Origin: a virus
DNA length: 47,819 nucleotides
Strand: one strand, 5' to 3'
IMG/VR virus record: IMGVR_UViG_3300031111_000016
Location: 1 to 47,819 of that record
Within the stretch, counting starts at the first letter, position 1. Each line of letters starts with the position of its first letter. The notes under the pieces were generated by a model, which did not search any database, was not told where the DNA came from, and saw only the letters and a list, made by a program, of their open reading frames with translations. Of this stretch, positions 1 to 47,819 are shown one piece after another. Position numbers and translations under genes: made by a program.

Positions 1-10
1 GTTATATAAG
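1..10. repeat. 10-bp terminal direct repeat (copy 1); contig ends join into a circle
   Basis: GTTATATAAG opens the window and also closes it at 47810-47819. Merging the two copies lets the gene starting at 47563 continue two more codons and stop at 15-17, just before the start at 21, with AAGGGA at 8-13 serving as its ribosome binding site. That coherent junction suggests a circularly permuted or circular genome assembled end to end, not a 10-bp biological terminal repeat, although the latter cannot be excluded. Confidence 0.7.
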
Positions 11-20
11 GGAATAAAAA

Positions 21-1847
21 ATGAAAAAAGTCATTATCGTCTTGGCCTTAATTTTTGTTGGATACCTATCCCCTCAGGCCCAGATGACATCGGTAACTAA
101 AAGCTGGGTCAGGACTATAATAGGAGACTCATTAACGAATTATTCTGACACTAGTCATTCGCACGACTCGATCACCGCTAATAACTTAAACGTTCGTGGA
201 GATATTACCGTGTCAGGTAATATAATCAATATCCAGTGGGCGCACGACCTTGACACCTCTAAGGCGTGGATGCAACGGGCAGATACCTATCTTGACTTGC
301 CAGTAACATTGGTGACCGCCGACTCCGTTTACTTGGAGGACTCCGCTGTTGTGACCCATCCATCTATCCTATACTTTCCTGACGGGTGGAATGGATTTAA
401 GTATTGGCTGGCTTACACTCCTCTAATACCGGGATTCGATGCTGATGAGAACCCGCACATAGCAGTTAGTAATGATGGAGTATCTTGGGGTCTGTTTAAC
501 ACAAATCCAGGCGGCTCTGGGGATACCCTGTATAATCCTCTCTTTGGTATCTTTGGCGCTGGACCATCTATAGACTCCCTAGACGCTACCCATCTATCTG
601 ATCCTGATTTATTCTATACTCACGATGGCAGGCTTGGAATGGTGTTTCGCGCTAATTATAATCCCGAAGTTGGGGCCGGGTCGGATTCGATAGGCCTTTA
701 CGTATCTACTACCGCTGACGGGATAACGTGGACAGGGGTGGCTGAAGAAACCGATTCACTTGGGTGTATCTTTATGAGCGACACCCTGTCTTTGGTATCC
801 CCGTCAATTATAGCGGACACAAACCAGACCTATACTATATTCTTTAACGATTGGGCCACCGATGCCCTTGCAGGCATCGGAAATATGGATACCATGATCA
901 CGTATAAAATATCATCCGCTTACGCAGATAGTAATTGGGGCACGGAGCAAATGTGTACTATCTCACCCACTTCTGGCGACTCTATAATCTGGCATTATGA
1001 CGTTATCCCCTTCGGCGCGGATAACCTAATTATGACGGCAACAATTAACGCCGACGATGTCACTGGTGACGGTGATTTATATCTATATACGTCCGTAGAT
1101 GGGGGAGATACTTGGAGCCGTTTTAGTAAGAGGCTTCTCTGGGGCACAGATGTAGCTGATGACTTTGATAGCAACTTCGTCTATAGACCATCTCCATATT
1201 GGGTACAGGAAGGTGATGAGATATCTCTTGCCTGCTTTTATGGGGCATCGGGCAGAGAAGATAATCTATGGGCCATAGGTCTGGGACATATATATTTTAC
1301 TGACTCCGGCGCAGTTAGCTCCTATCGCGACACCGTGCGGGATTACATCAACGTGGTCAACTTCTACGGAAACCTAGCGCCACCGGATTCGTTTAAAGCC
1401 GTGCCGTGGCTGTTCGATACAACTACCGATGATCTGTGGATGTGCGTTGACTCTAATATCTCAGCGGCTCAAGATGACCAACGTGATAAGCTCATCGCTG
1501 ACTTCGGAAGGATACCTTACGGAATCATACATATAGATAGTCTATGTTTCCGATATAAAACATCGTCAGCAACGGCGGCTACATCTTCTATCGACAGCCT
1601 CATCATCAAAGGGCCACTCTCGGAAGCTGCTGGATATAAGCAAAGTGACTCTATCTTTTGGGACAGCACCACAACTATAGCCAGTACCGGCGAAGGTTGG
1701 GTACAGGTAGCCGTTAATAAAAACGTTACAGCTTTCGACTGGATAACGTTGCACTACGAGATACTGGCCGATCACGGTGAAGAGGTATATATCGGCCCGC
1801 CAATCTTGGTCGTTGACCGGGAACGTATAATAGAGGCAGGTAAATAA
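21..1847 (+). CDS. Exported beta-propeller protein, probable tail-associated glycan-binding protein or glycosidase
   Basis: 608 residues. The N-terminus (MKKVIIVLALIFVGYLSPQAQ region) is a clear Sec signal peptide with two lysines, a hydrophobic core and a small-residue exit near residue 20. The body has Asp-box-like turns (SNDGVSW, TADGITW, SVDGGDTWS) and a PDGWNGFKYW stretch followed by ENPHIAVSNDG, as in five-bladed propellers of the GH43/sialidase type. I do not identify a complete catalytic set, so binding is as likely as hydrolysis. The C-terminal 150 residues look like a beta-sandwich. The start is supported by AAGGGA seven bases upstream. It is the first of five consecutive genes with export signals and probably belongs to the receptor-binding module downstream of the tail hub. 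The next gene starts in a TAATG overlap. Confidence 0.6.
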   Translation: MKKVIIVLALIFVGYLSPQAQMTSVTKSWVRTIIGDSLTNYSDTSHSHDSITANNLNVRGDITVSGNIINIQWAHDLDTSKAWMQRADTYLDLPVTLVTADSVYLEDSAVVTHPSILYFPDGWNGFKYWLAYTPLIPGFDADENPHIAVSNDGVSWGLFNTNPGGSGDTLYNPLFGIFGAGPSIDSLDATHLSDPDLFYTHDGRLGMVFRANYNPEVGAGSDSIGLYVSTTADGITWTGVAEETDSLGCIFMSDTLSLVSPSIIADTNQTYTIFFNDWATDALAGIGNMDTMITYKISSAYADSNWGTEQMCTISPTSGDSIIWHYDVIPFGADNLIMTATINADDVTGDGDLYLYTSVDGGDTWSRFSKRLLWGTDVADDFDSNFVYRPSPYWVQEGDEISLACFYGASGREDNLWAIGLGHIYFTDSGAVSSYRDTVRDYINVVNFYGNLAPPDSFKAVPWLFDTTTDDLWMCVDSNISAAQDDQRDKLIADFGRIPYGIIHIDSLCFRYKTSSATAATSSIDSLIIKGPLSEAAGYKQSDSIFWDSTTTIASTGEGWVQVAVNKNVTAFDWITLHYEILADHGEEVYIGPPILVVDRERIIEAGK

Positions 1848-3202
1848 TGAGATACCTATCTATCATATTATTGCTGGTATCTCTTGCTGGAGTCGCTGCG
1901 GCAGACAGCACCTCATTCGGTTTCGACGGCACGGCCAGCAGTTACACGGCGATGGACACCGGTTTCGTGGGTATTAACTGGTTGGACTCATGGACGTGGA
2001 CGGGGCCGTCACTTGTGGTAGACTCCGGTGCGGTCAAGTTACGCGCGGCGATGGATAGCACCTGGATGAAAATGGCGATATGGAAGAACCCTGAACGTAA
2101 TGACGCCCTGGCGGCTTGTAGCTTAGTATACGAAACCGATACCTTGACCTCTACCGGCTTCCCGTCTCCAGAGTGGAATTATTTTACCGATTGGTCGGGG
2201 GCGGATACCCTTCACTCAGGATATACCTATCGTGTTGGCGTACGTGGGTGGACGCGAGCAGGCAACGGTGGCTTTCAATATAAGCACTCGCCCTATTATG
2301 CTTCTGGTAGCGCGGGTGATGGATACGTCGATACCGTAGCTGTGGGGGCCACCATAACTACGGCGGCATCATTTTCATCGGTCAGTTTTAGATACGCATT
2401 TATCGTATGGGCACACACGGCAGACAAGGACACGGTAATATTCTTAGACGCCAACACCGCCGATTCTATCGGTTGGAGAGATACTAGGCTGTATCAAAGT
2501 GGAAGCGAAGCCGCCGGTGGATATGGCGAGTGGGGTATCTGCGGTGATGACGCTGAGAACGAACAACAAATTATGATTTTCGCCCACGACTCCTTAACGG
2601 CGTGGATGCCAGACGACAGGGTCGTTGATTCTGCGTGGATAAGGACGTTCTTCTTGGCGTCTGGCAGGACTCATACGGATACTATCCACCCCAATGCAAG
2701 ATACCTGTTAAGAGACTGGGACGAAGATACTACCTGCTGGACTCTCTACGATGAAGGCGCGAGTTGGACTTACGGTGGCGCTGCGGGAACCGGAACCGAC
2801 TGCGCTGATCGCGTGGAGAATGCCGACACCGTAGTGCGCAACGCCTATGGAACCTGGTCTGATGAGATCGATACGACAGGCCTTAGTGACTCTCACGATT
2901 CTGCCGATTGGTGGTTGTCTCCGGTCACGCTTGACTCTATGAATGGTGGAGACCTATCCAACTATGGTTGGAGGATCGGGCCAGACACGGTTAATAATGG
3001 GCAAGATAAACTGGGTATGAGATGGCACAGCCGCGACTATACAAGTAATCCTCAGTACAGGCCAAGAATATATATATTTATGAGCGAAGCAGAAGGGGAA
3101 CCGGAACCGCCAGCGTCAGGGCCAATTAAGGCTAGACATTCTCCCGATGGATCTGGCGTTAGGCATTCTCCCGATGGATCTAGCGAAAGGCATAAGCCAT
3201 GA
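1847..3202 (+). CDS. Exported DNRLRE-like beta-sandwich protein
   Basis: 451 residues. The first 20 residues (MRYLSIILLLVSLAGVAAA) form a classical signal peptide with an AAA-D exit. The rest is rich in Trp, Asp, Thr and Gly. The second half (about residues 255-420: DSAWIRTFFLASG, then W-D/E-rich and GGA stretches) resembles the DNRLRE/disaggregatase-related sandwich found in extracellular adhesins; this is family-level inference. The C-terminus carries a short tandem repeat (RHSPDGS twice, then RHKP), encoded by near-identical DNA at about 3133-3190. Start and stop overlap both neighbours (TAATG upstream, ATGA downstream), so translation is probably coupled. Likely a fibre or adhesin, or a protein secreted by the infected cell. 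Confidence 0.55.
   Translation: MRYLSIILLLVSLAGVAAADSTSFGFDGTASSYTAMDTGFVGINWLDSWTWTGPSLVVDSGAVKLRAAMDSTWMKMAIWKNPERNDALAACSLVYETDTLTSTGFPSPEWNYFTDWSGADTLHSGYTYRVGVRGWTRAGNGGFQYKHSPYYASGSAGDGYVDTVAVGATITTAASFSSVSFRYAFIVWAHTADKDTVIFLDANTADSIGWRDTRLYQSGSEAAGGYGEWGICGDDAENEQQIMIFAHDSLTAWMPDDRVVDSAWIRTFFLASGRTHTDTIHPNARYLLRDWDEDTTCWTLYDEGASWTYGGAAGTGTDCADRVENADTVVRNAYGTWSDEIDTTGLSDSHDSADWWLSPVTLDSMNGGDLSNYGWRIGPDTVNNGQDKLGMRWHSRDYTSNPQYRPRIYIFMSEAEGEPEPPASGPIKARHSPDGSGVRHSPDGSSERHKP
3133..3190 (+). repeat. Short tandem repeat inside the DNRLRE-like gene
   Basis: The word AGGCATTCTCCCGATGGATC, or a one-base variant of it, occurs twice in succession and a truncated third copy (AGGCATAAGCC) follows. 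It encodes the C-terminal RHSPDGS repeats, which end the protein just before the next gene. Such repeats can change copy number by slippage. Confidence 0.75.
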
Positions 3203-5219
3203 TAAGATACCTATCTCTGATAATATTATTGATTCTTATATCTTCGAACTTTTCTTATAGCCAAACTGTTTATCCTGCTGAAGGCTATGAGTATATAGGG
3301 CCAAATGTAACTCCTACTGCCCCTATAAGCCCTGCTGGATCTACTCTTGTAGAATCGAGTGACCTTCCGCTAACTATTACATCAGACGATCAGATTTTTT
3401 ATCTTGACGGTAATGTTACGACTTCGGGAACCGCTATTACAATTAACTCGCAGGTAAACCGTATTAGATTTAACGGCAATGGGGATACTATCTTCTTCGG
3501 AACTGGTAACGGTAACGCTACTAGTGGACTAGCATTTCAGCTTTGGGGCAGTAACATTACTGACATACACTTCCAGAACGTTACTTTTTACCACCTGCCT
3601 AGCGACACCAGCGCTGACTCAACTTACGCATTCAGGATCCTATCTAACGTCTCTAAACGTATAAGATTTGACACTTGCAACTTTCACGTATTTGGTAAAC
3701 GTGACTCATCGTCTATTTTAGAAGATTCATCTTTCGTGGCGGGAGAGGCCCAAGCCGTAAGCGATCAGGGCAATGCGGGAGCTGATCAACAATCTGTTAT
3801 CTTCTACGGTGGATCTATGACCGCAACTGCCTGGGGATATGAGAACCGTATGCACGAAGATGGGTTCACGGTAGTCGTTAAAGCTTCTAACACGGATATA
3901 GTAGATAATGACTCTATATATAATTATATATTTCACGATGTCAATGTCGAAGGTATAGGCGGCATGTCAGTAGAAGGGCGAACGTGGGTATCCGCTTGCT
4001 CTATATCTGTAGACGCCAGGAACCTAAGATACTGGAGATCTAACTATGGAAACTGGGATGCTCACCAGGGGTGCGCTAACCAGGCCGGTTTAGCTAGCGG
4101 TGACGCTGTAGCTCCAAGCCGCTGGACAAATAATTATATCGTTGCCGGATACGATAACGAAGGGATGGATGAAGGGATCATTTTAGATGGAGCTTGCCTT
4201 AAGAGATCCATCACTAATGCCGATAGCGTAGTACAAATAGATAGCAACTATGTCAAGGTGCACTTTCGCGTAGATCCATCATACCAGTTAGATCTATACG
4301 CTAAACCGACAACTTTTAGATACGGAAATAAAGACGCTTGGGTTCATCATAACACTTTTATAGCTGAAGTTGGAGATACTAACTCTGATTCTGCCTGGGG
4401 GCCAAATTCATGGTTGCTTAAATGGAATGCCAGTCCTGACGTAGAAAGCTCACGTGGTAAAGATAGTAATTTCGTATATGAAAATAATTACCACGAGATA
4501 GTACCTAAAACCAGCACGTTAACAATGGGACACCAAGAATTTATTGGGTTAGCTTTTAACGTAGATGATAACGGAGACTCCGCTGAGTATAAACCGGAAG
4601 ACTATGACATACACTTCAGATATAATTATATCAAGACTCCCCAGTGGGCTTATACCTTTGGATCTTCTGACGGGTGCAGTCAATTTATGAATCGGTGTTA
4701 TGGCGATACTATAGAGTTTTTTGTCTCGGATACCTCTATAGTTCATTATACAGCGGTTAATCATCCGGCTGGTTATGGTGAAGGGAACCTTGGATATTAT
4801 AACTATGTCAAAGACGTTACTTATACCGGAACAGGTGAACCTGATAGTTTAATAAGCCTTTATCCAGGTTTTTCTGGTTTGAGTCTAGGATTACAAAGGA
4901 CATTATCCATATTAGTTCTTAAGGATGGATCTCCGGTTAACGGAGCTTCTCTTTGGGTTGTAAATAACTATTCCGACACTATCGTGGACACCACGACAGG
5001 CGCTAACGGTCTTATAGAACCAATAGTTAAATATTATGAAGAGTTTAGTGATTATCCGGATTCAACTTCATATAACGATTTCACCTTTGGAGCCGCCTAT
5101 GATGGAGACACTTCAACGACAAAATTTACAGTTAACTGGGATACCTACACGGACACGATAGTTCTTTCGCCAACTACAGGAGAAAGTTCTAGATGGAACA
5201 TATTAAAAGGGATTAAAAG

Positions 5220-5223
<4 letters not shown>
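3199..5223 (+). CDS. Exported right-handed parallel beta-helix protein, probable tail spike or adhesin
   Basis: 674 residues. Residues 1-21 (MIRYLSLIILLILISSNFSYS) form a signal peptide. From about residue 55 the chain has short strands ending in asparagine-containing turns (ITINSQVNRIRFNGNGDTIFF, then NITDIHFQNVTFYH), the pattern of a pectate-lyase-like solenoid. This is followed by an N/D/Y-rich middle. The last 100 residues (LSILVLKDGSPVNGASLWVV onward) look like a carboxypeptidase-regulatory or Ig-like sandwich. The start ATG overlaps the previous stop (ATGA) and the stop overlaps the next start in the same way. Parallel beta-helices are typical of phage tailspikes, but a Sec signal is unusual for a virion protein. 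No catalytic site was recognised. Confidence 0.6.
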
Positions 5224-5600
<377 letters not shown>

Positions 5601-5602
5601 AT

Positions 5603-8600
5603 ATGAAAAAAGAAAAATGGACAGCTTCGGAAATATGCCTTATTACGGCGGGTATCTTAATTGCGCTTTTTCTATGGGCCGCTCCGAAAGCTATGGGATC
5701 CACCCTTAATGCTCAAATTTTTCACGATTCTAATGCTGGAGACTCCGGTAGTGTTTGGGTTATATCAGCGTTATCGGGAAATATACTGGACTCAGCGACT
5801 TTATCAGAAGACGCCACGAGGCAGGGAGCTTGGTGGACAGCTTCATTGACGGTAGAAGACCCGGGACCATTATTTATTTGGGGATACGTGCTAGAAGGTT
5901 CTGAGCCTTATTTTACTTCATACGAAGTTGATGTAACATCCGACTGGATCTTAGATACGGTGCAAAGCCAATCTTCCTGGGCGGCTAAAGAAGCTTCTTT
6001 ATTCGATCCGTCTACTGATAGTGTTCTTGTAGACGTGTCTGCCGCTGGAGAAGCAGGAGGATTAGCATCCACAATAGAAGATACTATCTACGCCCATACA
6101 GATGACTATAAAGCGACCGGGTTCTCTACCTTTGATGCTTCTGCCGAAAGCGTCTTTGTAGATGTATCTGCCGCTAGTGACGATGGCGGGTTGCTATCTA
6201 TTATGGCAGATACCTTAACCGACTATGCCTTCGTTGCTGATGATACCGTCAAAAGCGGTGACTCGATAGGTATCTTTGGTTCTACTACTATGTTATCGTG
6301 GAAGCAATGGAAGGTGACTAACCAAGCCGGTGATGCTGTTGTATTCACGGGTGGCCTTGGCGGCGGCGAGCCTGTAACCGGCGATGGCTTCAAGGTACAA
6401 TCGAACTATGGTGACGGATTCCAAGCCACATCCAGCGCAAACGGTTACGACATTAACGCCGACATACAGGGAGACTTATCCGGTGATGTTGGTGGGGTAG
6501 GTAATGCTGGTATCGCCACGGCCTCATTCGCGGCGGGAGCTATCAACGCAACCGCGCTTGCTACCGACTGCATTACAGCAGACAAGATAGAGGCTGACGC
6601 TATCGGAGCGAGTGAAGTTAATTCGGATCTCTCCGGTACTACTGGAGAGATTGCCACTGGCGTTTGGGGATATAACGTTCTTGGATCTGCCAGTCGTGGC
6701 TTAACTTACTTCGATGAAGATAATATGTCAATAGATCTCGATGCGACCACTTTCGGTACAGTTGCGACAGTTACTAACGCCGTTACTATTAGCGATGCTT
6801 CTATAGCTGACATCGAAGATACTATCTACTATAACCGCGCCGACTATGGAGCCACGGTGGCTAACGTCTGGGCTTACGATACTTCCAGCGCGACATCCGG
6901 TATAGGTCTTATGCTTAAGGACACCGCTGCGTATCAGGGATCCGCTTCAGGATTATCGGCGGCATCTATTATGGACAGCCTCTTCAACCGTCTCGTGTCT
7001 GACACAGCTACCGGCACGTTTATGGCTGATCTTATTAGATACTGCGCTCTTTCTGGGGATACCTCTCTCTGGGCTAATATAACGGACGTCTGGCAGAATG
7101 TTGACACGGCGGGAACAGTAGATACCTCAGAAATCGGCGCGTGGTTTGAAAGTTGGATCGCTCACCAAAGCACAGCTGACAGCGGATATAATCAGGCCAC
7201 TAGTGCTTATAACGAAATAGTTGCCGCCAGAGAAACTTTAGCCTTATACGATACCAGGTTAGATAGTATCCTTGACGGTGTTTCCGATGTATCTATAGGA
7301 GATAAAGTGTGGATTGATGCAGGCACGAGGACTCTTAGCTCATATATTTGGAGCGCAGATTACAGGGATTCTGTTCTTGGAGCTTTGTCCGATATAGCGA
7401 AACCTTTTTATAAGGCCACGGGGTTCTCTACCTTTGATGCTTCTGCCGAAAGCGTCTTTGTAGATGTTAGCGCAGCTGGAGAGGCAGGAGGCCTGGCATC
7501 CATGATCGAAGATACTATCAACGCCAATGCTTCTGATTATAAGGCTACTGGGTTTAGTAGCCATACTGCCGCTGACGTGTGGTCTTCTGTAGCAAGGACT
7601 CTTACGGAGTTAGACGAAGACAACACTACTATAGATATCGATGACTTGACTATAGGCGCAGTAACTTCGGTAACTAATGACGTTGGCATCACCGATGCCG
7701 ATATGGCGGCTATCGAAGATACTATCCACGCCCACGCGGCTGACTATATGGCTGACGTTGCGAGCTTATCCACCTTTGATCCAGCCTCTGATAGCGTGAT
7801 CGTGGACGTGTCGGCGGCGATAGCCGATAGTGGCCTTGGTCATAAGATCGCTGATAAGGTTCTCGATGAGGACACCGCAGACCACTACACTCCAGGGCAG
7901 TTCGCGTACGAAGCTTCCCAAACTGCCGCCACGGCTCTTACCGCTGCTGCAATTTGGGCTTACGATACTTCTAATGCTACTTCCGGTATAGGTCTTATGC
8001 TTAAGGATACCTCAGCGTATCAGGGATCTGCTTCAGGATTATCGGCAGCAACTATTTGGGCTTACGACACTTCTAATGCTACTTCCGGTATAGGTCTTAT
8101 GCTTAAGGATACATCAGCGTATCAGGGATCTTCCGCTGGCGGAGGTTCCGACACAGCCGCTATAAGAGCTATGATGGAAGATGAAGGGTTCACCCCTACC
8201 AGTATAGCAGAAACTACTTACACTAAGTTTACTGATGGATCTAACGCCGATGCTTTTAAGGCTGACGCCGGTTCCGACACTACGGCAATAAGAACCATGA
8301 TGGAAGACGAAGGGTTCACCCCTACTAGTATAGCGGAAACTACTTACACTAAGTTCACAGATGGAACCAACGCTAATAACTTTAAGGCGACAGGGTTCTC
8401 TACGCACTCCGCGGGTGACGTTTACCAGTATTTTACTAACTCTACTAATGAGGATGCTTTTAAGGCTACAGGGTTCTCTACGCACTCACCCACCGATGTG
8501 TCCGATGCAACGTGGGCGAAGTTTAATGACGGATCTAATGAGAACAATTTCAAGGCTGACGTAAGTGGGATAAGCACTCACTCTGAGCTTGACGTTTATA

Positions 8601-9436
8601 ATGCGTTTATATCGGGAACGAATGAACAGGCATTCTGGATACCTGACTCGGTGCGTGAGCAGATCGCCGGTCTAGCCAGAGACTCAGTGGGATCCGTCAC
8701 GGCGTCAGTAGACAAGGACTCCGTGCGTGATGCGGTGTGGCAGGCATTATCTTCATCGTATACCACTGACGGAACCTTCGGTAAGTATCTCGACATGCAG
8801 ATATCTTCTGTTACGGGCCTTTCAGGGGCAGGAGCTTATACCGTTAACATTCTTGTTCTCGATACTGGAGCGACTACTGATAGTGTGATACCGCAGGTTA
8901 ATGTATACGTTAATAATCAGGCGCAAAGCGCAACTCCTTATTTAGCGGCTACTAATAATAACGGGATAGCTATCTTTAATCTTGATGCTGGCACATACGT
9001 CAAGTTTATAACGAAAGCTGGATTTGCCACAGTAGTAGATACATTTACCATAAGCGCGGCCTCAACAGATACCTTAAAGGTGTATCGAGATGCTGGAGAC
9101 CGTACTACAGTTTCATGGAGGATAAATGACATAATAGGAGATCCCTTAACGTCAGCGAGGCTAAAGGTTGAATTATTTAGCGCAGGTGATAGCGTGCTTT
9201 ATATAGGCGACACTTTAGCCTTCTGGCCTGACATAGTGGAGGCAATTCCAAATAGCGGTGGGGTAGTATCTTTGAACCTGATCCCCAACAGTGATTTCAC
9301 TAATGACTCTACGTGGTATAAGGCCACGATAAGAGCGGAACACGGAGCCAGAAGAACCATTACGCAGCTGTTCAGGGTTCCAGATACCTCTGCGATAATG
9401 GACTTCCAATATTTAACTAGATGGAATGAGGATTAG
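5603..9436 (+). CDS. Large exported or membrane-anchored repeat protein, probable tail fibre
   Basis: 1277 residues from the chosen ATG, which has GAGGAG eight bases upstream; in-frame codons exist 36 bases earlier but lack a site. Residues 5-35 contain a hydrophobic segment (ICLITAGILIALFLWAA) that may be a signal peptide or anchor. The protein is made of degenerate repeats: KATGFSTFDASAESVFVDV twice in near-identical form, a unit with YDTSNATSGIGLMLKD three times, and MMEDEGFTPTSIAETTYTKF twice. From about residue 1070 the C-terminus has Ig-like/carboxypeptidase-regulatory sandwiches (YTVNILVLDTG, ATNNNGIAIFNLDAGTYVKF). Length, repetition and position suggest a long fibre. The family is not recognised by name. 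Confidence 0.55.
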   Translation: MKKEKWTASEICLITAGILIALFLWAAPKAMGSTLNAQIFHDSNAGDSGSVWVISALSGNILDSATLSEDATRQGAWWTASLTVEDPGPLFIWGYVLEGSEPYFTSYEVDVTSDWILDTVQSQSSWAAKEASLFDPSTDSVLVDVSAAGEAGGLASTIEDTIYAHTDDYKATGFSTFDASAESVFVDVSAASDDGGLLSIMADTLTDYAFVADDTVKSGDSIGIFGSTTMLSWKQWKVTNQAGDAVVFTGGLGGGEPVTGDGFKVQSNYGDGFQATSSANGYDINADIQGDLSGDVGGVGNAGIATASFAAGAINATALATDCITADKIEADAIGASEVNSDLSGTTGEIATGVWGYNVLGSASRGLTYFDEDNMSIDLDATTFGTVATVTNAVTISDASIADIEDTIYYNRADYGATVANVWAYDTSSATSGIGLMLKDTAAYQGSASGLSAASIMDSLFNRLVSDTATGTFMADLIRYCALSGDTSLWANITDVWQNVDTAGTVDTSEIGAWFESWIAHQSTADSGYNQATSAYNEIVAARETLALYDTRLDSILDGVSDVSIGDKVWIDAGTRTLSSYIWSADYRDSVLGALSDIAKPFYKATGFSTFDASAESVFVDVSAAGEAGGLASMIEDTINANASDYKATGFSSHTAADVWSSVARTLTELDEDNTTIDIDDLTIGAVTSVTNDVGITDADMAAIEDTIHAHAADYMADVASLSTFDPASDSVIVDVSAAIADSGLGHKIADKVLDEDTADHYTPGQFAYEASQTAATALTAAAIWAYDTSNATSGIGLMLKDTSAYQGSASGLSAATIWAYDTSNATSGIGLMLKDTSAYQGSSAGGGSDTAAIRAMMEDEGFTPTSIAETTYTKFTDGSNADAFKADAGSDTTAIRTMMEDEGFTPTSIAETTYTKFTDGTNANNFKATGFSTHSAGDVYQYFTNSTNEDAFKATGFSTHSPTDVSDATWAKFNDGSNENNFKADVSGISTHSELDVYNAFISGTNEQAFWIPDSVREQIAGLARDSVGSVTASVDKDSVRDAVWQALSSSYTTDGTFGKYLDMQISSVTGLSGAGAYTVNILVLDTGATTDSVIPQVNVYVNNQAQSATPYLAATNNNGIAIFNLDAGTYVKFITKAGFATVVDTFTISAASTDTLKVYRDAGDRTTVSWRINDIIGDPLTSARLKVELFSAGDSVLYIGDTLAFWPDIVEAIPNSGGVVSLNLIPNSDFTNDSTWYKATIRAEHGARRTITQLFRVPDTSAIMDFQYLTRWNED
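7952..8155 (+). repeat. Tandem 102-bp repeat in the fibre gene
   Basis: Two nearly identical units start at about 7952 and 8054 (period 102 bases, 34 codons). A more diverged copy lies at about 6868-6950. The few differences are mostly third-position changes, so the duplication looks recent and under protein-level selection. Confidence 0.75.
8145..8395 (+). repeat. Tandem 126-bp repeat in the fibre gene
   Basis: Units beginning GGTTCCGACAC at about 8145 and 8271 (period 126 bases, 42 codons) encode two copies of a segment with MMEDEGFTPTSIAETTYTKF. Differences are mainly synonymous. It directly follows the 102-bp repeat, so this part of the gene seems to have grown by serial duplication. Confidence 0.7.
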
Positions 9437-9439
9437 AAC

Positions 9440-9697
9440 ATGAGTGTAGAACAGTATTGGCCTTTCTTGGTAGGTGCTTTTATAACGCCTATAACGCAAT
9501 GGCTTAAACTACGACTGCCTGGAGATTGGCCTATCACCCCGGTGGGTATCTCTTTGATATTATCTGTGTTGCTAGCTTTGGTCTTAGCTAAGATCCTATC
9601 TGTACCAGCGACTACTGCCGATTTGGTTTTATGGGTTCTTGGAATGAATGTAACGGCGCAGGTAACACACGCAGCTAAAAAGACCGTGACAAAATGA
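9440..9697 (+). CDS. Small membrane protein, candidate holin
   Basis: 85 residues with two hydrophobic stretches: about residues 7-20 (WPFLVGAFITPITQWL) and about 33-52 (ITPVGISLILSVLLALVLAK), with a third weaker one near 60-75. The C-terminus is basic (HAAKKTVTK). Size, topology and position a little upstream of the endolysin fit a phage holin, which would open the inner membrane at lysis. There is no sequence motif for holins, so this is an inference from context. It starts four bases after the fibre gene and is followed by a strong hairpin. Confidence 0.55.
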   Translation: MSVEQYWPFLVGAFITPITQWLKLRLPGDWPITPVGISLILSVLLALVLAKILSVPATTADLVLWVLGMNVTAQVTHAAKKTVTK

Positions 9698-9718
9698 GAT
9701 CCCTCTTTTATTCCCCCT

Positions 9719-9748
9719 GCCCCCACCGCGCGAAAGCACGGTGGGGGT
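9719..9748 (+). terminator. Strong GC-rich hairpin after the holin candidate
   Basis: CCCCCACCG pairs with CGGTGGGGG, and the inner part can extend around a GAAA tetraloop with one mismatch. It sits in the 68-base gap between the holin candidate and the next gene. There is no long T-run after it (TGCCCTTAATT), so it may be a weak terminator or a processing/stability element. Confidence 0.55.
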
Positions 9749-9771
9749 GCCCTTAATTAAGGAGAATGACT

Positions 9772-10212
9772 ATGCGCACGAGAATAATACTTCTAACTGT
9801 TTTACTATCCGCTTCTTGCTTCGCCGGCACTCAAATACATACCGGAGTGAGATCCTACGGAGATAACATTAATGCTACTATAGGAGCCTTAAAAACCATT
9901 AAGGGCGAAAACCTATCTGCTCTTGCATGGGGAGATATAGGAGAAAACACTATGTCAGTATCACCTTGCTATAATGTCGAGATAGGATCTTTTACCCTTG
10001 GAATTATGGGCGGCTTTGATCTTGATTTTGAAGCCGTTAACGGAGAACCGGCCACGGCTTATGGAATGTACTCTACAGGTATCTTTACAGCATTAAAGAT
10101 AGGTTCTGATTATTGGGTTTGGTTGGCTTATCATACCGCTTCGCCTATGGATCCTGGCACGGATAGATCCAACCTTGAATCGTACGCTATTGGTTTTGCG
10201 ATAGGAATGTAA
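9772..10212 (+). CDS. Small exported protein, possible beta-barrel
   Basis: 146 residues from the ATG at 9772, which has AAGGAGA at the correct distance; an ATG six bases earlier is too close to that site. The N-terminus (MRTRIILLTVLLSASCFAG) is a signal peptide; the cysteine near its end might be a lipobox variant, but the following residues do not fit well. The mature part alternates short amphipathic strands (FTLGIMGGFDLDF, YWVWLAYHTA, YAIGFAIGM) and ends in a strand-like segment, as seen in small outer-membrane beta-barrels. This is suggestive only. It lies between the holin candidate and the lipase, so a role at the host envelope is plausible. Confidence 0.5.
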   Translation: MRTRIILLTVLLSASCFAGTQIHTGVRSYGDNINATIGALKTIKGENLSALAWGDIGENTMSVSPCYNVEIGSFTLGIMGGFDLDFEAVNGEPATAYGMYSTGIFTALKIGSDYWVWLAYHTASPMDPGTDRSNLESYAIGFAIGM

Positions 10213-10213
10213 T

Positions 10214-11071
10214 ATGCATATAAGTAAAGAAAAACACGTGTGGGTTTTATCCGGTGGAGGCGCCGCTGGAGCTTATCAAGTGGGGATGTGCAGGGAGCTT
10301 ATTGACGCAGGTATCTATCCTACAACTTTAATCGGAGTGTCTACTGGTGCGCTGCAGGCCGCGTGTCTGGCTCAAGGTATAGGTGTTGAAGGTCTGCGAA
10401 AGCAGATGGATCTCTTAGAAGATATATGGTTAAATCAAATAAGGTCTAACGATGACATATGCAAGAGAAGAAAGATCTGGACGCTTTTACCGCCTTGGAA
10501 GCGTAAAGGTCTATATGATAACAAACCTCTTAAGAGACTTATTGAAAAAAATGTCGATCCCGATAAAGTAGCTGATTGTGATAGAAAGCTAATAGTGGGT
10601 ACGGTGGATCTCTGTAGCGGAAACTATGTAGCGGCCTCTAGTCTTAACTCTGGAAATATAAGGGAGTGGATATTGGCTTCAACAAGTATACCGGCCAGTT
10701 TTGATCCCGTAATTATTGATGGATACCTTCTTGTTGATGGTGGAGTAAGAAATGTGACTCCGTTAACCGATGCCGTCAAAGAAACGTATGCTACTCACGT
10801 ATGGATCTTATTGGCATCTCCACCGAAGCCAAGATCTAAGAAGAAAAAACAATTTGGCAACATACTTGAAATAGCTTTAAGGGCCATAGGACTACAGACT
10901 AATGAGACTTTTCAAACTGACCTGGCCTTAGGCCTTAAGAACCTATCCGTACCTTCAACAATATTACAAGTTAAATCAAGAAATATAGGAACATTAGAAT
11001 TTGAACCGCAAAAAATAAGAGAGGCCTATGAACATGGTAGAGAAGTCGCCAGGATAAAGTTAAAAAGATAG
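10214..11071 (+). CDS. Patatin-like phospholipase
   Basis: 285 residues. All hallmark elements of the patatin family are present: the glycine-rich oxyanion loop GGGAAGAYQ (residues 14-22), the nucleophile elbow GVSTG with Ser43, and DGG with Asp175 as the second member of the Ser-Asp dyad. Patatins hydrolyse acyl chains of phospholipids and related lipids. No signal peptide is visible, so the enzyme would act in the cytoplasm or on the inner face of the membrane unless released by the holin. AGGAATGTAAT precedes the ATG. It lies between the holin candidate and the endolysin, so membrane disruption at lysis or host lipid remodelling are both reasonable roles; neither is shown by the sequence. 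Confidence 0.88.
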   Translation: MHISKEKHVWVLSGGGAAGAYQVGMCRELIDAGIYPTTLIGVSTGALQAACLAQGIGVEGLRKQMDLLEDIWLNQIRSNDDICKRRKIWTLLPPWKRKGLYDNKPLKRLIEKNVDPDKVADCDRKLIVGTVDLCSGNYVAASSLNSGNIREWILASTSIPASFDPVIIDGYLLVDGGVRNVTPLTDAVKETYATHVWILLASPPKPRSKKKKQFGNILEIALRAIGLQTNETFQTDLALGLKNLSVPSTILQVKSRNIGTLEFEPQKIREAYEHGREVARIKLKR

Positions 11072-11078
11072 GGAACCT

Positions 11079-12185
11079 ATGAAAGACATCTATGAAAAAA
11101 GATTGATCGAATTACGAGAAGATACTGATTACACTTGGTTAATGATATCTAAGACACTTGAGAAAGAGTTTCCAAACGTCAAATTAAGTCCAGGTGGAGT
11201 CAGAAAAAGATACGCAAGAATAAAGAGCAAAATAAATACTATCGCAAAAGAAAACGATTACACTGAAAGCGGAAACTTCATAAACAGAATAGCTAAAATT
11301 GTATGGGAAGACAGCAGGGATCTTAAAGAATATGATTTTGATAAGATCCATAAAGCTCTTAGAAGTGCTCAAAAGGTTCTAAGGGATCACGATATAAGCC
11401 AAATTGAAGCTAACATCACTATAGATACTAAGGAACCTATCGCAATATCATTTATCTCTGACGTACATATTGGATCCCCTTACGTTGATTATGACGCTTT
11501 TTTCAAAGACATATCTTATATAGCTAAAGATCCCAGGTTATACGTTGGAAGGGGCGGCGACTGGACAGATAAATTTATGGCCTCTTTTAAGGATAAAACA
11601 GCTCCATCACATCAATTATATCCCGCCGACATACAAATGGAATTCGAAAGAATAATTACAAAAGAATTGGAGTCATCTATTATCGCTATAGTTGGTGGCA
11701 ACCATGGATCCATGGACAAGAAGATAACGGGGATAGATACTGATGCTATGATGTATAAAGGGCTTAAACCAGCGTATCTTCCAGGTGGAGGACTTATTAA
11801 GCTGAACCTAAGAGAGGTATCTTATAGAATTCTTTGGAAGCATAACTATAGGTTCACGTCAGCATTTAACAAATTTAATAGCCATCACCGGATGAGGGAG
11901 CTTCTAACTGCGTGCGATATAGTCGTGCTAGAACATCAGCACGATCCTGGCCACGAGATTATCGAGCAGGGATCTTATGACACTAAAGGGCAGGTTCTTA
12001 ATATACGAACAGGGAGTTACAAAATTGACGATCCCTTTTCAGTTAATAAATACAGGGAAGGACGTGCTGGCCCTGAAACAGTAGTACTTTATCCAGATAA
12101 AAAGAAGCTCGTGCCATTTTCAGGTAAGGACGCTATCTCAGATGCGATAAAGTATCTTGATGGACATAAGAATGTCGTGGGCTAA
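11079..12185 (+). CDS. Metallophosphoesterase with N-terminal helical (HTH-like) domain
   Basis: 368 residues. About residues 1-110 are helical, with a segment (TDYTWLMISKTLEKEF, then SPGGVRKRYARIK) that resembles a helix-turn-helix. From residue 122 a calcineurin-like phosphoesterase fold follows: D-x-H (SDVHIG, Asp128/His130), GGDWTD (Asp161), GGNHG (Asn208/His209) and LEHQHDPGHE near residue 285. These residues bind two metals in the family, which includes nucleases and phosphatases. The putative DNA-binding front end suggests a nucleic-acid substrate, but this is inference. AGGGAACCT precedes the start. It is encoded in the lysis-proximal part of the late unit. Confidence 0.75.
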   Translation: MKDIYEKRLIELREDTDYTWLMISKTLEKEFPNVKLSPGGVRKRYARIKSKINTIAKENDYTESGNFINRIAKIVWEDSRDLKEYDFDKIHKALRSAQKVLRDHDISQIEANITIDTKEPIAISFISDVHIGSPYVDYDAFFKDISYIAKDPRLYVGRGGDWTDKFMASFKDKTAPSHQLYPADIQMEFERIITKELESSIIAIVGGNHGSMDKKITGIDTDAMMYKGLKPAYLPGGGLIKLNLREVSYRILWKHNYRFTSAFNKFNSHHRMRELLTACDIVVLEHQHDPGHEIIEQGSYDTKGQVLNIRTGSYKIDDPFSVNKYREGRAGPETVVLYPDKKKLVPFSGKDAISDAIKYLDGHKNVVG

Positions 12186-12393
12186 ACCTATAAAGTTATC
12201 TGACGCCGATGAAAGCAAAGATCTTTATATTGATCCGGACACAATTGAATGGTTAGTACAATATAAAGATTACACAGAGATCCACACGGTTTCGGGTAAC
12301 GTTGCAGTTGTAAACGAAAGGGCAGATAGGATCTTACAATTATTAGCTTTAGTAGAAGTTTATTATGACGATGGTGAGGATTATTTGCAATGA
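12172..12393 (+). CDS. Small acidic protein of unknown function
   Basis: 73 residues from the ATG at 12172, with alternative ATG and TTG starts at 12160 and 12157. None has a strong ribosome binding site and the reading frame overlaps the phosphoesterase end, so coupling is likely. The sequence is acidic at its C-terminus (VYYDDGEDYLQ) and has a YIDPDTIEWLVQYKDYTEIHT strand-rich core, which recalls small proteins of head-tail or lysis clusters but matches no family I can name. The next gene begins in its stop codon (ATGA). Confidence 0.45.
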   Translation: MSWAKPIKLSDADESKDLYIDPDTIEWLVQYKDYTEIHTVSGNVAVVNERADRILQLLALVEVYYDDGEDYLQ

Positions 12394-12803
12394 GTAAAAG
12401 ACACGATAAAAATGTATTCTTAATGACAGCTGAATCTCATTTAGGCAGGTGGTATCTTTGGGGTGGAGATAATCCAGAAGGATTTGATTGTTCCGGTTTA
12501 GTGGTCGAGTGCTTACGTTCAATAGGATACCTTAATACCGATAGAACGGCTCACGATTTATGGATCCTATTTAAGTCGAAAGAAATAACTTATTGTAAAG
12601 CTGGTTGTCTTGTATTTTATTTTAACCAGGGATCTCACGTTTATCATGTAGGGATAGCTATCTCTGATATGTATTATATAACTGCTGACGGTGGCGACAG
12701 TAAAATCAAAACGATATCAGATGCTATGAAGGCCGATGCCTTTATCAAGGTCAGGCCGATAGACGGAAGGAAGGGTGAAAGAAGATACGTTTATCTGTTC
12801 TAA
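12390..12803 (+). CDS. NlpC/P60 family peptidase, probable endolysin
   Basis: 137 residues. The NlpC/P60 cysteine peptidase core is clear: GFDCSGLVV with catalytic Cys34, YHVGIAI with His86, and a polar third position near residue 100 (ITADGGDS). Members cleave gamma-D-glutamyl-diaminopimelate or related links in peptidoglycan. There is no signal peptide, so export would depend on a holin such as the one at 9440. It is the last gene of the rightward unit and is followed by the convergent terminator region. It could also be a tail-associated peptidase, but its distance from the tail genes favours lysis. Confidence 0.8.
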   Translation: MSKRHDKNVFLMTAESHLGRWYLWGGDNPEGFDCSGLVVECLRSIGYLNTDRTAHDLWILFKSKEITYCKAGCLVFYFNQGSHVYHVGIAISDMYYITADGGDSKIKTISDAMKADAFIKVRPIDGRKGERRYVYLF

Positions 12804-12807
12804 AAAT

Positions 12808-12825
12808 CCGATAGTAACCTATCGG
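12808..12825 (-). terminator. Rho-independent terminator, leftward direction
   Basis: CCGATAG and CTATCGG form a 7-bp stem with a 4-base loop. Read on the minus strand it is followed by ATTTTTAG, a short T-run just at the end of the rightward endolysin gene. It would stop leftward transcription that escaped the first terminator. Confidence 0.6.
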
Positions 12826-12847
12826 GCTCGTGCACTCTTCTTCTTAA

Positions 12848-12871
12848 GGCCACTCCTATACAGGGGTGGCC
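12848..12871. terminator. Stem-loop in the convergent region
   Basis: GGCCACTCC pairs with GGGGTGGCC (nine pairs, one G-T) around a TATACA loop. It is followed on the plus strand by GATCTTTAG, which is a poor T-run. Probably part of the bidirectional stop between the endolysin and the SNF2 helicase. Confidence 0.5.
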
Positions 12872-13000
12872 GATCTTTAGACGTTCCTGGCTCATAGTCG
12901 ATACTAGATTAGGCCTAGATATCGAAAATGAGGCCTCTATGAAGGCCTCTGGTGAACGTTCTCCCGGTATAGGATAAACTAGACCTAAAGGCATAAAAAA

Positions 13001-13024
13001 GGCCTCTTGAAGATTCAAGAGGCC
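13001..13024 (-). terminator. Rho-independent terminator of the leftward replication operon
   Basis: GGCCTCTTGAA and TTCAAGAGGCC form a perfect 11-bp stem with a tiny loop, starting 7 bases after the SNF2 helicase stop. On the minus strand it is followed by TTTTTTATG, the textbook arrangement. The AGGCCTCT half-site also recurs at about 12930 and 12943, giving four copies in 100 bases. Confidence 0.85.
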
Positions 13025-13031
13025 TCTAAAA

Positions 13032-14501
13032 TTACACTAAATCAGGTCGTTCTAGAATAAGGTCAGCTAGGTTTCGTTTAGAGTCTATTGCTAATAGTAT
13101 AGTTTCGTCTATGGTATCTTTGGCTATCAGATTTATATAGGTGACATCTTTTTCCTGCCCTATCCTATGGGCACGATCTTCCGACTGTAATCGACCACTG
13201 AGAGAAAAGTCATTACTAAAATAAATCACGTAATTAGCTGCGGTTAAAGTTAGACCTTTCCCACCAGCTTTTTGATTTCCTAAAAACACCTGGGCCTCTT
13301 TATTCATAAAGGCATCTATTACCTCTGCCCTGTTCTTATTAGGTATACCGCCGTGATATTCTACGTAAGAGACACCACGGCGTTTTAGCTCTTTAGCAAT
13401 GTCAGATATCTCCGCTCTAAAACGTGCCCAGATAATAAGGCTATTGCCGGCATCGGTAATAGCCTGAGCACGATCACCTAAGATACCTATCTTTGGGTTT
13501 GGGCCTTCAATACGCACTGGGTCTTCCGCGAAAGGATGTATATAAAAGCCGCTTGTTATCTGAGCTAATTTCATAATGGCCGTCAATTTTTCAATTGGCT
13601 TTTCTTCATCAGCTAATATAATACGGCACTCGTCACGAGCTTTTTTATATATCCTTTTTTGCTGCGGAGTTAATTCAAAGAAAACGTTTTTATAGATCTT
13701 ATCAGGAAGATCTAAGCACTGTTCTTTTAGGATCCTAAAGCTGTGCGGTAAGATAAGCTTGGCCAACTTATCTAGATTACGATATACTGGAAACCCATTT
13801 TTTCTAGCTACTACCTGAGGAGTGAATCTTGTTTTAGCGGCGATAGAATCATAAAGAGGGTTGCCAGGTTTAAGAAGCAATGCGTATTCAGCCTTAAACG
13901 CATAAAAGGATCGGCAATGAAGGATCTCTTCATCAAGAAAGTTATATTGACTAAATGCATCGAAAGGACTATTGTTAATAGGCGTGCCGGTAAGGATCCT
14001 GCGCCAATGGCTTTTTTGCTTAAGCTTAAATAACGCTTTGGTTCTTTTAGCTCTTGGGTTCTTTATACTATCAGATTCATCGCACACTATCATAAGTCTT
14101 TTACAAGAGTCAGCAAATTTATGAGCCGCTAAGATACCTCTATTACTTTGCAGAGCTTCCCAGTTCATAGTAAATATCTTAAGACCGTCAAACTCTATAA
14201 GATCTTGATATTCCCTTTCAAACGTTTTTGTTTTTGATCGCGTCCAGGCCAGTGACTTATATGATATATCGTCTGGTATATGCTTTGGTATCTCTATTCT
14301 TGTCCAGTTAACGTGGACTCCATTAGGAGCTAAAACAAGAATGCTATCACAAAGATTACGAAGGTATAAGTTAGCGGCATCGTTAATAATAATCCACGTC
14401 TTTCCGGTTCCCATCTCGGCCAATAAAGCATAAGCCTCTCTCCCACCAAATCGCTCTAAGCATTCTGCTTGGTGGGCGTATGGTTTAGTTTTGTACTTCA
14501 T
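13032..14501 (-). CDS. SNF2-type DEAD-like helicase (superfamily 2)
   Basis: 489 residues from the ATG at 14501 (GAAGGA upstream); the frame extends further without a better site. Superfamily 2 motifs appear in order: LAEMGTGKTW (Walker A, residues 28-36), CDESDSIKN (DExx box), LTGTPINNS (motif III-like), then a second RecA domain with GGKGLTLTAANYVIYFSND and DRAHRIGQ (motifs V and VI of SNF2 proteins). Phage SNF2 helicases are thought to remodel or unwind DNA during replication or recombination. It is the last gene of the leftward unit and overlaps the cysteine-rich gene upstream by 17 bases. Confidence 0.9.
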   Translation of the reverse strand: MKYKTKPYAHQAECLERFGGREAYALLAEMGTGKTWIIINDAANLYLRNLCDSILVLAPNGVHVNWTRIEIPKHIPDDISYKSLAWTRSKTKTFEREYQDLIEFDGLKIFTMNWEALQSNRGILAAHKFADSCKRLMIVCDESDSIKNPRAKRTKALFKLKQKSHWRRILTGTPINNSPFDAFSQYNFLDEEILHCRSFYAFKAEYALLLKPGNPLYDSIAAKTRFTPQVVARKNGFPVYRNLDKLAKLILPHSFRILKEQCLDLPDKIYKNVFFELTPQQKRIYKKARDECRIILADEEKPIEKLTAIMKLAQITSGFYIHPFAEDPVRIEGPNPKIGILGDRAQAITDAGNSLIIWARFRAEISDIAKELKRRGVSYVEYHGGIPNKNRAEVIDAFMNKEAQVFLGNQKAGGKGLTLTAANYVIYFSNDFSLSGRLQSEDRAHRIGQEKDVTYINLIAKDTIDETILLAIDSKRNLADLILERPDLV

Positions 14502-14679
14502 CCTTTTCCTTCGCTTTTTTCCATGATTCACACGTTCCCACCAGAGGCTTATAGACTCGGCCCCCATTCTTAAGTTTATTCGTTCTAAGTTCGCAAAGAT
14601 AGTATCTTATATCTTTTCGCTCTATTGATTTTTCATTAGATAGGTATCTGCAGTTCGCGCACTTTTTTGCGGTTTTCAT
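14485..14679 (-). CDS. Small four-cysteine protein, probable zinc-binding
   Basis: 64 residues with CANC near the N-terminus, then YLCEL and GTCESW, a spacing seen in small phage and bacterial proteins thought to bind one zinc ion. The same layout appears in the protein encoded at 21519-21830, so the phage carries two members. AGAGGA lies at a good distance from the ATG. It carries one copy of the repeated 10-mer in the codons for RYLS. Function unknown. Confidence 0.6.
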   Translation of the reverse strand: MKTAKKCANCRYLSNEKSIERKDIRYYLCELRTNKLKNGGRVYKPLVGTCESWKKAKEKDEVQN

Positions 14680-14681
14680 AT

Positions 14682-14924
14682 TTAATCCTCTTTCTCCGTA
14701 TGCGACCCATCAATAAATACTTTGACTTTTTTAGGCGCATAATATTTTAGAACTTCTTTGAATTTGCCGCTGGATTTAGACTCGCATCTGAAATATCTAA
14801 CCATATACTCAATAGTCATAGCCTTCGTTAAAAATACCTTATGGCTTATTACAGGAATGCTTAAGTCTTCCATGTTTAACTGAAAGAAAGGCTCATCTGT
14901 TCTTTTATTCCATACTACAAACAT
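14682..14924 (-). CDS. Hypothetical protein
   Basis: 80 residues, preceded by AAAGGAGACCAAT, a strong ribosome binding site. The sequence is mixed alpha/beta with a basic middle (RCESKSSGKFKEVLKYYAPKKVKV). No family is recognised. It sits tightly between two other small genes, 2 bases before the next start, in the operon leading to the SNF2 helicase. Confidence 0.6.
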   Translation of the reverse strand: MFVVWNKRTDEPFFQLNMEDLSIPVISHKVFLTKAMTIEYMVRYFRCESKSSGKFKEVLKYYAPKKVKVFIDGSHTEKED

Positions 14925-14935
14925 ATTGGTCTCCT

Positions 14936-15241
14936 TTAATTACATTCCTTTATTGACAAAGATACCTTCTTAATTACTGTCCCCGGAAATGAACTGCCTA
15001 TAACATTAGACAGACGGAGAGAATCATTAAGACTCAGCAATTCACCGTTAATTAAATAAGGCGCGTTAAAAACAGTATCCCACGGGACAAATTTATTATA
15101 TTCGAAGGATCTTTCATCGTCAATGAAATACTCTGGATAATACAGGTATCCAATGAACAATCCAATAGCCAAGAAAAGCAAGATGGCTAACATTAAAAAT
15201 GATCTTGCGCCTTCTTCTTTATGTAGTTCTTCTACTTGCAT
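14936..15241 (-). CDS. Single-pass membrane protein of unknown function
   Basis: 101 residues. A strongly hydrophobic segment (SFLMLAILLFLAIGLFIGYLYY, about residues 14-33) follows an acidic/basic N-terminus, so the C-terminal 65 residues probably face the periplasm. CAGGATATAATT precedes the ATG. The gene begins 2 bases after the nuclease gene ends. A membrane protein inside a replication operon may anchor replication or exclude other phages, but nothing in the sequence decides this. Confidence 0.6.
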   Translation of the reverse strand: MQVEELHKEEGARSFLMLAILLFLAIGLFIGYLYYPEYFIDDERSFEYNKFVPWDTVFNAPYLINGELLSLNDSLRLSNVIGSSFPGTVIKKVSLSIKECN

Positions 15242-15243
15242 AA

Positions 15244-15684
15244 TTATATCCTGAATTTAAGTATTCTTCGTAGGATCTCCCAATCGTGTAGATTAAGAGT
15301 TTTCAAGAAACTTCTTTCGCTATAAGCTATCATATCTAAAAGGCTATACTCGTTTATGTTTTCGGCATGAGATCCATCCATAAGTATTAAGCGTTTATCT
15401 GTAGCTAATAAGATCCATACCAGTCCTCCGGCTAAACGTTGACGATGGATCCAGTTCTTTTGACTCTGTAAAAGACTGTGGTTCTTGCTTCCAAGTAACT
15501 TCGTGCTGTCTTTCTTAGGTTCTACCGGATGCTTAAGCTCTATCCAGCCTTCTGTGCCATCGATACAATAATTTATATCTGGCATGCCAGGAACTACTTG
15601 GCTTTCTACTCTATCGAACCTATCCTTAATCTTAGGCAGATGCCTTCTTATTAGATTCCACTGTTGCCTCTCTGACGACTTCAT
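15244..15684 (-). CDS. VRR-NUC-like PD-(D/E)XK nuclease
   Basis: 146 residues. The signature PGMPDINY, then GWIELKHP, gives the PD...(E)xK catalytic pattern of the VRR-NUC nuclease family, with a conserved basic N-terminal helix (WNLIRRHLPK). VRR-NUC proteins are often encoded next to phage SNF2 helicases and polymerases and may cut branched DNA. GGAGG lies seven bases before the ATG, and the gene overlaps the 3' end of the DNA polymerase gene by 53 bases, an unusually long overlap that both frames tolerate. Confidence 0.8.
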   Translation of the reverse strand: MKSSERQQWNLIRRHLPKIKDRFDRVESQVVPGMPDINYCIDGTEGWIELKHPVEPKKDSTKLLGSKNHSLLQSQKNWIHRQRLAGGLVWILLATDKRLILMDGSHAENINEYSLLDMIAYSERSFLKTLNLHDWEILRRILKFRI

Positions 15685-18442
15685 CTAATATCCTCCAGTT
15701 TGTCACGAATCCCCAAGGGATCCCGTTAAAGAATTTAGCCCTGATTAACAGTTTAGTTCCATTAGGAAGCTTCATTAAAGTCACGCCCATTTTAATAAAG
15801 TCATAGCGTCTTATCCTACAACCTAGTATTGCATAATCATCTCTTACGCGAAAGTTTAGATACTCAGTAGGTCCATCAAGCATGACTCCTTTACGTCTTT
15901 TAACGTGCTTAAGATCCACGTTATAATCGTTTTGAGATTTATTTAGCAGCTCTCCCATAAATACTCTAGATTGACCATGAGGCACGGCGCCCTCATACCC
16001 TATATCAGATATGTCGTACACCTTAGAGGCTATACCGTATCTTTCTGGGTTCTCGTACACGTCTCCATAATCAGTATGGAAAGGAAAAATGTTGTCGTAT
16101 GGATTATAGGCGTGCTTAATACTGCTAATCTGTTTTTTAGTGAGAGATCCATCATCACGCGCTTTAATCAATTTTTTAGCCGTGATGGATCCTATCCCTT
16201 TAAGACAGGTAAACCCTCCGTATAAGGTTCCATCGATCACGTCCCAATTCTCACGGCTCTTATCTAAGTCAAATGGTACATAATTTATTCCTTCACGTTT
16301 AAGCTCCCTTAAAAATAAGATGGACTCTTCTTCTCCCTTAGAATTACGTAAGCTAGATGCCGCGAAGGCTAAAGGATGATGGACCTTTAGCCACGCAGTC
16401 CAGTAAGATATCACGGCATAAGATCTGGTATGAGCCTTATTCATCTGCCAAGAGCCCATAGTGCAGATAGTATCCCACACTTTTAACGCATCTTTTTCAG
16501 ATAGACCTTTATTTTTAGCTCCTTTAATAAACTGCTTTAGATAAGGCACGAAATATTCTTCACCTTGACTCTTAGAGATACCCGCCCTGACGCTATGGGT
16601 ATCTTCCCACGAAAATTCACCTATCTCTCTAACGATAGCTAACGTCTGCTCTTGGTATACCGGCACTCCATAGGTATCTTTCATGTGATCGGCTACCTTT
16701 TCGTGAAGAACGTCATAGGGTTCCCCATCTTGGCGTCTTATATATATATCAGTAACTCCAGAGCCCCAGGGCCCAGGACGAACTAACGCCGTGGCCGCAT
16801 CAATATCACTTAGACTCTTAAAAGTAAGCTGCCTGCATAAAGATCGCATCGCATCAGATTCAAAAGAGAAGATACCACAGAAGCGTCTTTTATTAAAGAT
16901 CTCGTCATATACCAGAGAGTCATCAAAAGATAACTTATACCAATCTACATCAATGCCAGAATCTTCTAACACCGTCAGGGTTCTTAGACCTAATACATCT
17001 ATTTTAAGTAAACCTATTTGAGTAGCCGCTCTTTTTTCTATGTGAGCAATGTCCTTATCGTCTACCGTGGCATAATTAGTTATCTCATCCTGGCAGACGA
17101 TAAGACCAGCCGCGTGGACTCCGGTATGAGATGCGTGGTCTTCTAAATCAGCGGAGTATATCATCTGAGGATAGCTATCTAATAGAATACGACCAGCGTC
17201 AGTAGTCTCTAAGGTATCTTTAAGACATGCTGACGCACGGCTATCGGCTCCGCGTCTTACAATCATTCCAGCTTTAACCGGAGCCGTCTCACTAGGCGGG
17301 ACTCCTAATTGCTTTGCTACGTGGATTAAAGCTGACTTTGGCTTAAATTTTGTGATCGTTCCTATATGGGCAACGTTATCAATCCCGTATTTATCAGCCA
17401 TATATTTAAATACCAATGGCCTCTTAATATCTGGAAAGTCAAGATCAATATCAGGAAGATCCGTTCTGTCTTCCGTGATGAACCTCTCGAAAAATAAACC
17501 GTGCCGCATAGGATCTATCTCAGTTATCTCCGTAAGATAACAAACGAGAGATCCAGCGGCAGATCCGCGACTGGGGCCGACAAGCATTTTAGTCTTGGCG
17601 AACTTAACCATATCAGACACGATAATGAAGTAACTGTCAAACTTCTTAGATAAGATAAGCTCTAATTCTTTATTAAGCCTAGCCTCATACTTATCATCCC
17701 AAGAGATACCTCTCTTGACTATTCCGTCACGGCACATTTTTTCAAGGTCTCCATCGACGTATAAAACAGGCGCTACTGGAATAGTAGCACCTTCACAGCC
17801 TTCAGCTATCTCTAAGGCTGTGTCCTGGTATTCTAAAGATCCAAGAATATGTTGAGGACTGGATTTGCCAAGACTCTTAGTAGCTAATTGATATACATGT
17901 TTATCATGAACATCAGAATAAAAGTTATCGGATATACCAACTAGCTTAAGTTCATTCTTTTCCGCTATAGATCTTTTTTTAGCCGTCATCACTAAGCTAT
18001 CGGGAGAAAGGTCTATGTAAGCGCCAACCTCTTTAAGGAAAGATCCATCAAGCATAGATCCTGCAAAAACAACTATATCGTCTGACATATCCATAACATC
18101 TTTACGATATAGCCTTGGTAAAGATCCCTTATACGTCTGTACCTTCTGAGTATAAGCCTTACTATTAAACCTATACATCTCAGAAAGACCTCTTTGGTTC
18201 TTAGCTAAGAACCACATAGACTTGGGAGCTTCTTCTTCATCGCAGATAGGTATCTCAACGCCAAATAAAGGATGGATCCCCGCCTTAATGCAAGCGTTAT
18301 TCCAAGCCACGTGCCCCCAGGTAGACCCATCTACAATTGCAGCGTGAGAGGTTCCTAGACCTTTAAGGCGATCTATAACTTTTTCTATCGGAGCGAATGT
18401 TTTTCCAAAACTGTACTCCGTGCGTATTCTAAGCTGTATCAT
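15632..18442 (-). CDS. dnaE: DNA polymerase III alpha subunit (DnaE type)
   Basis: 936 residues, shorter than cellular DnaE (about 1160). The polymerase core is well conserved: GPSRGSAAGSLVCYLTEI (residues 289-306), the catalytic PDIDLDF with Asp331/Asp333/Asp335, and NKAHTRSYAVISYWTAWLK in the fingers. A helix-hairpin-helix-like segment (CLKGIGSITAKKL) lies near residue 740. The N-terminal PHP domain is recognisable but degenerate: RIRTEYS replaces the usual H-x-H-type start and VDGST replaces the usual TDHG. The usual C-terminal OB-fold and tau-binding region appear reduced. The start overlaps the DnaQ stop (ATGA). It should copy the phage genome with the exonuclease supplied in trans. Confidence 0.93.
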   Translation of the reverse strand: MIQLRIRTEYSFGKTFAPIEKVIDRLKGLGTSHAAIVDGSTWGHVAWNNACIKAGIHPLFGVEIPICDEEEAPKSMWFLAKNQRGLSEMYRFNSKAYTQKVQTYKGSLPRLYRKDVMDMSDDIVVFAGSMLDGSFLKEVGAYIDLSPDSLVMTAKKRSIAEKNELKLVGISDNFYSDVHDKHVYQLATKSLGKSSPQHILGSLEYQDTALEIAEGCEGATIPVAPVLYVDGDLEKMCRDGIVKRGISWDDKYEARLNKELELILSKKFDSYFIIVSDMVKFAKTKMLVGPSRGSAAGSLVCYLTEITEIDPMRHGLFFERFITEDRTDLPDIDLDFPDIKRPLVFKYMADKYGIDNVAHIGTITKFKPKSALIHVAKQLGVPPSETAPVKAGMIVRRGADSRASACLKDTLETTDAGRILLDSYPQMIYSADLEDHASHTGVHAAGLIVCQDEITNYATVDDKDIAHIEKRAATQIGLLKIDVLGLRTLTVLEDSGIDVDWYKLSFDDSLVYDEIFNKRRFCGIFSFESDAMRSLCRQLTFKSLSDIDAATALVRPGPWGSGVTDIYIRRQDGEPYDVLHEKVADHMKDTYGVPVYQEQTLAIVREIGEFSWEDTHSVRAGISKSQGEEYFVPYLKQFIKGAKNKGLSEKDALKVWDTICTMGSWQMNKAHTRSYAVISYWTAWLKVHHPLAFAASSLRNSKGEEESILFLRELKREGINYVPFDLDKSRENWDVIDGTLYGGFTCLKGIGSITAKKLIKARDDGSLTKKQISSIKHAYNPYDNIFPFHTDYGDVYENPERYGIASKVYDISDIGYEGAVPHGQSRVFMGELLNKSQNDYNVDLKHVKRRKGVMLDGPTEYLNFRVRDDYAILGCRIRRYDFIKMGVTLMKLPNGTKLLIRAKFFNGIPWGFVTNWRILDEVVREATVESNKKASA

Positions 18443-18981
18443 TTTTCACCTATATTAAAGAATTCTTGACTGGCAAGTATTTCTAGTAACGCGTGGCAAT
18501 CGTCTAAGGCTCTATGGCTCTGCTTAAGATCCTTGCCAAGGAACTTTTTATATAGCTCCGTCATTTTTGGGAACTTAGCATAAGGTTCTTTATATTCTTG
18601 GATGGTATCTATTATTATCGGCGGTATTGGAAATGTTTCTAAGACTCCACTTCTTTCTAGCTCTACCTTTAGCACGCCGATATCGAATGGAGCGTTATGA
18701 GCTATAAGCATATTCACGTCATAGAAGAAGTCTTCAAGTTGCGGAAGATACTCATTAAACGTTGGCATTCCCGTGAGATCATCGCCAGTTATTCCTGTTA
18801 TCTTTGTTATGATTTCAGGGATAGGTATCTTTGGGTTAATAAGCTGGCTAAGTTCTCCACGAACGTCTCCATCCTGGATAAAGATAGCTCCTATCTCAAT
18901 AATATGGGGCTGCTCTTCTATAGCGGTTACTTGAGGTTTAAGCAATCCGGTAGTTTCTAAGTCAAATATTATTGCATTCAT
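18439..18981 (-). CDS. dnaQ: DnaQ-like 3'-5' exonuclease (polymerase epsilon subunit type)
   Basis: 180 residues with the DEDDh set: FDLETTG (Asp7, Glu9), AHNAPFD, and HRALDDCHA at the end. This family removes mismatched 3' ends. The gene is directly upstream of and translationally coupled to the polymerase gene, so the two products very likely form a proofreading pair. The upstream region (GACGAGTAAAAAAA) is a mediocre ribosome binding site. It contains the motif GATAGGTATC at 18830, in the codons for KIPIP. Confidence 0.92.
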   Translation of the reverse strand: MNAIIFDLETTGLLKPQVTAIEEQPHIIEIGAIFIQDGDVRGELSQLINPKIPIPEIITKITGITGDDLTGMPTFNEYLPQLEDFFYDVNMLIAHNAPFDIGVLKVELERSGVLETFPIPPIIIDTIQEYKEPYAKFPKMTELYKKFLGKDLKQSHRALDDCHALLEILASQEFFNIGEK

Positions 18982-18986
18982 TTTTT

Positions 18987-19694
18987 TTACTCGTCTTTCA
19001 TTTTAGATTCTAACATCGCGGCGTATACAGCTATGTCGTGGATGCTATCTTTATGAGCAAAGCCGCTATTAGCGAACCTTACTAGCTTAACGCAGATAAG
19101 AAAGAACGGGTGGAACAGAGCGAAACTCTGATGGCCTTTTAACGATAAGCCGTCAGGAAAGATGGCTTTCATAAGATTCGCTGTTCTTCCGGTAGAGTCT
19201 CCATATTCTTTAGCGCGTTGAACATGGGTCTTTTTCATATCATCGAGTATCTTTTCTACTTTATCCTTTCTCTCTATTCGTTCAGATATGGATATCACTT
19301 CTGAAGGGATGCCATATTTTTTATACATCTCTACGATTCTGGGATCATCATCATAGGCCTGCTCTATATTAAAAATGTCAAGAACAGATTTTAAGAAGTC
19401 CTCTTTAATTATATACCCAGGCCTGTGATCTCCTGTCGAGCGCATGAATATAAGGCATCTATCTGGAATCCCTTTAGAAGCCATCCAACGTTTTGTTTCG
19501 TCTATCCATTTAACTGGTCTTCCGGTAAAGATAGCTATCTTACCTTTGTAGTCTTTCCATAAATGTTCATTAGCGACATGGTCATCTTCGCATAACGAAT
19601 TATATTTTTCAAAGTCTCCTTCGACTAAAAAATGTTCTCTATGACGATGGTCGCTTATACAATTATCTAGGTCAAGAATCATTAAGTTGTCCAT
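18987..19694 (-). CDS. HAD phosphatase (PNKP-like) fused to a DUF6378-like nucleotide-metabolism domain
   Basis: 235 residues. The N-terminal half is a HAD-fold phosphatase of the polynucleotide-kinase 3'-phosphatase type: LDLDN (motif I), FTGRP (motif II), MRSTGDHRPGYIIK (motif III region) and DDDPR (motif IV). From about residue 148 an all-helical domain follows with RAKEYGD and KDSIHDIAVYA, the pattern of the phage DUF6378/DUF1599 family, thought to resemble all-alpha NTP pyrophosphohydrolases. Substrate unknown; a nucleotide or a DNA end is likely. The start has AAGGA upstream and overlaps its paralogue by 13 bases. Confidence 0.75.
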   Translation of the reverse strand: MDNLMILDLDNCISDHRHREHFLVEGDFEKYNSLCEDDHVANEHLWKDYKGKIAIFTGRPVKWIDETKRWMASKGIPDRCLIFMRSTGDHRPGYIIKEDFLKSVLDIFNIEQAYDDDPRIVEMYKKYGIPSEVISISERIERKDKVEKILDDMKKTHVQRAKEYGDSTGRTANLMKAIFPDGLSLKGHQSFALFHPFFLICVKLVRFANSGFAHKDSIHDIAVYAAMLESKMKDE

Positions 19695-19981
19695 AGCGTT
19701 TCCTTAGAAGTGATATTAAGAAGTGATATTGCGTTTAGCGCAATTTGGCGGATACTAGCTTGACTTGAAAGATCCCCACTAGATAGCTTAACTAGATTAA
19801 CGCACATAAGATAGAACAGGTGGAACCTTTCTAAAGACGGTGCGTCATTAAGATCCTCAAATCCTTTTGGGAAAAGAACCTTCATTAGTTTGGCAACAGT
19901 GGCCGGCACGTCTCCGTGTATAATATATTCTTGCTGATAGGTATCTTCTAAACCTGACAGGATCTCTGAAACGTTATTCAT
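19682..19981 (-). CDS. Paralogue of the DUF6378-like domain, probably degenerate
   Basis: 99 residues that align along their whole length with the C-terminal domain of the next gene: both share a GD turn, LMK.LFP.G, a LERFHLFYLMCVNLVK or HPFFLICVKLVR helix, and SI..IA..A. The acidic residues of the partner's EYGD and KDSxxDIA motifs are replaced here (IHGD, QASIRQIA), so metal or substrate binding may be lost. It may be a regulatory or dimer partner. The start has AGGAG upstream and overlaps the previous gene by 8 bases. Confidence 0.7.
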   Translation of the reverse strand: MNNVSEILSGLEDTYQQEYIIHGDVPATVAKLMKVLFPKGFEDLNDAPSLERFHLFYLMCVNLVKLSSGDLSSQASIRQIALNAISLLNITSKETLWTT

Positions 19982-20327
19982 TTCTAGCTCCTTTAAGCTT
20001 TTCTAAAAGCTCTATAACAGCTGCGATAGGATCCTCATCACTTCCTATATAAGATTCTTTTCCCGGCCCATCCAGGGTTACTATAGCAAGCCATCTAATA
20101 CCGTTAAAGGTTATAGACGCCAAAGCTCCTGGGAACCTTCTTAAGATAACCGCTAATATATCAGTAGCGGTATAGGATCTTATAAGGTCGGGAGAATCTT
20201 CCATGTCCATCGGCATCGTTAAAAGTTTCCTGGACTCTTTGTGAAAGAACAGATTTACAGGTTCATCATCAAGAGTTATCGGGATAGCTATCTTTTCGCT
20301 TTCTTCAAAATCAGTGTGCCATCTCAT
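19974..20327 (-). CDS. Hypothetical protein
   Basis: 117 residues from the ATG at 20327, chosen because AAAGGA lies seven bases upstream; the frame is open for another 33 bases but without a site and into the methyltransferase gene. Mixed alpha/beta with a strand-rich core (ASITFNGIRWLAIVTLDGPG) and a C-terminal helix. No family recognised. It sits between the methyltransferase and the DUF6378 pair in a tightly packed operon. Confidence 0.6.
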   Translation of the reverse strand: MRWHTDFEESEKIAIPITLDDEPVNLFFHKESRKLLTMPMDMEDSPDLIRSYTATDILAVILRRFPGALASITFNGIRWLAIVTLDGPGKESYIGSDEDPIAAVIELLEKLKGARNE

Positions 20328-20329
20328 TA

Positions 20330-20827
20330 TTATATCCTTTCTAGTTGGGTCATTAAGCACAGGTTTCTTTCGGCTATCCCGATGATGACGTTAACGCGAA
20401 TGTTAAAAAGCCACGGCGTTTCTCTATTACCTATGTAAGTATCGTCATAAAATAAATTGTTATATACGTCTTCAGTCCAGAATGATTTATGATCTAGGTT
20501 CTGGAATGCTAAAGATCCTATCCTGTGCGGTACGACTATATTCATGGTTCCTCCGCGTTTTAGAACCCTTTCACATTCTCTAAGGATCTTTATAACTTGT
20601 TCTCCGGTAAAATGCTCAAGAAAATGATAAGCGTGGATAGTATCAACGCATTCATCGTTATACGGGATAGGATCTTTAGTGGCATCCCATTCTGGAAGAT
20701 CTAAGTTTATTGCATTTTCTATGTTAGAAAATCCAGCCCCAAGATTTAACTGTTCTCCGCGCGGGCTTATAAGTGTAGATATCTCTCTTTTCATTCCCAG
20801 TAAGAAAAAGTCTTGTATAGTCCACAT
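20330..20827 (-). CDS. Class I SAM-dependent methyltransferase
   Basis: 165 residues. LNLGAGFSNIENAINLDLP is the SAM-binding motif I with an acidic end to the second strand (NLDL), DTIHAYHFLEHF is the motif IV region, and RVLKRGGTMNIVVPH is the characteristic motif after it. This is the Methyltransf_11-like fold that acts on small molecules, lipids or sugars. I see no DPPY/NPPY or PC motif, so it is not a classical DNA methyltransferase. AAAGGA precedes the start and the gene is joined to ThyX by TAATG. Substrate unknown. Confidence 0.8.
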   Translation of the reverse strand: MWTIQDFFLLGMKREISTLISPRGEQLNLGAGFSNIENAINLDLPEWDATKDPIPYNDECVDTIHAYHFLEHFTGEQVIKILRECERVLKRGGTMNIVVPHRIGSLAFQNLDHKSFWTEDVYNNLFYDDTYIGNRETPWLFNIRVNVIIGIAERNLCLMTQLERI

Positions 20828-21522
20828 TATTCCATTCCTTTCATCTTATCGATTGATCGCAGTAAAGATAGTCTATCTTCATATTCAATGTCCAAGTTAT
20901 TTATCTTCTCTTCTAAGATAGATACCTCATTAACGGGTAATATAAAATCTTTAGCCCATGGATGAACCTTTAAGATCTCTTCTATCATTAACTCTGTCAC
21001 AGATCTTATTTCGCTCGTGTTTCTCGGCCCCAGCCTGCTTTTTACTAACTGGGCTATAGTCCTTAAATTAAACTTGGCCACTATATTTGTAGATACGTTA
21101 GTCGGCAAGATACCTCTGGCATCTTCAATATTAAGATCCTCTCTATCTAAGAGATGCCTGTATAAATCTTTTGTGTATTGGATCCATCTGAGCAAGCTAG
21201 GATCCCTTTCTGTTAACGCAGAAGCGTGAACATAATCAAACTCAGACATTTCTACGTAAGCGTGAGACTGCTGAGCATAGGATCCTGTTCGTGTTCTTAC
21301 TAGCTGGTGGGTAAAGGCACGGGACACCCCAGTTATACAAAAAGTATAGTCTACAAACTCCCAAGAAGATTTTATAGACGATATGACTCTACTAAGATCT
21401 ATATCATCTTCTTTATCTACGAGATCCTTAAAGCGGCCAGGTTCAAGGCCAAGTCTAGCATTCTTAGTGAATACTAGTAAGGCCTTCGCATTTTGGGTAT
21501 AGTTAATAAGATCCACTTTCAT
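20827..21522 (-). CDS. thyX: FAD-dependent thymidylate synthase ThyX
   Basis: 231 residues. The family signature is RHR followed by seven residues and Ser; here it reads RTRTGSYAQQS (Arg76, Thr77, Arg78, Ser86), so the usual histidine is threonine. The second conserved region, LPTNVSTNIVAKFNLRTIAQ then RLGPRNTSEIR, matches the active-site helix that binds dUMP. ThyX makes dTMP from dUMP with FAD and methylene-tetrahydrofolate. AAAGGAG precedes the ATG. With its own polymerase and primase in the same operon, the phage secures thymidylate for replication. Confidence 0.9.
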   Translation of the reverse strand: MKVDLINYTQNAKALLVFTKNARLGLEPGRFKDLVDKEDDIDLSRVISSIKSSWEFVDYTFCITGVSRAFTHQLVRTRTGSYAQQSHAYVEMSEFDYVHASALTERDPSLLRWIQYTKDLYRHLLDREDLNIEDARGILPTNVSTNIVAKFNLRTIAQLVKSRLGPRNTSEIRSVTELMIEEILKVHPWAKDFILPVNEVSILEEKINNLDIEYEDRLSLLRSIDKMKGME

Positions 21523-21830
21523 TGTGGTCTCCTTTCGTAGTTATTTTTTACTTGTATATTTTCCAGTTCATCTTCCTTTGACTTAATCCAAAGATCCCTG
21601 GCCAACTTAGCCGTTTCCATTTCTAGATCAGACGTTTTATATCGAGAACAGAAATGCGTTGAGGATACATCTACCGGCGTAGGATCTAAGTGGCATTTGA
21701 TAATATCTCCGCTTAACCTCGCCTTGGAATATCGACAACCGGAACAAGTATAATGTATAAAACTGCTTAATGGCGCAAATGCCTCCAGGTCGTCATCGTT
21801 ATTTCTCTTGATATAAAGTTGCGTTATCAT
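21519..21830 (-). CDS. Small four-cysteine protein, probable zinc-binding
   Basis: 103 residues from the ATG at 21830 (AAAGGA upstream). CSGC, then IIKCHLDP, then HFCSRY gives the same cysteine layout as the protein at 14485-14679. A helical, acidic C-terminus follows. The stop overlaps the ThyX start. Function unknown; small zinc proteins of this kind are common in phage early regions. Confidence 0.6.
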   Translation of the reverse strand: MITQLYIKRNNDDDLEAFAPLSSFIHYTCSGCRYSKARLSGDIIKCHLDPTPVDVSSTHFCSRYKTSDLEMETAKLARDLWIKSKEDELENIQVKNNYERRPQ

Positions 21831-21843
21831 AATAAGATCCTTT

Positions 21844-21963
21844 CTAGTGCAGCCAATTTTGGTTTTCAATAAAGGTGATTAAAAAATAAACTCCAATCAA
21901 GCAAGCAGAGAAGAAAGCGGCGCAAATCATAAAATACAATATGTCTCTCATAAAGCTTTTCAT
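21844..21963 (-). CDS. 39-residue membrane protein
   Basis: The reading frame MKSFMRDILYFMICAAFFSA continues through CLIGVYFLITF and ends ENQNWLH. It is almost entirely one or two membrane helices. AAAGGATAAACAAA precedes the ATG with good spacing, and the gene exactly fills the gap between the two neighbours. Function unknown. Too short for most gene finders. Confidence 0.65.
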   Translation of the reverse strand: MKSFMRDILYFMICAAFFSACLIGVYFLITFIENQNWLH

Positions 21964-21968
21964 TTTGT

Positions 21969-22151
21969 TTATCCTTTATTGCTAAGATCTTCCATAATAA
22001 GATCCGCGATTATGTGCTTAAGAACATCAAGCACTTTCTTTTTTGTGTCAGAGTCAGCAATACGATAAGCGCGATCTATAATACTACCTGTTGCGATAGT
22101 AGCATAGCGACCGGGCTTTATGGGTACTCCATCGTACATTTCTTCAGTCAT
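21969..22151 (-). CDS. Small hypothetical protein
   Basis: 60 residues. It starts within the stop of the primase-helicase gene (TAATG), so translation is coupled. An N-terminal strand-rich half (YDGVPIKPGRYATIATGSII) is followed by a charged helix (DTKKKVLDVLKHIIADLI). No family recognised. Confidence 0.55.
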   Translation of the reverse strand: MTEEMYDGVPIKPGRYATIATGSIIDRAYRIADSDTKKKVLDVLKHIIADLIMEDLSNKG

Positions 22152-24313
22152 TAAAAAGGCTCCTTATCTAATTCGTTTATGGGATCCCAGTCTTCTGGCA
22201 ATCCAGGCTTCGCATATACCACTACTTTCTTAGATCCTATCCTCCAACGGCCGTCTTTAGCGGTAGACCTTACCATTGAATAACCTAGTCGGCCCATCGA
22301 TGGAGCCATGCGCCTTCTTACATTACCGTCTTTCTCTCCATTAGCTATAGCCTTCGTAGTTATCCAATCCGACCTTACCGCTATAGGGTTGCCAAGCTCA
22401 TCAAGAATATCATCGAGCCATTGATCTCCACTCATTCCACCTGCTACGATAGTAGCGTGGGCATCGGTCTTTCGCTGCCCGTTACTAGGTGAAAAATTTG
22501 TAAGATCCCTGGCCATTAAGAAAGCGGCTACGTGCGAAGATCCATCATCAAGATACCACTCCCAAAGAGCAGTGAAATAATCACGCCTTTTAAAGGGATC
22601 TTTAAGGCCCATCTCTTCTAAAGTTGCCGCTTGCATAACATCATATCGCCTGTCATCAGGCGGTATATAAATGCCTTCAGCTAAATGGTTGGTGGTAATT
22701 ATAACTCCGCAGTGCATACGGACGCTATATTTTTGACCGTATTTAGGATTGATCTGACAGACGTCAGGCAGTCCCGCTATAAGCACTTTGGTCTTTTCGT
22801 TAAATGCCCATTTGGTCATTTCGTGAAGATTGGCCGCTTCGTTAATCCTAACCACTGTCGCCGCCGCGAATTCATTAAAGGACGATTCCAGCGCCGATGG
22901 ATCTATGTTTGCAAAGTTCCAGATACCTATCGCAGGAGTGCAGAATTCAATAGCGGTGTCTTTTCCAACTCCTTGCTGCCCTGATATAAGTAAAGCAAAT
23001 CTGGGCTTCTCTTCTGGACTCTGGGCGCGGTGGGCCATATAGTTGAGAAACTGGTCGGCGTCTCCTTCTCTATTGAGCATAAGGTTTATGTGTTCTAAAA
23101 ATGGTTGAGCTAGTCTAGGATCCCCCAGTTCGATGTCAGGCCTCCTATAAGAGTTGAACATCGCAGCGCCTTCTACCGTTATGATCTCACCATCACGGTA
23201 GTCGTAACCTTTAATGTAATCTTCTTCTATGATAGGATCGCAGGTCATAGACGTTATAAGACGGTTTTGCTTAAGCCAGTCAGAAGCCTTAAGGATCTTA
23301 CCATCTTCATTAACCGGAGACACCGCTGAGTCAACAGCGGCGCCTAGCCAATAGCTATTAGTCGGCCTATAGATATAGTTATTACCAGGCGCAAAATACA
23401 GGAAGTTGTCTATTGGAACTTCTCCCTGCTTCGGCGCCCAGCCGTTATCTAAAGCCGCCTTAACTATCGTTCCTAGCGTTAACTCCGAATCGGATACCTG
23501 CTGAGATATCTCATAGAAGCATTCGTGCATAATCTTATCGTGATTTCGGGAACGTTTACCGCTCCACTTATCGGCCCACTCGTTATAGACTCTCCACGCT
23601 TCATCTATTCGATCAAAGGCGCGTCCTAAGATTATGCCGACTGATCTCCAGAGATCCCTGTCATCGGCAGGAACGAACGATAGCATATATTCAACCTGTT
23701 CGATAGTATACTTGCTGCGATGCAAGTCATCCTTTCGTGGCCTGCCTCTACGTTCCTTTCTAGAAGCTAAATAACCGGGAAGATCTGCCAGCGGTTCTTC
23801 GTTAATCCACTTATATTCTTTACCAGATAGATGGATACTTGGCGGCGCCACGATGTATCCACCATCGTTCCTAGTATCTATCCCTTTGCCTAAATAATTA
23901 GCCGCTGTTTTTACGGCGGCATTATACTTAAAGATTAAGTGCATTCCACCGGATCCGGTCTGAGACGCCAACGTAACAGGTTCTCCATGTTCAGATACTA
24001 TCTCAGACCACGACTCCGCGCCAAATTTACCATCTCCTATATCTATATCGATAACAGTAATACCGGATTTTTGTCCAGTAAGGATAGCTATATTAGATGG
24101 TTTAGATCCCTGATTAAACCACTTATCGAGAATAGTAAGATCCCTGCTGGCATCCTTAAGGCCTCTTTGGGTCTTAGGATGTTTACCTATATCAGTGCAA
24201 GAGATCCTACCGCAAGAGCACGTGCCGTCTTTTAAGACGCTATACAGAGGGAATACGTACCACCCCTTCTCTACGTAGTTTATTGCCGCTTGGTGTATTT
24301 TATTCACGGGCAT
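22151..24313 (-). CDS. Bifunctional primase-polymerase fused to SF3-like helicase
   Basis: 720 residues. The N-terminal Prim-Pol domain (about residues 1-190) shows GWYVFPLY, GKHP, VIDIDIGDG (catalytic aspartates), GGMHLIF and GGYIVAPPS in the order expected for the bifunctional primase/polymerase family. A PriCT-like helical region follows (residues 200-290, VEYMLSFVPADDRDLWRSVG). The C-terminal ATPase has GQQGVGKDT (Walker A, 445-453), a strand ending VVRINE and the TTNH sensor, as in the DUF5906/D5-like helicases. The protein should prime and unwind at the phage origin. AAGGACTT precedes the ATG. A terminator hairpin lies just upstream, so its level may be set separately from the preceding genes. 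Confidence 0.9.
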   Translation of the reverse strand: MPVNKIHQAAINYVEKGWYVFPLYSVLKDGTCSCGRISCTDIGKHPKTQRGLKDASRDLTILDKWFNQGSKPSNIAILTGQKSGITVIDIDIGDGKFGAESWSEIVSEHGEPVTLASQTGSGGMHLIFKYNAAVKTAANYLGKGIDTRNDGGYIVAPPSIHLSGKEYKWINEEPLADLPGYLASRKERRGRPRKDDLHRSKYTIEQVEYMLSFVPADDRDLWRSVGIILGRAFDRIDEAWRVYNEWADKWSGKRSRNHDKIMHECFYEISQQVSDSELTLGTIVKAALDNGWAPKQGEVPIDNFLYFAPGNNYIYRPTNSYWLGAAVDSAVSPVNEDGKILKASDWLKQNRLITSMTCDPIIEEDYIKGYDYRDGEIITVEGAAMFNSYRRPDIELGDPRLAQPFLEHINLMLNREGDADQFLNYMAHRAQSPEEKPRFALLISGQQGVGKDTAIEFCTPAIGIWNFANIDPSALESSFNEFAAATVVRINEAANLHEMTKWAFNEKTKVLIAGLPDVCQINPKYGQKYSVRMHCGVIITTNHLAEGIYIPPDDRRYDVMQAATLEEMGLKDPFKRRDYFTALWEWYLDDGSSHVAAFLMARDLTNFSPSNGQRKTDAHATIVAGGMSGDQWLDDILDELGNPIAVRSDWITTKAIANGEKDGNVRRRMAPSMGRLGYSMVRSTAKDGRWRIGSKKVVVYAKPGLPEDWDPINELDKEPF

Positions 24314-24332
24314 AAGTCCTTAAATAGAATAA

Positions 24333-24355
24333 GGGAGAACCAAATCGGTTCTCCC
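24333..24355 (-). terminator. Intra-operon rho-independent terminator
   Basis: GGGAGAACC pairs perfectly with GGTTCTCCC around a 5-base loop, followed on the minus strand by TTATTCTATTT. It lies between the ssDNA-binding gene and the primase-helicase gene, where partial termination would lower helicase expression relative to the binding protein. Confidence 0.75.
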
Positions 24356-24364
24356 CTATTAAGG

Positions 24365-25117
24365 TTAAAATCCAGTGGCAGCCTCTTCTTCAGGCTCCTG
24401 TGTCTTTACTTCTCCTTCGTTAACCTGGGCATTAAATTTTCCTGCCCGATGATAAAGATCCAAATCCGTTATCGCTTCAGGTTTGGATATCTTAACGCTC
24501 CACCAAGATCCTTTTGCATTCTCCTCTTTTTCCGTGGTTAGCGTGTACATGTGAGAGAAGCTAGGTGGCGTAAAGGTTCCATTGGCGCCTTCCATCTCGA
24601 TACCGCCGATCAAGCTCATCCAACGTTTTGACTTTTTGATCTGCGTCGATGTAAGACTAAGCACCGCTGGATACCAAGATCCATTTGATCCCTCTACCAA
24701 CACATAGTGTTCACGCGTATCCTTAAGGTGGTCACCATTCTCCATGACCAAAGTTCCGTCATCATTAACATCGTAAGCCACTTCACCGGAGTCTACATCG
24801 AAAGGTTTATATGATCCCTTATAACCGCCGCCAGCCTCTCTTGGAGTCCAGCGAAGATACTTGCGCTGGAAGGCGCAGGGGATCACGCGCACTTCATCGT
24901 AGATCTCTTCGGTAATTGTATTACAGATAAGACCCGGCTTTGCTCCCTTTACGGTGTCCAACTGAGGAGAGAGTCCTTGGAGAACTACTAGAAAAGGAAT
25001 AGCATAGCTATCTTTATCGGCATTCTCCATTCCTTTTCCGGCATCGTGTTCGAACATAGAGGGATCCATCAACTCTGCCGTCTTACGAGTGGCGACTTCT
25101 GTTTTCTTGCTAGCCAT
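24365..25117 (-). CDS. Probable single-stranded DNA-binding protein
   Basis: 250 residues. The arrangement DPSMFEHDAGKGMENADKDS, then IPFLVVLQGLSP, GAKPGLICN and VRVIPCAFQRKYLRWTPRE, followed by a strand-rich middle and an acidic tail (EPEEEAATGF), is that of a phage family usually found beside replication genes and thought to bind ssDNA. The acidic C-terminal tail is typical of such proteins and would contact the polymerase or primase. AAGGAG precedes the ATG. The gene is the immediate upstream neighbour of the primase-helicase. Confidence 0.6.
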   Translation of the reverse strand: MASKKTEVATRKTAELMDPSMFEHDAGKGMENADKDSYAIPFLVVLQGLSPQLDTVKGAKPGLICNTITEEIYDEVRVIPCAFQRKYLRWTPREAGGGYKGSYKPFDVDSGEVAYDVNDDGTLVMENGDHLKDTREHYVLVEGSNGSWYPAVLSLTSTQIKKSKRWMSLIGGIEMEGANGTFTPPSFSHMYTLTTEKEENAKGSWWSVKISKPEAITDLDLYHRAGKFNAQVNEGEVKTQEPEEEAATGF

Positions 25118-25127
25118 AATTAACTCC

Positions 25128-25622
25128 TTACTTGATTCTTGTTTTCCACACGGGATAGGCGCCGAACAGATCTAACGGAACATCTGCGCCATTAGCTATT
25201 TGCTCCTTAAGAAAGGCCTTAAGCGTTTGTGGGTGTACGCTTTCTTTATATACAGAATTGTAATTACGCTCATGTAACTCACCGTGCAGCTTTATAGCCT
25301 CATCAGCTTCGCCTTTCGGAAATGAAAGGCTAACTTCTGCGCGACATATAGATCCATGCCCATTATTAAGAAGCCATAAGATGGCTTTGTCATATTTCTC
25401 GGCAGGGATCCTGGCGTATACATCCTGCTTGACAGATACCTCTCTACCATCTTCAAGAGTGAGTTTAGAGATACCTATCTCCTGCATCATAGAAGGGATA
25501 GTTTCTTCACGAAGGAGTCGGGCACGCTCACGCGCACCCTTTAACTCCTCTTCTATCCTTTCCACTACAGCTTGACGTTCGTCTAGAAGGCTGATGGCCT
25601 TCACTATTTCATTTAGAGTCAT
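25128..25622 (-). CDS. Conserved phage coiled-coil protein of the replication region
   Basis: 164 residues from the ATG at 25622 (GAGGTGGTCT upstream); an earlier TTG in frame is less convincing. Residues 5-50 form a charged coiled coil (DERQAVVERIEEELKGARER). The middle contains GISKLTLEDGREVSVKQDVYA and a helix (YDKAILWLLNNGHG). Proteins with this layout commonly lie next to phage ssDNA-binding genes, but their role is not known to me. It overlaps the previous gene by about 14 bases. Confidence 0.6.
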   Translation of the reverse strand: MTLNEIVKAISLLDERQAVVERIEEELKGARERARLLREETIPSMMQEIGISKLTLEDGREVSVKQDVYARIPAEKYDKAILWLLNNGHGSICRAEVSLSFPKGEADEAIKLHGELHERNYNSVYKESVHPQTLKAFLKEQIANGADVPLDLFGAYPVWKTRIK

Positions 25623-26130
25623 AGACCACCTCAAACTTCACACCTTCAAAAGTTAACTTGCCGACCATCTTAAGATCCTTGCGAAACTTCTCACATTTTT
25701 TTTCGTCAAGTCCAAGCTCCTGGAAAGCTTTATATGTCGAACGATACTCAACGCCATCGGCCTTAACTCTATTACGAGTACGTTGAGCAAGGAAAGGATC
25801 GTATCCCTTCGGAACCGGCAATCGCTTACGGCGCTTCTCACCCTTCTCTCTACGGTGCGGCAGGGGCAAGCCGTCTACCTTCTTAGGAGACTTCTTGGCA
25901 CCTCTAGCAGGGATCCTTACCTTAGGAGCGGCATCCTTCTTAGGAGCCTTCTCTGGCTTCGGAACAGTCATCTGAGCGGCCAGGACTCTCTTAACGGCAA
26001 GAGCTTTAGAAGCTATCCGCTTCACTTTCTTCCCGGTAAGGCGGTTATAAAGGGCGACCAGTTCAGCAACGGTCAGTTCGTTCAGAACCTCTTGGGTCCA
26101 CTTCTTTGTGTTCTTCTTCTTAGAGGCCAT
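25609..26130 (-). CDS. Basic lysine-rich protein, possible DNA-binding
   Basis: 173 residues. About residues 10-50 (ELTVAELVALYNRLTGKKVK, then RIASKALAVKRV) form a small helical domain that I have seen in other phage and bacterial proteins. A very Lys/Arg/Pro-rich linker follows (KKSPKKVDGLPLPHRREKGE and beyond). The C-terminus (YRSTYKAFQELGLDEKKCEK) carries a second small domain. High charge suggests nucleic-acid binding or packing, comparable to nucleoid-like proteins; this is inference. AAAGGATTTAATC precedes the start. Confidence 0.5.
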   Translation of the reverse strand: MASKKKNTKKWTQEVLNELTVAELVALYNRLTGKKVKRIASKALAVKRVLAAQMTVPKPEKAPKKDAAPKVRIPARGAKKSPKKVDGLPLPHRREKGEKRRKRLPVPKGYDPFLAQRTRNRVKADGVEYRSTYKAFQELGLDEKKCEKFRKDLKMVGKLTFEGVKFEVVYDSK

Positions 26131-27022
26131 GATTAAATCCTTTCAGTTGATAGCTATCCATCTGGATTAGCTTTTTGATTTTATAGATATCCATTAACAC
26201 GTGATCAAGCAAAATATTATTCCATGTAGCAAATCTCCCAAGACTATAGATCCTATAATCTTTAGTTAAAGTATAAACCATCTTCCTTCTCCACGATGGA
26301 TCTATTGATTTTATCTTTCCAAATTCCTGAGATCCATGATCATAAGAGTCTATCGACTCTATCCCAAAAGATTCTAAGACCTCAAAAAGCTCCTCGTCTG
26401 TAACGCCTTCATTACCTATAGCCTCTATAATTAGCAGATCTCCGGTTATAGAGGCTCTGTATATATTAGTAGCGTTATCGGGATAGTATATCGTCTGATA
26501 TACTTTAGCCTTAGGTATCTTTAACCTGAGCACCGTAATTGGTAGAAAGTTAAATACTTTATCGTGTTCTATTTCCAAAATATCAAGGACAGATGGTAAC
26601 GGTATCGTGCTGATAATAGTTTCATTTTCCCTGCTGACAGATTCAAGAGACTCTCCCCAATGGATCCTTGAGCGAAACCTTTGTATAAGAGACTCGTGAA
26701 AATCTAGAGGCGCTATCCATCTTTGCACCGTATCCAGATGTCTTATGGATCTTTCTATTACAGCACCGGACACCTTTTGACTATAAAGATTCATAAACGC
26801 TGGAGATGGTTTATCATAGGCCTTTCCTTTATAATATATTGACTTGTAAACCGTGACAGGTTCAAACTCGATCCCTAAGACGTCACCTATGGCAGAACTG
26901 CGGAACCGTAAAACAGCCTTGTGGTATCTTAGAATCGTGTCGGTTGATTTATCTATTATATAGGCGTTGGGAAACTGGCTGGCCGCTAAGAGGCCTGCCA
27001 ATCCCGCTCCTGCTATAATCAT
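26120..27022 (-). CDS. FAD/NAD(P)-dependent oxidoreductase-like protein
   Basis: 300 residues from the ATG at 27022, which overlaps the upstream stop as TAATG; an ATG at 27031 lies too near the ribosome binding site. The first residues (MIIAGAGLAGLLAASQFP) form the GxGxxG dinucleotide-binding loop. The C-terminus (YSLGRFATWNNILLDHVLMD) resembles the flavin-binding end of UDP-galactopyranose mutase and amine-oxidase-like enzymes. Similar proteins of about 300 residues recur in phages without a known reaction. No methyl- or glycosyl-transfer partner is adjacent. Likely a flavoenzyme; substrate unknown. Confidence 0.65.
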   Translation of the reverse strand: MIIAGAGLAGLLAASQFPNAYIIDKSTDTILRYHKAVLRFRSSAIGDVLGIEFEPVTVYKSIYYKGKAYDKPSPAFMNLYSQKVSGAVIERSIRHLDTVQRWIAPLDFHESLIQRFRSRIHWGESLESVSRENETIISTIPLPSVLDILEIEHDKVFNFLPITVLRLKIPKAKVYQTIYYPDNATNIYRASITGDLLIIEAIGNEGVTDEELFEVLESFGIESIDSYDHGSQEFGKIKSIDPSWRRKMVYTLTKDYRIYSLGRFATWNNILLDHVLMDIYKIKKLIQMDSYQLKGFNHGL

Positions 27023-27264
27023 TAAAAGCATCCTCTCTTCATCGGGTTGAATTCTAACAAGCTTCTAATAAGATCCCCGCCGCCAACAGTCTCTAATTCC
27101 AATGCCGCCTTGGCAGGATCTCCACAGTTTAAAGCCTCTTTGACTAACAGCCTTAAGCCTTGACATGTAAGTTCTTCTATCAGACTCTCGATGGGTAGAT
27201 CTTGTGCGGTTGCTTCTAAGATAGGTATCCATTCATCTGGGATTTCTACAACGAGCTTACGCAT
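27022..27264 (-). CDS. Small MKL-IEIPD family protein (paralogue A)
   Basis: 80 residues. It begins MRKLVVEIPDEWIPILEA, then a helical region, and ends in a Gly-rich tail. Two other genes of this operon (27342-27566 and 27995-28225) start with the same strand pattern, so the three seem to be paralogues. A lone beta strand followed by helices recalls ribbon-helix-helix proteins, but I cannot confirm DNA binding. The 10-mer GATAGGTATC at 27220 falls in the codons for WIPIL. Confidence 0.6.
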   Translation of the reverse strand: MRKLVVEIPDEWIPILEATAQDLPIESLIEELTCQGLRLLVKEALNCGDPAKAALELETVGGGDLIRSLLEFNPMKRGCF

Positions 27265-27291
27265 TATACTTCCTTTCTAGTAAAGGAAAGC

Positions 27292-27312
27292 GGGCCTTTA
27301 TTTATAAGACCC
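27292..27312 (-). terminator. Possible weak intra-operon terminator
   Basis: GGGCCTT and AAGACCC form a 7-bp stem (one G-T pair) in the 77-base gap between two paralogous small genes. On the minus strand it is followed by GCTTTCCTTTACTA, which is only moderately T-rich. Confidence 0.4.
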
Positions 27313-27341
27313 ACTCTCCCTTTGTGCACGGTGACTAGCCG

Positions 27342-27566
27342 CTATTTGTTCCTGTCTATCAACTCGCTCAGTCCTTCGCGTAATTTGCTGTTAGGCATCT
27401 CTACGTATTTTTTAGCCAGTTCCACAGGATTCTTTTTGAGATCAACGGTTAATAGCGCCTGCAACGCTTCAAACCAAAGATCACTAGCGCCAGAGACAGG
27501 ATCTTCTTCTATGTAGATCTTCCAGAGATCCCATATTGGTTCCGGTATGTCAATCAGTAGTTTCAT
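27342..27566 (-). CDS. Small MKL-IEIPD family protein (paralogue B)
   Basis: 74 residues starting MKLLIDIPEPIWDLWKIY, then DPVSGASDLWFEALQALL and a charged helical tail. It shares the N-terminal strand and the I-D/E-I-P start with paralogues A and C. Overlaps the upstream gene by 17 bases. Function unknown; a DNA-binding regulator or a small host-takeover protein are both possible. Confidence 0.55.
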   Translation of the reverse strand: MKLLIDIPEPIWDLWKIYIEEDPVSGASDLWFEALQALLTVDLKKNPVELAKKYVEMPNSKLREGLSELIDRNK

Positions 27567-28020
27567 TAGACTCCCCTTCCGCTCTTAGGTTTTGTAAGAT
27601 CCATCCTTCTGTTCCGCTCAATATAAATCCCCTCTCTGCCGCTATCATATTAATCCTGGCGGCAGCGTGTTCTATGTTTCGCACGGGGATAGGTATCTCT
27701 GAATCAATAGAAGCCCAGCTGAATATGTCATCTGGATGCTTCGGAATATACTTTGTCCTAAACTCTTCAGTTTGTAATACATTGTAAAGCTCCATAAGAG
27801 CGGTGTCAGAGTTGAGGTTAAAGATCCTATGAAGTAGAACATTACCGTAGTGGCCTTCTAAAAATTCTATGACCTTATCTATATTCCGCCCTGGGATCCC
27901 TAAAGCGGTGCGGTCTTTATTAGGGTCTGGGATGAACGTCGATTCGTAAATATACCAGGTCTTTGAGTTATGGTTAAACTCTAAGATAGGTATCTTACCG
28001 GGTTTTGGCAGGTAGTTCAT
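27550..28020 (-). CDS. Hypothetical protein
   Basis: 156 residues. N-terminal strands (IPILEFNHNSKTWYIYESTF) lead into helices containing IDKVIEFLEGHYGN and RNIEHAAARINMIAAERG. No family recognised. It lies between two of the three MKL-IEIPD genes, overlapping both (by 26 and 17 bases). It carries two copies of the 10-mer (27688, 27985). Confidence 0.6.
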   Translation of the reverse strand: MNYLPKPGKIPILEFNHNSKTWYIYESTFIPDPNKDRTALGIPGRNIDKVIEFLEGHYGNVLLHRIFNLNSDTALMELYNVLQTEEFRTKYIPKHPDDIFSWASIDSEIPIPVRNIEHAAARINMIAAERGFILSGTEGWILQNLRAEGESNETTD

Positions 28021-28225
28021 GTTTAAGATCCTTTAATAATTGATCATGGTCGATGCCGTGCAAGCGGCAAAAAACCTTAACGGCCTCTGGCGACATTTTA
28101 GTTAGAGGGTATCTTGCCGCGAATTTAATAAGATACAGGGTTACCTCTTCGATAGGTGCATCGAAAGGTGCCGCCTTTAAGATCGTCATGATGGAGTCAG
28201 GTATCTCTATGGTTAATTTAGTCAT
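27995..28225 (-). CDS. Small MKL-IEIPD family protein (paralogue C)
   Basis: 76 residues starting MTKLTIEIPDSIMTILKAA, with DAPIEEVTLYLIKFA afterwards, which aligns with DLPIESLIEELTCQ of paralogue A. The C-terminal part is helical and basic. Its ATG overlaps the stop of the 58-residue membrane protein (ATGA). Function unknown. Confidence 0.6.
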   Translation of the reverse strand: MTKLTIEIPDSIMTILKAAPFDAPIEEVTLYLIKFAARYPLTKMSPEAVKVFCRLHGIDHDQLLKDLKHELPAKTR

Positions 28226-28398
28226 GATTTTTTTCCCAAGAAAAAGGTTAGCAGTGATATTGTAAGTCCTAGCTCTACTATTATTAGCAGGACTATCGCA
28301 ATGCCGTCATCTTCGAACGATAGAAAAACCGATCCCGCCAAAGACAACAAGCAACAGGTAAGAGCTATATAATAGTATGCTCTAGTTAATCTGCTCAC
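28222..28398 (-). CDS. 58-residue two-helix membrane protein, GTG start
   Basis: Read directly from the minus strand: a GTG start follows AAGGAGATTTC, and the frame encodes a first helix (YYYIALTCCLLSLAGSVFLS), a short acidic loop (FEDDG) and a second helix (IAIVLLIIVELGLTISLLTF), ending GKKS. The stop overlaps the next ATG as ATGA, and the start overlaps the previous gene by 17 bases, both typical of this operon. Probably an inner-membrane protein; function unknown. Confidence 0.7.
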   Translation of the reverse strand: MSRLTRAYYYIALTCCLLSLAGSVFLSFEDDGIAIVLLIIVELGLTISLLTFFLGKKS

Positions 28399-28690
28399 GA
28401 AATCTCCTTACTTCTTCACGCTTATCATCCTTAAGGAACTTAACGGCAGTCTTTAGATAGGTATCTAAGCGAAGTTCCTTAAGAGTGATGTATACCGTAA
28501 CTTCTTTAGGATCTTTAGGTATCTCTCCATCGTGGGGTATGATAAGGATCCCTTCCACGATAAAAGGTAGCAGCCCGGCCTCTACCGCCGGCGATAGGTA
28601 ATCTTCATATATGGTATTGCCGTCATCATCACGGAGAATAACCTCACTAGGTTCTGGAGACGATAAGTCAATCATTCTCACGCCATTCAT
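28382..28690 (-). CDS. Hypothetical protein
   Basis: 102 residues; AAGGAG precedes the ATG, which overlaps the stop of the small gene upstream (ATGA). It has a beta-rich N-terminal half (EVILRDDDGNTIYEDYL) and a charged helical C-terminus (LKDDKREEVRRFREQ). Not recognised. A downstream ATG six codons later is possible. Confidence 0.55.
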   Translation of the reverse strand: MNGVRMIDLSSPEPSEVILRDDDGNTIYEDYLSPAVEAGLLPFIVEGILIIPHDGEIPKDPKEVTVYITLKELRLDTYLKTAVKFLKDDKREEVRRFREQIN

Positions 28691-28848
28691 AACCTCACTC
28701 CTTCTTCTATAAGATCATTTAACATCCACTCGACAGATAGGTATCTTGAAGGCTCTACCTTATACGTACGTGACCAGAGGAAAATAATAAGCCTCTGGTC
28801 ACGGTAGTTAAGGGATCCTTTCCGCTTAAGATCTAGCAGCTGCTTGAT
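28687..28848 (-). CDS. Probable small gene with non-canonical start
   Basis: A 53-codon open frame (IKQLLDLKRKGSLNYRDQRL onward, ending MLNDLIEEGVRL) fills the gap between two genes. Its stop overlaps the next ATG as ATGA, the rule in this operon. GGGAGG lies five bases before an ATC codon, but no ATG, GTG or TTG occurs near it; the only ATG is 42 codons in. It may start at ATC or a nearby codon, or a start may be lost by mutation or sequencing error. The reading frame crosses the hairpin at 28769-28803. Confidence 0.4.
   Translation of the reverse strand: MKQLLDLKRKGSLNYRDQRLIIFLWSRTYKVEPSRYLSVEWMLNDLIEEGVRL
28769..28803. terminator. Perfect 12-bp inverted repeat in the leftward operon
   Basis: CGTGACCAGAGG and CCTCTGGTCACG are perfectly complementary around an 11-base A/T-rich loop. 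No T-run follows on the minus strand, so this may be an RNA stability, processing or operator element; termination is less likely. Confidence 0.5.
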
Positions 28849-29150
28849 AGGAACCTCCCGAATTTAATAGTGTCAAACTCTATACCGAATGATGAAGACA
28901 GGACGTAAAACCCTGCGCCGTTGGCAAGCTCGTAGTAAATACGGCCAGGATTCTCTTCACGGATAGCTAAGACCAGATCGCCGTTAAGCGGCGCCGGCCC
29001 GTGGATAGGTATCTCTGCTATAGAGATCCCTTCGACGTCTTTTACTTCTAATATAACGGTATTAGATCCTTGACGATAGAGCGTAAATGATCCCAGGCGC
29101 GTTTCATACCGCACGCCTGTCAACGTTTTCTGGGCCTCTATAATAATCAT
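28833..29150 (-). CDS. Beta-rich hypothetical protein
   Basis: 105 residues; GGGGAGAACGAA precedes the ATG. Strands dominate (GSFTLYRQGSNTVILEVKDV, GRIYYELANGAGFYVLSSSF). Its composition resembles that of the next two genes upstream (29147-29467 and 29600-29794), which also describe short beta-rich proteins, so a local family is possible. Function unknown. Contains the 10-mer at 29004. Confidence 0.55.
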   Translation of the reverse strand: MIIIEAQKTLTGVRYETRLGSFTLYRQGSNTVILEVKDVEGISIAEIPIHGPAPLNGDLVLAIREENPGRIYYELANGAGFYVLSSSFGIEFDTIKFGRFLSSSC

Positions 29151-29467
29151 TTCGTTCTCCCCTTCTCGACACCTACACCGACATCATTATAGCTGTCGTT
29201 ATCGGTAAACGTTAAGTAAACGATGGTATCGTCATCTGTTATCGTTATAAGCACTCCGTTAGAGACAGCTATCTGACTAGCAATTGCGCCTTCGTGCATG
29301 GTATAGGAAACGTCCGCTTTACGAGAGATCCTAAAGTTACCGATAAAATCATCGTTCTGAAATATCTCCGCGTAGTTAGCTTTAACGCCTTCTTTTATAT
29401 AGAGCGTTATGCCCCCGATTATTTCGAAGGTGTCCCCTTTTTTGCTAATGATTCTTTTTCTAGACAT
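29147..29467 (-). CDS. Beta-rich hypothetical protein
   Basis: 106 residues from the ATG at 29467; an ATG three codons earlier is too close to the AAAGGA site. Strand-rich (GGITLYIKEGVKANYAEIF, then VLITITDDDTIVYLTF) and acidic toward the C-terminus. Overlaps the zinc-ribbon-like gene upstream by 49 bases and the next gene by 4. Function unknown. Confidence 0.55.
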   Translation of the reverse strand: MSRKRIISKKGDTFEIIGGITLYIKEGVKANYAEIFQNDDFIGNFRISRKADVSYTMHEGAIASQIAVSNGVLITITDDDTIVYLTFTDNDSYNDVGVGVEKGRTK

Positions 29468-29607
29468 CGTGCACATTCCTTTCCGGTTAAATCGGGCAGG
29501 TTATAATTTGCTGCGGCTACGCCATTAAGGCGCAGGCCGCAGATAGTCGTATAAGATTGAGGAGCATTGGCAAGATGGATCTTACCGCCAAACTTTATTT
29601 TAATCAT
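29419..29607 (-). CDS. Small zinc-ribbon-like protein
   Basis: 62 residues. The pattern KIHLANAP, TTICGL, then KECARCLEK (His, Cys, Cys-x2-Cys) is that of a small phage family that binds one zinc ion. The start overlaps the previous stop by 8 bases. It overlaps the following gene in another frame, which is unusual but both have convincing features. Function unknown. Confidence 0.6.
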   Translation of the reverse strand: MIKIKFGGKIHLANAPQSYTTICGLRLNGVAAANYNLPDLTGKECARCLEKESLAKKGTPSK

Positions 29608-29794
29608 GGGCTATCCCTTCCAGTATTACATGACCGATTGTGCTTAGAGTATATACGGTAGTCTTGTTATCCTTAATGACTACCCAGATCGGGCCGACAT
29701 AATGGCTTGTGGCGTATCCATCGGTTTCGATAGCTATTTTTTCACCGGTAGGAACCGGGATTACTATCGTGCCAGAATTCTTTTGGATTAACAT
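29600..29794 (-). CDS. Small beta-rich hypothetical protein
   Basis: 64 residues, preceded by GAGGTGCGATAAT. Composed of short strands (SGTIVIPVPTGEKIAIETDG, GPIWVVIKDNKTTVYTL). Likely a single small beta domain. Not recognised. Confidence 0.55.
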   Translation of the reverse strand: MLIQKNSGTIVIPVPTGEKIAIETDGYATSHYVGPIWVVIKDNKTTVYTLSTIGHVILEGIAHD

Positions 29795-29795
29795 A

Positions 29796-30344
29796 TTATC
29801 GCACCTCGTAGTAAAAGTTGTTATACTGTCCGTATTCAGAAAACTGATAGTTAACCGTGAGATAGGTATCTTTCTTAAATCCTTTTACCTCTACCGTAAA
29901 GGATCCTTTAATACCAACAGGCTTAAACGCTTCTAAAGCGACCTTGTCCTCTGTCCAAAGACCGGCGTTATACCGGGATAGTATCTCTACTATCGTTTCA
30001 ACGTCAAAGTGTTCATCCGTCAAGCGGCCTAAGGAGCGCCTGATATAAGAAAGTCGGCGCCTCTCGTATTCGGGAGAGGTTTCCGCGATCTCTTCGTAGA
30101 TCCTAAGGCCTTTACGAGTTAACATAATCGCTGCGTCTCTCCCTGTGCCTGTAGTCTCTACCAAGCCCTTCTTATACAGAGAGGAAGCTATGCCTGGTAT
30201 AGACGTAAGCTTGATTTTTCGATATGGACCTTCAGTTATAGCGTTAGCCCAAATAGGATCTGCGGGATCGCCAGCGCTATAATCGTTTTCGGCTATGTTA
30301 ATGATAACCTGCCGCTCGTTTTCGGTAATCTTTTCGCTAGTCAT
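29796..30344 (-). CDS. Winged-helix-like protein, candidate early regulator
   Basis: 182 residues; AAAGGGAGTGCACAA precedes the ATG. Residues 1-85 read as a winged helix: a first helix (NERQVIINIAENDY), SIPGIASSLYKKGLVETTGT as recognition helix and turn, and a wing (RDAAIMLTRKGLRIYEEI). The C-terminal part is strand-rich. It is the second gene after the leftward promoter, the usual position of phage early regulators. DNA binding is inferred from pattern only. Confidence 0.5.
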   Translation of the reverse strand: MTSEKITENERQVIINIAENDYSAGDPADPIWANAITEGPYRKIKLTSIPGIASSLYKKGLVETTGTGRDAAIMLTRKGLRIYEEIAETSPEYERRRLSYIRRSLGRLTDEHFDVETIVEILSRYNAGLWTEDKVALEAFKPVGIKGSFTVEVKGFKKDTYLTVNYQFSEYGQYNNFYYEVR

Positions 30345-30363
30345 TTGTGCACTCCCTTTTTTT

Positions 30364-30825
30364 TTAGTTAATCTTTATTGCTTTAAGAATCCAAGTAACA
30401 CGCAGGGATCTATTAGTTGTCCAATCTATCGTTTCGCCATTCTTAACGGCTACTACGTGCCTTCTCGTGAATAGCAAATAGGTTTCGCCATCCTTCCAGG
30501 CCTCTGGAAACTTGTTAGGGTGATACGTGGTCACTCCGCATAACCGTGACGGATAGGATCCACGATACTTCTTTATCATTTCCCAGGGATCTATCTCTTG
30601 CAGATCGTATCCTAACAATCGGCAGGCGGTTCGAAGTTGAAACGTCGAACAACCGCGCCGGTTTATACGACCGCAAAGAGAAAGAGCTGAATGCGCGTCT
30701 TCGTAAGATACCTTTGCTAAGACCGCTAGCGCCTTAACACCGCAGTCGTTATCTTCGTTGTGCGTCCGTGTCGCAGTGCAGAGATCTTCGAAGTGCTCAC
30801 TCCTTTGTCGTTTATATTTTAGCAT
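30364..30825 (-). CDS. Papain/C39-like cysteine peptidase-type protein
   Basis: 153 residues from the ATG at 30825, which has GGAGG five bases upstream; an earlier in-frame codon has no site. NDCGVKALAVLAKVSYEDAH places a cysteine at the start of a helix and RRHVVAVKNGETIDW supplies His and a following Asp, as in C39-like and related transglutaminase-fold peptidases that occur early in several phage genomes. It is the first gene of the leftward unit, so it may cleave or modify a host protein soon after infection; that is inference. Confidence 0.6.
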   Translation of the reverse strand: MLKYKRQRSEHFEDLCTATRTHNEDNDCGVKALAVLAKVSYEDAHSALSLCGRINRRGCSTFQLRTACRLLGYDLQEIDPWEMIKKYRGSYPSRLCGVTTYHPNKFPEAWKDGETYLLFTRRHVVAVKNGETIDWTTNRSLRVTWILKAIKIN

Positions 30826-30852
30826 AAAAACCTCCGGTTTGAGATTCACTAT

Positions 30853-30881
30853 ATAATAGAGGGATTTTTCTCTTAGGTCGA
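30853..30881 (-). promoter_or_regulatory. Candidate sigma70-type promoter for the leftward unit
   Basis: On the minus strand TCGACC and TATTAT are separated by 17 bases, close to the TTGACA/TATAAT consensus, and lie about 30 bases before the first leftward start codon. Predicted by eye only. Confidence 0.45.
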
Positions 30882-31318
30882 TACGCGCCTAACGTCAGAT
30901 CCGGTAGCCGATTTAGTAAGCGTTAGGGTTGCTCCGTTATATAGACGGAACCCTAATTTGAAAGATCCATCGGCCTGGCCTCCCGCACTCTCGTGCCCTC
31001 AAGCCATCTCCGCGAAGCCGTTTTCTGCTCTCGGCGCGTTGGTAAACGATTAAGTTTTGAAAGAACTAATGATAACTTACGTCTATATATAGCTAATTAT
31101 CGACAGATTGTCCAGCTTTATTTAGCTAAAAAATAAAAAAAAATGAGGGGCTAAGTCCAAGTCTTTTAATAGGTTAAAAATTCATTAGGTCTAGGCCCTA
31201 CTAGGCCGGACTAGTAAAGTCTAGTACCTATAGAATTAGAGTCATTATTAAATTAGGTTGCTTTTTGGAATATAATTTCTCTTAGAGTTTATAGGGTACT
31301 AGCCCATCTAAGTCCAGA

Positions 31319-31328
31319 GATAGGTATC
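31319..31328 (-). repeat. Intergenic copy of the dispersed 10-mer GATACCTATC
   Basis: GATAGGTATC here is the only one of 27 copies outside a gene and lies inside the control region, 26 bases from the iterons. Other copies start at 61, 282, 1851, 3206, 5502, 6265, 13492, 14639, 18245, 18830, 19936, 22922, 25470, 27220, 27688, 27985, 28456, 28736, 29004, 29861, 32918, 33558, 34585, 35626, 39321 and 42690. Confidence 0.85.
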
Positions 31329-31353
31329 TTTAATCGGTGGTGGCGTCCTAAAT

Positions 31354-31380
31354 GACTAGGCCGACTAGGCCGACTAGACC
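31354..31380 (+). repeat. Three tandem 9-bp iterons (GACTAGGCC)
   Basis: GACTAGGCC, GACTAGGCC and GACTAGACC follow one another without gaps. CTAGGCC also occurs at 31191 (CTAGGCCC) and 31201. Direct repeats of this kind usually bind an initiator or repressor. Confidence 0.75.
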
Positions 31381-31386
31381 AGCTAT

Positions 31387-31413
31387 GTCCAGGCCATAAA
31401 AAAAGTCCTGGAC
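31387..31413 (+). promoter_or_regulatory. Hairpin between the iterons and the terminase genes
   Basis: GTCCAGG and CCTGGAC form a 7-bp stem around a 13-base loop rich in A. It lies in the leader of the rightward unit, about 45 bases before the terminase start. A leader hairpin or an attenuator is possible; TTATTATAGT at about 31429-31438 could be a -10 element, but no good -35 is seen. Confidence 0.4.
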
Positions 31414-31458
31414 TATCTCTTCTACTTTTATTATAGTTGCTGGCGAAAGGAGCTAATG

Positions 31459-31947
31459 ATGAGAATTGGAAGAAAAGGCCAAACCGATAAAGACAGGCGC
31501 AAAATTATAAGAGCCGTGCTAAAGGATATGAGGCATAATAGTTGTCGGCAGGCTTGTCTGAAAAATAACGTTGGTATAGATGCCTTTCTTTTATGGATCC
31601 GTAAGGTCGAGCCAGAACAAGGAGAAACTGAATATCCAATACAGTACCAGTCTGCTAGGTTATCTTTTATTGAAAATATGGCCAACGAGATAATGGAGAT
31701 AGCGGATATGGATCCACGGACTACGGATAAAGGTAACGTAGACGGTGGAGACGTATCTCACCGCAAGTTGCGGATCGAAGCTAGAAAGTGGTTGCTATCT
31801 AAAATCATGCCGAAAGTATATGGAGATAGAGTCATCGTTGAAGGGGATACCTCTCCAACGGTTAACGTAGTTAATGACCTTAGGAATATGAAAGAAACGG
31901 ATCTTGAACGTATCCGAAAAAACATCAGAGACTCTTATAGATATTGA
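31459..31947 (+). CDS. terS: Terminase small subunit
   Basis: 162 residues from the ATG at 31459, six bases after AAAGGAG; an ATG three bases earlier is also possible. The first half is helical and basic with a helix-turn-helix-like segment (RRKIIRAVLKDMRHNSCRQA). The second half has SHRKLRIEARKWLLSKIMPK followed by VYGD, a signature of small terminase subunits that recognise the packaging site. Position directly before the large terminase supports the call. The two genes overlap by 44 bases. Confidence 0.75.
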   Translation: MRIGRKGQTDKDRRKIIRAVLKDMRHNSCRQACLKNNVGIDAFLLWIRKVEPEQGETEYPIQYQSARLSFIENMANEIMEIADMDPRTTDKGNVDGGDVSHRKLRIEARKWLLSKIMPKVYGDRVIVEGDTSPTVNVVNDLRNMKETDLERIRKNIRDSYRY

Positions 31948-33496
31948 TATATTAGCGTACGAAGATGCTAGGATCCATAACCCGGCTCTTTGGCTAGCTA
32001 CTTATTATCATCGCTCTGCCAGGGATAGCGGAATGGATTTTGTTAACCGCCCCTGGCAATACGCCATCTACAAAGATACCTCTAGGGATGTTATAGTTAG
32101 AAAATCTTCCCAGGTCGGCATAACAGAGTGGGCCGTAGTCGAGTTATTCAGGCACCTGTACGGAAAAAGGCGCGTGCTTTATACGATGCCAACTGAAGGC
32201 GATAGGAATGAATTTGTCGCTGACAGAATCAATCCCCTTCTTAAGGGAGTTGAATTTTATTCTAATGCATATAAGCTGTCATCTATGGATCCATCGGCCA
32301 CGGCTATTAAGAAGATTTTTAACACGACTGCTTATTTTGAAGGATCTAACTCCAAGACCGCTTTTTATTCTAAGGTGGTGGACGTGCTTTTTATTGATGA
32401 GTATGACAAGTGCGATCCTACGAATTTGGAATACTCTTATGATAGGATAGGATCTTCTGAGGATCCTTATATTTATCGCTTTGGCAATCCTACTATAGAC
32501 GGCTTTGGGATAGAGGAGCTATATAAGTCTAGTGATCAGAAGAGGTGGCTTATTGAATGCCCTTCGTGCGGAGAACGACAGGAGCTAGATTGGTTCACGC
32601 ACTTTATAGATAAGGACGATAACGTTCTTATAGCGAAAGGTGACGAAGTTCCTTGCTCGTCTTGCGGTAAGTTCTTTAATCGTTTAATCCCCGGTGAGTG
32701 GACTCCCGCCAATCCTGGCGCCGATGCTTCTGGATATGCTATAAGTAAGCTCTTTGCGGATAACAGAGACATAAGTGTCGTGGATACCTTGTATAAAGAG
32801 TGGATCCTGTCCAGGGGTAACGCCACTAAAAGGCAACGATTTTTCAATAACGTTTTAGGCAAACCCTTTCGAGAGTGCGGGGATTCAATATCCAAAGACA
32901 TCTTATTTAAGTGCAAAGATACCTATCTTATGCCTGACGCCGATAGCGCAACTATCTTAGGGTGCGATGTTGGATCCCTGCTTAATATTATTATTCTTAA
33001 ACCTTATCGTGGAGTATACAGGACAGTTTATATAGGAACCGTTAAAGATTTTGACGATCTTCATTTGCTCTGGCATCGGTACGGTGTAAGCACCGGAGTT
33101 ATTGACGCTATGCCAGAGACCAGAGAGGTGCAGAATTTTACGGATACCCACGCGAATTCTTATGCTTGCTGGTATACTCTCCCCTATACGGCCAAGGAGT
33201 CTATCGTTGTAGACGATAAAACGATGACTATAAGGGCTAATAAAACATCTACGTTAGACGATCAGCTTGCTTGTTGGATAGAAGGTCGCTTTATCTTACC
33301 GGAGAATTATTCTAAGATACCTGATTTTGTAGATCAGATGACTGCGGCCACCAGAATAAAGATAGAGCGAAAGGGCCAATCTCCACGAAATTCTTGGGAA
33401 GAGGGATCTAAGGCCGATCACTATCACCACGCTTTTAATTACGCTAATATAGGAACAAAGATATACGGCACAGGTTCGTATATTACTGGAGCTTAA
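31904..33496 (+). CDS. terL: Terminase large subunit, GpA-like
   Basis: 530 residues. The ATPase has an adenine-proximal FVNRPWQYAIY, a Walker A-like RKSSQVGITEW (66-76) and Walker B VLFIDEYD (161-168). A zinc-binding pair follows (CPSC at 219-222, CSSC at 251-254), typical of the GpA family. The nuclease half shows LGCDVGS, GVIDAMPE and a final DHYHHAFNYA. It cuts concatemers and pumps DNA into the prohead. The start is uncertain: TTG at 31904 inside the small-subunit gene is the best codon, and no ATG exists before residue 44. Confidence 0.92.
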   Translation: MNVSEKTSETLIDIDILAYEDARIHNPALWLATYYHRSARDSGMDFVNRPWQYAIYKDTSRDVIVRKSSQVGITEWAVVELFRHLYGKRRVLYTMPTEGDRNEFVADRINPLLKGVEFYSNAYKLSSMDPSATAIKKIFNTTAYFEGSNSKTAFYSKVVDVLFIDEYDKCDPTNLEYSYDRIGSSEDPYIYRFGNPTIDGFGIEELYKSSDQKRWLIECPSCGERQELDWFTHFIDKDDNVLIAKGDEVPCSSCGKFFNRLIPGEWTPANPGADASGYAISKLFADNRDISVVDTLYKEWILSRGNATKRQRFFNNVLGKPFRECGDSISKDILFKCKDTYLMPDADSATILGCDVGSLLNIIILKPYRGVYRTVYIGTVKDFDDLHLLWHRYGVSTGVIDAMPETREVQNFTDTHANSYACWYTLPYTAKESIVVDDKTMTIRANKTSTLDDQLACWIEGRFILPENYSKIPDFVDQMTAATRIKIERKGQSPRNSWEEGSKADHYHHAFNYANIGTKIYGTGSYITGA

Positions 33497-33498
33497 CG

Positions 33499-33726
33499 AT
33501 GGGTATTGCAAAAGACGTATACGACATAGTAATCAGAGCAGGTTACTCCATGCCAAAGATACCTATCTTTAAAAACAGTGGAATAATGTTCACGGGACAA
33601 TCCTTAATAAGTATGTGCAGGTTACTTAATATTAAGGATCTTTCCAAGCTTCCAGTCTGGAGAATAAGTGATCAGTATGGATTGAAGAAGGCAGGAAAGA
33701 AAGATGTAGGTGAAACTAAGAGATAA
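33499..33726 (+). CDS. Small hypothetical head-region protein
   Basis: 75 residues; GGAGCTTAACG precedes the ATG. Basic, with a helical C-terminus (LPVWRISDQYGLKKAGKK). Its position between large terminase and portal is where many siphoviruses encode a small head-completion protein, but there is no recognisable motif. The portal start (GTG) overlaps it by 17 bases. Contains the 10-mer at 33558, in the codons for KIPIF. Confidence 0.5.
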   Translation: MGIAKDVYDIVIRAGYSMPKIPIFKNSGIMFTGQSLISMCRLLNIKDLSKLPVWRISDQYGLKKAGKKDVGETKR

Positions 33727-35740
33727 GATTAAGCAATCTTTAATTCGATGGATCCTTAAGGAAAATCCTGTAGGTAAGATTATTGTCAGCGATGGATCCA
33801 AGGGGCAAGAGTCTGTCGCTCATGATACTGACCAGAGATCTCACGTTAAAGTGTTCTTGGTTAACGTCTATGCTTATTCTGCCCAGCGAGCTATTGCCAG
33901 AGATGTATCCTCAACCCCTGTCTTAATCCAAAAGCGTAAAAGCGTAGCGGGAATATCTTCTTGGGTAACGATTGATAAAGGTCCATTAGTGGATCTTTTA
34001 GAAGCTCCAAATCCTTCTGAGACCTGGGAGCAATTAACAGAAAGGGTGGTCCTTCTATTACTTGGCACCGGCAATGGATACTATCTTTACGATCCAACTG
34101 GTAAAGAGCTATACACGTGCAGATCAGATTGGATCAAGATAAATGTAGACTCTGACGGAAGACTTGTGGGATACGAAGCTAGTAATGAAGGAATAAAGAC
34201 CAATTTAGCCTTCGATGATGTGGTTCACGTTAAGCTATCCAGCCCCACCGGTGACTTTTATGGGTTCCCACCGTCAGAGACGATAAAAAAGACTATCTTG
34301 ACTAAGATCTCTCTCAACGATTACTTAAACGCTTTCTTTGAAAATAACGCTACTCCAGGTTTGGTTATGTCGGTACCAGGCGCTTTGGATCCTGACCAAA
34401 AGGAACAGGCGCGTAAGGTTCTTAAGCGTTTCTATAGCAGGCACGAAAGCTTTAACTCCCTCATCGTAGAGAAGGGAGCTTCAATCACTCGTGTTAGCCC
34501 TGACATAAAGGATCTCGTGCCACGTGAAATTGACGATATGGTTATGAGAGAGGTTCTTGCTGCTTACGGAGTCCCGCCGGTTAAGATAGGTATCTTAGAC
34601 GGAGCCACTTACGCTAACGCTAATAAGCAAGACCAGATATATGAACGTAGTACGTGCGAACCTATTAGACGCTTGATTGAACAGTCGATAAATCTCCAAT
34701 TAGTTCGTAATAGATTCGGAAAAGATTACAGGATCCATTATGACAGGTCTAAGGTTCTAGGTCTACAAGAAGATGAGAATGAGCGCGTGACCAGGGTTCT
34801 TAATATATATAACTCTGGCGTTAGTTCTCTTAATGAAGCTCGTGAAAATGTTGGACTGGATCCTATTAATGAAATAGATGGATCTTTAAGAAAGGAACCT
34901 GCTCAGGGATCTCCTGATGATAAGACGGAATTGCCTTCGCGTTTTAAGTCAGGAGATCCCGATTATAAAAAGTGGGAGATCTTTTATAAGAAAGTAAAAG
35001 CGGGAGAGAAGACCTTAACAGGGATCCTACAGGAGTTTTTCGATAGTCAACTTGATCGTATAATCGAGAATCTTGAAGATATCTCTTTTGGTGATGAGAT
35101 CTCTCGAGCTTTGCTTTGGAGCCGTTGTATTATGAAAGCCCCATCTCCTAATGTAGGAGATGCGGCAACAAGGATCTTTGACGAAATAAAAGAAGCGGAT
35201 TTACTACACGAAGCGATGGATCCGATCATTCGTAGGTATCTTGAGAAAGCAGCAGCAGATTCTTTTACAGAGATAGCTATCGAAGGATCATTTGATCTAC
35301 ATAATCCTCTAGTGCAAGAGGTTTTTGATAAATTCCATAATCGCATTACAGGTATCTCTGACCACACTTATAGTGAGGTCAAGCGAATTATCCAAAGAGT
35401 CTATGACGATGGATCTCCTCTTTCTGAAGCTGTATCAGAGTTGAGAGATCTTTACGCCGGTTTCTCTAAGGTTCGCGCTAAGAGAATTGCTCAAACGGAA
35501 ATAACCGGAGCCACTAACGGCGGCAATCTTCTAGGCTATAAGCAGGCTGGCGCGGAAAAGAAAAAGTGGATCTGCGCATTTGTTCCAGATTCTAGAGGCA
35601 CCCATAGACGCGCCCATGGCACAGAGATACCTATCCATGACGATTTTATAGTTGGTGGATACCCGATGGAATGCCCAGGGGATCCATCGGCACCGGCAAG
35701 AGAAGTTGTAAACTGTTATTGTACCCTTAATGCTAGTTAA
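33710..35740 (+). CDS. Portal protein fused to a MuF-like domain
   Basis: 676 residues. The HK97-type portal comprises about residues 30-400: RDVSSTPVLIQKRK, DLLEAPNPSETWEQL, LLLGTGNGYYLYDP and GVPPVKIGILDGATYANANK are the usual landmarks. The C-terminal 110 residues form a SPP1 gp7/MuF domain: RAKRIAQTEITGATNGGNLL, then DSRGTHRRAHG, and ECPGDPSAPAREVVNCYC. MuF proteins are minor head proteins that are usually a separate gene. GTG start with AGGAAAG upstream. The fused form would place the MuF domain at the portal vertex. Confidence 0.9.
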   Translation: MKLRDKIKQSLIRWILKENPVGKIIVSDGSKGQESVAHDTDQRSHVKVFLVNVYAYSAQRAIARDVSSTPVLIQKRKSVAGISSWVTIDKGPLVDLLEAPNPSETWEQLTERVVLLLLGTGNGYYLYDPTGKELYTCRSDWIKINVDSDGRLVGYEASNEGIKTNLAFDDVVHVKLSSPTGDFYGFPPSETIKKTILTKISLNDYLNAFFENNATPGLVMSVPGALDPDQKEQARKVLKRFYSRHESFNSLIVEKGASITRVSPDIKDLVPREIDDMVMREVLAAYGVPPVKIGILDGATYANANKQDQIYERSTCEPIRRLIEQSINLQLVRNRFGKDYRIHYDRSKVLGLQEDENERVTRVLNIYNSGVSSLNEARENVGLDPINEIDGSLRKEPAQGSPDDKTELPSRFKSGDPDYKKWEIFYKKVKAGEKTLTGILQEFFDSQLDRIIENLEDISFGDEISRALLWSRCIMKAPSPNVGDAATRIFDEIKEADLLHEAMDPIIRRYLEKAAADSFTEIAIEGSFDLHNPLVQEVFDKFHNRITGISDHTYSEVKRIIQRVYDDGSPLSEAVSELRDLYAGFSKVRAKRIAQTEITGATNGGNLLGYKQAGAEKKKWICAFVPDSRGTHRRAHGTEIPIHDDFIVGGYPMECPGDPSAPAREVVNCYCTLNAS

Positions 35741-35752
35741 CGGAGGATAAGA

Positions 35753-36328
35753 ATGAAACGTATTACTTTAATTCTAGTTGCTTTGGCTCTTATAGTGACG
35801 GCAGGGATCCTATCTCACTATGACGATGTCACTGCTGCTGAAAAACCAAAAGGCCAGAAACTTTCGGAGCAATTCCATTTTGCTCTTGGCCCGGACACAA
35901 CGAAAGCCATCGTTAAAGATACCTTTCTCACGTATACCGGATCAAGTTCTAAGCTCTTTAAGTTTGACGTATCTGACTATGGATCTTGTCAGGGGCATAT
36001 CTATTTTGAATACACTGCGGTGGATACCGGAGGTGGAAACCCTTGCGATAGTGCTAATGACTCCCTCGCTTGGTGGATCTATACCGGAACCGATGGCGAT
36101 GACTCTGCTTATAAGTTGATATATATAGGCGACACCGTCACGGCGGTTCATCCTACTGCTACCGTGGCGGCTGCCGATTATCAAGTTATTCCTAATTTGG
36201 CGGATTCATCTCTTTGGGATAACATATACTTCAGGATAGAACCTATCTTAGCAGATAGCACTTATGCCCAGGGCAGACTTGAAGCTGAACTTCACTATAA
36301 GGCCACCGTAAGATTGTGGGCAAGATAG
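35753..36328 (+). CDS. Exported protein inside the head gene cluster
   Basis: 191 residues; GGAGGATAAGA precedes the ATG. The N-terminus (MKRITLILVALALIVTAGIL) followed by SHYDDVTA forms a signal peptide or membrane anchor. The mature part is a beta sandwich rich in D, T and Y, with a Cys pair (SCQGH and PCDSA). It lies between portal and protease-capsid, where a scaffold or decoration protein is expected, yet those are cytoplasmic. Its composition resembles the exported fibre-like proteins at 21-9436. Function unknown. Confidence 0.5.
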   Translation: MKRITLILVALALIVTAGILSHYDDVTAAEKPKGQKLSEQFHFALGPDTTKAIVKDTFLTYTGSSSKLFKFDVSDYGSCQGHIYFEYTAVDTGGGNPCDSANDSLAWWIYTGTDGDDSAYKLIYIGDTVTAVHPTATVAAADYQVIPNLADSSLWDNIYFRIEPILADSTYAQGRLEAELHYKATVRLWAR

Positions 36329-36331
36329 TCT

Positions 36332-38473
36332 ATGAATAAGAAGTTGAAATATATAGGCGGCAGGATAGTCAAGGTAGACGCGCCTTCTAGCAAAGACATA
36401 GAAGTCTACGCTAATTTCACTTCTACTTTGCCAGAGTGGACTTCTATAGATCCTATCTTACGCACTGAAGGGTGGCTATCTCGATCAGAGCCAGATAGGA
36501 TCTCTGACGTTTTGCCAGGATCGGCGTGGCTTAAGGATCTTGATGATTTTCTTAAGTATCCAATGCTTTTCTTTAACCACGACTCTGACCAGGTTATAGG
36601 TATCTGGACTGACTTACAGGTTCGTGAAGAAGGCCTTTATGGAAAGAACCTTATAGTCGGTACTGAAAAAGGTAAAGAAGTAGCCATGCTCATTAACGCT
36701 GGAGTCCTTAGAGGCTATAGCGTTGGTTTTAACCCAATAAATTGGGAACCTAGAGAAGATGGTGGATACCTCTATAGTAGAGCCGCTCTTATTGAGGGAT
36801 CCATCGTTAGTGTACCGATGCACCTTTTAGCTACCGTAGAGAACGTAGAGGAGATAGTAGAGGAAACGTTGTCAGCGGTAAAGAGTTACACAACGAATAC
36901 ATTTAATATCGTAAATAAAACAGGAGACAAAACAATGCCAGGAACAGAAAAACCCGCTCCCACTCTAGAAGAGTTGGAAGCTCTTGGACAGGTAACTAAG
37001 GAACAGGGCGTTGCCGTTAGTTCCCTTGGTGAAAAATATAATAAGATGGCCCAGATGCTTTCTGAAATGAAACAAACCGCAGAGTCATATGACGGCAACA
37101 TTTCAGATCTTCGACAGCTTATTGATAATGCTACGGGAGACTTCAAGAAGTACCGTGCCGATGTCGATGAAGCTATTAAAGAAGTTAAGACACGGGCCAC
37201 GCGTACGGTTCCTACCGGTATGGAAGGTCTTTCTCTTAAGGAGATGGTAACCAATTATTCTGCTTCTGAAATTCGTGGATCCCTGCCGGTCACCACAGCC
37301 GAACAGGTTCTTAACATTCAGAAACTACATGACGATACTATTATGATAGACGCTTTGATGGAGGCCTCATCTAAGGCTAATGCTGGTGATTATCATAATA
37401 CCCCAAGGAACCAGAGGATCAAAGGTCTTAAGATCTATAAGCGTCTTAATAATTTCGCTAAAGCGATGGATACCCAAACCTCTAGCGAAGGATCTGATTG
37501 GATACCTACCGGGATGTCAACTCAGTTCGTTGAGCTGATATCCATCGACTTGAAGGTGGCGCCTCTTTTCGCAGAGGTAATTATGCCCACGGCTACTTTT
37601 GAAATTGATACCGATGGTGACGATACTATCGCCACCTTGGCCGGTGAATCCACTGCTGTTATATCCGCGTTTAACTCTACTGAAGAAACGCCTGGAACTG
37701 GAAAGATCACCTTGACCGCTAAGAAAGCTCGTGGTAGATACCAGATATCGACGGAGCTTAATGAAGACTCTGCAACGGCTATCATGCCATTTGCTATTGG
37801 CAAGATCACTAAGAGCCTATCCCGCGCTGAAGATCGAGCTATTGTTAATGGCGATATCACTACATCGGGAACCGGCCACTTTGATTCTGGGCATACGGTA
37901 GCCGCTAGCGACTTCCGTCACGCCTGGGATGGTCTAAGATACCATTGGTATGTGAGTATTAACGGTAGCTCTGCGGGAACCTACTGCGGTACGGATCTCT
38001 CTACTTTTAATGAGGATGGAGTTAATGAAGTAAGAGCGAAGATGGGCAAATACGGTCTTTATCCTTCTGAGCTTGCTTGGATAGCTTCCGTGGAGACTTA
38101 TCTCTTGCATCTTCTTAAGGATCTCGATAACTTCCAGACTCTTGAAAAGTATGGACCAAACGCAGTTGTTCTTAGCGGTGAACTTGGAAGAATGTATAAC
38201 GCTCCCGTTATCGTTTCTGAGTTTGTAGAGGCCACTCAGAATGCTTCAGGTATCTATGATGGCGTCACTACTGATAATACCAGTCTTATTTGCGTTAATC
38301 GGGATATGTTCCTTAGGGGAACAAGAAGAAGTGTCGAGGTTCTTGTCGATAAGAATATTCTTGACGATGTTTATAATGTTGTAGCCCATAAGAGAATGGC
38401 TTTTGCGCCTAAGGCCACTCCTTCTTCGACTCTCAGACCAGTCTCGATTGGTTATAACATCTCTTCTTCCTAA
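36332..38473 (+). CDS. Prohead protease fused to HK97-type major capsid protein
   Basis: 713 residues. About residues 25-170 are a prohead protease of the HK97 (S78) type: FFNHDSD with His83, LRGYSVGF with Ser130 and LIEGSIVSVPMHLLATV. A linker (170-200) is followed by a helical delta-like scaffold region (about 205-300, rich in coiled coil) and the major capsid fold (about 320-713; SSEGSDWIPTGMSTQFVE, GRYQISTELNEDS, ILDDVYNVVAHKRMAFAPKA). A second start at 36935 inside the frame may make the capsid part alone. In most phages these are two genes. The enzyme cleaves scaffold regions during head maturation. Confidence 0.9.
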   Translation: MNKKLKYIGGRIVKVDAPSSKDIEVYANFTSTLPEWTSIDPILRTEGWLSRSEPDRISDVLPGSAWLKDLDDFLKYPMLFFNHDSDQVIGIWTDLQVREEGLYGKNLIVGTEKGKEVAMLINAGVLRGYSVGFNPINWEPREDGGYLYSRAALIEGSIVSVPMHLLATVENVEEIVEETLSAVKSYTTNTFNIVNKTGDKTMPGTEKPAPTLEELEALGQVTKEQGVAVSSLGEKYNKMAQMLSEMKQTAESYDGNISDLRQLIDNATGDFKKYRADVDEAIKEVKTRATRTVPTGMEGLSLKEMVTNYSASEIRGSLPVTTAEQVLNIQKLHDDTIMIDALMEASSKANAGDYHNTPRNQRIKGLKIYKRLNNFAKAMDTQTSSEGSDWIPTGMSTQFVELISIDLKVAPLFAEVIMPTATFEIDTDGDDTIATLAGESTAVISAFNSTEETPGTGKITLTAKKARGRYQISTELNEDSATAIMPFAIGKITKSLSRAEDRAIVNGDITTSGTGHFDSGHTVAASDFRHAWDGLRYHWYVSINGSSAGTYCGTDLSTFNEDGVNEVRAKMGKYGLYPSELAWIASVETYLLHLLKDLDNFQTLEKYGPNAVVLSGELGRMYNAPVIVSEFVEATQNASGIYDGVTTDNTSLICVNRDMFLRGTRRSVEVLVDKNILDDVYNVVAHKRMAFAPKATPSSTLRPVSIGYNISSS
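36935..38473 (+). CDS. Internal start: candidate separate major capsid protein
   Basis: Within the fusion frame, AGGAGA is followed by CAAAACA and ATG at 36935 (residue 202), an ideal ribosome binding site and spacing. The product would be 512 residues, starting MPGTEKPAPTLEELEALGQV, which matches the usual start of a capsid precursor with its N-terminal delta domain. This would yield many capsid subunits per copy of the protease fusion. The internal initiation is inferred from the sequence only. Confidence 0.65.
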   Translation: MPGTEKPAPTLEELEALGQVTKEQGVAVSSLGEKYNKMAQMLSEMKQTAESYDGNISDLRQLIDNATGDFKKYRADVDEAIKEVKTRATRTVPTGMEGLSLKEMVTNYSASEIRGSLPVTTAEQVLNIQKLHDDTIMIDALMEASSKANAGDYHNTPRNQRIKGLKIYKRLNNFAKAMDTQTSSEGSDWIPTGMSTQFVELISIDLKVAPLFAEVIMPTATFEIDTDGDDTIATLAGESTAVISAFNSTEETPGTGKITLTAKKARGRYQISTELNEDSATAIMPFAIGKITKSLSRAEDRAIVNGDITTSGTGHFDSGHTVAASDFRHAWDGLRYHWYVSINGSSAGTYCGTDLSTFNEDGVNEVRAKMGKYGLYPSELAWIASVETYLLHLLKDLDNFQTLEKYGPNAVVLSGELGRMYNAPVIVSEFVEATQNASGIYDGVTTDNTSLICVNRDMFLRGTRRSVEVLVDKNILDDVYNVVAHKRMAFAPKATPSSTLRPVSIGYNISSS

Positions 38474-38483
38474 ACACTAATTA

Positions 38484-38514
38484 AGAGGATGGATCTATAT
38501 AAGATCCATCCTCT
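38484..38514 (+). terminator. Perfect 13-bp stem-loop after the capsid gene
   Basis: AGAGGATGGATCT pairs perfectly with AGATCCATCCTCT around ATATA. It is followed by ATTGAAAGG, so there is no T-run. A partial terminator or RNA stabiliser after the capsid gene would keep capsid expression higher than that of later genes. Confidence 0.65.
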
Positions 38515-38529
38515 ATTGAAAGGATGAAA

Positions 38530-38763
38530 ATGAAAAAGATCAAGCTTCAATTTCGCTGCTCAGTTAAAGGTGGCGTATATTCAGCGGCCAGCGGCGTTAA
38601 GTTTCGTGACGGTGAAATTAAAGATATCCCAGAGGCAGAAGCTCTTAGGATCCTAAAGGATTTTCCCGATAACTTTACCCGCGCCGATATTCCCAAGCCA
38701 GTCAGTTCCGACAATGGATCTGGCAAAAAAGGAAAAGCTGCGAAAGCTGAAAAGGATAAGTAA
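38530..38763 (+). CDS. Small hypothetical head-region protein
   Basis: 77 residues from the ATG at 38530, which lies six bases after AAAGG; the upstream ATG at 38524 is too close. N-terminal beta-rich half (FRCSVKGGVYSAASGVKFRD) and a Lys-rich tail (SGKKGKAAKAEKDK). Position after the capsid gene suggests a head-completion or accessory protein. Not recognised. Confidence 0.55.
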   Translation: MKKIKLQFRCSVKGGVYSAASGVKFRDGEIKDIPEAEALRILKDFPDNFTRADIPKPVSSDNGSGKKGKAAKAEKDK

Positions 38764-39350
38764 TGGCTCTTAAATCGAATGCTCTTGTATCGGTGTCCGA
38801 ATATAAATTATATAGCGGACTTGATACTGATGATGAAAATCTTCATACTGATACTATTGAGACGTTCATTAATATAGCCTCTCAAGCCATAGAAACCTAC
38901 TGCGCCAGATCATTTAGATCTGGCTCAGATACCTACGTGCTTAGTGGAGATGGATCTTCCAGTGTTTACACTCGTTATAAACCAATAACGTCTATAACAA
39001 GTATAGAGTATTGGAATGTTAATGCGTGGGTAGAGGCCACTATAGATCTTTACCCTTATACATATATCAGCGAATCTGGAAAGGTTTACTTTACCGAAGG
39101 CAATGTGTTTTCCTTTGGATCTAATAATTTTCGAATTATATATAGTTATGGATACAGCCTTTCAGAGATACCCCAAGACTTAAAATCCGCTTGTATGATA
39201 ATGGCCCAAAGATCCTATAAACGCGCCCAAGGCAAGGAAGGTCTTAAGTCAGAGTCTTTTGGAGACGCCACGACTTCATACGACTTTAGCACCATACCTG
39301 TCGACGTGTTGCCCATCTTAGATAGGTATCGAAGGAGGTTCATTGCTTAA
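38763..39350 (+). CDS. Head-tail connector protein (HK97 gp6-like)
   Basis: 195 residues. The opening (VSVSEYKLYSGLDTDDENLH) and helices with IETFINIASQAIETYCARSF are typical of gp6-like adaptor proteins, followed by strands (PITSITSIEYWN) and DLKSACMIMAQRSYKRAQGK. Members form the ring under the portal. AAGGA lies seven bases upstream. Confidence rests on both pattern and position. Confidence 0.75.
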   Translation: MALKSNALVSVSEYKLYSGLDTDDENLHTDTIETFINIASQAIETYCARSFRSGSDTYVLSGDGSSSVYTRYKPITSITSIEYWNVNAWVEATIDLYPYTYISESGKVYFTEGNVFSFGSNNFRIIYSYGYSLSEIPQDLKSACMIMAQRSYKRAQGKEGLKSESFGDATTSYDFSTIPVDVLPILDRYRRRFIA

Positions 39351-39729
39351 GTTAAAGATAGATTTTAGTGATGGATCCAGAGGATCTCGCAAATTAAATA
39401 AGTGGGACAGAGCCTCAAAAGCTAACTTAGTTAAAGGCCTTCGTAAAGTTGGATCTTTAATGCTGGGTTCGTACAAAGATAAGATAAGCGGGCTTGGTTT
39501 TGTAAGAGATCCAGGTACTAGTAGAAAGTATTATGGAATACTTTCGGGAGATACTATAAAAACAAGTCGTTGGAAATTGATAGACGGAAATATGGGCGTT
39601 AGGATTGGGCCTCATACTGACTATACGCACTATCCAGAGAAAAAGCGCCCTGCTTTAGGAGATACGTTCAAAGAGAATAAAGAAGCGGCAATAGAGATTA
39701 TAGAAAAGTATGTGTTTAAGGGTTTATAA
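39343..39729 (+). CDS. Tail component, HK97 gp10-like
   Basis: 128 residues with a TTG start that has AAGGAGG four bases upstream, overlapping the connector gene by 8 bases. A basic helical segment (RASKANLVKGLRKVGSLMLG) is followed by short strands and YTHYPEKKRPALGDTFKENK, a pattern seen in HK97 gp10-type proteins that join head and tail. Position between connector and terminator genes agrees. Confidence 0.6.
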   Translation: MLKLKIDFSDGSRGSRKLNKWDRASKANLVKGLRKVGSLMLGSYKDKISGLGFVRDPGTSRKYYGILSGDTIKTSRWKLIDGNMGVRIGPHTDYTHYPEKKRPALGDTFKENKEAAIEIIEKYVFKGL

Positions 39730-40175
39730 TGAGCACTAGAAAAAATATAATCACGTCATTTACAGAGGTGCTAGAAACCTTGACGATAAGTAATGGATAT
39801 TCTAATACTATCAAAGAGGTATCTAGGTATCCTCAAAATGTTTTGCTTGTAGACAAGTCAAAGATACCTCTCTTAATTATAGACGATAAAGGAGAAGATC
39901 TTATTGTTGAAGACTCAACTAATTGTCGCTATAAAATAGATATAGACATAGTTGTTCTTACTGAAAGTTCTTCTATGAACACGGCATTTGATACGGTCCA
40001 GGATATTCTGGCTGATATAAGATACCTGGCCGGTACGGCTCCCGATATAGACGATTCCGTGCTGAGGTTTAAGGTATATGACGCTACTACAATAGCGTAT
40101 GACTATGATAAGAAACGTGCTTGGGCAATCATAAACGCAGATATCTTATACACGAGGTCTAAAAGTGGATATTAG
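39729..40175 (+). CDS. Probable tail terminator or completion protein
   Basis: 148 residues; AAGGGTTTATA precedes the ATG. The alternation of helix (ITSFTEVLETLTISNGYSNT), strands (KSKIPLLIIDD, CRYKIDIDIVVLTES) and a paired helix resembles tail-terminator proteins that sit between connector and tube genes. It is assigned by gene order as much as by sequence. Confidence 0.5.
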   Translation: MSTRKNIITSFTEVLETLTISNGYSNTIKEVSRYPQNVLLVDKSKIPLLIIDDKGEDLIVEDSTNCRYKIDIDIVVLTESSSMNTAFDTVQDILADIRYLAGTAPDIDDSVLRFKVYDATTIAYDYDKKRAWAIINADILYTRSKSGY

Positions 40176-40428
40176 ACTTGACTATGATTTATTGGCAGAT
40201 ACCTTATATGCTAACACAACGGAGCCTTTTTATACTTATTATGATCCATACGATAACGGGATTCTTATAAGGCGTGAGGTATCTAATGATGAGCCAGTAG
40301 GTTTTGTTATAACTCAATATAGTGAAAGAAACTTGTCTTATACTACAGATATTCCTTTTGCGCACGTGATAATCTCCCTGCCTAAAAATTTACCGGAGTC
40401 CAGTGTTATGGAGGTTATAGATGGCTGA
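40165..40428 (+). CDS. Small tail-region hypothetical protein
   Basis: 87 residues, GTG start with GAGG upstream, overlapping the previous gene by 11 bases. Strand-rich (ISLPKNLPESSVMEVIDG at the end). Located between two likely tail-completion genes. Not recognised. Confidence 0.5.
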   Translation: MDIRLDYDLLADTLYANTTEPFYTYYDPYDNGILIRREVSNDEPVGFVITQYSERNLSYTTDIPFAHVIISLPKNLPESSVMEVIDG

Positions 40429-40882
40429 AATATATGGAGAAACCTTTCTTGAAACTGGCCGTGACAAGATAGTATCTCTTATAGAAGATCTTAAAAGCGA
40501 TATGTCCAGCGGATATTCTCCGACAATATCTTACGTGTACGATGGACACTTGCAGGCTGATCTTAATCTTAATGCGGTAAGTGTAGATCTCTTAAGTGCT
40601 AATATGGATCAAGAATCTACAGGAACTTTCGTGATCTATAATATTAACTATAGCGTAAGAGTCCATACTGGATATTCCGATGGATATAACGATGTTATAG
40701 TTAACGCCAGACTTTTAGGATCTATAGTCAATAAGCTTAACGCTAATATTGTTCTTGGCGATAATTATATACTCAAAGAAGTAACGAGCATAGAGCCAGA
40801 TCAAACGTTTGAAGAGACAGAAACTCTTGGCGGTTCTCTCGTAGCAACAATTATGGTATCAGTAGCATATACTCAGGAGTGA
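40421..40882 (+). CDS. Tail-region hypothetical protein
   Basis: 153 residues; GGAGG precedes the ATG. Helix (GRDKIVSLIEDLKSDM) followed by beta-rich stretches (TFVIYNINYSVRVHTGY, LVATIMVSVAYTQE). The layout is like that of the gene at 39729, so one of the two is the tail terminator and the other may be a diverged relative. Function not certain. Confidence 0.5.
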   Translation: MAEIYGETFLETGRDKIVSLIEDLKSDMSSGYSPTISYVYDGHLQADLNLNAVSVDLLSANMDQESTGTFVIYNINYSVRVHTGYSDGYNDVIVNARLLGSIVNKLNANIVLGDNYILKEVTSIEPDQTFEETETLGGSLVATIMVSVAYTQE

Positions 40883-40886
40883 TAGC

Positions 40887-41042
40887 ATGGAACCTATAAC
40901 TATGTCGAAAGAAGAGGCCCAGACTTATAGAGCTAGCGCCCTGGCGGAAAAGCTTGGGATCTCTGTAGAAGAGGCCAAAGAAGTTAAGATGAATGGATTT
41001 AATATAGACAAGGAGATAAACGATGACGATGGTTCTATATGA
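40887..41042 (+). CDS. 51-residue hypothetical protein
   Basis: Read directly from the sequence: MEPITMSKEEAQTYRASALA continues EKLGISVEEAKEVKMNGFN and ends NDDDGSI. CAGGAGTGATAGC precedes the ATG with ideal spacing, and the stop overlaps the next gene by 20 bases. It is helical and acidic. Many siphoviruses have a tiny gene at this point before the tube protein; function unknown. Confidence 0.65.
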   Translation: MEPITMSKEEAQTYRASALAEKLGISVEEAKEVKMNGFNIDKEINDDDGSI

Positions 41043-42048
41043 TAAAAAGCAGTGTCGTGTAGGATTCGCGGAACAGTCTACCTGGCTATCTGCGGAGAAC
41101 GACAACGCCACTGTCGATGAGATGAACGTGGAATCTTTTCAGGTTCTCGATTACTTTAGTTATAACCGAAGAGATGAGAACCATGGCGCCAGGTATCCTG
41201 TAGCCTCTGAGGTATCCGTACATCAATATCACTGCCAACCAAGATTCACGGTTAAGGGGATAGCTGCTCACGACAATCTTGACGTGCTTATTTATTCTTT
41301 TATGCAGAATGTTACGGAGACAGATAAGACTACTCATCACCCTAAGATTTTTACCCTGGCAAGCACTCAACCTGATTTTACTACTGACGCTGGTTATTTC
41401 GCTACTTGGTGGGAGCGAAACCCCCAGGCCTCTAGAAGCCGTAAGGTATCTAGTGTAATTTGCGAAACTCTTAAGCTGACGCTTTCTCCCGATAGTGATT
41501 TTGGACTCGTGGCTTTTGAGGCTCAGATGGTTGGACTTGGCGCTCCGGTTCTTAACTCTGCGCCTTCGGGCACGTGGAATTCAATAGCAACTGATAATTG
41601 GCACCATGGAGGACTTACCACGGTTACTTATTCCACCGGCACTCCAGTATCTTATACTTTACATAGTTATGAGATAGAGCTTAAGCAAAGAATACAAGGT
41701 ATAGGCCACGATGGATCTGGAGGCTATGAGTCGGTAGGTATCTTTGATCGTGAAGGAACCTTTAAGATCTCTGCTATTGAAGATTCTGCAACGGTAAGAT
41801 CCTTCTTTGAAGGTGTCGCTGTCGCTGGAACCCAGACTGATTTTAGGTTCTCTCACGGCGATGCTACTGACGCCGATGATGCCGCCGATGGAGACTTAGA
41901 TATTATTTTCTCTGGTAAGCTGACTAGCGTGCAGCAGAATAAACAAAGTCCTTTGCTAGTGGATATAGAAGGAGACATGCTTGGTGATGACGCTTCGACT
42001 TCACCGCTTCAGGTAATTATTGATAATGGTGAAGATAGAGGTTGGTAA
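41023..42048 (+). CDS. Major tail tube protein
   Basis: 341 residues; AAGGAG lies seven bases before the ATG. Beta-rich throughout with SVICETLKLTLSPDSDFGLV, YSTGTPVSYTLHSYEIELKQ and FFEGVAVAGTQTDFRFS, and an acidic Ala/Asp loop (DADDAADGD). Position directly before the tail chaperones and tape measure is that of the tube protein in siphoviruses. No single diagnostic motif exists, so the call rests on fold pattern and order. Confidence 0.7.
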   Translation: MTMVLYDKKQCRVGFAEQSTWLSAENDNATVDEMNVESFQVLDYFSYNRRDENHGARYPVASEVSVHQYHCQPRFTVKGIAAHDNLDVLIYSFMQNVTETDKTTHHPKIFTLASTQPDFTTDAGYFATWWERNPQASRSRKVSSVICETLKLTLSPDSDFGLVAFEAQMVGLGAPVLNSAPSGTWNSIATDNWHHGGLTTVTYSTGTPVSYTLHSYEIELKQRIQGIGHDGSGGYESVGIFDREGTFKISAIEDSATVRSFFEGVAVAGTQTDFRFSHGDATDADDAADGDLDIIFSGKLTSVQQNKQSPLLVDIEGDMLGDDASTSPLQVIIDNGEDRGW

Positions 42049-42067
42049 AAACGAGAGGAGCACGAGA

Positions 42068-42442
42068 ATGATTGAACTTATTGACGTTAACGAACCGACA
42101 GAGATACGTATCAGTGGCACTAAGATCCTGATAAGGACTCTGGACCGTCGACAGCGCGTAGAATACGCAAAGAAAACAAGTGGCCAAGATTTAGACCACA
42201 TGGGATTTTTGGAGGCCTTATCTGAAGAAATCATAAGTATAAATGGTTGGGATAAGAGTCCTATAGACTATCTTGTCTTAATTAAAGACCATGATGTTAT
42301 CCTTGAGATCCATAGAGCCGTCATGTTTGGATTTACTGAGGAGCAGGAAAAAAACTCAGACTCCTCGTTGGATACGCAGCAGGCGAGTCCAGCGGGGAAA
42401 CCTGCTCAGCCTGTAAAAGAGGGAGAAGCGGATGTCTCTTAG
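42068..42442 (+). CDS. Tail assembly chaperone (lambda gpG-like)
   Basis: 124 residues from the ATG at 42068, seven bases after GAGGAG. Globular helical front (ELIDVNEPTEIRISGTKILI, then RRQRVEYAKKTSGQDL) and a disordered Gln/Pro/Ala tail (DTQQASPAGKPAQPVKEGEA). In siphoviruses this gene yields both a short chaperone and, by -1 frameshifting, a longer GT fusion that helps load the tape measure. A slippery site and open -1 frame are present here (see 42349 and 42355). Confidence 0.8.
   Translation: MIELIDVNEPTEIRISGTKILIRTLDRRQRVEYAKKTSGQDLDHMGFLEALSEEIISINGWDKSPIDYLVLIKDHDVILEIHRAVMFGFTEEQEKNSDSSLDTQQASPAGKPAQPVKEGEADVS
42349..42355 (+). other. Candidate -1 frameshift slippery site A AAA AAC
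   Basis: In the frame of the chaperone gene the codons GAA AAA AAC give the heptamer A AAA AAC, a canonical X XXY YYZ slip site. The -1 frame is closed by TGA at 42337 just upstream but is then open without interruption to 42780. No other convincing heptamer is present before the zero-frame stop at 42440. Confidence 0.7.
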
Positions 42443-42780
42443 ATGGAAGAACCTTAAACGTAAAGTGTCAAGGCGATGAATACCCTGACATCGACATCTC
42501 CATTGATAATTGGACAGAGGTCGTGGAGGCTGTCGATAGAGTTACCCCAGGGTTCCCTGTCGTCATGGCAATTAACCGATATGGAATTTGTCCACTCTCA
42601 ATTATTAGTGATACCTCAAAGGAAATATGGAGTATCTATAACACTTTGCAAGGGGTATCGAGAGTGAGCACACCTAAAGAATTATATGAGATACCTATCC
42701 GGTATGTAGAAGCTTGCTCTATAATAGAGGATGAGAGCAGGCTTATTCCCAGAAAGGAACACCCGAATGGGAACAAGTAA
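42355..42780 (+). CDS. Tail assembly chaperone, T part of a gpGT-like frameshift fusion
   Basis: Reached by -1 slippage, the frame runs 141 residues and includes GCLLDGRTLNVKCQGDEYPD, then WTEVVEAVDRVTPGFPVVMA and a helical end. The predicted fusion is 237 residues. The second frame has no ATG with a ribosome binding site near its beginning; a GTG at 42523 is the only weak alternative. The tape-measure ATG overlaps its end by 14 bases, the standard order G-T-tape measure. Confidence 0.7.
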   Translation, partial: LRLLVGYAAGESSGETCSACKRGRSGCLLDGRTLNVKCQGDEYPDIDISIDNWTEVVEAVDRVTPGFPVVMAINRYGICPLSIISDTSKEIWSIYNTLQGVSRVSTPKELYEIPIRYVEACSIIEDESRLIPRKEHPNGNK

Positions 42781-44659
42781 AGAAGAGCTGAAGTTAATTA
42801 TTTCAGCGAAGAACGAAGCCAAAAAGGCTCTTAACGAAATCAATGCCCAACTTAAAGGTGTAAATAAAACTACTAAGGGAATGGCCGCGCCGACTAAGAG
42901 ATATGGAAGCTCACTAGATTCTCTTAAAAGTAAGGTCGTTCAACTTGGCACTGCTTATCTATCTTGGAAAACGGCTAAGGCCTTACTTATTGATTCTATC
43001 GCTGCTAGTGCAAGATACCAGGCGCAAATGGTATCTCTTAATGCCGTAGTGGCTACTACCGGCAGAGATATGAATAAGGTGCTTAGTGAGATGGCCAGCC
43101 ATACTGGCAAGTTAGCTACAGAAGCTAATATAGCTAATGGCTTTCTTAAAGGCATGACCACTACTTTATCGGTAACGCAGATATCTCAAATGACTCAGGC
43201 AATTAAAGACGCTTCGATTGCTATGGGTGAAGATTTCAACACTCAGCTACCGTTAATTATTAAAGCTGTTAAACAATTAAACCCTGCTATCTTAGATAAC
43301 ATCGGCGTTACCGTAAGACTAGACAAGGTAAACAAGAAAATTAAAGATGGATACTACGGCGCTGGAACCGCAATAAACGAGTACACACAGCAGAATGCTA
43401 TTTTTCAAGAGATCATGAAACAGACGGCTCAGTACCACGGGCAAGAAGCCAAGTATCTTACGACTACCGCAGGTAAATACGATATGCTTACGGTAGCTAT
43501 TACTGACGCCCAAAAGTCTCTTGGAGATTTTCTTAATACTGAGATAGGATCTGAGAACCAGGCTAGTGCCCTTGATTATCTTATTATTAGCGTTAAAGGA
43601 GTGTCTTATTGGTTCGCGTATCTTCCTGAAGTTCTTCGTTTAAGCATGGACGCGATAGGTTCTTGGTTTAATGTGTTTAGCGCGGCTCTAAGTGGGATAG
43701 GCCAAGCAGCAGTTAATTTTGGCGATGTTATTGTAGCCGCCTTAAATCCGTTTGATGATATGGAGCTTGGCGACTCTTTAACTAAGCTGTATACCGATAT
43801 GGCTATTAGCGCTGGAGAGGTATCCACTAACTTATCTATAGCCCAGATGGATACTGCTTTAGCTTTCTTTCAAGGATCCCTAGCTAACTTTGAAGCATTC
43901 ACTAAGGCCGAGACAGAAGTTCTTAACATTGGAGTTAAAGAATCTAACGACTATATAAAACAAACGTATCAAGAAAGATTAGATACTCTATTATCTTATG
44001 AAAGGCAAGTTAAACAGACTGAGATAATTCTTGAGAAAGATACTGCAAAGAAAAAGAGCGGCTTGTCTAAAAAACTAACGTCTGAGTTTGAACGTGATGG
44101 GGCATTTCGTAAAAAGATGTCTAAGGACTTCGCCAACTTTGGCGTTAACGCTTTTGGTGGTTTTGTAGACCAATCCGTAGATGCCATGATAGACGGTCGC
44201 GCTAATTTTGGAGAGATCTTTGTAGGAATGGCTACTGACTTTATGAAGTTCTTTATTAAGAAAGCTATCTCAGCGGTGGCCAATGCTTTGATACCAGGGA
44301 TAGGAGCTTTACTTGGCGGTATGTTTGACACTCCTAAATATGACCGAATGGCTATGACGCAAGGGGAACACTTTGGCGGTTACTTTACGAAAGGAGCGCT
44401 GGACCGTATGGCGTCTTTCCCAGAAGAATTTACGTCAGCTATTACTTTACCGTCAGCGGTTTCGCCAACTATAGCTGGCGGTGGATCTATCGCCGGCGGT
44501 GGATCTATAAATATAGTAGTTGTTTCTGGTGACGTGTCTGAAAGTGCGGTAAGAGACAGGATCATTCCTATGATAGAAGAGGCGTCTAGTCGTGGATATT
44601 CGGTACTTGAAAAAGTGACCGGATCTAAGACGGGAGAGTTAAATGTCAACTTCGCTTAA
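42767..44659 (+). CDS. Tape measure protein
   Basis: 630 residues from the ATG at 42767 (AAAGGA eight bases upstream). The N-terminus (LKLIISAKNEAKKALNEINA) and long helical stretches are typical; hydrophobic segments lie near residues 70-75, about 315-340 and 510-540, and the end is Gly/Ser-rich (AGGGSIAGGGS). The protein sets tail length. With the usual relation of about 0.15 nm per residue, a tail of roughly 95 nm is expected. It follows the chaperones and precedes the distal tail gene. Confidence 0.85.
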   Translation: MGTSKEELKLIISAKNEAKKALNEINAQLKGVNKTTKGMAAPTKRYGSSLDSLKSKVVQLGTAYLSWKTAKALLIDSIAASARYQAQMVSLNAVVATTGRDMNKVLSEMASHTGKLATEANIANGFLKGMTTTLSVTQISQMTQAIKDASIAMGEDFNTQLPLIIKAVKQLNPAILDNIGVTVRLDKVNKKIKDGYYGAGTAINEYTQQNAIFQEIMKQTAQYHGQEAKYLTTTAGKYDMLTVAITDAQKSLGDFLNTEIGSENQASALDYLIISVKGVSYWFAYLPEVLRLSMDAIGSWFNVFSAALSGIGQAAVNFGDVIVAALNPFDDMELGDSLTKLYTDMAISAGEVSTNLSIAQMDTALAFFQGSLANFEAFTKAETEVLNIGVKESNDYIKQTYQERLDTLLSYERQVKQTEIILEKDTAKKKSGLSKKLTSEFERDGAFRKKMSKDFANFGVNAFGGFVDQSVDAMIDGRANFGEIFVGMATDFMKFFIKKAISAVANALIPGIGALLGGMFDTPKYDRMAMTQGEHFGGYFTKGALDRMASFPEEFTSAITLPSAVSPTIAGGGSIAGGGSINIVVVSGDVSESAVRDRIIPMIEEASSRGYSVLEKVTGSKTGELNVNFA

Positions 44660-45431
44660 ACTATATACGGCAGGGCCAATGAGACGCGCCGATGCTGACT
44701 CAGCTACCAGCGAGGCCACATCAAGAAACGTAGAGTTTTGTAACGACTTTAATCCAGATACTTTTTGGGAGAAAAGCACTTCGGCAACGCAGGATCTTAA
44801 GTTTGATCTTAACTCTACTACTGAAGGCGTGGACACTTTAGTTTTGTTTTTGCGCAATTATTCTACGATAACATCAGGCACGGTTACTTTAGTGCATGAT
44901 GATAATTCTTCTTTTTCAAGTGCCACTACGGTTATTAACGCTAACACGTTGGTTAATAGCAGCACGCCACTTAGAATTATAGATCTATCTTCATCCAGCT
45001 CTGAAAGATACTGGAAAGTGACATTTTCAAATCATACGATTCAAGTTGGTATGGTTCTTTTATGTCAGAAGCATACGATCAGCGCTGGTAATATGTTTCC
45101 AGAAACAGAAACCTTAGATTATAAATTCAAAGCAATTAACGGCATCGGTGGAAGACGTTATATAGATGCGGTAAATTCCAATCCTATAGGATCAATAGTA
45201 AGATCCTACAGGATGCTGGGAAATACTAATTACGGATATGCCCAGGACGCTTATGAAAATGCTAGAGGCCCGCAACTTCCGGTAATAGTTTGGGAAGATA
45301 CTACGATGGCTAACGCTCATTTATGTAGGTTCTCCGGTGCATTAGAGTTAAAGCAAGTATCTTACCAATATTATGATATGACATTAAGGTTCGATAAGAT
45401 CCCTTATATACCAGATGGAGAAGAATACTGA
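44643..45431 (+). CDS. Distal tail protein candidate
   Basis: 262 residues; GGGAGAGTTAA precedes the ATG. A beta-rich fold with a jelly-roll-like middle (TSGTVTLVHDDNSSFSSAT, YWKVTFSNHTIQVGMVLL) and C-terminal YQYYDMTLRFDKIPYIPDG. Its position between the tape measure and the large hub protein is that of the distal tail protein. Assignment by order; moderate sequence support. Confidence 0.6.
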   Translation: MSTSLKLYTAGPMRRADADSATSEATSRNVEFCNDFNPDTFWEKSTSATQDLKFDLNSTTEGVDTLVLFLRNYSTITSGTVTLVHDDNSSFSSATTVINANTLVNSSTPLRIIDLSSSSSERYWKVTFSNHTIQVGMVLLCQKHTISAGNMFPETETLDYKFKAINGIGGRRYIDAVNSNPIGSIVRSYRMLGNTNYGYAQDAYENARGPQLPVIVWEDTTMANAHLCRFSGALELKQVSYQYYDMTLRFDKIPYIPDGEEY

Positions 45432-47563
45432 TGTTGACGGTTCCTACAGCATTCGAGAAGTCTATGTATAGGCAAATAGACGCTACTTTTCCTGTTGTTA
45501 TATTAAAAGACAGTAGTGATACTACTTTAGCAACGGTGTCTCCTATAGGAAGAAGCCTTAAAAGTGTTAGCTTCTATCCTTTGCTTAAAAGTATCTCACG
45601 AATAAATGAAAACCTAAACATTTTCACTAAAACGCATTCGGTAGCGGACGTTACTATTAAGTTGCATAACATAAAGCTAGGATTCTCTTCTAATGGATCT
45701 AAGTTAAAAGCGACCGACATATCTAATTTATTAAGTGAAGTCGCCTCATTAGAGATTTATTTATGCGCAGGCCACAACGCTACTTCTACTAGCGATATGC
45801 TTTTAAGGTTTCGCGGCGTCATTTTACAATCGCCTTCGTATGACTCCGATGAGATAACTATAAAAGCCGTCTCTTGGTCTAGGAAATATCATAGACTTCT
45901 TCCGTTAAATATTATGGGAGATACCTTCACTGATTCTCCACCTGAAACAGAAAATCAAAAGATTCCTCTTGCCTATGGATCTTTCACTATAGTGGGAAAT
46001 GGATCTGACGAAGAGTTTGACGGGAGTGGAACTGGATTGGCTAAAGGAATAAAGGCTAATATAAATGACGTTCCTTCCTTCTTATTTGGAGATCACGTTT
46101 CATATTCATTTTCTAGTATTTGGCTAGATCCATCGGACGCGGGAGTGACGGAGCCCGGCCTGTTTTATTCCAATACGTTAGAGACTGATAATAGCGGATA
46201 TACTACTGGGTCAGGACACGCGAAAGTATACACGTGGGTACACGCTTGCCATAATGATGACGAAAATTATTTGGTGACCACTTCTATGACTCCCTGGACT
46301 AATGCGGAAAAGGCTTATGACAGAGACGTATCCACTTATGCCACGGCTATAGATAACGTGGATACTGGCACTTACCAATATCCAGAAGCCTGTTTCGGAT
46401 TAAACGAGTGGCCTCTTGCAGAATTCTTTTATGAAATAAGACCGCAAGTATATTGGCATAATATTAGCGGGATAGGTGTCGGATGGAGTGGGTATCTCGT
46501 AGACATAGAGAACTATACTGCAATAGCGTCTTTTAACACAAGTAACTCCTCTAGCGGTTTTTCTTGGAGTGAATCCACCGCAAGCCTAGCCACTCAAATA
46601 AATGCTTCTAGCAGCACGCCCACAGGTATCCATCTTTATTTTGGTCACACGTCTGGCCAGAAAGATGCTGATAGTGTGGCAGATAATTCTTCTCTTGCGT
46701 ATGTAGCGGCTATGAGAGTTGAGTGCTTAATTAAACCGCAAGAACAGAATGTTGCCTGGGGTGAATTAGAAGGTCGTGAGTATGGATCTTGGATAGATAG
46801 CAGGTCTTCTTCTTATTCTAGTGGGGATCTTATAGATGATCCCGCAGGAATAATTGAGTCGCTACTAAGAGATGAGCTTGGTGTGACATCTAGCTATATA
46901 GATGAAGACTCTTTTGATAATGCGGAAAACGCTTCTATAGAAGCCAGGATCAATATCCATAGCGATAATGAAAAAACGTCAGAAGATACTATCCAACAAC
47001 TTTCTGAACAAAGTACTTTTGCTTTCGTCTGGACCGCCTCTGGTTTATGTAAGCTAATATCTATGAAGTCTTCTGACTGGTCTTCTCCATCTGTTAATAA
47101 AACGATACCTTTAAGCTGGATTAAAGATGGTAAGATAGGCGTCTCTAAGACTCCTGTTTTTGCCAATAAGATATCAATAAAGAGCAGATACCAACAAGAA
47201 TATGGTGGTATCTTTAGAGACACGGACACCGCTGAAGATAGCACGTCTCAAACAAACTATCAAGTAAGATCTTGGTCTGGCTCTTGGGAAAATGTTTGTG
47301 GCGCCACTGTAGATACCTTAAAAGCTTATTACGTTAATTCTACTAATGGTCTATGGAGCAAGGAGCACGTCCAAATAACCATAGAAACTTTAGGGTATAC
47401 TTGCGCCGATTTAGAACTGGGTGATTGCATACAATTAGATAGTGACAGTATAGATCCTTACCTAAAGGCCTATGGATCTTCTTGGTCAGGAATTTATCTT
47501 TGCGTAACGAAGATATCTCAAGGTGATAATTCAACTAAGATAGTCGCAACGGAGTTATTCTAA
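45431..47563 (+). CDS. Tail hub / tail-tip protein
   Basis: 710 residues. N-terminal domain (residues 1-150; VADVTIKLHNIKLGF, LEIYLCAGHN, DEITIKAVSWSRKYHRLLPL) resembles the first domains of baseplate hub proteins. Asn/Ser/Thr-rich inserts (about 180-450) are followed by a C-terminal part with SEQSTFAFVWTASGLCKLIS and LGDCIQLDSD, again hub-like. The gene is joined to both neighbours by ATG-stop overlaps. It should form the tail tip and hold the receptor-binding proteins, which follow across the contig ends. Confidence 0.65.
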   Translation: MLTVPTAFEKSMYRQIDATFPVVILKDSSDTTLATVSPIGRSLKSVSFYPLLKSISRINENLNIFTKTHSVADVTIKLHNIKLGFSSNGSKLKATDISNLLSEVASLEIYLCAGHNATSTSDMLLRFRGVILQSPSYDSDEITIKAVSWSRKYHRLLPLNIMGDTFTDSPPETENQKIPLAYGSFTIVGNGSDEEFDGSGTGLAKGIKANINDVPSFLFGDHVSYSFSSIWLDPSDAGVTEPGLFYSNTLETDNSGYTTGSGHAKVYTWVHACHNDDENYLVTTSMTPWTNAEKAYDRDVSTYATAIDNVDTGTYQYPEACFGLNEWPLAEFFYEIRPQVYWHNISGIGVGWSGYLVDIENYTAIASFNTSNSSSGFSWSESTASLATQINASSSTPTGIHLYFGHTSGQKDADSVADNSSLAYVAAMRVECLIKPQEQNVAWGELEGREYGSWIDSRSSSYSSGDLIDDPAGIIESLLRDELGVTSSYIDEDSFDNAENASIEARINIHSDNEKTSEDTIQQLSEQSTFAFVWTASGLCKLISMKSSDWSSPSVNKTIPLSWIKDGKIGVSKTPVFANKISIKSRYQQEYGGIFRDTDTAEDSTSQTNYQVRSWSGSWENVCGATVDTLKAYYVNSTNGLWSKEHVQITIETLGYTCADLELGDCIQLDSDSIDPYLKAYGSSWSGIYLCVTKISQGDNSTKIVATELF

Positions 47564-47819
47564 TGGATCCCAAGCTAGAAGAACAGTTAGTAATTGTAAT
47601 AACTAAATTAGACGCGGTTATTAAGAACCAGGAAAAACAAAATGGAACACTAGAATCGCACGAAATCAAAATAAATCAATTAGAAAAGGAGGACATAAGA
47701 ACCGCTATAAAACTGAAAACGTGCGAAAGAGCAGTAGTGACTCCTATGAGAGTTATAAAAGTATGGGGGAGCATATTAACTTTTATCCTAATACTTTTTG
47801 AAGTGATAAGTTATATAAG
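47563..47819 (+). CDS. Coiled-coil protein with C-terminal membrane anchor (XhlA-like), cut by the window edge
   Basis: 85 complete codons plus two bases are in the window. GGAG precedes the ATG, which overlaps the hub stop. Residues 1-50 form a coiled coil (LVIVITKLDAVIKNQEKQNG, then IKINQLEKED) and residues 65-85 a membrane helix (WGSILTFILILFEVISYI). The layout matches XhlA-like proteins that accompany phage holins. If the ends are joined, the frame adds Arg-Glu and stops at 15-17 for a total of 87 residues. Confidence 0.65.
   Translation, partial: MDPKLEEQLVIVITKLDAVIKNQEKQNGTLESHEIKINQLEKEDIRTAIKLKTCERAVVTPMRVIKVWGSILTFILILFEVISYI
47810..47819. repeat. 10-bp terminal direct repeat (copy 2)
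   Basis: GTTATATAAG, identical to positions 1-10. See copy 1 for the reason to join the ends. Confidence 0.7.

What the first reader, a model, noticed from the sequence alone, without database searches (positions are those of the whole stretch)
61..42699. A dispersed 10-mer, GATACCTATC, occurs 27 times in the genome
Seen directly: I located 27 exact copies of GATACCTATC or its complement (starts listed under the feature at 31319). With equal base use about 0.1 would be expected in 47.8 kb. Copies encode unrelated peptides: IPI (9), DTY (6), YLS (5), IGI (5), DRY (1), plus one intergenic copy, so protein sequence or one codon bias cannot explain them. Twenty of 26 genic copies read GATACCTATC on the coding strand, a clear orientation bias, and seven lie within 2.7 kb at 27.2-29.9 kb. 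Highly iterated words are known (HIP1 in cyanobacteria, stoperators in mycobacteriophage L5, chi, KOPS), but I know of none with this sequence. It could be a site for a phage or host DNA-binding, segregation, packaging or modification protein, or an RNA element. Counts are by eye.
Basis: partly seen in the sequence, partly recalled or inferred. Interest (0 to 1): 0.85.

Follow-up and report, generated by a model that had tools for sequence, protein, structure and literature searches.

The report
Genome-wide iterated GATA–TATC words in phage
This uncultured phage genome is saturated with a short, nearly mirror-symmetric DNA word (GATACCTATC and close variants) in all reading frames and on both strands, about ten or more times beyond what its proteins and codon use predict, as if a sequence-reading DNA protein had shaped the whole genome; which protein, and why, is unknown.

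Summary
The count is right: 27 exact copies of GATACCTATC, the commonest 10-mer of the window. It acts on DNA, not on translation: both strands, nearly all reading frames and all gene groups are enriched, and dipeptides such as DT and IP are inflated. The 10-mer is the peak of a wider family: R-GATA-(1-2 G/C)-TATC-Y (52 GATA-S(1-2)-TATC sites; 37 with both flanks in coding DNA against 2.7 expected), plus half-words RGATACC, RGATCC and RGAACC. Spacers with A or T are not enriched. Relatives found through the DNA polymerase have no copies, and about 780 bacterial genomes carry only a few per Mb against 565 per Mb here. In strength it matches uptake-sequence loading in Haemophilus phage HP1, but sequence and dyad grammar differ and no host word was found. 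Most likely it is a HIP/USS-like iterated recognition word of a dimeric sequence-specific DNA protein. The reader protein is not identified.

The parts
61..70 (+). GATACCTATC
282..291 (+). GATACCTATC
1851..1860 (+). GATACCTATC
2678..2686 (+). family member GATACTATC (1-base spacer)
3206..3215 (+). GATACCTATC
3484..3492 (+). family member GATACTATC
5334..5342 (-). family member GATACTATC
5502..5511 (+). GATACCTATC
6080..6088 (+). family member GATACTATC (inside a protein repeat)
6265..6274 (-). GATACCTATC
6818..6826 (+). family member GATACTATC (inside a protein repeat)
7262..7270 (-). family member GATACTATC
7511..7519 (+). family member GATACTATC (inside a protein repeat)
7718..7726 (+). family member GATACTATC (inside a protein repeat)
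8965..8974 (.). family member GATAGCTATC (perfect palindrome)
12653..12662 (.). family member GATAGCTATC
13482..13491 (+). GATACCTATC
14598..14606 (-). family member GATACTATC (intergenic)
14639..14648 (-). GATACCTATC (intergenic)
16466..16474 (-). family member GATACTATC
17170..17179 (.). family member GATAGCTATC
18245..18254 (-). GATACCTATC (DNA polymerase gene)
18820..18829 (-). GATACCTATC
19530..19539 (.). family member GATAGCTATC
19936..19945 (-). GATACCTATC
20283..20292 (.). family member GATAGCTATC
20636..20644 (-). family member GATACTATC
22922..22931 (+). GATACCTATC
23994..24002 (+). family member GATACTATC
25470..25479 (+). GATACCTATC
26149..26158 (.). family member GATAGCTATC
27220..27229 (-). 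GATACCTATC
27688..27697 (-). GATACCTATC
27985..27994 (-). GATACCTATC
28456..28465 (-). GATACCTATC
28736..28745 (-). GATACCTATC (intergenic)
29004..29013 (-). GATACCTATC
29861..29870 (-). GATACCTATC
29977..29985 (-). family member GATACTATC
31319..31328 (-). GATACCTATC (intergenic, between divergent gene blocks)
32918..32927 (+). GATACCTATC (terminase large subunit gene)
33558..33567 (+). GATACCTATC
34077..34085 (+). family member GATACTATC
34585..34594 (-). GATACCTATC (portal gene)
35272..35281 (.). family member GATAGCTATC
35626..35635 (+). GATACCTATC (portal gene)
37622..37630 (+). family member GATACTATC
39321..39330 (-). GATACCTATC
40468..40476 (-). family member GATACTATC
42103..42112 (.). 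family member GATACGTATC (palindrome)
42690..42699 (+). GATACCTATC (intergenic by my gene calls)
46985..46993 (+). family member GATACTATC
1..47819 (.). background of half-words spread over the whole window: AGATACCT 61, GATACC 131, AGATCC 149 copies on both strands; enrichment similar in the gene blocks

Best explanation
The word is the best version of a genome-wide iterated recognition site with dyad symmetry, R-GATA-S(1-2)-TATC-Y (S = G or C), with weaker half-sites RGATA-CC, RGAT-CC and RGA-A-CC. Shown: real excess, action on DNA, specificity of arm and spacer, spread over all gene blocks, absence from the relatives found. Inferred: a sequence-specific protein that reads both half-sites, probably as a dimer and tolerant of one base of spacing, has driven these words to about one full dyad per 0.9 kb. 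My commitment is that the sites are kept by selection because the phage's own DNA (replicating, being organised, recombined or packaged) is read at many interchangeable places by a protein coded by the phage or recruited from its host, in the manner of HIP1, uptake words or chi. The protein and the exact process are not identified.
For: 27 copies in all, 23 in CDS against at most 1.2 expected with proteins, codons and junction dinucleotides kept. Both strands and nearly all frames are enriched, in every gene block, in long and short genes alike. Spill into amino acids: DT 124 against 78, IP 65 against 42, GGA-TCT 55 against 12.7, AGA-TAC 18 against 3.2 while AGA-TAT is 4 against 7.4. Of all 4-base arms at spacers 0-6, GATA at spacer 1 (18 against 4.8) and 2 (31 against 4.7) stands out, while inverted repeats as such are not in clear excess (174/191 and 219/196). 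The two halves cooperate: ATC follows GATACCT in 31% of cases but other ACCT contexts in about 4-5%; GATA stands before CC-, GG- and GC-TATC in 37, 21 and 22% but before none of 595 A/T-containing two-base spacers (about 5.6 expected). R before and Y after the dyad are favoured. A 10-12 base context with dyad symmetry is the footprint of a DNA-reading protein rather than of a polymerase or deaminase (general knowledge).
Against: Two spacer lengths and a broad halo of half-words (RGATCC about 2.3-fold) are looser than a normal operator. No relative shares the word, so conservation of sites could not be tested. A sequence-directed mutation or repair bias would give much the same picture.
Confidence: 0.42

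Rival explanations
1. Host word: the phage carries an iterated word of its unknown host (an uptake sequence or a HIP-like word), as Pasteurellaceae phages carry their hosts' uptake sequence.
For: Phage precedent of the same strength: Haemophilus phage HP1 has 17 AAGTGCGGT, 525 per Mb, 13 in CDS against 0.74 expected by the same shuffle, also with a sense bias of 10:3; PMC6776037 reports uptake sequences in nearly all Pasteurellaceae prophages. Here 565 per Mb. Lineage specificity fits a host-specific word.
Against: None of 399 Pseudomonadota, 248 Bacteroidota, 117 Cyanobacteriota and a handful of other genomes has it: at most 42 copies of the 10-mer per genome, single digits of the 12-mer. HP1 has one sharp word with hardly any one-mismatch neighbours, unlike the family here. 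No integrase was recognised, and in PMC6776037 the large, likely lytic phages were poor in uptake sequences.
Confidence: 0.25
2. Mutational ratchet: a methyltransferase or repair system of host or phage that reads RGAT.. sites biases mutation or mismatch repair so that these words accumulate without function, as proposed for HIP1.
For: PMC4390886 proposes this for HIP1 with a set point near one site per kb; here about one full dyad per 0.9 kb. GATC 344 against 255 and GGATCC 50 against 22.5 are also up. Intermediate half-words are abundant. Enrichment is uniform over gene blocks.
Against: C-to-T neighbours of AGATACCT are not depleted (AGATATCT 9/3.5, AGATACTT 8/6.6), against Vsr-like T-to-C repair. 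The only methyltransferase-like gene recognised (20330-20827) is a small Methyltransf_11 type with no assigned DNA target. GATA dyads without GATC are the most strongly enriched.
Confidence: 0.2
3. Ordinary genome signature: codon use, composition or left-over words after restriction-site avoidance.
For: 6-base palindromes are avoided in the window (725 against 843) as in its relatives, and codon use is unusual, e.g. ATA is 48% of Ile.
Against: Codon-preserving shuffles do not give the word; one-mismatch neighbours of AGATACCT are also in excess (130 against 77), not depleted; seven other virus records and about 80 other loci show no comparable pervasive word.
Confidence: 0.06
4. Operators or stoperators of a phage repressor.
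For: More than twenty sites per genome, as in mycobacteriophage L5; 4 of 27 copies lie in the 4.8% noncoding part.
Against: L5 sites are asymmetric, in promoters and short intergenic spaces, and oriented with transcription (PMC9283540); here 23 of 27 are inside genes, orientation follows codon expectation, and no repressor or integrase was recognised.
Confidence: 0.05

Closest known systems
HIP1 (GCGATCGC) of cyanobacteria
   Same: Short iterated word at about one per kb in whole genomes; variants differ by lineage (PMC4390886).
   Different: Perfect palindrome with a GATC core in cellular genomes, linked to GATC/CGATCG methyltransferases; here a virus, a split dyad with a G/C spacer of 1-2 bases, no known methyltransferase, and CGATCG is absent from the window's coding sequences.
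Uptake signal sequences (USS) of Pasteurellaceae and their phages
   Same: Same density and statistical strength in a phage: HP1 525 per Mb against 565 per Mb.
   Different: A single sharp 9-mer shared with the host; here a word family and no host found.
GATC/GGATCC excess in subcluster B3 mycobacteriophages
   Same: Genome-wide, lineage-specific word excess in phages that sister phages lack, unexplained (PMC4841201); GGATCC is also in excess here (50 against 22.5).
   Different: There a 4- and a 6-base palindrome; here 9-12 base dyads with flank and spacer grammar.
Stoperators of mycobacteriophage L5
   Same: Dozens of dispersed sites in one phage.
   Different: Asymmetric, intergenic or promoter, orientation-bound (PMC9283540).

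Membership tests
HIP1 / HIP sequences | sequence GCGATCGC or its CGATCG core over-represented | tested here: not met
   CGATCG 0 against 5.4 expected in CDS
HIP1 / HIP sequences | iterated about once per kb, inside genes, beyond codon expectation | tested here: met
   52 GATA-S(1-2)-TATC sites in 47.8 kb; 47 against 5.4 in CDS
HIP1 / HIP sequences | matching DNA methyltransferase | tested here: inconclusive
   one small methyltransferase-like gene of unknown target; host unknown
Uptake sequences (USS/DUS) | known USS sequence | tested here: not met
   AAGTGCGGT is not among the enriched words; the top words are unrelated
Uptake sequences (USS/DUS) | same word over-represented in the host genome | tested here: inconclusive
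   not seen in about 780 sampled genomes; true host unknown
L5-type stoperators | intergenic or promoter location and orientation with transcription | tested here: not met
   23 of 27 genic; orientation as codons predict
L5-type stoperators | cognate repressor gene | tested here: inconclusive
   no repressor recognised in the Pfam and PHROG scans, which may miss one
Codon or dipeptide bias | word count reproduced by codon- and protein-preserving shuffle | tested here: not met
   23 against 0.74-1.18
Generic inverted-repeat mutation (template switching) | excess of inverted repeats whatever their sequence | tested here: not met
   totals near expectation, GATA arms stand out

The most novel reading that the evidence does not exclude
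A phage-specific HIP-like system: a virus has evolved its own genome-wide recognition code, a split dyad R-GATA-S(1-2)-TATC-Y with graded half-sites, read by a phage or recruited host protein to organise, tag or protect viral DNA, with selection strong enough to change the amino acids of its proteins.
Probability: 0.3. Interest if true: 0.85.

Novelty: new variant of a known kind. Interest (0 to 1): 0.58.

Why it matters
Iterated words have repeatedly led to whole systems (chi, KOPS, uptake sequences, HIP1). Here a compact, lytic-looking genome bends its codons and even its amino acids to carry one dyad about every 0.9 kb. Either way the motif grammar is sharp enough for a pull-down.

Tried and rejected
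Codon or dipeptide bias: rejected by two shuffles. Orientation as a signal: explained by codons. Clustering: marginal for the 10-mer, absent for AGATACCT. Template-switch quasi-palindromes: rejected. Vsr-like T-to-C repair: neighbours do not fit. Restriction avoidance alone: cannot give positive excess of the word and its neighbours. Known RNA element: no Rfam match. Paralogous copies: flanks of the 27 copies are unrelated; four GATACTATC copies lie in a repeated context of one ORF. Close relatives through the Pam3-gp34-like protein and the major capsid: none; terminase gave one at 38%. The closest DNA polymerase relatives have no copies.
Full report
What was checked. The window is a 47,819-base virus record, a tailed phage with terminase, portal, capsid, tape measure, a PolIII-like DNA polymerase, primase-polymerase, ThyX and Pam3 gp33/gp34-like genes. 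GATACCTATC occurs 27 times, 12 on + and 15 on -, and is the top 10-mer. Markov models of order 0 to 4 predict 0.11 to 1.75 copies; only models that already contain 7-mers or longer approach the count.

Beyond codons. I permuted synonymous codons over the genome, keeping every protein and the codon counts: mean 0.74 copies in coding DNA, maximum 5 in 300 runs, against 23 observed. Keeping the dinucleotides across codon junctions as well gave 1.18, maximum 4 in 200. The parent word AGATACCT is 57 against about 6. By frame and strand the excess of AGATACCT is 7- to 13-fold in five of six cases; the sixth has an expectation below one. The sense bias (17:6) is smaller than the 5:1 that the shuffles predict, so it carries no information. 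The cluster at 27-30 kb has p = 0.044 before any correction, and AGATACCT shows none. The excess is alike in all gene blocks and in long and short genes.

The real motif. Enriched words share a grammar. GATA and TATC arms are in clear excess at spacer lengths 1 and 2 only (18 against 4.4, 31 against 4.6). Among all 4-base arms and spacers 0-6, these two are the outliers, and inverted repeats in general are not in clear excess. The spacer is G/C: 27 CC/GG, 7 GC, 1 CG, 10 C, 7 G, against one A and one T. Two-base spacers containing A or T never occur with both arms, although 595 half-contexts exist and about 5.6 would be expected at the base rate (sum and product done by hand). R before and Y after the dyad are preferred; R-GATA-S(1-2)-TATC-Y is 37 against 2.7 in coding DNA. 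The halves cooperate: ATC follows GATACCT in 31% of cases but other ACCT contexts in about 4-5%. Half-words RGATACC (111 against 29.5), RGATCC (242 against 103.5) and RGAACC (95 against 43) are also in excess.

Effect on proteins. Dipeptides that can hold the word are inflated (DT 124 against 78, IP 65 against 42), and within them the word-forming codon pairs are favoured (GAT-ACC 39 against 12; GGA-TCT 55 against 12.7; AGA-TAC 18 against 3.2, AGA-TAT 4 against 7.4). In the DNA polymerase, words sit on conserved and on variable residues alike (identity to ten relatives 0.56 against 0.52 elsewhere), with several GGATCT words at places where most relatives have Asp, Glu or Lys instead of Ser.

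Where else it occurs. Five records of 47-54 kb and one of 31 kb with related DNA polymerases have no copy of the 10-mer and at most one GATA-S(1-2)-TATC, against 52 here. Bacterial genomes carry a few copies per Mb: the highest seen were 42 in 9.5 Mb and 31 in 5.4 Mb; the 12-mer is in single digits in Bacteroidota and Cyanobacteriota. Seven other virus records and about 80 loci gave no comparable pervasive word by the same statistics; relative G003 has a 10-copy element of another kind, mostly just upstream of start codons.

Calibration. In Haemophilus phage HP1 the host uptake word AAGTGCGGT occurs 17 times (525 per Mb; z 13.0 against 21.5 for the word here on an order-3 model) and beats the codon shuffle 13 to 0.74, again with a sense bias (10:3). 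So the phenomenon here is of the strength of a known biologically driven word, but HP1 shows one sharp word and almost no neighbours.

Interpretation. Shown: a real, DNA-level, strand-symmetric, lineage-specific word family with dyad grammar. Inferred: a sequence-reading protein is behind it, because a 10-12 base context with dyad symmetry is not a plausible polymerase or deaminase context. Open: whether the words are kept by selection for a phage function (0.42), inherited from an unsampled host with such a word (0.25) or driven by methylation- or repair-guided mutation without function (0.20). HIP1 is the nearest cellular case (PMC4390886), USS-loaded phages (PMC6776037) and the GATC/GGATCC excess of B3 mycobacteriophages (PMC4841201) the nearest viral ones. 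No paper in the library reports the word in such a role.

Limits. Gene calls are longest-ORF choices. No close relative exists in the collections allowed, so conservation could not be tested. About 780 genomes are a thin sample and the host is unknown. Copies in overlapping genes were not treated separately.

Noticed in passing
Relative G003 (L297-L299): 4573, 4889, 5723, 19346, 37528(-), 37900(-), 38048, 41552, 42298, 46033: Ten copies of AACTTAGAATG, seven of them continuing AAAGG, most just upstream of a possible start codon; probably a phage-specific promoter or translation-start element of this relative.
   Followed up: partly
window 30850-31455: 600-base intergenic region between divergent gene blocks with the densest group of CTAG (8 in 400 bases) although CTAG is under-represented overall, and short repeats ACTAGGCC/GGCCGACTAG: possible origin, promoter or packaging region.
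   Followed up: partly
window 28690-28832: Intergenic inverted repeat GTGACCAGAGG ... CCTCTGGTCAC, a likely hairpin next to a GATACCTATC copy; perhaps a terminator or processing site.
   Followed up: no
window 5567-9436: Large ORF with repeated context (atcgaaGATACTATC three times, gaaGATACTATC four times); short AAGGTCAAGGTCA direct repeats lie within about 1.5 kb of 5.5-6.3 kb.
   Followed up: no
whole window: Six-base palindromes are broadly avoided (CGATCG 0, GAGCTC 0, CTGCAG 1 in CDS) but GGATCC (50 against 22.5) and AGGCCT (22 against 9.1) are in excess.
   Followed up: partly
window 10214-11071: Patatin-like phospholipase gene in a phage genome.
   Followed up: no
L016 (13.7 kb) and L012 (22.8 kb): CGATCG is very frequent in these DNA polymerase relatives (about 34 sites each), whereas the window's coding sequences have none.
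   Followed up: no
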